A stretch of DNA of 22,837 nt. Origin: a virus. Shown here in pieces: positions 1 to 22,837 of the stretch. Position 1 is the stretch's first letter, and every line of letters begins with the position of its first letter. The DNA is taken from positions 1,535-24,371 of the IMG/VR virus record IMGVR_UViG_3300000553_000208, one strand, 5' to 3'. The position numbers and the translations under genes are program-made. The notes below the pieces were generated by a model, which saw only the letters and a list, made by a program, of their open reading frames with translations, was not told the origin of the DNA and did not search any database.

Positions 1-124
1 TAAATTGATAACTATTAAATGTTTGTTTATCATTTAAAACCCAAGTGAATGAAGATGTAGCTGACAGTCTATTTGTTAAATTTAAACAAACTTCAGTCGA
101 TGTTGTTATTCCTATCACTATCAT
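1..124 (-). CDS. N-terminal part of an unknown phage protein, cut by the left window edge
   Basis: An open frame starts at ATG 124 and runs off the left edge, giving 41 residues. The visible protein begins MIVIGITTST and continues rich in Thr, Ser, Asn and aromatic residues (a TFTWVLND-like stretch near residues 25-32), the style of a beta-rich virion protein. The start overlaps the last 32 bp of the preceding gene in another frame, so the two are probably translationally coupled. I chose this start because it is the only ATG at the gene junction. I do not recognise the family with confidence. Its place after the capsid and tail-tube candidates suggests another structural or head-tail protein, but that is inference from position. 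Confidence 0.6.
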   Translation of the reverse strand, partial: MIVIGITTSTEVCLNLTNRLSATSSFTWVLNDKQTFNSYQF

Positions 125-329
125 TTTCTTTTGGAAATTTTTTATAACTATATTTAATTTGACCACCTGATCCAATTTCATCTTCAATAATTTCAAATAA
201 ATGATCAAATCCTTTATTGTAATAAAATTCATATTTACTTTCAGGAAGGAACCTTAAATGAATTGACTGTTTAGTAAATGGGTCCCATAGGGCTTTATCT
301 AAATGTTTTTCTCTTATCTTTAATTTCAT
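93..329 (-). CDS. Small hypothetical protein (78 aa), first gene after the late terminator
   Basis: A 78-residue charged, aromatic-rich protein starting MKLKIREKHL, with no membrane segment, signal peptide or cysteine motif. It is the first gene of a new transcription group: the strong terminator at 374-400 closes the upstream operon, and a full copy of the A9-plus-palindrome element (331-364) ends one base before its ATG. That spacing would leave almost no 5' untranslated leader if the element is a promoter. The downstream gene starts inside its last codons. I do not recognise a family. The close regulatory element and the overlapping neighbour support it being a real gene. Confidence 0.75.
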   Translation of the reverse strand: MKLKIREKHLDKALWDPFTKQSIHLRFLPESKYEFYYNKGFDHLFEIIEDEIGSGGQIKYSYKKFPKENDSDRNNNID

Positions 330-330
330 A

Positions 331-364
331 TCTATTATATAATAGATTTTTTGACTTTTTTTTT
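331..364 (-). promoter_or_regulatory. Palindromic late element, copy A
   Basis: On the minus strand an A9 tract (364-356) is followed by a 9-bp spacer and the perfect 16-bp palindrome TCTATTATATAATAGA (346-331). It lies between the late terminator and the start codon at 329, so it is the best candidate in the window for a free-standing promoter. The core contains TATAAT, 16 bp after the A tract. An ATG joined to the A tract (367) opens a ten-residue ORF, MKKKVKKSII, whose stop lies in the palindrome. The promoter role is inferred from position and repetition. Confidence 0.65.
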
Positions 365-373
365 CATTATATT

Positions 374-400
374 AAAAAAAAAGCCCACTTTATAGCGGGC
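374..400 (-). terminator. Intrinsic terminator closing the virion operon
   Basis: Read on the minus strand, GCCCGC - UAUAAA - GUGGGC forms a six-pair stem (one G-U) with a six-base loop, followed directly by nine U. It lies about 25 bases after the stop of the tail-tube candidate at 424 and before the next palindromic element. This is a textbook rho-independent terminator. On the plus strand the stem would carry an A-C mismatch, which favours minus-strand use. Confidence 0.93.
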
Positions 401-423
401 TCTCTTTTTCATTTCATATTTTA

Positions 424-942
424 TTAAGCGATTAAACCTAATGCTGCTGATGGAAGCACTTCATAATATGGATAAATATCTTCAGCCATAATTGTTAATG
501 TAGCTCCATTTAAATCAGATAATCCAACACCACTTCCACCATCTAAGGTTTGAAGTGTTGCTTGACCATTGACACCTATCATAAAGTATCTACCCGATCT
601 GGTTCTAAACATAGCTCTGAAAACTCCTTGACCAATTGTTTTTAATGTATTCGCAGTTCCAGCATTCATAGAATAAATCTTGAATGTTAAAGTTTGAGAA
701 TAACCAATTGTGTTATTTTGAGTATTAACAGATGCTGGATGTGTAAATTCAGCTGTTGATGGTTGTTGTTGAATTTGATAAAAGGAAACAGTAGCTCCGC
801 CGAAACTATCAATATATGAAGGTGTAGCACCATCAAAAGCGAATGTCATAGAGGTTCCATTCCAAGTTCCTAAATATATAGTATCTATACCACCAATATC
901 TTTACAACCTAATAAAATGTCTTGTGTTAAAGAACAACTCAT
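424..942 (-). CDS. Putative major tail (tube) or other abundant virion protein
   Basis: A 172-residue protein, beta-rich and poor in charge, with an N-terminal C-x-L-T...L-x-C-K-D-x-G-G-I pattern (Cys3 and Cys13) that I associate with Bacteroidota phage virion proteins encoded next to the capsid gene. The C-terminal part (GLSDLNGATLTI, then a YPYYEV stretch) has no enzyme motif. It is the last gene of the late operon: the major capsid gene lies just upstream across two RNA hairpins (974-1023), and the operon terminator follows. Size, composition and place fit a tail tube subunit, and the window has no better candidate for that role. A head decoration protein is the main alternative. Confidence 0.6.
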   Translation of the reverse strand: MSCSLTQDILLGCKDIGGIDTIYLGTWNGTSMTFAFDGATPSYIDSFGGATVSFYQIQQQPSTAEFTHPASVNTQNNTIGYSQTLTFKIYSMNAGTANTLKTIGQGVFRAMFRTRSGRYFMIGVNGQATLQTLDGGSGVGLSDLNGATLTIMAEDIYPYYEVLPSAALGLIA

Positions 943-973
943 AGTTATTTTTATTGTTTTTTATATGGATGTT

Positions 974-1004
974 GGGTGGGGATTAATCTGATTAATACCC
1001 ACCC
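974..1004 (-). promoter_or_regulatory. Strong intercistronic hairpin after the capsid gene
   Basis: On the minus strand GGGTGGG pairs with CCCACCC, then one T-C mismatch, then ATTAAT pairs with ATTAAT around a CAG loop. That is 13 pairs in 31 bases, in an otherwise G/C-poor region. No U tract follows, so it is not a standard terminator. It could protect or process the capsid message, or attenuate transcription between the capsid and tail-tube genes. The structure is read by eye; the role is inference. Confidence 0.6.
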
Positions 1005-1005
1005 T

Positions 1006-1023
1006 CACCATTTTTGTTTGGTG
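1006..1023 (-). promoter_or_regulatory. Second small hairpin directly after the capsid stop
   Basis: CACCA and TGGTG form a five-pair stem around an A-rich eight-base loop, placed against the capsid stop codon (1024-1026) and one base from the larger hairpin. Together they look like a two-hairpin 3' element of the capsid message. The stem alone is weak. Confidence 0.4.
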
Positions 1024-2025
1024 TTATATGTTTTTATAAACTATATATTGAGGATAAGCAACTTGCGCTCCAATTTTGAACGCTGATCTATACCACATAG
1101 TTTGTGTTAAATTCTCCCACCATACTTGTGCTGCTGAGCTATCAGTTGGACTATCATTACCCATTACTAAATTCTTAGCGTAAGTAAGAACGATTTTATT
1201 AGGTGTAGCATTTAAACCTCTTGTTGCTTTAACAAGGATTTGAGTGCCAGGGTAAATGAAATATTGATTAGCGGTTACTGTGTTTTCATCAGATTGACCA
1301 ACTTCAATATGGAAACCATTAAAGTTTCTCCAAGCAGTTAGAATGTTTTGGAAGGTCTGATATGACACGAATAATGTTAAATCAGGTTGTGTTAAAGTTT
1401 GTGGTGCTGAAGTTATTAACTTTTGAACCATCGCATCTACAACAGCAATTGCGTTAGCAGCTGTGATAGCACCTGACGCAGTACCTAAAGTTAGAACTGA
1501 AGAAGCGTTAGTGTAATCAAGTGCGTAAAGCAATCCATTACAATAAGCCATATTTGGATCTACTGAATATGTTCCTGGAACTGAAGAGCAACCAACCCAG
1601 AAAATATCATCAAGGAATGCTGCGATTTTATCAACTTTATCAGCCAAATAAACTGTTGCTAATTCCTTTGGAGATAGCTCTTCGATGTATGAACCAAGTG
1701 GCATTAACATACCAGTCCAATATTGTTCAAGGTCTTTATTACATACGCTCTCTAAGAATTGAAGAGGACATACTTGTAAAACTTGACCTGATAATGTTAC
1801 AGATCCAGTCGCTGTTATTGTGCTTCCATTTGGTGCGCAACCATCTACTTGAACCAATGGGGTTGAAGTGATTAAGTTGATTTGGTGTTGATACTTAACT
1901 CCATCAATTTTAGTGATAGGGTTAGGTGCTGTGAATGTTGTACCTGCTAAAACAGCTTCTCTCAAAATTGGAGTGCCAAGTTGATCAAGATACTTATTCA
2001 AATTTTCTACTATTGAACTAGCCAT
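1024..2025 (-). CDS. Major capsid protein
   Basis: A 333-residue protein beginning MASSIVENLN, in the size range of small HK97-fold capsid proteins. It follows an XkdF-like protease and a scaffold-like gene, the standard order for a major capsid gene in tailed phages. The N-terminal helix (SIVENLNKYLDQLG) leads into a mixed alpha/beta body; the C-terminus ends in a beta-rich, aromatic stretch (AQVAYPQYIVYK). There is no catalytic motif. Two RNA hairpins follow the stop codon. A 14-codon ORF resembling residues 5-17 lies just upstream (2050-2094). The assignment rests on neighbours, length and general resemblance to Bacteroidota phage capsid proteins. Confidence 0.82.
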   Translation of the reverse strand: MASSIVENLNKYLDQLGTPILREAVLAGTTFTAPNPITKIDGVKYQHQINLITSTPLVQVDGCAPNGSTITATGSVTLSGQVLQVCPLQFLESVCNKDLEQYWTGMLMPLGSYIEELSPKELATVYLADKVDKIAAFLDDIFWVGCSSVPGTYSVDPNMAYCNGLLYALDYTNASSVLTLGTASGAITAANAIAVVDAMVQKLITSAPQTLTQPDLTLFVSYQTFQNILTAWRNFNGFHIEVGQSDENTVTANQYFIYPGTQILVKATRGLNATPNKIVLTYAKNLVMGNDSPTDSSAAQVWWENLTQTMWYRSAFKIGAQVAYPQYIVYKNI

Positions 2026-2049
2026 ATTTATTTATTTATTTTTTTTTGT

Positions 2050-2094
2050 TTATCCTAGTTGATCCACATATTTTGTTAAATCTACTATAAACAT
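2050..2094 (-). other. 14-codon ORF resembling the capsid N-terminus
   Basis: Two bases after the scaffold stop, in the usual AAATATG context, ATG 2094 opens a 14-residue ORF, MFIVDLTKYVDQLG, ending in TAA at 2050-2052. Its residues 3-14 align with capsid residues 5-17 (IVENLNKYLDQLG) with one gap. It lies 24 bases before the real capsid start. It may be the stub of an old duplication, a short translated leader that couples scaffold and capsid translation, or an accident. I see the similarity directly; the meaning is open. Confidence 0.45.
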
Positions 2095-2096
2095 AT

Positions 2097-2837
2097 TTAC
2101 TTTTTTCTATTTTTAATTGCTGCCATTGCGTTTTTCAATGAACCTTTACCTTCTGGATTTAAACCAGAGATACCCATTTCAGCTTTTTTATTTGAAAGTT
2201 CTTTTCTTTTAGCAACAACTTCATTTAAAAATTCTTTCTTTTCAAAAGATAATGATTTATCTTTTCTAGTTTCAACTGAAAGTTTCATTTCAACTTTAGT
2301 ATCAACAACTGGTGTATCTTTAATTGATTCAACCGCTGGTGCTGATTTTAATTTATCAAATGCTTTATTCATTGCCACTTCTTGAGTGTTTTCCATTCCT
2401 TGTAAAAGTTCAAGGATTTGTGCTAATTGATTTTCAATTGCTGATACTCTTGATTCTAGTGAAGCATCTTCTCCACCACTAGGTGCTGCTCCTGATGTCA
2501 CATCATTTTTAACATCTGTTGGGTCTGATATGTTAGCGTCATCTTGTGGGCTATCTTCACCAGGGTTTTCAGATGCTTCTGATATACTATCTACTAAACC
2601 ATTTTTAATAACGATAGTTCTACCATCTGCCAATTCTACAGATCCATCTTCGGCTGGAATTTGATTTCCATTTTCATCTAATGAATAGATTTCGACACCT
2701 GTGGCTAATTCAGCACCATCAGCTATAACCAACTTGGATCCGTCCTTTACAGGAATATCTTGGAATTTTTTAGTATCATTAAAAAGTAATCTTTTCAATG
2801 CGTCTTTAATTGTTTTAATTTCATTATTTTTATTCAT
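2097..2837 (-). CDS. Putative head scaffolding protein
   Basis: A 246-residue, highly charged protein between the protease and capsid genes, the classic scaffold position. Residues 25-85 form a DG-rich domain (DGSKLVIADGAELATG, then LADGRTIVIKNG) of a type I have seen in scaffold-like proteins of Bacteroidota phages. An acidic, Asp/Glu/Ser-rich linker follows (about 85-125), then a short coiled coil (ESRVSAIENQLAQILELLQ, about 127-147) and a Lys-rich helical tail. This domain-linker-coil-basic-tail layout fits a scaffold that binds the capsid protein through its C-terminus. It has its own upstream palindromic element (copy E). The family link is inferred from composition and order, not from a catalytic motif. 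Confidence 0.7.
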   Translation of the reverse strand: MNKNNEIKTIKDALKRLLFNDTKKFQDIPVKDGSKLVIADGAELATGVEIYSLDENGNQIPAEDGSVELADGRTIVIKNGLVDSISEASENPGEDSPQDDANISDPTDVKNDVTSGAAPSGGEDASLESRVSAIENQLAQILELLQGMENTQEVAMNKAFDKLKSAPAVESIKDTPVVDTKVEMKLSVETRKDKSLSFEKKEFLNEVVAKRKELSNKKAEMGISGLNPEGKGSLKNAMAAIKNRKK

Positions 2838-2857
2838 AATTTAATTTAATTTTTAGT

Positions 2858-2890
2858 CCTAATATATAATAGGATAATTGATTTTTTTTT
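2858..2890 (-). promoter_or_regulatory. Palindromic late element, copy E (diverged)
   Basis: A9 (2890-2882), an 8-bp spacer, then CCTATTATATATTAGG (2873-2858), a near-palindrome with one mismatched pair. It sits 20 bp before the scaffold start. Unlike copies A-D it has ACT rather than ATG before the A tract, so it has no ten-residue ORF. It is therefore the best evidence that the element works as DNA or RNA and not as a peptide. Confidence 0.55.
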
Positions 2891-2896
2891 AGTCTT

Positions 2897-3526
2897 TTAT
2901 ATTCCTAAATCTTTAAATAATTCATCAATAATTCCATCTATGATAGTTAATTCATCATCAACTTTACTCATTTCTAATGGTCTTTCCCCCATTAATCCTT
3001 CGATTGAGAAGCCAAATTTCCCCGCTTCTTTAACTTCTTGATCCCAAAAGTTTTTATCATCTATTTTAACTTGAACCATCCAACTTCCTACTGGAAGATT
3101 ATAACCTAACTTTTTAGATTTATCCATATATGGATCTTCTACTATCCAAGATTGTTGGATATACGCATTAACCATTTGATTTGAATGATCAACATTAATA
3201 GAATGGTTATTATCTCCTTTCATAAATTTATTCATCATTAATTCAATGGTTTCAGGTTTAAAAACAACAAAATATTTATTACCTTCATCATCTCTTCTTA
3301 AAATCTTTTTGTTAGCTATCATTGCTGGTCCAACTAGGATTTGTTTTTCTGTATCTGTTTTAAATGAATAATCTTTTAAATCATTTTCACTAAACATTAA
3401 TGCCTTTTCTTCAACAGCTGGCTCTGCTACAATAGATAATAATCTAATCCCAGTTGGATCATTTATATCTTCTGAACAAATTATTTCATAAACTGGAAGT
3501 TCAGCGTTTGGGAACACTTTTTTCAT
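2897..3526 (-). CDS. XkdF-like prohead serine protease
   Basis: A 209-residue protein matching the XkdF-type phage serine protease pattern. Features in order: an opening LLSIVAEPAVEEKALMF motif (residues 29-45, the family's S-x-V-x-x-P-A-V signature), a beta segment ILVGPAMIANKKILRR (63-78), histidines 108 and 114 in NHSINVDHSNQ, a serine in QQSWIVEDP (Ser126), and GFSIEGLM (172-179) near the end. The probable role is cutting scaffold and capsid parts during prohead maturation, and both substrate genes follow directly. It ends in KDLGI, a tail shared with two unrelated proteins here, and its last 20 bases plus stop are nearly the same as those at 17867. The start at 3526 is the only ATG before the family signature. 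Confidence 0.83.
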   Translation of the reverse strand: MKKVFPNAELPVYEIICSEDINDPTGIRLLSIVAEPAVEEKALMFSENDLKDYSFKTDTEKQILVGPAMIANKKILRRDDEGNKYFVVFKPETIELMMNKFMKGDNNHSINVDHSNQMVNAYIQQSWIVEDPYMDKSKKLGYNLPVGSWMVQVKIDDKNFWDQEVKEAGKFGFSIEGLMGERPLEMSKVDDELTIIDGIIDELFKDLGI

Positions 3527-3544
3527 ATTTTTATTTTTATTTTT

Positions 3545-5479
3545 TTAAGATGCGTTACTTAATCCATAGGAAGAAGCGTTTTGTATTACATTTACTTGTT
3601 TTGTTACTTTCGTTATTTGATCCACTCCAACTACAATTGTTGGTTGTTGTTGAGATTGAGAAGCTTGTGGTGAGCCTTGACCTAATCCAAAGAATTGTGG
3701 TGCTGTGAATTGTGGTGCTGAAGTTGGTGCTGAACTTGTTGGTTTTGATATAGATGAAGTGTTTGTAGTTGAACCACCAGCATCAGTGTTTAATAATTGT
3801 TTAGCCTTTAATATACCAGAAGTTATTGAAGCAAAACCAGTAGCGAATTGAACTATACCCGCCGCACCACCTGTTAATAAATTTAATGGGTTACCATTTG
3901 AGGCTGCTATCAATGCTGATATAGCCTTTGCTTCATCTATTCCTATTTGAACAAGTGCTGCGTCTTTTTGAATTTCAGCCGCTTCTTTTGAGTTAGATGC
4001 TAATGTTTGACCTAATGAGGATAAACCTGATATAAATGAAGTGGCAGCAGCCATTTCACTATCCATAATTTTAACTCTTTCAGCTGTAGCGTCTTTTTGT
4101 ATATTAGTTAATGTTTGTTGATGAGCCAATGTAGCTTCTTCGGTTGCTTGACCTAACGCTACCAATTCATTATATTTATCATTTTCTAATTTAGTTTCAG
4201 CATCTGCTTCATCTTGAACATTTTGAAAAGTTTTATCTTTAATATCCTTTAATGACTTAACCCTTTTCTCATCCTCTTTAAGTAAATCTTCGTAATGTTT
4301 TTTAAGATCTTCTAACTTCTTCTTTTGAGCATCATTATAATCCTTAGCTATATTTTTATAATAATCATAATTATCTTTTGAATTCTTTTCTTGATAATCC
4401 TTTTCTATTTTATCTCTTTTATTAATATTCTCTTCAATGTTAAGAGTGATTTCATCTTGAGTCATTATACCACTTGAAATCAATTGTTTAGAATGATCTT
4501 TAAGGTATTGATTTTCATCATCTAATGCCTTTTCCTCAGCTTGTAATCTATCAACGGTTCCTTCTTTAGTGGTTTCAACAACGACTTTAAGATGGGTTTT
4601 ATAATCCTTTAATTCCTTTTCATACCTTTTTTTAGTTTCTTCAATAGCCTTTTTATTAGCTTCTTTTAATTTCTTTTCATTTTCCTTCTTCTCTTCATTA
4701 TCAACTAATGCTTTCGCATCTCTACTTTCTGAATATATATCAACTATTGCTTGTGTATGAGCTTTCTCAGCATCTTCAACCGCCTTTTCATTTTTATGTA
4801 ATGTTTCATAATCCTCTTTAGTCATATGATAACCAGCTCCACCGAATTTAGCCCTAACTAAATCTAATTCAACCAAAGCCTTTGCTAATTCCTTAGCATA
4901 CTTTTTACCTTCCTCTGTTTCTTTATTATTAGCTTCTCTATTAATTTTATTTCTTTCAGCTTGAGCTTTTGATAATTTACCTAATGATACTTTTAAGGCG
5001 TCTGCCGCAGCTGCTGCCGCATCATCCATATGACGAACTTCATCAACATAATTTTCAATTGATTCTGATACTTCATCAACCTCTTTAGCCATTTCTTTAT
5101 TAGCATCATTCATTGATTTTATAGCTAAAACCGTTCCAGCTATAACACCCGCTAATAAAAATAAAGGATTTAATAATATAGTTTTACCTAATTCTAATAA
5201 AGCTCCATTCATTAACTCTATACCAGCATATACCATTCTAGATCCCTCACCAACACCCTTCATTGCTTCCGATTGAGCACCAAATGCTTCTCCTAAAGAT
5301 GATGCTGCTTCAGTTGTAGCTCTCATTTCTTTTCTTAAACCACCAACTTTAGCTTCACCTTTCTCAACACTACCACCAAGTTCTTCTACTTTACCACCAA
5401 GATTTTCAACATCTTGGGCGGCCTGTTTAACCTCACTACTATCAACCCCTACTTTTATATTCAAATCATTTTCTGCCAT
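3545..5479 (-). CDS. Tail tape measure protein
   Basis: A 644-residue protein with tape-measure architecture. The N-terminus (LNIKVGVDSSEVKQAAQDV) opens a helical region. A hydrophobic segment follows at about residues 100-121 (LLNPLFLLAGVIAGTVLAI). A very long, charged coiled-coil stretch spans about 125-480, rich in Lys, Glu and Ala. A second apolar patch (about 530-560) and a Ser/Gln/Pro-rich C-terminal tail follow. At about 1.5 angstroms per residue, the usual rule for this family, it predicts a tail near 95 nm. It lies after the fibre gene and before the protease, an unusual place since tape measures normally precede tail-tip genes. The architecture is the evidence. Confidence 0.8.
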   Translation of the reverse strand: MAENDLNIKVGVDSSEVKQAAQDVENLGGKVEELGGSVEKGEAKVGGLRKEMRATTEAASSLGEAFGAQSEAMKGVGEGSRMVYAGIELMNGALLELGKTILLNPLFLLAGVIAGTVLAIKSMNDANKEMAKEVDEVSESIENYVDEVRHMDDAAAAAADALKVSLGKLSKAQAERNKINREANNKETEEGKKYAKELAKALVELDLVRAKFGGAGYHMTKEDYETLHKNEKAVEDAEKAHTQAIVDIYSESRDAKALVDNEEKKENEKKLKEANKKAIEETKKRYEKELKDYKTHLKVVVETTKEGTVDRLQAEEKALDDENQYLKDHSKQLISSGIMTQDEITLNIEENINKRDKIEKDYQEKNSKDNYDYYKNIAKDYNDAQKKKLEDLKKHYEDLLKEDEKRVKSLKDIKDKTFQNVQDEADAETKLENDKYNELVALGQATEEATLAHQQTLTNIQKDATAERVKIMDSEMAAATSFISGLSSLGQTLASNSKEAAEIQKDAALVQIGIDEAKAISALIAASNGNPLNLLTGGAAGIVQFATGFASITSGILKAKQLLNTDAGGSTTNTSSISKPTSSAPTSAPQFTAPQFFGLGQGSPQASQSQQQPTIVVGVDQITKVTKQVNVIQNASSYGLSNAS

Positions 5480-5492
5480 ATTTCTAAATTAT

Positions 5493-8024
5493 TTATATTG
5501 TTACGAATTGATATTCATATGATGATGTCCATATTAAATTACCAAATCCAGTTCCATTTACATTTATTGTAAATAAATTTGAATTTGTTCCAGCTAATAT
5601 GGTTGCTGCTGGTAAATTACCAACTATATTTGTATTTACATTTGAATAACTCATTCCTATCAGAGATGATGAACCACCACTATAAAAGAAGTTAGAATAA
5701 CTATCATTGAAATATGATTGTGTATATCCCGAACTAAATCCAATAGTTGTTGTTTTAACATAAACTAAACCATTTAAAGCTGGTGCTGGAATATTTAATA
5801 AAGTTAAACTATTATTACTTGTTGTTCCACCAACTTGTGAAAAAATCCTTTCATTACTAGCTATCGATGAATTATTTATATTGTTTATATATAATTGATT
5901 CATATAAACTGCGTTATTAACACCACCATTTATATTACTTCCGAATATAGTTGTGTTTTGACCAGTTGCGTTTAGATAACTTCCGTGTGTGAATGAATAT
6001 GTTCCAGTCGCTGCTGTTGTTAAACCACCAGCGTGTGAATACTTTATTGCTGTTGTATAATTACCTTCCGAATGAGAGTAATTAGTAGCTGTTGTATATA
6101 AACCTTCTGCGTGTGAATATGTACTGGCTAAAGTGGCATACCCTTCAGTGTGTGAATAAACATTAGCACTTGTTGATTGTCCTTCAGTATGTGATAAGTT
6201 TGTAGCGGAAGTTTGATTACCTTCTGCGTGTGAATAATTAAAAGCGTAGGTTGATTGTCCTTCAGCGTGTGATACACTATTAGCTGTTGTTAAAAATCCT
6301 TCAGAATGGGAATAATTAGTAGCAATGGATTGAGTACCTTCTGCGTGAGAATAACCACTAGCTGTTGTTAAAGTACCTTCAGCGTGTGAATAAAATGTTG
6401 ATGTTGTTTGAATTCCTTCCGAATGAGAATATGTATCAGCACTTGTATTTAAACCTTCAGAGTGAGAATAATTAGTTGCTAAAGTAACATTACCTTCAGC
6501 GTGTGAATATGTTCCAGCATAACTTCCAGATCCTTCTGCGTGTGATCCATAATTTGATATTGTATAATTACCTTCCGAATGAGAGTTATCATTAGCAGTT
6601 GTTTGAATTCCTTCCGAATGAGAGTGATTATTAGCAGTTGTATTTATACCTTCCGAATGTGATATGGTTGTAGCAGTTGTATTAACACCTTCAGCGTGTG
6701 AATGAGTTAAAGCATATATAAATGAACCTTCTGCGTGTGAATAAAATGTTGATGTTGTTTGATAACCTTCCGAATGAGAGAAATTAGTAGCAGTTGTATT
6801 AAGACCTTCAGCGTGTGAAGTGGATAAAGCTGTTGTATAATAACCTTCTGCGTGTGATATAATGTCAGCATATGTATTATGACCTTCAGCGTGTGAAGTG
6901 GATAAAGCTGTTGTATAATAACCTTCTGCGTGTGATCCTAATAAATATAAACTATCATCAGCTGTTGTACCTTGACCTTCGGCGTGTGAATAACCACTAG
7001 CTGTTGTTAAAAATCCTTCAGAATGGGAATAATTAGTAGCGGTTGTATTTTGACCTTCAGCGTGTGAGTAACCATCGGCACTTGTATTAGCACCCTCTGT
7101 GTGTGATCCAGCAGTGGCTGTTGTATTTCCACCTTCTGCGTGTGATCCTAAACCATAGAAACTATCATCAGCATATGAACCATTACCTTCTGCGTGAGAA
7201 TAATTTGTAGCATTTGTATTATTACCTTCTGCGTGTGAAAAATTATATGAGATAGATCCATTTCCCTCTGCGTGTGAATATGTGTCGGCACTTGTATTAG
7301 CACCCTCTGTGTGTCCCCAATTGGTTGATGTTGTGCCATATCCTTCTGCGTGTGATAAACCATTAGCATATGTATTTTGACCTTCTGTATGTGAATAACT
7401 TATAGAGGTTGTTGAAACACCTTCTGCGTGTGAATAATCAGTAGCGGTTGATTGAGTACCTTCTGCGTGTGATCCATTTATTGCTGTTGTTTGATAACCT
7501 TCTGTAAATGAGAATGTTCCAGCATATGATTTTACACCACCAGCAACACCATATAATCCACTAGCTGTGTTACCTGAGTTATTATTTAATATAACCGAAC
7601 TAGATCCACTCGAATAGCTCCATACTTGTGATGAAGTTAAACCATTTAAATTAAATGAAAAACTAAATGTTCCCGATTGAGTTAATGTGTTTGGTGAAAC
7701 TGTAATATATGGGCTTGTTGAAGTAGCTCCTATATATTGAAAATTATTTGATTGAGTTGGTCCTAATGAAGATAAAACATTACCCGAAAAAGTTAAACCA
7801 CTCCCAACCATATTACTTGATAATAAAGTCTCTATATTATTATTTATTCTAATAACGGCGTAATTATCAGTTAATTGAACACCGATTTCCCTATTCATTA
7901 ATTGAGTTCCATTTGGATTCCAACTTCCATCTGTTGGATCTTCACTTGGTGGGATTGAAAAAGTATAACCAGTTGGAGTTATAGCGTGATGTTGTAGTCT
8001 TGAATAACCAGGAATTATTGGCAT
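5493..8024 (-). CDS. Tail fibre with SHAEG-repeat beta-roll (YadA-head-like)
   Basis: An 843-residue adhesin-like protein. Residues 1-170 form an N-terminal attachment region (MPIIPGYSRL, later REIGVQLTDNYAVIRINNNIETL-type sequence seen in phage fibres). Residues 185 to about 675 carry 37 SHxEG-type units, mostly 13 residues long, like the left-handed beta-roll of trimeric autotransporter heads. Two units have five extra residues (the ADDSFYGLG and ADDSLYLLG insertions). Residues 690-843 form a Gly/Ser/Asn-rich C-terminal domain, possibly a trimerisation or receptor-binding tip. It probably forms a trimeric spike for host recognition. A palindromic element (copy B) lies 21 bp upstream, and the tail-tip protein gene precedes it. 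Confidence 0.83.
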   Translation of the reverse strand: MPIIPGYSRLQHHAITPTGYTFSIPPSEDPTDGSWNPNGTQLMNREIGVQLTDNYAVIRINNNIETLLSSNMVGSGLTFSGNVLSSLGPTQSNNFQYIGATSTSPYITVSPNTLTQSGTFSFSFNLNGLTSSQVWSYSSGSSSVILNNNSGNTASGLYGVAGGVKSYAGTFSFTEGYQTTAINGSHAEGTQSTATDYSHAEGVSTTSISYSHTEGQNTYANGLSHAEGYGTTSTNWGHTEGANTSADTYSHAEGNGSISYNFSHAEGNNTNATNYSHAEGNGSYADDSFYGLGSHAEGGNTTATAGSHTEGANTSADGYSHAEGQNTTATNYSHSEGFLTTASGYSHAEGQGTTADDSLYLLGSHAEGYYTTALSTSHAEGHNTYADIISHAEGYYTTALSTSHAEGLNTTATNFSHSEGYQTTSTFYSHAEGSFIYALTHSHAEGVNTTATTISHSEGINTTANNHSHSEGIQTTANDNSHSEGNYTISNYGSHAEGSGSYAGTYSHAEGNVTLATNYSHSEGLNTSADTYSHSEGIQTTSTFYSHAEGTLTTASGYSHAEGTQSIATNYSHSEGFLTTANSVSHAEGQSTYAFNYSHAEGNQTSATNLSHTEGQSTSANVYSHTEGYATLASTYSHAEGLYTTATNYSHSEGNYTTAIKYSHAGGLTTAATGTYSFTHGSYLNATGQNTTIFGSNINGGVNNAVYMNQLYINNINNSSIASNERIFSQVGGTTSNNSLTLLNIPAPALNGLVYVKTTTIGFSSGYTQSYFNDSYSNFFYSGGSSSLIGMSYSNVNTNIVGNLPAATILAGTNSNLFTINVNGTGFGNLIWTSSYEYQFVTI
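6000..7472 (-). repeat. 37-unit, 39-bp tandem repeat array inside the fibre gene
   Basis: Successive 39-bp units encode SHAEG, SHSEG or SHTEG plus eight variable residues, usually with TTA or TSA in the middle. Two units are 54 bp (five extra codons). Some units are exact copies: a block of over 50 bp near 6807-6860 recurs about 78 bp later, two units along, and other pairs such as 6299/7017 and 7080/7277 share long identical runs. This pattern suggests recent unit duplication and exchange. Confidence 0.92.
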
Positions 8025-8045
8025 ATATATTTTTTAATTTTTATT

Positions 8046-8079
8046 TCTATTATATAATAGATTTCCCTTCTTTTTTTTT
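8046..8079 (-). promoter_or_regulatory. Palindromic late element, copy B
   Basis: A9 (8079-8071), a 9-bp spacer, then the perfect TCTATTATATAATAGA palindrome (8061-8046), ending 21 bp before the fibre start. The ATG joined to the A tract (8082) overlaps the stop of the preceding gene as ATGA and opens the ten-residue ORF MKKKEGKSII. If it is a promoter, it gives the fibre and downstream head genes their own start point within the late operon. Confidence 0.65.
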
Positions 8080-11000
8080 CATAAAACAAAATCAGTTCCA
8101 CCGTCAAATGTTTGAATTAATGTTTGTGATCCGATATTTCTTAATATATCAACACCTGAGTTAATTACATTGATAGGAGTTGTTGGTGGAAATGGATTTA
8201 ATATATCATCACTACCCGCATCCAAATCATTAATATATCCAACAGGAGTTGTAGCCATCATTATTTGTCCAGTTACTCTAACAGGGCTTGGGGAACCAAT
8301 AACAACATTATTTTTTAAATTAGGTTCGACTTGAACATTACTTCCGATTACAAAATTATTATGAGAATCAGAACCAATGGAATTAAAATGACCAAAAACA
8401 TTATTTCTTTCACCACCAGTTATATTACCAGCACCAACAACGTGTGTATATTGGTTCCAAGTTTGATTCCCTGGTCCAATAACAATAGCGTGACCACTAT
8501 AAATATTATTATTTGTGGAAGTTTGTAAATAACCTGTAATATGTTTATTACTTTGACCAAGTGAAGGGTCATTATTAACAACACTTCTTGGGGTTACAGC
8601 TATCTGATATGTTTTTATTAAATCTATTGAACAAGTAACGGTTCTACTTGGGTCATAATTATATATTCTACTAACTTTAAAATATTGTGCCCCTTGTTCA
8701 TTTAAATTAATAAATATATTATCATTAAATTTAAAATTAGATATATCCTCTGGGGTTAAATATGCTTCTACTGTTATTAATCTAGCGTTTGGATCACTAA
8801 ATTCATTCATATTATTCAACCAAAATGTGTTAAATATATTATTATCTGTTATAGAAGTTAATCCATTGAATTGACCTATACACTGTCCGAAGTTTAAATC
8901 AAATGATTGTGTATATGGATTGTCAAAATTACCAGCATATGGATAAAAACTGAATGTTCCAACTTTAAAATTATTATTTATATCTAAACCATTCACAACT
9001 AATTGAGCTCCTGATGGTGGATTTATTTTATTAAAATATAAAATCCTAATATTAAACGATGTTCTCTCTAATGTGTTATTATTTAATTTAGCTATCTTTG
9101 GAATGACCACATCACTTAAAGTTGAATAGGCTGAACCAGTATCAGGCACCGCCACCAATGGAGTTGGAGAGAATATAACACTCCAATTTTGTTGTCCTTG
9201 AATGAAATTTGAATTAATTATATATTTATATTGACCCCATATTTGATTATATTGATTTTCATAAATATTATTATAATAATCACTATCTTTTGTATAGGTT
9301 AATAAAGTTGTTTTATTTTGTGTTGTTGATAAAATCTGTTCATCAACCGGAGTATCTATATTAATTTTACCTGACCAGTCTATTATATTTCCACTTCCAT
9401 AATAACCTTCATATGATTGACCATTCAAAGTATATGGATCTCTTGGTTCTATATTTAATAAATATGGATTATTTTTATCTGGTTCAATATATAAATTGAA
9501 CATCTTAATTATAGATAATAAAAAATCCTTTTGTTTAATTTGATTAGGAAGCATATATTTATAATTAATCGTCATATTTTGAGTTATGAGATTACTTGGT
9601 GTGTTAAAAACCGATGCTATATATGTGAAACTTCCATCATATAAACTAAAAGCTGATATATTTGTAGCTGTTATTACTAATTGAACACTTTCACCAGGTT
9701 GTATAGGAGCTGATAAACCAGTTCCATTCAATAAAATAGTTGTAAAATTAAGAGAATATGTAGCTGGTGCCGCATATGCGCTTGTTGTTAAAGTATAATA
9801 ATTTAAATTATTCATTAACGGAATATATCCAACTGATGTTCCACCACTTCTCCAAAATCCAACTTGAAATTCAAAAAATGATATATTAGGATGTAATGAA
9901 ACATTAGCTGTAAATTGCTGACCAAATAATGTTCCTGTGTTATTAACATAACTATATGAACCTGTGTTCCAAAATCCACCTGTATCAAAATTAGGAGCTG
10001 TATAATTATTATTAATAGCAGCAACAAATTGTTTCGAATCATATGAAATTATATTATTAATCGTTACCGATTGTGTCATACCAGCTTGAAATGAATGATA
10101 TTGACTAAAAGTCGCATTTTGTTGTAAATCACCATTATTATATGGAATGATTAAACTTTCAAATTGTGGTGTGTTAAAGAAATTAGAAGTATATTGATAA
10201 CCAGCTGATGAAATTATATTATTAATAATAGTTTTAACATATGTAGCAGGAGCGAACATATTTATATTACTAACAGTTGAAGTAACCGGAATCCCATTAT
10301 TATAAATTGAAACCGTCCCAGATGAAGTCGTACCGATTTTACCAGCTGTTATATCCCCCAAAGTCCAGTTATAACCATTGTCTATTAATGGATATACATA
10401 TCCTTGTGCCCAACTATTATTCCAAGATTGTGTAATGGAAGTTATATTATAAATATGATTATATCCATTCCAATTTAAGTCCGTTAAATAATTATCACCA
10501 ACAGTTTGAATTAAATTCATTAACCCACTGATAATTACAACATTATAATCTATTTGATTTGTATCTACATTAACTAATATATCAGTAACATATAAACTTC
10601 CTTTCAAAATTGGATTACTATCTATTAAAACTGTAATAGGTAATGATAAATTTGGATTAGGAGAGTTAGATAATGAATTTATATTCTCCATAAATCCCAT
10701 TAACTGTCTGTTATTCTTAGTACCTGGTAATTTGAAATTATATGAATATGATGAATTAGATGAACTTAAATCATTTACATTTTGAACTAATAATTCAAAA
10801 GATATATTATCATCACCATATGTATCTAAATAATAACTTGATTGTAAATCTTGATTAGAATATGAAGTTAAAACTTGGGTATTAATAATAGTCATACCTG
10901 ATAAATTAGCGTGAAGTCCAGCAATTTCAAATGAATTTCCATTATATGATCCAAATAATCCAAGAGCTGAATATGCCGAATTATTAATAATAAACTCATA

Positions 11001-11258
11001 TAAATTATAATATGGATTAACCCCAATTGGTGGAATAATCCAAGTCGTAGATATACCATTAATTGTAACAACAGCTGAATAATAACTAGTAATTAAATTA
11101 CTAACTATATATCCAGTAGATCTTGTTGATGGTTCAGTGTATGTTATACAAGTAGCAACTGAATATGTAGCACTATATGTAGCACCAACCGAATATGTAC
11201 CACTTGTTGTTATTAATAACTCTAATCTATTTGTATTTACACTATTATTACCAGCCAT
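8079..11258 (-). CDS. Large tail-tip/baseplate hub protein with adhesin-like C-terminus
   Basis: A 1059-residue, Asn/Ser/Thr/Tyr-rich virion protein. Around residues 180-270 a stretch with NRQLMGFMENINSLS and a following VDTNQIDYNVVIISG segment resembles tail-hub proteins of Bacteroidota phages. Around residues 575-660, NQIKQKDFLLSIIKMFNLYI followed by a DWSGKIN motif fits the same class, which I compare to Tal/Dit-type tail-tip proteins. The last 150 residues (HAIVIGPGNQ, THVVGAGN, NNFVIGSNVQV) look like YadA-head repeats, the same fold class as the next gene's fibre. It probably joins the tail tip to the spike. Its stop overlaps the ATG of element copy B, and a large virion gene lies five bases upstream. 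Confidence 0.68.
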   Translation of the reverse strand: MAGNNSVNTNRLELLITTSGTYSVGATYSATYSVATCITYTEPSTRSTGYIVSNLITSYYSAVVTINGISTTWIIPPIGVNPYYNLYEFIINNSAYSALGLFGSYNGNSFEIAGLHANLSGMTIINTQVLTSYSNQDLQSSYYLDTYGDDNISFELLVQNVNDLSSSNSSYSYNFKLPGTKNNRQLMGFMENINSLSNSPNPNLSLPITVLIDSNPILKGSLYVTDILVNVDTNQIDYNVVIISGLMNLIQTVGDNYLTDLNWNGYNHIYNITSITQSWNNSWAQGYVYPLIDNGYNWTLGDITAGKIGTTSSGTVSIYNNGIPVTSTVSNINMFAPATYVKTIINNIISSAGYQYTSNFFNTPQFESLIIPYNNGDLQQNATFSQYHSFQAGMTQSVTINNIISYDSKQFVAAINNNYTAPNFDTGGFWNTGSYSYVNNTGTLFGQQFTANVSLHPNISFFEFQVGFWRSGGTSVGYIPLMNNLNYYTLTTSAYAAPATYSLNFTTILLNGTGLSAPIQPGESVQLVITATNISAFSLYDGSFTYIASVFNTPSNLITQNMTINYKYMLPNQIKQKDFLLSIIKMFNLYIEPDKNNPYLLNIEPRDPYTLNGQSYEGYYGSGNIIDWSGKINIDTPVDEQILSTTQNKTTLLTYTKDSDYYNNIYENQYNQIWGQYKYIINSNFIQGQQNWSVIFSPTPLVAVPDTGSAYSTLSDVVIPKIAKLNNNTLERTSFNIRILYFNKINPPSGAQLVVNGLDINNNFKVGTFSFYPYAGNFDNPYTQSFDLNFGQCIGQFNGLTSITDNNIFNTFWLNNMNEFSDPNARLITVEAYLTPEDISNFKFNDNIFINLNEQGAQYFKVSRIYNYDPSRTVTCSIDLIKTYQIAVTPRSVVNNDPSLGQSNKHITGYLQTSTNNNIYSGHAIVIGPGNQTWNQYTHVVGAGNITGGERNNVFGHFNSIGSDSHNNFVIGSNVQVEPNLKNNVVIGSPSPVRVTGQIMMATTPVGYINDLDAGSDDILNPFPPTTPINVINSGVDILRNIGSQTLIQTFDGGTDFVL

Positions 11259-11263
11259 ATTAA

Positions 11264-12688
11264 TTATTGATTTTGTAGGTTTATATCTTGTGCGTAATTA
11301 AATGATAGATCAACTTCGATTAATTTATCATTTAAGTATGTTTTAGTCGTATATGATTTATCTATTATATTTATTGGATATGATGTAGTTCCAGATATAA
11401 CAAAAACATCTGTTGAAGTGAATAATTCATTTAAATTACTAGCATCCGTTTCATTTATCCACCCTGTTGATATAAACCAACTCTCTTGAGCTGATTGTGA
11501 TAAAATAGTATCTTGTCTAGCGCCAACAGAATAATTATACGGAAGGATTTGTTTATATTGTGTTGTTGTTATATTAGTCGTTTTAACATTTTTATAGTTA
11601 AAATTATAATAATCAAATGAACCAGATCTATTTAACCAAGCTAATTGAAAATTATTATATGGTGATGGATTACATTGTACTAAACTTCTATTTAATGATA
11701 TAGTTTTTACATTCGAAGCTGTCAATGGATAAACATAATAACCATATGCGTTAGTAAAATTAACACCTTCTGAAGCCAAATTAGCCGTCCCAACACCTAT
11801 TTCAAATTTTTTATATCCACTTGGTGCTGTTAATCCTAAAATGGAATATGTTCCAATAATATTACTATTTATATCATATGTATTTACAATTAAAGAAGTA
11901 ATCGGATTTAAATCGCTATTCGATAATATACCAGCCGTTTCATATTGATTTAAAAATATAGGTTTAGGATTTGATCCCCAAGCACTTAAAAAAGTAGCTG
12001 AAGCAGATCCTAATTGATATGAAGTAAAATCTGTGTTAATTTGATTATATTGTCTTGTTCCATTATATGCCCAATAGGTTGAACTAGTTCCTTCTAATCT
12101 AACTAAATTAGTTATATAACCACCTTCTAAAGTACTTGATACACCCCAAGGAATAGTTGTTTTAACAATATATTGACCAGTTGGATTAGAAGCTGTAAAG
12201 GTTGATACAACACTTGTTTGACCATTATACTGTGGATTTATTGTACTATTAATTTTATTTATTGTTATTAAATCACCCACTTGTAATCCACTTGATTGAC
12301 TAAAAGCTAAACCAACATATCCACTTGAATAATATGTATCACTAAATAATAAACCTGGATTATAACTTTCACCATATTGTATATTATATTTAACAGATCC
12401 ACCAACATCTGTTGATAAACCAATTAAACCTGGGTTTAATAATGGGGTTATTTGTGTGTTTAAATATCTTGAAGGGCTCATTAATCCTATTCCATTTGGA
12501 TTAGGTGGTAAATATGCTGGTGAAAATGTATCTAAAACAACATTTGAACTAGTGCCTTGTTGTAAAACATTTATATTAACAACATAATTAAATCCATAAT
12601 AAATGGAATAGGTGCTAGTTAATCCAAACCATATTGGAGCATTAACCGGTGATATATAATTAGGAGTTGTTGTTATTGTTGTAATCAT
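11264..12688 (-). CDS. Putative distal tail structural protein
   Basis: A 474-residue, Asn/Thr/Tyr/Ser-rich protein with no catalytic motif, signal peptide or membrane segment; its composition matches the next tail-tip protein. Near residues 345-365 the sequence QLAWLNRSGSFDYYNFNYK matches a WLN-x-x-G-x-F-D-x-x-x-F pattern I have seen in Bacteroidota phage tail proteins. It lies two bases after the HK97-gp10-like gene and five bases before the hub gene, so a baseplate or distal-tail role is likely. The exact role is not clear from sequence, and I would not name it as Dit. Confidence 0.6.
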   Translation of the reverse strand: MITTITTTPNYISPVNAPIWFGLTSTYSIYYGFNYVVNINVLQQGTSSNVVLDTFSPAYLPPNPNGIGLMSPSRYLNTQITPLLNPGLIGLSTDVGGSVKYNIQYGESYNPGLLFSDTYYSSGYVGLAFSQSSGLQVGDLITINKINSTINPQYNGQTSVVSTFTASNPTGQYIVKTTIPWGVSSTLEGGYITNLVRLEGTSSTYWAYNGTRQYNQINTDFTSYQLGSASATFLSAWGSNPKPIFLNQYETAGILSNSDLNPITSLIVNTYDINSNIIGTYSILGLTAPSGYKKFEIGVGTANLASEGVNFTNAYGYYVYPLTASNVKTISLNRSLVQCNPSPYNNFQLAWLNRSGSFDYYNFNYKNVKTTNITTTQYKQILPYNYSVGARQDTILSQSAQESWFISTGWINETDASNLNELFTSTDVFVISGTTSYPINIIDKSYTTKTYLNDKLIEVDLSFNYAQDINLQNQ

Positions 12689-12690
12689 AT

Positions 12691-13152
12691 TTATTTGTTT
12701 ATTTTTTTATTTATATCATCTATCATTGCTTCAAAATCTTTTATAACTTCTTCACCTAAAACACTTTTATAATTATCCCAAGCCGTATCAAATGATATTT
12801 GGATTACATCCGTTGGTTTAATCCCATCATTCGCTATCTTTCTTCCTATTAAATATGCTGCGGAGTCTATATTCTTTACATTTAATCCCTTAGCTTCTAT
12901 CCAATTCTTTATAGCTGTTGGTGGTGGAAACTTTCCAGGTCTTCTCCCTTTATCAACATAATCTAAATATGGTTCAGCTATCAATTCTATATCAAAACTA
13001 TAACCATCACTACTCGGAGATATAGTATATGATAACGAATTTATTAAATCACCAGTCGCTTCTTTACCCAAAGAAGTTAAATTAGATTTTAATTCATCAA
13101 TGAATAAACCCATAAAAGTATTTAATCCAGCTTCGGTATTTAATAAATCCAT
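12691..13152 (-). CDS. HK97-gp10-like head-tail connection (tail completion) protein
   Basis: A 153-residue protein with the pattern of the HK97 gp10 family. An N-terminal helix is followed by a beta segment and PYLDYVDKGRRPGKFPPP (residues 61-78), the family's Y-x-x-Y-V-D-x-G-x-x-P signature, then IKNWIEAKGL (81-90) and AYLIGRKIANDG (99-110). Family members act at the neck, joining the tail to the filled head. It sits between tiny or enzyme genes and the large tail genes, two bases from the next start. No residue of the signature looks damaged, so I expect it to work. Confidence 0.78.
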   Translation of the reverse strand: MDLLNTEAGLNTFMGLFIDELKSNLTSLGKEATGDLINSLSYTISPSSDGYSFDIELIAEPYLDYVDKGRRPGKFPPPTAIKNWIEAKGLNVKNIDSAAYLIGRKIANDGIKPTDVIQISFDTAWDNYKSVLGEEVIKDFEAMIDDINKKINK

Positions 13153-13166
13153 ATTTTAATTTTATT

Positions 13167-13274
13167 TTAATCTTCACATATACAAATCTCTATCATCTCA
13201 TCACATTCAGGGCAAGTTGGGTATTTATATTCTGGATTCGGATATGTCTCTTTAATTACAGGCTCTTCATCCAT
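13167..13274 (-). CDS. Tiny Cys-rich protein (35 aa)
   Basis: ATG 13274 lies two bases after the ATP-grasp stop codon and opens a 35-residue frame ending at TAA 13167, 14 bases before the next start. The protein is acidic and carries CPEC (residues 21-24) and CIC (31-33), a possible single zinc-binding knuckle. It fills an otherwise empty gap in a packed operon, which supports translation. I know no family for it. The adjacent 83-residue protein upstream of the ATP-grasp gene is also Cys-rich, so the enzyme has such a protein on both sides. Confidence 0.6.
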   Translation of the reverse strand: MDEEPVIKETYPNPEYKYPTCPECDEMIEICICED

Positions 13275-13276
13275 AC

Positions 13277-14575
13277 TTAAAATTTAAATTTTAAAGCTTC
13301 TTCTGTGTCATTTATATATTCCAAAGCTGTTTTTAAAGCTGTTTTATCATAATCTACTTCATATCCTTCTATTGAATTGGCTATCTCTAATGCTTGATTC
13401 ATAATCGAATTAACATCATCACCACATACAACAACAGATCCAAATTCTACCATATCAAACCCTGTGTTCTTAAATGGAATGATATAATATCTTCCATCCT
13501 TTTTGAATGATCCTTTTAATCTAATATTATTTTCATATTTCTCTGGAAAAACAAGTGGAAGGAAGTTTTTATTAACTATATTTGATTTCAAAATAATCTC
13601 ACATCCGTATTTATATTTAAATATAGGTTCAACTATTTTACCTTGAGCACCTTGGGTGATTATATCACCCCAATTACTAATCATTGTTAAATATGTATTA
13701 CTTGGTGGGCTACCAGCTCTCATACAAGGATCAATATAATAATCATTTCCATCTTCACCTATTCTAACTTCTGTGGAATAAAATCCAGTGTGATTATATT
13801 TCTTTAAAACTGGTTCGAATTTATTATTTACATTTGTTATTGGAGATGGTGAATTAACTATATCCATTGCTTTACCAACAAATCCACAGTTCTTAACCTC
13901 TAAACCTAAAACAAAATTCTTTGGCATCATTCCATTAACAGAAAATCCATCACTTCCTATTTCAGCTATCGATGGAATTGGATCTTCAACAATAAAATCT
14001 AACTCATCACCCAATGGACCTGATGTATAATCTAATTCATCTAAAAAAACTTGTGAATGATTATAATTAATATGGTGGGTTGTTTCGAATTCACCTCTAA
14101 AGAATGATACTTTAAGATATTTATCCGAGTTATTATGAAGATATTTCTTTAAATTATCAACACCTTTAATATATTGTGTCTTAGCTATTGGAAGTCCTAC
14201 TGATTTTAATTCATCTTTAAATAATTTTCTATTTGTTTCTAAAACTTCTGACTGGCAACCACCCCATACTAACTTTCCTATCTTTCTTAAAGCGTGGCCC
14301 CAGTCTGAAAAGTAAATATCTGGGAAAATAACTATATCAAATAATTCTAATTTATCCCAAAAAGTATCTATAACTTCTATTCCATCATATCCTTTTCCAA
14401 TAACACTTGTTGATATCTTTGGAAATGGATTTTGAACCACTGAATGATAATATACTTTACTAAATTGATCTTTAAGAGCTAAAGCAACTGGTATATATGC
14501 CCCACCTATGTTATCAACAACAGCTGCTTTTAACTTTTTATCAAATTTATTATAATTAACTATGTTTAATTTCAT
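13277..14575 (-). CDS. ATP-grasp ligase-like enzyme in the virion operon
   Basis: A 432-residue protein with ATP-grasp fold features, closest in style to the glycinamide-ribotide synthetase branch. An N-terminal alpha/beta domain (1-105) ends in LVWGGCQSEVLETNR (102-116), which opens the ATP-grasp part. Lys155 lies in KYLKVSFFRGEFET, Glu197 in FIVEDP, Glu269 in STEVRIG, and Asp282/Arg286 in IDPCMRAGSPP, a typical metal-binding end. The likely reaction is ATP-driven joining of a carboxylate to an amine, but the substrate is unknown. It is not a purine gene here, because no pathway neighbours exist and it sits among tail and neck genes. It may modify a virion protein or a host cell-wall component; that is speculation. 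Confidence 0.75.
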   Translation of the reverse strand: MKLNIVNYNKFDKKLKAAVVDNIGGAYIPVALALKDQFSKVYYHSVVQNPFPKISTSVIGKGYDGIEVIDTFWDKLELFDIVIFPDIYFSDWGHALRKIGKLVWGGCQSEVLETNRKLFKDELKSVGLPIAKTQYIKGVDNLKKYLHNNSDKYLKVSFFRGEFETTHHINYNHSQVFLDELDYTSGPLGDELDFIVEDPIPSIAEIGSDGFSVNGMMPKNFVLGLEVKNCGFVGKAMDIVNSPSPITNVNNKFEPVLKKYNHTGFYSTEVRIGEDGNDYYIDPCMRAGSPPSNTYLTMISNWGDIITQGAQGKIVEPIFKYKYGCEIILKSNIVNKNFLPLVFPEKYENNIRLKGSFKKDGRYYIIPFKNTGFDMVEFGSVVVCGDDVNSIMNQALEIANSIEGYEVDYDKTALKTALEYINDTEEALKFKF

Positions 14576-14580
14576 ATATT

Positions 14581-14832
14581 TTATTTTTGTTTTTTAAATA
14601 TAAATTCAACTTTTGATAAAGTCTTAAATTCTTTCCTATATGAACCCGATCTATATATTTCTGCTTGTTCTCTACAATAATCACAGGTACCTGAAGCACT
14701 CTCACCAAAAACCCATTCACCATCTATAACTTCACATTGACAATTATCGTGGCACTCGGGTGTGAAGTTATCTCTTTGTATATTTATACTTCTAACAACT
14801 TGTGGTTTAAATTTAAATTCTCTTGTTTTCAT
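14581..14832 (-). CDS. Small Cys-rich protein (83 aa), possible zinc binder
   Basis: An 83-residue basic protein with two cysteine clusters: CHDNCQC (residues 27-33) and CDYC (50-53). This resembles a compact zinc-binding unit. It sits five bases before the ATP-grasp gene, and its ATG begins two bases after the preceding stop, so it belongs to the same operon. No known family is recognised. It could be a partner or substrate of the ATP-grasp enzyme, since the genes are adjacent, but nothing in the sequence proves it. Confidence 0.68.
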   Translation of the reverse strand: MKTREFKFKPQVVRSINIQRDNFTPECHDNCQCEVIDGEWVFGESASGTCDYCREQAEIYRSGSYRKEFKTLSKVEFIFKKQK

Positions 14833-14833
14833 A

Positions 14834-15322
14834 TTAGTTTAATGGTGTTTGTGGGGAATTACAAGGTGTGAATGGTTGTGTTACTTCAAAAGTAATAACT
14901 GTCTTCCAACCATTAGAATTATCTACCGTTCCTTCCCAAACTGGATCTGATTTTATATCTTTAATCGTTAAAACATTATTATAATAAAAGGTTGAACTCA
15001 TTATCTCACCGATTAAATTATCTGTAATATATCCACAGTCTGATAAAGCATCAACATAATTCTCATCTGATTTATTTAATTTATCCATTACATAAATATC
15101 GAATTGAATATGCTTTCCAAAATATCCTTGCTGCCCACCTAAATATTTAACTACTCTACTAGGTTGGACAGCAAGATATGGATAAACAGGAGAGCTTGTT
15201 GCTCCAAAATTCCACTGACTTCCAAAATAATAGGAGTTTATCATTGGATGCCTTGTCGCGAACGACTGAAAAATTTGATTAAAAGTGGATATACTTATAT
15301 ATGGTGGTGTCCCGTTTATCAT
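14834..15322 (-). CDS. Putative tail terminator or neck protein
   Basis: A 162-residue mixed alpha/beta protein. Features typical of tail-terminator-like proteins in this phage group: SSPVYPYLAV (about 42-51), an HIQFDIYVMDKLNKSDENYVDA stretch read in parts (FDIYVMD, SDENYVDALSD), DNLIGEIM, then WEGTVDNSNGW and a C-terminal beta strand. The gene overlaps the preceding ORF by four bases (ATGA), the usual sign of coupled translation. Its place right after the chaperone pair fits tail assembly. I call it from pattern memory and position, so the exact role (terminator, completion protein or adaptor) is open. Confidence 0.58.
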   Translation of the reverse strand: MINGTPPYISISTFNQIFQSFATRHPMINSYYFGSQWNFGATSSPVYPYLAVQPSRVVKYLGGQQGYFGKHIQFDIYVMDKLNKSDENYVDALSDCGYITDNLIGEIMSSTFYYNNVLTIKDIKSDPVWEGTVDNSNGWKTVITFEVTQPFTPCNSPQTPLN

Positions 15323-15534
15323 ATTTTATTTCTATTTTTATAAACTTGATCCCTTTGACGCCAAAAGGATAATCTATTCATTGTTTCTGTAAATGATAAT
15401 TCATATATTTGAACATCTTTAGTTATGTCTCCCCCTGTCAATTGATCTATCATTGATATCCATTTCATATTATCTGCTATCTTTATTCCCATTATATTAT
15501 CATCTTGTATATTTTGATCCGTTTTAGAGTACAT
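15319..15534 (-). CDS. Probable frameshifted second part of the tail assembly chaperone (T part)
   Basis: From ATG 15534 this is a 71-residue ORF (MYSKTDQNIQ), but its frame is open further upstream through 12 more codons, back to a T9 run inside the end of the preceding gene. A -1 slip there would make a fusion of about 279 residues, exactly like the G/GT pair of lambda and many other siphophages. Its start context lacks the A-rich leader seen before most genes here, which favours synthesis as a fusion. It has helical stretches (IYELSFTETMNRLSFWRQRDQ) and no catalytic motif. Independent translation from 15534 remains possible. Confidence 0.62.
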   Translation of the reverse strand: MYSKTDQNIQDDNIMGIKIADNMKWISMIDQLTGGDITKDVQIYELSFTETMNRLSFWRQRDQVYKNRNKI

Positions 15535-15554
15535 ATCTTCATATTGAATATGGA

Positions 15555-16157
15555 TTAGTCTTTCATAGTCAAAAAAAAATCTAAAACTGGAACTAAATCC
15601 TTTGCTTTACCTTTCTCTTTAAATAAATTAGCTCTCCAATTTAAATTATCCAAGTCTCTTCTTTGGAATTTATCTATAACCCATTTCTCTTCTTTTGTTT
15701 CTTCATCTATAACTAATTTACCTGGTCTAACCAATATAGCAACAGCCTTTAATATAAAATCTGTTTGGGTTAATCCCATATCTTTCAACGACTGAATGGA
15801 AATATATTCACCATTACTAATCTTTTTAATCTCTGTTAAATCTCTCACAACATAATTAACCCCATCTATTTCAAAATGTTTAGGGATATTTGTAAATTTA
15901 ACTTGGTTTTTAATCATTTCAGCTAATGGTGCTGCTAGTTGATCGAACTCACTAACAAGTAAATCATCTAACTCTTCTTCTGTTAAGTTAGCAAATATCT
16001 CAACCAACTTAAAAACTTTTAATTGGTCTTGTAAATTATTTAAATCTATTTTATCAGTCATTACAACCAATTTGATATACTCTAAATATTGATTAAAAGT
16101 AATATCATCCCAACTATCGGGTAAAGTTATTGTTCTATTCGAAAAATTATATTCCAT
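15555..16157 (-). CDS. Putative tail assembly chaperone (G part)
   Basis: A 200-residue acidic, helical protein. It opens with TITLPDSWDDITFNQYLEYIK (residues 9-29), a pattern W-x-[DE]-I-T-x-x-Q-Y seen in Bacteroidota phage proteins that I associate with tail assembly chaperones. A central acidic helix (LTEEELDDLLVSEFDQLAAPL) and a C-terminal part ending VLDFFLTMKD follow. The last codons contain T9 (15579-15571), read GAT TTT TTT TTG, where a -1 slip joins it to the downstream ORF. Such a frameshift is conserved in tail chaperones of tailed phages, so family and mechanism support each other. The gene lies after the large terminase. Element copy C overlaps its start codon. Confidence 0.65.
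   Translation of the reverse strand: MEYNFSNRTITLPDSWDDITFNQYLEYIKLVVMTDKIDLNNLQDQLKVFKLVEIFANLTEEELDDLLVSEFDQLAAPLAEMIKNQVKFTNIPKHFEIDGVNYVVRDLTEIKKISNGEYISIQSLKDMGLTQTDFILKAVAILVRPGKLVIDEETKEEKWVIDKFQRRDLDNLNWRANLFKEKGKAKDLVPVLDFFLTMKD
15570..15579 (-). other. Predicted -1 ribosomal frameshift site (T9 run)
   Basis: Zero-frame codons are GAT TTT TTT TTG ACT ATG AAA GAC TAA. The T TTT TTT and T TTT TTG heptamers fit the X XXY YYZ rule, with full re-pairing of both tRNAs at the first. After a -1 slip the frame reads TTT GAC TAT GAA and continues without a stop into the ORF ending at 15319. The zero frame stops 13 bases after the run. No obvious downstream hairpin is seen by eye. Confidence 0.6.
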
Positions 16158-16188
16158 ATTATATAATAGATTTTGTTTATTTTTTTTT
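16155..16188 (-). promoter_or_regulatory. Palindromic late element, copy C (truncated palindrome)
   Basis: A9 (16188-16180), a 9-bp spacer, then TCTATTATATAAT, with the far palindrome arm replaced by the ATG of the chaperone gene (14 of 16 positions conserved). The ATG at 16191 overlaps the large terminase stop as ATGA but opens only MKKK. The start codon inside the element is hard to reconcile with a simple -10 box at this copy, since the transcript would begin too late. Confidence 0.55.
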
Positions 16189-17378
16189 CATCTGAATTTT
16201 AATTTATATACTCCAACCGCTGTTTTATTATATGCTGGCTTCTTTAAAGAATGGATGCTATATCTTAAAGCATCCATTCCATCATCATTTAATTTAACTG
16301 GTTCCTCTAAAATCCTATCTTTATCTGTCTTCCAACTATATAATTTATATTCTCTCCATAGATTAGTAGCATTCACATTCATAAAAATCTGTTTAGATTT
16401 AACAGTATCTATTCCAGCCTTTACATTTTTATCAGATGATCTAGCTTGTATATGATTCCTTCTTAATTCATCTATAATTTCCGGTCTAGCACTATCACAA
16501 AAAACTATTCTATTCGGTTCAACAACACTCTTTATTTTCGATATAACCTCACTTATTATTAATTTGGATTCATATATCATTTCATCAACAAAAACCCTTC
16601 CATCCTCACATAAAGAGGTTTTAACGAGTACTGTGGGGTGATTATATCCGAAGTCCAATCCATAAACAACATCAACTATCTTTTCAGGTAACTCAGAGTA
16701 CATCTTAAAGTGTGAATATATACGACTTGTTGCTGTTGGTGGCTCACCTAATGTATATATTTTATAATAATTCTCATCCACATTAATTAAATTTTCAATA
16801 TAATCAACCTGTTCTTTTGGAAGAAATGTGTTATCTTTATATGTTGATTTAATTAAAATCGATTTTGGATCTTTATTTATTAAATCATATATCCAATGTT
16901 CCGTATCACTCGGATTAAAGTCAATGAAAATCTTTCCAGTTGTTCTCATTGCTAGTTGTATAAACTCACCGTGCTCTATTTCATTAGCCTCATTACAAAA
17001 TAATATATTCCTTTTTTTACCTCTTAACTTTTGATCTTCAACCGTTGCGAAAAACTCAACCGTTGATCCATTTTTAAAAGTATAAAGATGCTCTGTCATA
17101 TTATGATTATTCTCATTATATAAATTTAACTCTTTTAATATCTCAAAAAAATCCCTCATAATAGATGTTCTTAAAGTTGGAAATGTCTTTCTAACCACCG
17201 ATACTGATTGCTTCTTAGTTAAACATAAAACTATTATCAATTGTAAAATAGAATATGATTTAGATGAACGAGATCCACCTTGATTAATTATAAATCTAAT
17301 TGCTGGATCTTCATATGCTTGTAAATTCTTTTCGAAAACTGGTGTGTGTTCAATTTGAAGTTCCATCTTGTTCATCAT
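16188..17378 (-). CDS. terL: Terminase large subunit
   Basis: The packaging motor ATPase-nuclease (396 residues, close to PBSX-type large terminases). N-terminal ATPase: Walker A GGSRSSKS (residues 34-41), Walker B-like NILFCNE with catalytic Glu130, coupling motif FIDFNPSD (151-158). C-terminal RNase H-like nuclease: GLDFGYNHPT with Asp242, VFVDEMIYE (263-270), IVFCDSARPE with Asp295, and DGMDALRY with Asp366/Asp369. All catalytic positions are present. It overlaps the small subunit by 29 bases. Three nearby Met codons (17378, 17375, 17366) could start it; I kept the first. Its stop overlaps the ATG of element copy C. Confidence 0.95.
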   Translation of the reverse strand: MMNKMELQIEHTPVFEKNLQAYEDPAIRFIINQGGSRSSKSYSILQLIIVLCLTKKQSVSVVRKTFPTLRTSIMRDFFEILKELNLYNENNHNMTEHLYTFKNGSTVEFFATVEDQKLRGKKRNILFCNEANEIEHGEFIQLAMRTTGKIFIDFNPSDTEHWIYDLINKDPKSILIKSTYKDNTFLPKEQVDYIENLINVDENYYKIYTLGEPPTATSRIYSHFKMYSELPEKIVDVVYGLDFGYNHPTVLVKTSLCEDGRVFVDEMIYESKLIISEVISKIKSVVEPNRIVFCDSARPEIIDELRRNHIQARSSDKNVKAGIDTVKSKQIFMNVNATNLWREYKLYSWKTDKDRILEEPVKLNDDGMDALRYSIHSLKKPAYNKTAVGVYKLKFR

Positions 17379-17802
17379 TTTTTATAACTTTAACTAATTT
17401 TATAGTTGTTATAGTTGTGTCTATCGATCCCGATAGATTTATATTCGTTTGATATAATCCTTTTAGTTTATTAATCTCTTTCTTAATCTCTAATTGTAAT
17501 CTTTTATCACTCTTAGCCGATTCATACATCGATTCCATTTCAGTTATAGTCTTTTCTAATGCTCCGATATGATGATTTCTTGATAATTCAGCAATATATT
17601 TACCAGTCTCTTCAACTATTTGATAGGCTGCTCTTTCTTTATACTTTGGCCCATTCGGATTATTCATCAAATAATCTAACATAGTCTTTGTACTCCAACT
17701 ATCTTTTAATCTATGATTAACCATTTTATTAATCAAGTCTTTTTTATCGTGTAATCTCATATTTTGTATATACTTTTTTAGAATGATTCTAAATAACATC
17801 AT
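17350..17802 (-). CDS. terS: Terminase small subunit
   Basis: A 150-residue protein directly before the large terminase and overlapping it by 29 bases. Residues about 36-70 form a helix-turn-helix-like DNA-binding part (SWSTKTMLDYLMNNP). Residues about 78-117 are a charged coiled coil (ALEKTITEMESMYESAKSDK), the usual oligomer region. The NINLSGSIDTT segment (120-130) fits the C-terminal part that contacts the large subunit. It should recognise the packaging site and load the motor. The start may be 17802 (MML) or internal at 17760 (MRLHDKK); I chose 17802 because element copy D ends 16 bases upstream, a spacing like that in copies B and E. It is the first gene of the late region. Confidence 0.82.
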   Translation of the reverse strand: MMLFRIILKKYIQNMRLHDKKDLINKMVNHRLKDSWSTKTMLDYLMNNPNGPKYKERAAYQIVEETGKYIAELSRNHHIGALEKTITEMESMYESAKSDKRLQLEIKKEINKLKGLYQTNINLSGSIDTTITTIKLVKVIKNDEQDGTSN

Positions 17803-17818
17803 TTTGTGCGGTAGCGCA

Positions 17819-17852
17819 TCTATTATATAATAGATTTTTGATGTTTTTTTTT
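17819..17852 (-). promoter_or_regulatory. Palindromic late element, copy D, before the terminase genes
   Basis: A9 (17852-17844), a 9-bp spacer, then the perfect TCTATTATATAATAGA palindrome (17834-17819). It stands at the border between the replication-side genes and the virion operon, so it is the natural place for the main late promoter. An ATG at 17855 opens the ten-residue ORF MKKKHQKSII. The preceding gene ends 14 bases earlier in a 20-bp sequence identical to one before copy E. Confidence 0.68.
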
Positions 17853-17868
17853 CATTTAATGTATAATT

Positions 17869-18111
17869 TTATATTCCTAAATCTTTTAGGATTTTTTCTC
17901 TTTTCAATTGTTTTACTAAAAATTTAGTTATTAAAGGATTTCCTTCTATATTAGGTTGTGATACGAAATATATATATTCTTCTCCTCTTCTATTAATATT
18001 CATATGTAATTGTTCATCGGGATATATCTCTTGAACCATTTCCAATAAATCTTTATAATCCCAAGTATGTGATAATATCATTTCAATTTCTGTTTTATTA
18101 TTTAAGCTCAT
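17869..18111 (-). CDS. Hypothetical protein (80 aa)
   Basis: An 80-residue acidic protein, MSLNNKTEIE..., with a predicted helix-strand-helix layout (WDYKDLLEMVQEIYPDE, then EEYIYFVSQP, then ITKFLVKQLKREKI). No catalytic, cysteine or membrane motif. It ends in KDLGI, like two unrelated proteins in this window. It stands alone between the replication gene and the terminase genes, with a GGGGAGACAAA/TTAATATATA motif upstream and element copy D downstream, so it may be transcribed separately. I do not recognise a family; a small regulator near the early/late switch is possible but unsupported. Confidence 0.7.
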   Translation of the reverse strand: MSLNNKTEIEMILSHTWDYKDLLEMVQEIYPDEQLHMNINRRGEEYIYFVSQPNIEGNPLITKFLVKQLKREKILKDLGI

Positions 18112-18130
18112 ATAATTAATTTATTTTTTG

Positions 18131-18160
18131 TATAGTATATATTAATTATTTTGTCTCCCC
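18131..18160 (-). promoter_or_regulatory. Early-region motif, copy 1
   Basis: On the minus strand GGGGAGACAAAA is followed by TAATTAATATATACTATA, 20 bases before the start of the 80-residue gene. The GGGGAGACAAA block and the TTAATATATA block both recur at 20091-20118. It does not fit the Bacteroidota -7 TAnnTTTG consensus, so a phage-specific or atypical promoter is inferred. Confidence 0.5.
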
Positions 18161-18168
18161 TTTAATTT

Positions 18169-19692
18169 TTATTCTATATTTTCTATAATTCCTATTATTT
18201 CAATTCCATCACCATAATCTTTATCTATTATTTCATCCTTTTCAATATATTTTGATTTAGGTTGCCAGTTATCCCATATATCTTCTTCATCTGTTATTAC
18301 TAATTTCATATCATTTGATTTTATTCTAACATTACATTTAAAATCTATACTATTAAAATATATTATAATTTCATTTCTAATTAAATCAACTTGTGATTTC
18401 TTAACTCTCATTGCGTCGTGTATAGGGAAAACTTCAAATCCTTTATTAAACAAATGATTTAATAATCCATCAATCATTATTAAACTTTCTGTTCTTTGTA
18501 ATAGATTACTAAATAATTTATAACCATTATCACCTTTAAATTTATCTATAAACTCCATTGTCTTAGGAAATATATTTCTTATAGAATCTTGATCTTGTTT
18601 TACTTTATCAAAAGCAACTCTAAACATTAAAAGCTTTGCTTCTTTTTCTGTTATATTAAGTTTATTTGATAAAAAATTATAAAGTGTTCCTTCTTGTGTA
18701 TGTTTAATAAAATCTTCATCTAAATCTTTATTTATAAAGGATAGTATAGAAAATTGGGCATTTGATATATCTAGTTCAACTAATTCTTCATTATCAAATC
18801 TTAAATATGTTAATAATTCACTCCAAGTATTTGTTAAATTATAATCTAATCTATTATTAGTTTCATTTCTACTAACTCTAAATATTTTATTTTCTATATC
18901 AAATATAGAATGATTATATACTCTTTTAAGATCAAATGATTTTCTATTAATAAATCCTTCAATAGTATCCATATAACATTTATCATTAAATTTTATTAAA
19001 TTAAGATTTTGTTCTTTTGCTTGTAATAAAGCTTTATCTAAACTATATCTATATATTCCATTTTCAAATGATACTGATACAAATTCATCTTTTATTTCAT
19101 TATCAACTTGAATATCTTCTCTCTTAACTTTAAAATTATTAATAACATCTTTTACTTCTGGAATGAAAGTTAATCTATTAAGTTGTTTATTTATATTGAG
19201 GCAACATTGAGGCAACATTGAGGCAGAATAAAAATCATCCTGAGGCAACATTGAGGCAGAATAAAAATCATCCTGAGGCAACATTGAGGCAGAATAAAAA
19301 TCATCCTCAAAATTACCCCTCTGAAACCCTTTATTCGCAATTGAGGCAACAAATATAGTAAGAGTTAAATGGTCAAATATTATTAATTTGGAAAATCTAT
19401 AACCTTTGGATATATTCTTCTTCTTAGAATAAGAATTATTAGTTTCTAAAATAGAATTAGAAATTAAATTATTAACTATTTCATAGGCATAATTTGAATT
19501 ACCTATTACTTTTCTAAAATAACTATTACTTAATGAAATGAAATTATTAAAGTCTCCACCTTGTTGTATGAAATTATTATAAATAATTATACATAAAGAA
19601 ATAGCTTTATCTTTCTTTGTTTGACTTGACCATTCAATATTATCAATTGATAATTTAATATTCTCTAAAATTGATTTAGGGTTCTGTTTCAT
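18169..19692 (-). CDS. Putative replication protein with family-A-polymerase-like palm motifs
   Basis: A 507-residue protein. Residues about 25-105 look like a winged helix (ISLSNSYFRKVIGNSNYAYEIVNNL, then ISKGYRF), as in replication initiators. Residues 130-162 are three perfect DDFYSASMLPQ repeats. The C-terminal part has polymerase-I-like motifs: LVELDISNAQFSIL (Asp308, motif A), AKLLMFRVAFDKVK (352-365, motif-B-like with Lys353 and Arg358) and FPIHDAMRV (His425-Asp426, motif C). Together these suggest an initiator fused to a polymerase or primase-polymerase palm. I know of no exact family, so the activity is inferred. It is expressed from a structured leader (19693-19826) with a duplicated AGAGGATATA, the clearest Shine-Dalgarno-like sequence in the window. 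Confidence 0.55.
   Translation of the reverse strand: MKQNPKSILENIKLSIDNIEWSSQTKKDKAISLCIIIYNNFIQQGGDFNNFISLSNSYFRKVIGNSNYAYEIVNNLISNSILETNNSYSKKKNISKGYRFSKLIIFDHLTLTIFVASIANKGFQRGNFEDDFYSASMLPQDDFYSASMLPQDDFYSASMLPQCCLNINKQLNRLTFIPEVKDVINNFKVKREDIQVDNEIKDEFVSVSFENGIYRYSLDKALLQAKEQNLNLIKFNDKCYMDTIEGFINRKSFDLKRVYNHSIFDIENKIFRVSRNETNNRLDYNLTNTWSELLTYLRFDNEELVELDISNAQFSILSFINKDLDEDFIKHTQEGTLYNFLSNKLNITEKEAKLLMFRVAFDKVKQDQDSIRNIFPKTMEFIDKFKGDNGYKLFSNLLQRTESLIMIDGLLNHLFNKGFEVFPIHDAMRVKKSQVDLIRNEIIIYFNSIDFKCNVRIKSNDMKLVITDEEDIWDNWQPKSKYIEKDEIIDKDYGDGIEIIGIIENIE
19208..19306 (-). repeat. Three perfect 33-bp tandem repeats inside the replication gene (iteron candidate)
   Basis: Units 19208-19240, 19241-19273 and 19274-19306 are identical. 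On the plus strand each is built of three 11-mers: TGAGGCAACAT, TGAGGCAGAAT, AAAAATCATCC. A further TGAGGCAACAT lies just before (19197) and a lone TGAGGCAAC at 19342, giving eight TGAGGCA words in about 150 bp. The repeats stay in frame (11 residues). They follow the DNA-binding-like N-terminal domain, as lambda O iterons do. Confidence 0.85.
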
Positions 19693-19718
19693 ATATCCTC
19701 TTTTATTTTATATCCTCT

Positions 19719-19826
19719 TTATTTACCGGGAGAGGAACCATAGGTGATCAAGCCTATGGAACCCGGATGAATTTTAAATCTAAACTCATAAACATATAAT
19801 CTATATATTAAACTTTTAAAATCCAT
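19719..19826 (-). CDS. Possible 35-codon leader ORF before the replication gene
   Basis: ATG 19826, after an A8 tract, opens a 35-residue frame ending at TAA 19719, 26 bases before the replication gene start. The peptide begins MDFKSLIYRL and ends THYGSSPGK-like (ITYGSSPGK). Its second half is encoded by the strong hairpin at 19726-19766, so translation would have to open that structure. It may be a regulatory leader peptide instead of a working protein. There is no known family, and no proof of translation beyond start context and position. Confidence 0.4.
   Translation of the reverse strand: MDFKSLIYRLYVYEFRFKIHPGSIGLITYGSSPGK
19726..19766 (-). promoter_or_regulatory. Structured leader hairpin upstream of the replication gene
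   Basis: On the minus strand CCGGG, TT, CCATAGG, loop CTTGATCA, CCTATGG, TTCCTCT, CCCGG form two stacked stems (5 and 7 perfect pairs) with an uneven internal loop. The unpaired TTCCTCT is complementary to AGAGGA, which occurs twice downstream (about 19712-19719 and 19696-19701) before the start codon. This could hide or release the ribosome-binding site. The hairpin is read directly; the switch is inferred. Confidence 0.6.
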
Positions 19827-19868
19827 TTTTTTTCAATATACCAAAAAAGGTGTGTTTTTTAGTATTTG

Positions 19869-20090
19869 TTATAAATTATTTTTAATTATTTTTACTAACT
19901 TAACAAGTTCATTTTGTTTATTGAATGATTTTTCTATCATTCTTTTATGTCTTTTAACATAAATCTTTTCATTATCTTTACAGGCACGGCAACAATATTT
20001 ACTATTGGATCTTTTATCATCCGATATTATATTATCACAGTTTCTATATAAACATTTCTTTAAAAATTCATTTCCATTCATTGCTTCCAT
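19869..20090 (-). CDS. Small zinc-finger-like protein (73 aa)
   Basis: A 73-residue basic protein with a cysteine pattern typical of treble-clef or zinc-ribbon domains: Cys13-x4-Cys18 (KKCLYRNC), then KYCCRAC (Cys33, Cys34, Cys37), followed by a basic helix with VKRHKRMI. This KYC-x-x-x-C-(K/R) end is common in small nucleic-acid-binding zinc proteins of phages and plasmids. The start may be Met1 or Met4 (MNGNEF). An early-region motif ends at the start codon. It probably binds DNA or RNA in regulation or replication; the target is unknown. Confidence 0.72.
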   Translation of the reverse strand: MEAMNGNEFLKKCLYRNCDNIISDDKRSNSKYCCRACKDNEKIYVKRHKRMIEKSFNKQNELVKLVKIIKNNL

Positions 20091-20118
20091 ATTATATATA
20101 TTAAATATTTGTCTCCCC
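20091..20118 (-). promoter_or_regulatory. Early-region motif, copy 2
   Basis: On the minus strand GGGGAGACAAATATTTAAT is followed by ATATATAATATG, so the AT-rich half runs into the start codon at 20090. It shares GGGGAGACAAA and TTAATATATA with copy 1 at 18131-18160. It lies in the 39-bp gap after the 59-residue gene, a proper place for a promoter. Confidence 0.5.
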
Positions 20119-20129
20119 TTAGAAAATAA

Positions 20130-20309
20130 TTATTCATAAATTGGTCCAAGGTGGTTAAATTTATATAATTTACCATCTTTAATAACTTCAATGGGATAAC
20201 CAGTGAATATAAAACCTAGTTTTAATTTACCTATAAATTCTTCAGCATAACCTTTTGGAATATAACCTTTATAGTTTAGTAATGCTTTCCATTGTTCTTC
20301 ATTTTCCAT
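20130..20309 (-). CDS. Small hypothetical protein (59 aa)
   Basis: ATG 20309 opens a 59-residue frame ending at TAA 20130. The protein starts MENEEQWKALLNYKGY and contains aromatic-rich segments (FIFTGYPIEVI, YKFNHLGPIYE). Its first 11 bases overlap the end of the preceding gene in another frame, the same tight packing as its neighbours. Without it there would be an unexplained gap of about 200 bp in a packed run. No membrane or cysteine motif, and no family recognised. Confidence 0.68.
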   Translation of the reverse strand: MENEEQWKALLNYKGYIPKGYAEEFIGKLKLGFIFTGYPIEVIKDGKLYKFNHLGPIYE

Positions 20310-20652
20310 TTAACAAATCATTATTTTTTATAAATCTTTCACTGAATATTCTTTTAATTACTTTTACATAATCATTTTTATATTGATTACTTAAAGTAAT
20401 TCCTTTTATAATATCAATAAATGATTCTGGATGCTTCTTACTACATTCACACCCTTTTAAACCCTCTAATTTTGATTTTAAGATTCTTAAAAATCCTGGG
20501 GTGAAATAATATTCATTTAAGAAGAAGTCTCTTCCAGAAGGTTTTAAATCAATAAATAAAACGATTAGTTGTTTCTTAATATCTTTATAGGTTTTTTTAT
20601 TTATTTTATTAGAATTAAAATTTATTTTAGATAATTTATCTTTTGTTATCAT
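20299..20652 (-). CDS. Hypothetical protein (117 aa) with a C-x-C-x3-H motif
   Basis: I start this gene at ATG 20652 (MITKDKLSKI), one base after the stop of the upstream gene. A longer version from 20712 would overlap that gene by 59 bases and add a poor, basic N-terminus. The 117-residue protein has a DLKPSGRDFFLNEYYFTPGF region and GCECSKKHPESF with Cys68, Cys70 and His74, a possible metal site. The neighbouring 95-residue protein also has a CxC motif (Cys48, Cys50). No family is recognised; the genes may act together. Confidence 0.65.
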   Translation of the reverse strand: MITKDKLSKINFNSNKINKKTYKDIKKQLIVLFIDLKPSGRDFFLNEYYFTPGFLRILKSKLEGLKGCECSKKHPESFIDIIKGITLSNQYKNDYVKVIKRIFSERFIKNNDLLNGK

Positions 20653-20653
20653 A

Positions 20654-20941
20654 TTATTTAATATTATTCTTTTTATTTGATTTTTTAGCAACAACATTAA
20701 CAACTTCCTCAATTACTTCATTTTTAAATTTATCTTTATTATTATTAGCGTGGTTAATAATTGCTCTCCAGTAATCTGATATACCAAATCCACAGCCACA
20801 GTTAGATAAAACTGGATATCTAGCATTTGGATTAATATATAATTTATAAAGTTCATATATTTTATTAATCTGTTGATTATTTGGATTAATAATCTTAGCT
20901 AGTTGTTGTATAGTTTCATAATCTTCTAGTGTATATTTCAT
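20654..20941 (-). CDS. Hypothetical protein (95 aa) with an NCGCGFG motif
   Basis: A 95-residue protein, helical at both ends (LEDYETIQQLAKII; KDKFKNEVIEEVVNVV) with a central NCGCGFGISDYWRAII motif (Cys48, Cys50). The start codon overlaps the upstream gene's stop as ATGA, and an AGGA sequence lies five bases before the ATG within that gene's LGI codons. I do not recognise the family. The CxC motif suggests metal binding, possibly with the product of the next gene. Confidence 0.66.
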   Translation of the reverse strand: MKYTLEDYETIQQLAKIINPNNQQINKIYELYKLYINPNARYPVLSNCGCGFGISDYWRAIINHANNNKDKFKNEVIEEVVNVVAKKSNKKNNIK

Positions 20942-21216
20942 ATTCCTAATTCTTTTAATTTTTTATCTCTCATAAACGATATATAATTAACATCACTGAT
21001 AATTAAACCATCAGATTCATACCATATTCCATCCACTTTAATGAAAGTCTTTTTATTAGAATGAAAAGTAACTGCTTTATTAACAGCATATAATTCACCT
21101 GTTGATGGATTTTCAACGATAAAATTATCTTTAATTCTTAAACCTTGTGATCCATCCAGGAAATATCTTGTTCCTTCAATGAAGTTATTATCTTCTATTA
21201 TACTTACTTGTTTCAT
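20938..21216 (-). CDS. Hypothetical protein (92 aa)
   Basis: A 92-residue, probably beta-rich protein starting MKQVSIIEDN, with segments GTRYFLDGSQGLRIKDNFIV, VTFHSNKKTFIKVDG and IWYESDGLIISDV. It overlaps both neighbours by four bases (ATGA), a sign of one translated unit. It ends in KELGI, the tail also found, with D for E, on the XkdF-like protease and on the 80-residue protein at 17869. No family is recognised. Confidence 0.68.
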   Translation of the reverse strand: MKQVSIIEDNNFIEGTRYFLDGSQGLRIKDNFIVENPSTGELYAVNKAVTFHSNKKTFIKVDGIWYESDGLIISDVNYISFMRDKKLKELGI

Positions 21217-21536
21217 TTCTTTTTATTATTTATTGGTTGAAATAATTCAATTTCATATTTACTGATGAATCTATTGTACCATAGTGATATAAAATAACTT
21301 CCACTAGCCATAAATATATTACCAGTGTATATTAAAGTGGTCCAAAATGAACAACATAAAAAACAATGGAATAGTTCTTTAACTAAACTAATGAATAAAG
21401 AATATAATCTATCTATTAATTGATTTTTAAATAGAGTGTTAGGGATTAAAGATAATAGTAATTGAATAGGTGAAAAGTTAGATATTACTTTACTTAATAA
21501 TAAACATTTACCTATTGTTAAAATTGTTTCTATCAT
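21213..21536 (-). CDS. Small membrane protein with a C-x2-C-C-x-FW motif (DUF1360-like)
   Basis: A 107-residue hydrophobic protein with likely membrane segments near residues 5-17, 22-33, 44-57 and 64-84, and a basic C-terminus. In the middle lies FHCFLCCSFWTTL (Cys58, Cys61, Cys62, Phe64-Trp65), similar to the cysteine-FW motif of DUF1360-type membrane proteins common in phages. The function of that family is unknown. It may be a membrane anchor or a lysis or exclusion factor, but no sequence feature decides. It overlaps both neighbours by four bases. Confidence 0.6.
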   Translation of the reverse strand: MIETILTIGKCLLLSKVISNFSPIQLLLSLIPNTLFKNQLIDRLYSLFISLVKELFHCFLCCSFWTTLIYTGNIFMASGSYFISLWYNRFISKYEIELFQPINNKKK

Positions 21537-22060
21537 TTTATTTGTTTATTTTTTATACTTTCTTTTATTTTTTCTCTGACTTTTTCAATATGTTTAAATA
21601 TAGTTATGTAATGAACACCAGTTGCTTCAGCTATTTCTCTAAGATTTAAATCATAATAATAATATAACTTAAACTGTATATAATGATCCACTTTTATTTT
21701 AGTTAAAACGCAATCATCTATAAAATCACCAAAAATATCTAAGTGTTTATTTCCATACTCTTCTTCAATTATTTCAAGTGATGAAAAGTCTGTGAAATTT
21801 TCTTTAATTTTATTATCTTTCCAAAAACTACTATCTTTATCTATCAGTTGGAATCGTATAATAGATATACAACTAGCAGTCATAAAGGTTGGTTCGGATC
21901 TGGATATAAACCAATCATCATTTTTATTTAAAATGATTTCTATAAAATGTTGTTTTAATTCATCTTTATTAGCTTTACCATTTTTATACGACATATGATT
22001 AATGTACTTGTTAATGGATGCGTCATTATAAATATTTTCAACGATTTCATTTTTATTCAT
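21533..22060 (-). CDS. Phage sigma-factor-like transcription regulator
   Basis: A 175-residue protein with a C-terminal helix-turn-helix like sigma-70 region 4: DHYIQFKLYYYYDLNLREIAEATG is the first part (residues 125-148, read as FKLYYYYDLNL then REIAEATGVH) and YITIFKHIEKVREKIKESI the recognition and following helices. The N-terminal half (DELKQHFIEIIL, 33-44) resembles the start of short phage or ECF-type sigma factors, though region 2 is weak. It likely redirects host RNA polymerase to phage promoters; the repeated palindromic elements before late genes are candidate targets. It could also be a plain HTH regulator. It overlaps its neighbours by four and eight bases. Confidence 0.66.
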   Translation of the reverse strand: MNKNEIVENIYNDASINKYINHMSYKNGKANKDELKQHFIEIILNKNDDWFISRSEPTFMTASCISIIRFQLIDKDSSFWKDNKIKENFTDFSSLEIIEEEYGNKHLDIFGDFIDDCVLTKIKVDHYIQFKLYYYYDLNLREIAEATGVHYITIFKHIEKVREKIKESIKNKQIK

Positions 22061-22418
22061 TAACTATTTGATATGTTTTTAAGAAGTTTTTAATATTTTG
22101 TGCTACTTCATATTCCTCATATTCAACAGCTTTTTCTTGATATGATATTAATAATATTAAAAAATGGGCTGATATTTCAATTTCTAATATTTCATCATCT
22201 GTCCATTCAAGCATTGAAAGGATTAACTCTTCAACCATATCATTATATTTTTTCAATTTATATTGTGTTAGGATTTGATTAGTTATTAAAAATTTAAATA
22301 TATTAACAACATTTTGAATATGTCTCCATACCATTAAATGGTTTTCGTTTTTACCATCAATGAAATCTGGAATGGTTGATATATCACAATTAACAATTTT
22401 TATAAGTTTATTGATCAT
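22053..22418 (-). CDS. Hypothetical protein (121 aa)
   Basis: A 121-residue, almost fully helical acidic protein starting MINKLIKIVN. Central helices include WRHIQNVVNIFKFLI and VEELILSMLEWTDDEILEIE, then a hydrophobic AHFLILLISYQ and a charged C-terminus. No catalytic or metal motif. It lies between a tiny coupled ORF upstream (ATGA overlap) and the sigma-like gene downstream (8-base overlap). It may be a partner of the sigma-like protein, by position only. Confidence 0.66.
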   Translation of the reverse strand: MINKLIKIVNCDISTIPDFIDGKNENHLMVWRHIQNVVNIFKFLITNQILTQYKLKKYNDMVEELILSMLEWTDDEILEIEISAHFLILLISYQEKAVEYEEYEVAQNIKNFLKTYQIVNE

Positions 22419-22516
22419 CTTTTCAAATATATTTTTATTAGATTATCAATAGTTGATTTATTTTCAGCATAATCTAAATTTAACCACAATATAGCTTTAA
22501 CGATTTTCTTTTTCAT
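22415..22516 (-). CDS. Tiny protein (33 aa) at the head of the sigma-factor operon
   Basis: ATG 22516 opens a 33-residue frame (MKKKIVKAILWLNLDYAENK...), ending TGA 22415-22417, which overlaps the next ATG as ATGA. The short basic-then-amphipathic sequence is not obviously membrane-spanning. It starts about 18 bases after an early-region motif, so it is probably the first translated frame of this operon and may serve coupling. No family is recognised. Confidence 0.55.
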   Translation of the reverse strand: MKKKIVKAILWLNLDYAENKSTIDNLIKIYLKR

Positions 22517-22534
22517 ATTTTTTAATTCTTTTTT

Positions 22535-22550
22535 ATATAGTATATATTAA
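22535..22550 (-). promoter_or_regulatory. Early-region motif, copy 3
   Basis: On the minus strand TTAATATATACTATA is followed by a run of A and the start at 22516. It matches the AT-rich half of copy 1 (18131-18145) exactly over 15 bases but lacks the GGGGAGACAAA block. It lies in the 78-bp gap between the partial right-edge gene and the sigma-factor operon, a likely promoter place. Confidence 0.45.
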
Positions 22551-22594
22551 TAAAAAAATATGGTTTTTATACATATCCTTAAAATTATTAAAAT

Positions 22595-22837
22595 TTAAAG
22601 GGTGACACCTAAATTATTTAAAAATAAATCTACTTTTTTTTTATTATCACCTTTTAAATTATCATAATAAATAGTTCCGGTTGATTTTAAACCACTTTGT
22701 CTTGATAAAGGATCATTAACCCCATATAAAGTTATTGTCTTACCACCATTATATTTAATATATAATATACTTTCAGTTAAAGTTATTGGTTTAAAGTGTT
22801 GGGATGTTTGATATTTAGAATGATATTTCCTTTTATT
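22595..22837 (-). CDS. C-terminal part of an unknown protein, cut by the right window edge
   Basis: An open frame enters from the right edge and ends at TAA 22595, giving 80 residues. The visible part is basic with beta-strand-like segments (FKPITLTESILYIKYNGGKTITLYGVND) and a lysine-rich stretch near the end (GDNKKKVDLFLNNLGV). Phrases such as ITLYGVNDPLSRQSG suggest a small folded domain, but I recognise no family. Its stop comes about 45 bases before early-region motif copy 3, so it closes an upstream operon. Confidence 0.6.
   Translation of the reverse strand, partial: NKRKYHSKYQTSQHFKPITLTESILYIKYNGGKTITLYGVNDPLSRQSGLKSTGTIYYDNLKGDNKKKVDLFLNNLGVTL

Follow-up and report, generated by a model that had tools for sequence, protein, structure and literature searches.

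Five copies of a short element, made of two boxes at fixed spacing, head the late genes of the window (the whole 22,837-nucleotide stretch analysed here). The element is probably the core promoter of five co-directional late operons, with the ECF-like sigma protein of the phage as its reader. The element itself, its confinement to the heads of late genes and its differently spelled, fixed-spacing equivalents in related phages were observed directly. An earlier note on this DNA had proposed a phage-specific late promoter. This part is supported by the elements found before orthologous late genes of relatives, but the boxes are better placed elsewhere, and the role given to the palindrome is not supported as an essential one.

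We found the five copies in one orientation and in gene gaps, as had been described (Table 1). They lie close to start codons: 1, 20, 21 and 16 bp away for copies 1, 2, 3 and 5, with the codon inside copy 4, which agrees with the range of 0-21 bp given before. The form A9-N9-TCTATTATATAATAGA is exact in three copies (331-364, 8046-8079 and 17819-17852), and these have the perfect palindrome that the note had attributed to three of them. Copy 4 (16155-16188) has two mismatches, its right arm having become ATATG, which contains the start codon. Copy 2 reads CTA9-N8-CCTATTATATATTAGG; C-G stands in place of its outer T-A pair, and one of the inner pairs is broken. With up to three mismatches allowed, the strict pattern gave four matches, against 0.00 expected from 100 dinucleotide shuffles, and a chance origin of the element is excluded. 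No further copy of the main form occurs on either strand of the complete 30,983-bp record, which bears out the claim that the early region has none. TG precedes four of the five A tracts (ATGA9), and the copies at 8046 and 16155 overlap the TGA stop of the preceding gene. One could read ATGA9 as the opening of a leader peptide, MKKKxxKSII followed by a stop, since copies 1, 3 and 5 keep this frame open. Yet there is no ATG in copy 2 or at this place in the closest syntenic relative (G005, L009), and the frame of copy 4 ends after MKKK, so that we give such a device almost no credence.

The IMG/VR record totals 30,983 bp, of which 1,521 bp are repeated at both ends; hence, the genome is circular or circularly permuted, with about 29.5 kb. 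The main genes of the window are all on the minus strand, and the structural genes run on across the record ends as far as the portal gene. Gene roles were assigned from position and weak matches, except for TerL and the protease. A terminator-like hairpin just before copy 1 would close the scaffold/capsid block. Relatives of the large terminase are metagenomic contigs (67 loci), and the nearest named phages, at about 35% identity, infect Parabacteroides and Bacteroides. One relative, G014, has three promoters of host type, whose boxes (TATCTTTG or TATCTTTA) are close to the Bacteroidota TAnnTTTG (PMC6847099, PMC9723704). Given these promoters and the hosts of the nearest named phages, the host is probably a Bacteroidota species. 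A search of bacterial genomes with the TerL profile gave no confirmed relative.

Table 1. Elements, late-gene blocks and associated features of the window.
Feature	Position	Strand	Remarks
Early/replication region	from about 18 kb to right end of window	minus	
Packaging, tail, fibre, protease, scaffold and capsid genes	424..17802	minus	tiled by four element-headed blocks
Block 1: small and large terminase	17802-16188	minus	element-headed
Block 2: 200-aa gene to 1059-aa tail protein	16157-8079	minus	element-headed
Block 3: fibre, tape-measure-like protein, XkdF-like protease	8024-2897	minus	element-headed
Block 4: scaffold-like, capsid, 172-aa gene	2837-424	minus	element-headed
Block 5: 78-aa gene onward to portal	from 329, beyond window's left end	minus	element-headed
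Copy 1: TGAAAAAAAAA-N9-TCTATTATATAATAGA	331..366	minus	1 bp before ATG of 78-aa gene (93-329); portal block head
Copy 2: A9-N8-CCTATTATATATTAGG	2858..2890	minus	20 bp before scaffold-like gene (2097-2837); scaffold/capsid block head
Copy 3: TGAAAAAAAAA-N9-TCTATTATATAATAGA	8046..8081	minus	21 bp before fibre gene (5493-8024)
Copy 4: TGAAAAAAAAA-N9-TCTATTATATAATATG	16155..16190	minus	right arm holds start codon of 200-aa gene (15555-16157)
Copy 5: TGAAAAAAAAA-N9-TCTATTATATAATAGA	17819..17854	minus	16 bp before small terminase gene (17350-17802)
Terminator-like hairpin, T9 tail, AGAGAGCCCGCTATAAAGTGGGCTTTTTTTTT	374..404	minus	read directly; just before copy 1
175-aa sigma-factor-like protein	21533..22060	minus	proposed reader of elements

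The test that the note had suggested, a search of related phages for the A9-N9-palindrome pattern, was passed with other sequences: in relatives, the orthologous late genes are preceded by two-box elements of fixed spacing that are particular to each phage. The exact pattern A7-N9..13-CTATTATATAATAG had no match outside its own record among 2.9 million viral contigs, and the precise spelling is therefore confined to this phage. Likewise, TATTATATAATA occurs in none of 28 relatives. In G005 (capsid 57%, portal 55%; partial record), TGAATAT-N13-TCTATT is found exactly four times in the record and nowhere else (shuffle mean 0.00). These sites precede the gene at the TerS position (ahead of TerL) and the 200-aa, scaffold and 78-aa genes, which are orthologues or positional equivalents of four window genes. 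The site of the 200-aa gene aligns without gaps with window copy 5 (TGAATATAAAAACATAAAAATCTATTATCTAATGTATG and TGAAAAAAAAACATCAAAAATCTATTATATAATAGATG, 29/38 equal by eye). A blind search recovered the four sites, with 0/25 shuffles as good. A looser G000/G005 hybrid pattern matched 16 of the 2.9 million contigs; only the match in G005 lies in a gene gap, at the orthologous place, and we rejected the other 15 as chance matches inside genes of unrelated contigs. Protein queries with the capsid, sigma and polymerase added almost no further loci.

The same arrangement, spelled differently, was observed in other relatives. In G029 (L099; portal and TerL 65%), TATA-N14-ATATACAWTAT is present at exactly five sites and at no others (shuffle mean 0.01). 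They precede its fibre (2250), scaffold, 78-aa, TerS-position and 200-aa genes, i.e. the five of the window. Blind EM placed these five among its top matches (LLR 105.8 versus 81.6 +/- 3.3). TGATAAA-N12-TATATTTA occurs three times in G014, before the scaffold, 78-aa and 200-aa genes, and TGAGTAAA-N17-ATATACT three times in G017, before the protease and scaffold genes and before a 135-aa gene that lies between the 172-aa gene and the portal gene. G008 has AAGATATATAT four times, ahead of the 200-aa gene and of genes of 715 aa (fibre position), 61 aa (78-aa position) and 126 aa. The place of copy 1 thus has elements in G005, G014 and G029, and by position in G008 and G017, while that of copy 2 has them before the orthologous gene in G005, G014, G017 and G029. 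The tie between gene set and fixed spacing is close in three phages only (the window, G005 and G029) and partial in G014, G017 and G008. Blind ungapped searches detected no clear motif in G001, G020, G009, G023 and G024. In the window's own set they were not significant (z 1.5-1.7) and chose other sites, and G029 reached only z 2.1. We attribute the weak scores of the window and G029 to an A-rich background and, in addition, to the one-base spacer change of copy 2, which mask the set. More generally, A-rich start-codon contexts dominate this search where it failed, in the window as in the five phages lacking a clear motif. Judging from these comparisons, the spelling of the element drifts and its spacing and position are retained. 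The different spellings probably arise because each phage has its own version of the sigma-like reader.

Comparison with the relatives also relocates the boxes. The functional unit is most likely a two-box element: one box, TGAA, is where the A tract begins on its left, and the other, TCTATT, follows 16 bp later. The spacing TGAA-N16-TCTATT is shared by four window copies and the four G005 sites; copy 2 is one base shorter. Counting the T of TGAA as 1, TCTATT occupies positions 21-26 in these four copies and all four G005 sites, and the same count puts TATATTTA at 20-27 in G014. The A tract had been proposed as the -35 box. The left edge of the tract, TGAA, is a better place for the upstream box than the tract itself, as G005 lacks A9 and reads TGAATAT. 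Similarly, TATAAT gives way to TCTATT as the core box, which is the one common to the window and G005. Copies 4 and 5 contain ATGAAA-17-TATTAT, with 9/12 matches to the E. coli TTGACA-17-TATAAT, but a generic sigma-70 scan was uninformative, with 140 such sites versus 133 in shuffles. The host is probably a member of the Bacteroidota.

The palindrome of the window is TCTATT-ATAT-AATAGA, i.e. the downstream box followed by its inverted copy. The dyad is perfect over 16 bp in three copies and broken by the start codon in copy 4, and G005 keeps TCTATT with no palindrome. Among the sequences compared, only this phage has the perfect palindrome. Alternatively, the elements could be late promoters for the host sigma factor, the palindrome being the binding site of a dimeric activator or repressor made by the phage. 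The perfect dyads and the compensated outer pair of copy 2 would fit this, as would dyads 20-23 nt before the scaffold genes of G001, G008, G017 and G029 (Fisher p 0.005 for ten scaffold upstreams combined); G029 has another dyad at its 78-aa gene. However, the dyads of relatives have different arms, and the two dyads of G029 differ from each other, which would be unexpected if a dimer recognised a specific sequence there. Taken alone, the scaffold dyad of the window is not significant (p 0.47), and the control gene MCP gave p 0.003 in the same test. Given these values and the modest combined p, we put no weight on the dyad test. Promoters of the Bacteroidota primary sigma also have two boxes (TTTG ... 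TAnnTTTG; PMC6847099, PMC9723704), but neither the -7 box TAnnTTTG nor any TTTG is present in the five copies, whose downstream box is TCTATT. We thus regard host-sigma promoters with a dimer site as unlikely. The operator or dimer site suggested by the note is not supported as an essential feature, with the dyad broken in copy 4, absent in G005, and sporadic with other arms in relatives.

The palindrome could also act in RNA, as a leader hairpin that, with the A-rich stretch, governs how the five genes are translated or how stable their mRNAs are. Copies 1, 2, 3 and 5 are able to form a small hairpin and the outer pair of copy 2 covaries, but the folds of copies 1-4 are weak (-2.7 to -4.9 kcal/mol) and mostly not below those of shuffles, and the low energy of copy 5 comes partly from other pairings. 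G005 keeps the two boxes at fixed spacing with no hairpin, and in Bacteroidota a hairpin that abuts the start codon would impede initiation (PMC6847099). The start codon within the palindrome had been taken to argue for an operator or RNA role; in fact it breaks the dyad, and copy 4 does not fold. An RNA device of this kind is very improbable. As the start codon breaks the dyad of copy 4 and G005 has none, an operator or hairpin role of the palindrome is secondary at best. It is the two boxes at fixed spacing that favour a promoter over a hairpin or dimer site. A symmetric -10 region is described as a route to bidirectional promoters (PMC12825309, PMC10268837); we noticed no matching upstream box on the other side of the palindrome.

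The promoter reading has a candidate reader in the 175-aa protein, which the note had correctly described as sigma-like: it shows weak Sigma70_r4 matches (E about 1e-3 in any single member, below curated cut-offs), and sigma PHROG families match several members of its family. With an iterated profile the family is found in nearly all relatives, as a core gene of the group. Its AlphaFold model (pLDDT 78.6) has a two-domain ECF sigma fold. Most of its top structural matches are to sigma factors or sigma-like proteins, some spanning both domains, e.g. Bartonella quintana RpoE (145 aligned residues, Z 8.0). As Foldseek E-values exceed 0.1 and Z values are intermediate, this is consistent evidence for a sigma factor rather than proof. 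The sequence and the model make this protein the likely reader of the elements. The 507-aa gene at 18169-19692 might instead encode a single-subunit RNA polymerase for which these are the promoters. Such enzymes typically have near-identical promoter elements in multiple copies, and the motifs LDISNAQ and IHDAM, read by eye, look like a PolA/T7-RNAP palm. Among the relatives searched, however, a homologue was found only in G025 (29% over 222 aa), and none in the element-bearing G005 (partial record), G029, G008, G014 and G017. As it was found in a single relative, this protein is an unlikely reader, and promoters of this type are highly improbable here. The 507-aa protein, possibly of the TV-Pol family, has no Pfam or PHROG match, and its gene has three in-frame tandem repeats in the middle (about 19200-19310).

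In the proposed mechanism, the ECF-like sigma protein would join the host core RNA polymerase. The resulting polymerase would bind a -35-like box formed by TGAA and the A tract and, at fixed spacing, a -10-like box, either TCTATT or TATTAT 2 bp further on. Transcription would then begin near the right edge of the palindrome. From the sequence we infer that the elements act as promoters, where transcription starts, that it is late, and that the sigma-like protein is the reader. The start point follows Salmonella phage 7-11, with start sites reported 6-9 bp from the element (PMC8948821): the same distance past the downstream box corresponds to positions 32-35, the right edge of the palindrome. 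As a consequence, the mRNA of the 200-aa gene is predicted to be leaderless and that of the 78-aa gene nearly so. In G029, the start codon is 5 nt after the core at three genes, and roughly 20-40 nt separate element and ATG at the scaffold genes of the phages compared. Leaderless or near-leaderless starts would contrast with their rarity in Flavobacterium, where only 5.5% of the mRNAs of F. psychrophilum are leaderless (PMC9723704/PMC6847099).

The late promoters of 7-11, GTAAtg-(16)-aCTA, were experimentally proven to be read by the phage sigma SaPh711_gp47 (PMC8948821). As in the window, the element is bipartite and present in few copies ahead of late operons, and the reader is a divergent phage sigma with region 4, to which our candidate has a weak match. 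Phage phiEco32 also has a phage sigma (here a candidate) and a handful of copies before late genes, but its box is single (tAATGTAtA) and its sigma, phi32_gp36, is described as lacking region 4 (PMC8948821, PMC4331800). The same sources report that the late sigmas of 7-11 and phiEco32 are 15% identical and have dissimilar promoters at similar genome positions, much as positions are conserved in our group, and that pairwise comparison of gaps detects such promoters where motif samplers fail. By analogy, the window appears to work like the late-sigma scheme of 7-11 and phiEco32, here in phages of Bacteroidota. Phage 7-11 differs in its enterobacterial host and consensus, and the accessible part of its description mentions neither a palindrome nor abutment on start codons. 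What the present case adds is its host group, a palindrome restricted to this phage, the abutment on start codons and the several spellings within one phage group.

We found no paper on late promoters or phage sigma factors of Bacteroidota phages in the open-access literature, and late transcription control in these phages seems little studied. For a phage group that is uncultivated, the elements show directly how the late operons are laid out. Natural promoter/sigma pairs of differing spelling could serve in orthogonal expression tools for Bacteroidota, and allow the joint change of sigma factors and promoters to be studied. In a phylum whose translation begins without Shine-Dalgarno sequences, the leaderless late mRNAs are a further prediction open to test. 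More speculatively, and with low probability, promoter places may be fixed in a group of small Bacteroidota phages while sequence and sigma drift together fast (the codes differ at 55-65% terminase identity), with the palindromic box of this phage permitting two polymerase orientations or self-limiting control.

We also made several minor observations. The fibre protein (5493-8024, minus strand, 843 aa) consists mostly of SH(A/S/T)EG repeats about 14 residues apart. A strong hairpin (943-1023, minus strand) lies directly after the capsid gene, about 27-39 nt before the 172-aa gene. A hairpin at this place is also found in G001, G005, G017, G020, G023 and G025, with a different sequence in each phage (Fisher p 3.5e-7, 12 phages), and is a candidate partial terminator, processing or stability hairpin. 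In G025, AATCCACGCACATAAGAGG occurs four times in gene gaps (7364, 14125, 19305 and 26146; z 6.0); this repeat is unlike the two-box elements and would be a different regulatory device within the same group. G022 has five near-identical TTAATGTTTAAACATTAA-like sites just before genes (10758, 12235, 13378, 18555 and 18809; z 3.8), one a clean palindrome, which are likely an operator. In the early region of the window, the gaps at 18112-18168, 20091-20129 and about 22514-22551 (minus strand) have GGGGAGACAAA in common, followed by TTAATATATA in two gaps and TTAATATATACTATA in two gaps; these shared sequences are candidate early promoters of another type. Finally, TTGAAAAAAAATGG...TTTAATATATAGATT before the 507-aa gene (19693-19868, minus strand) has an upstream box and a total length similar to those of the late element, and is possibly a middle promoter.
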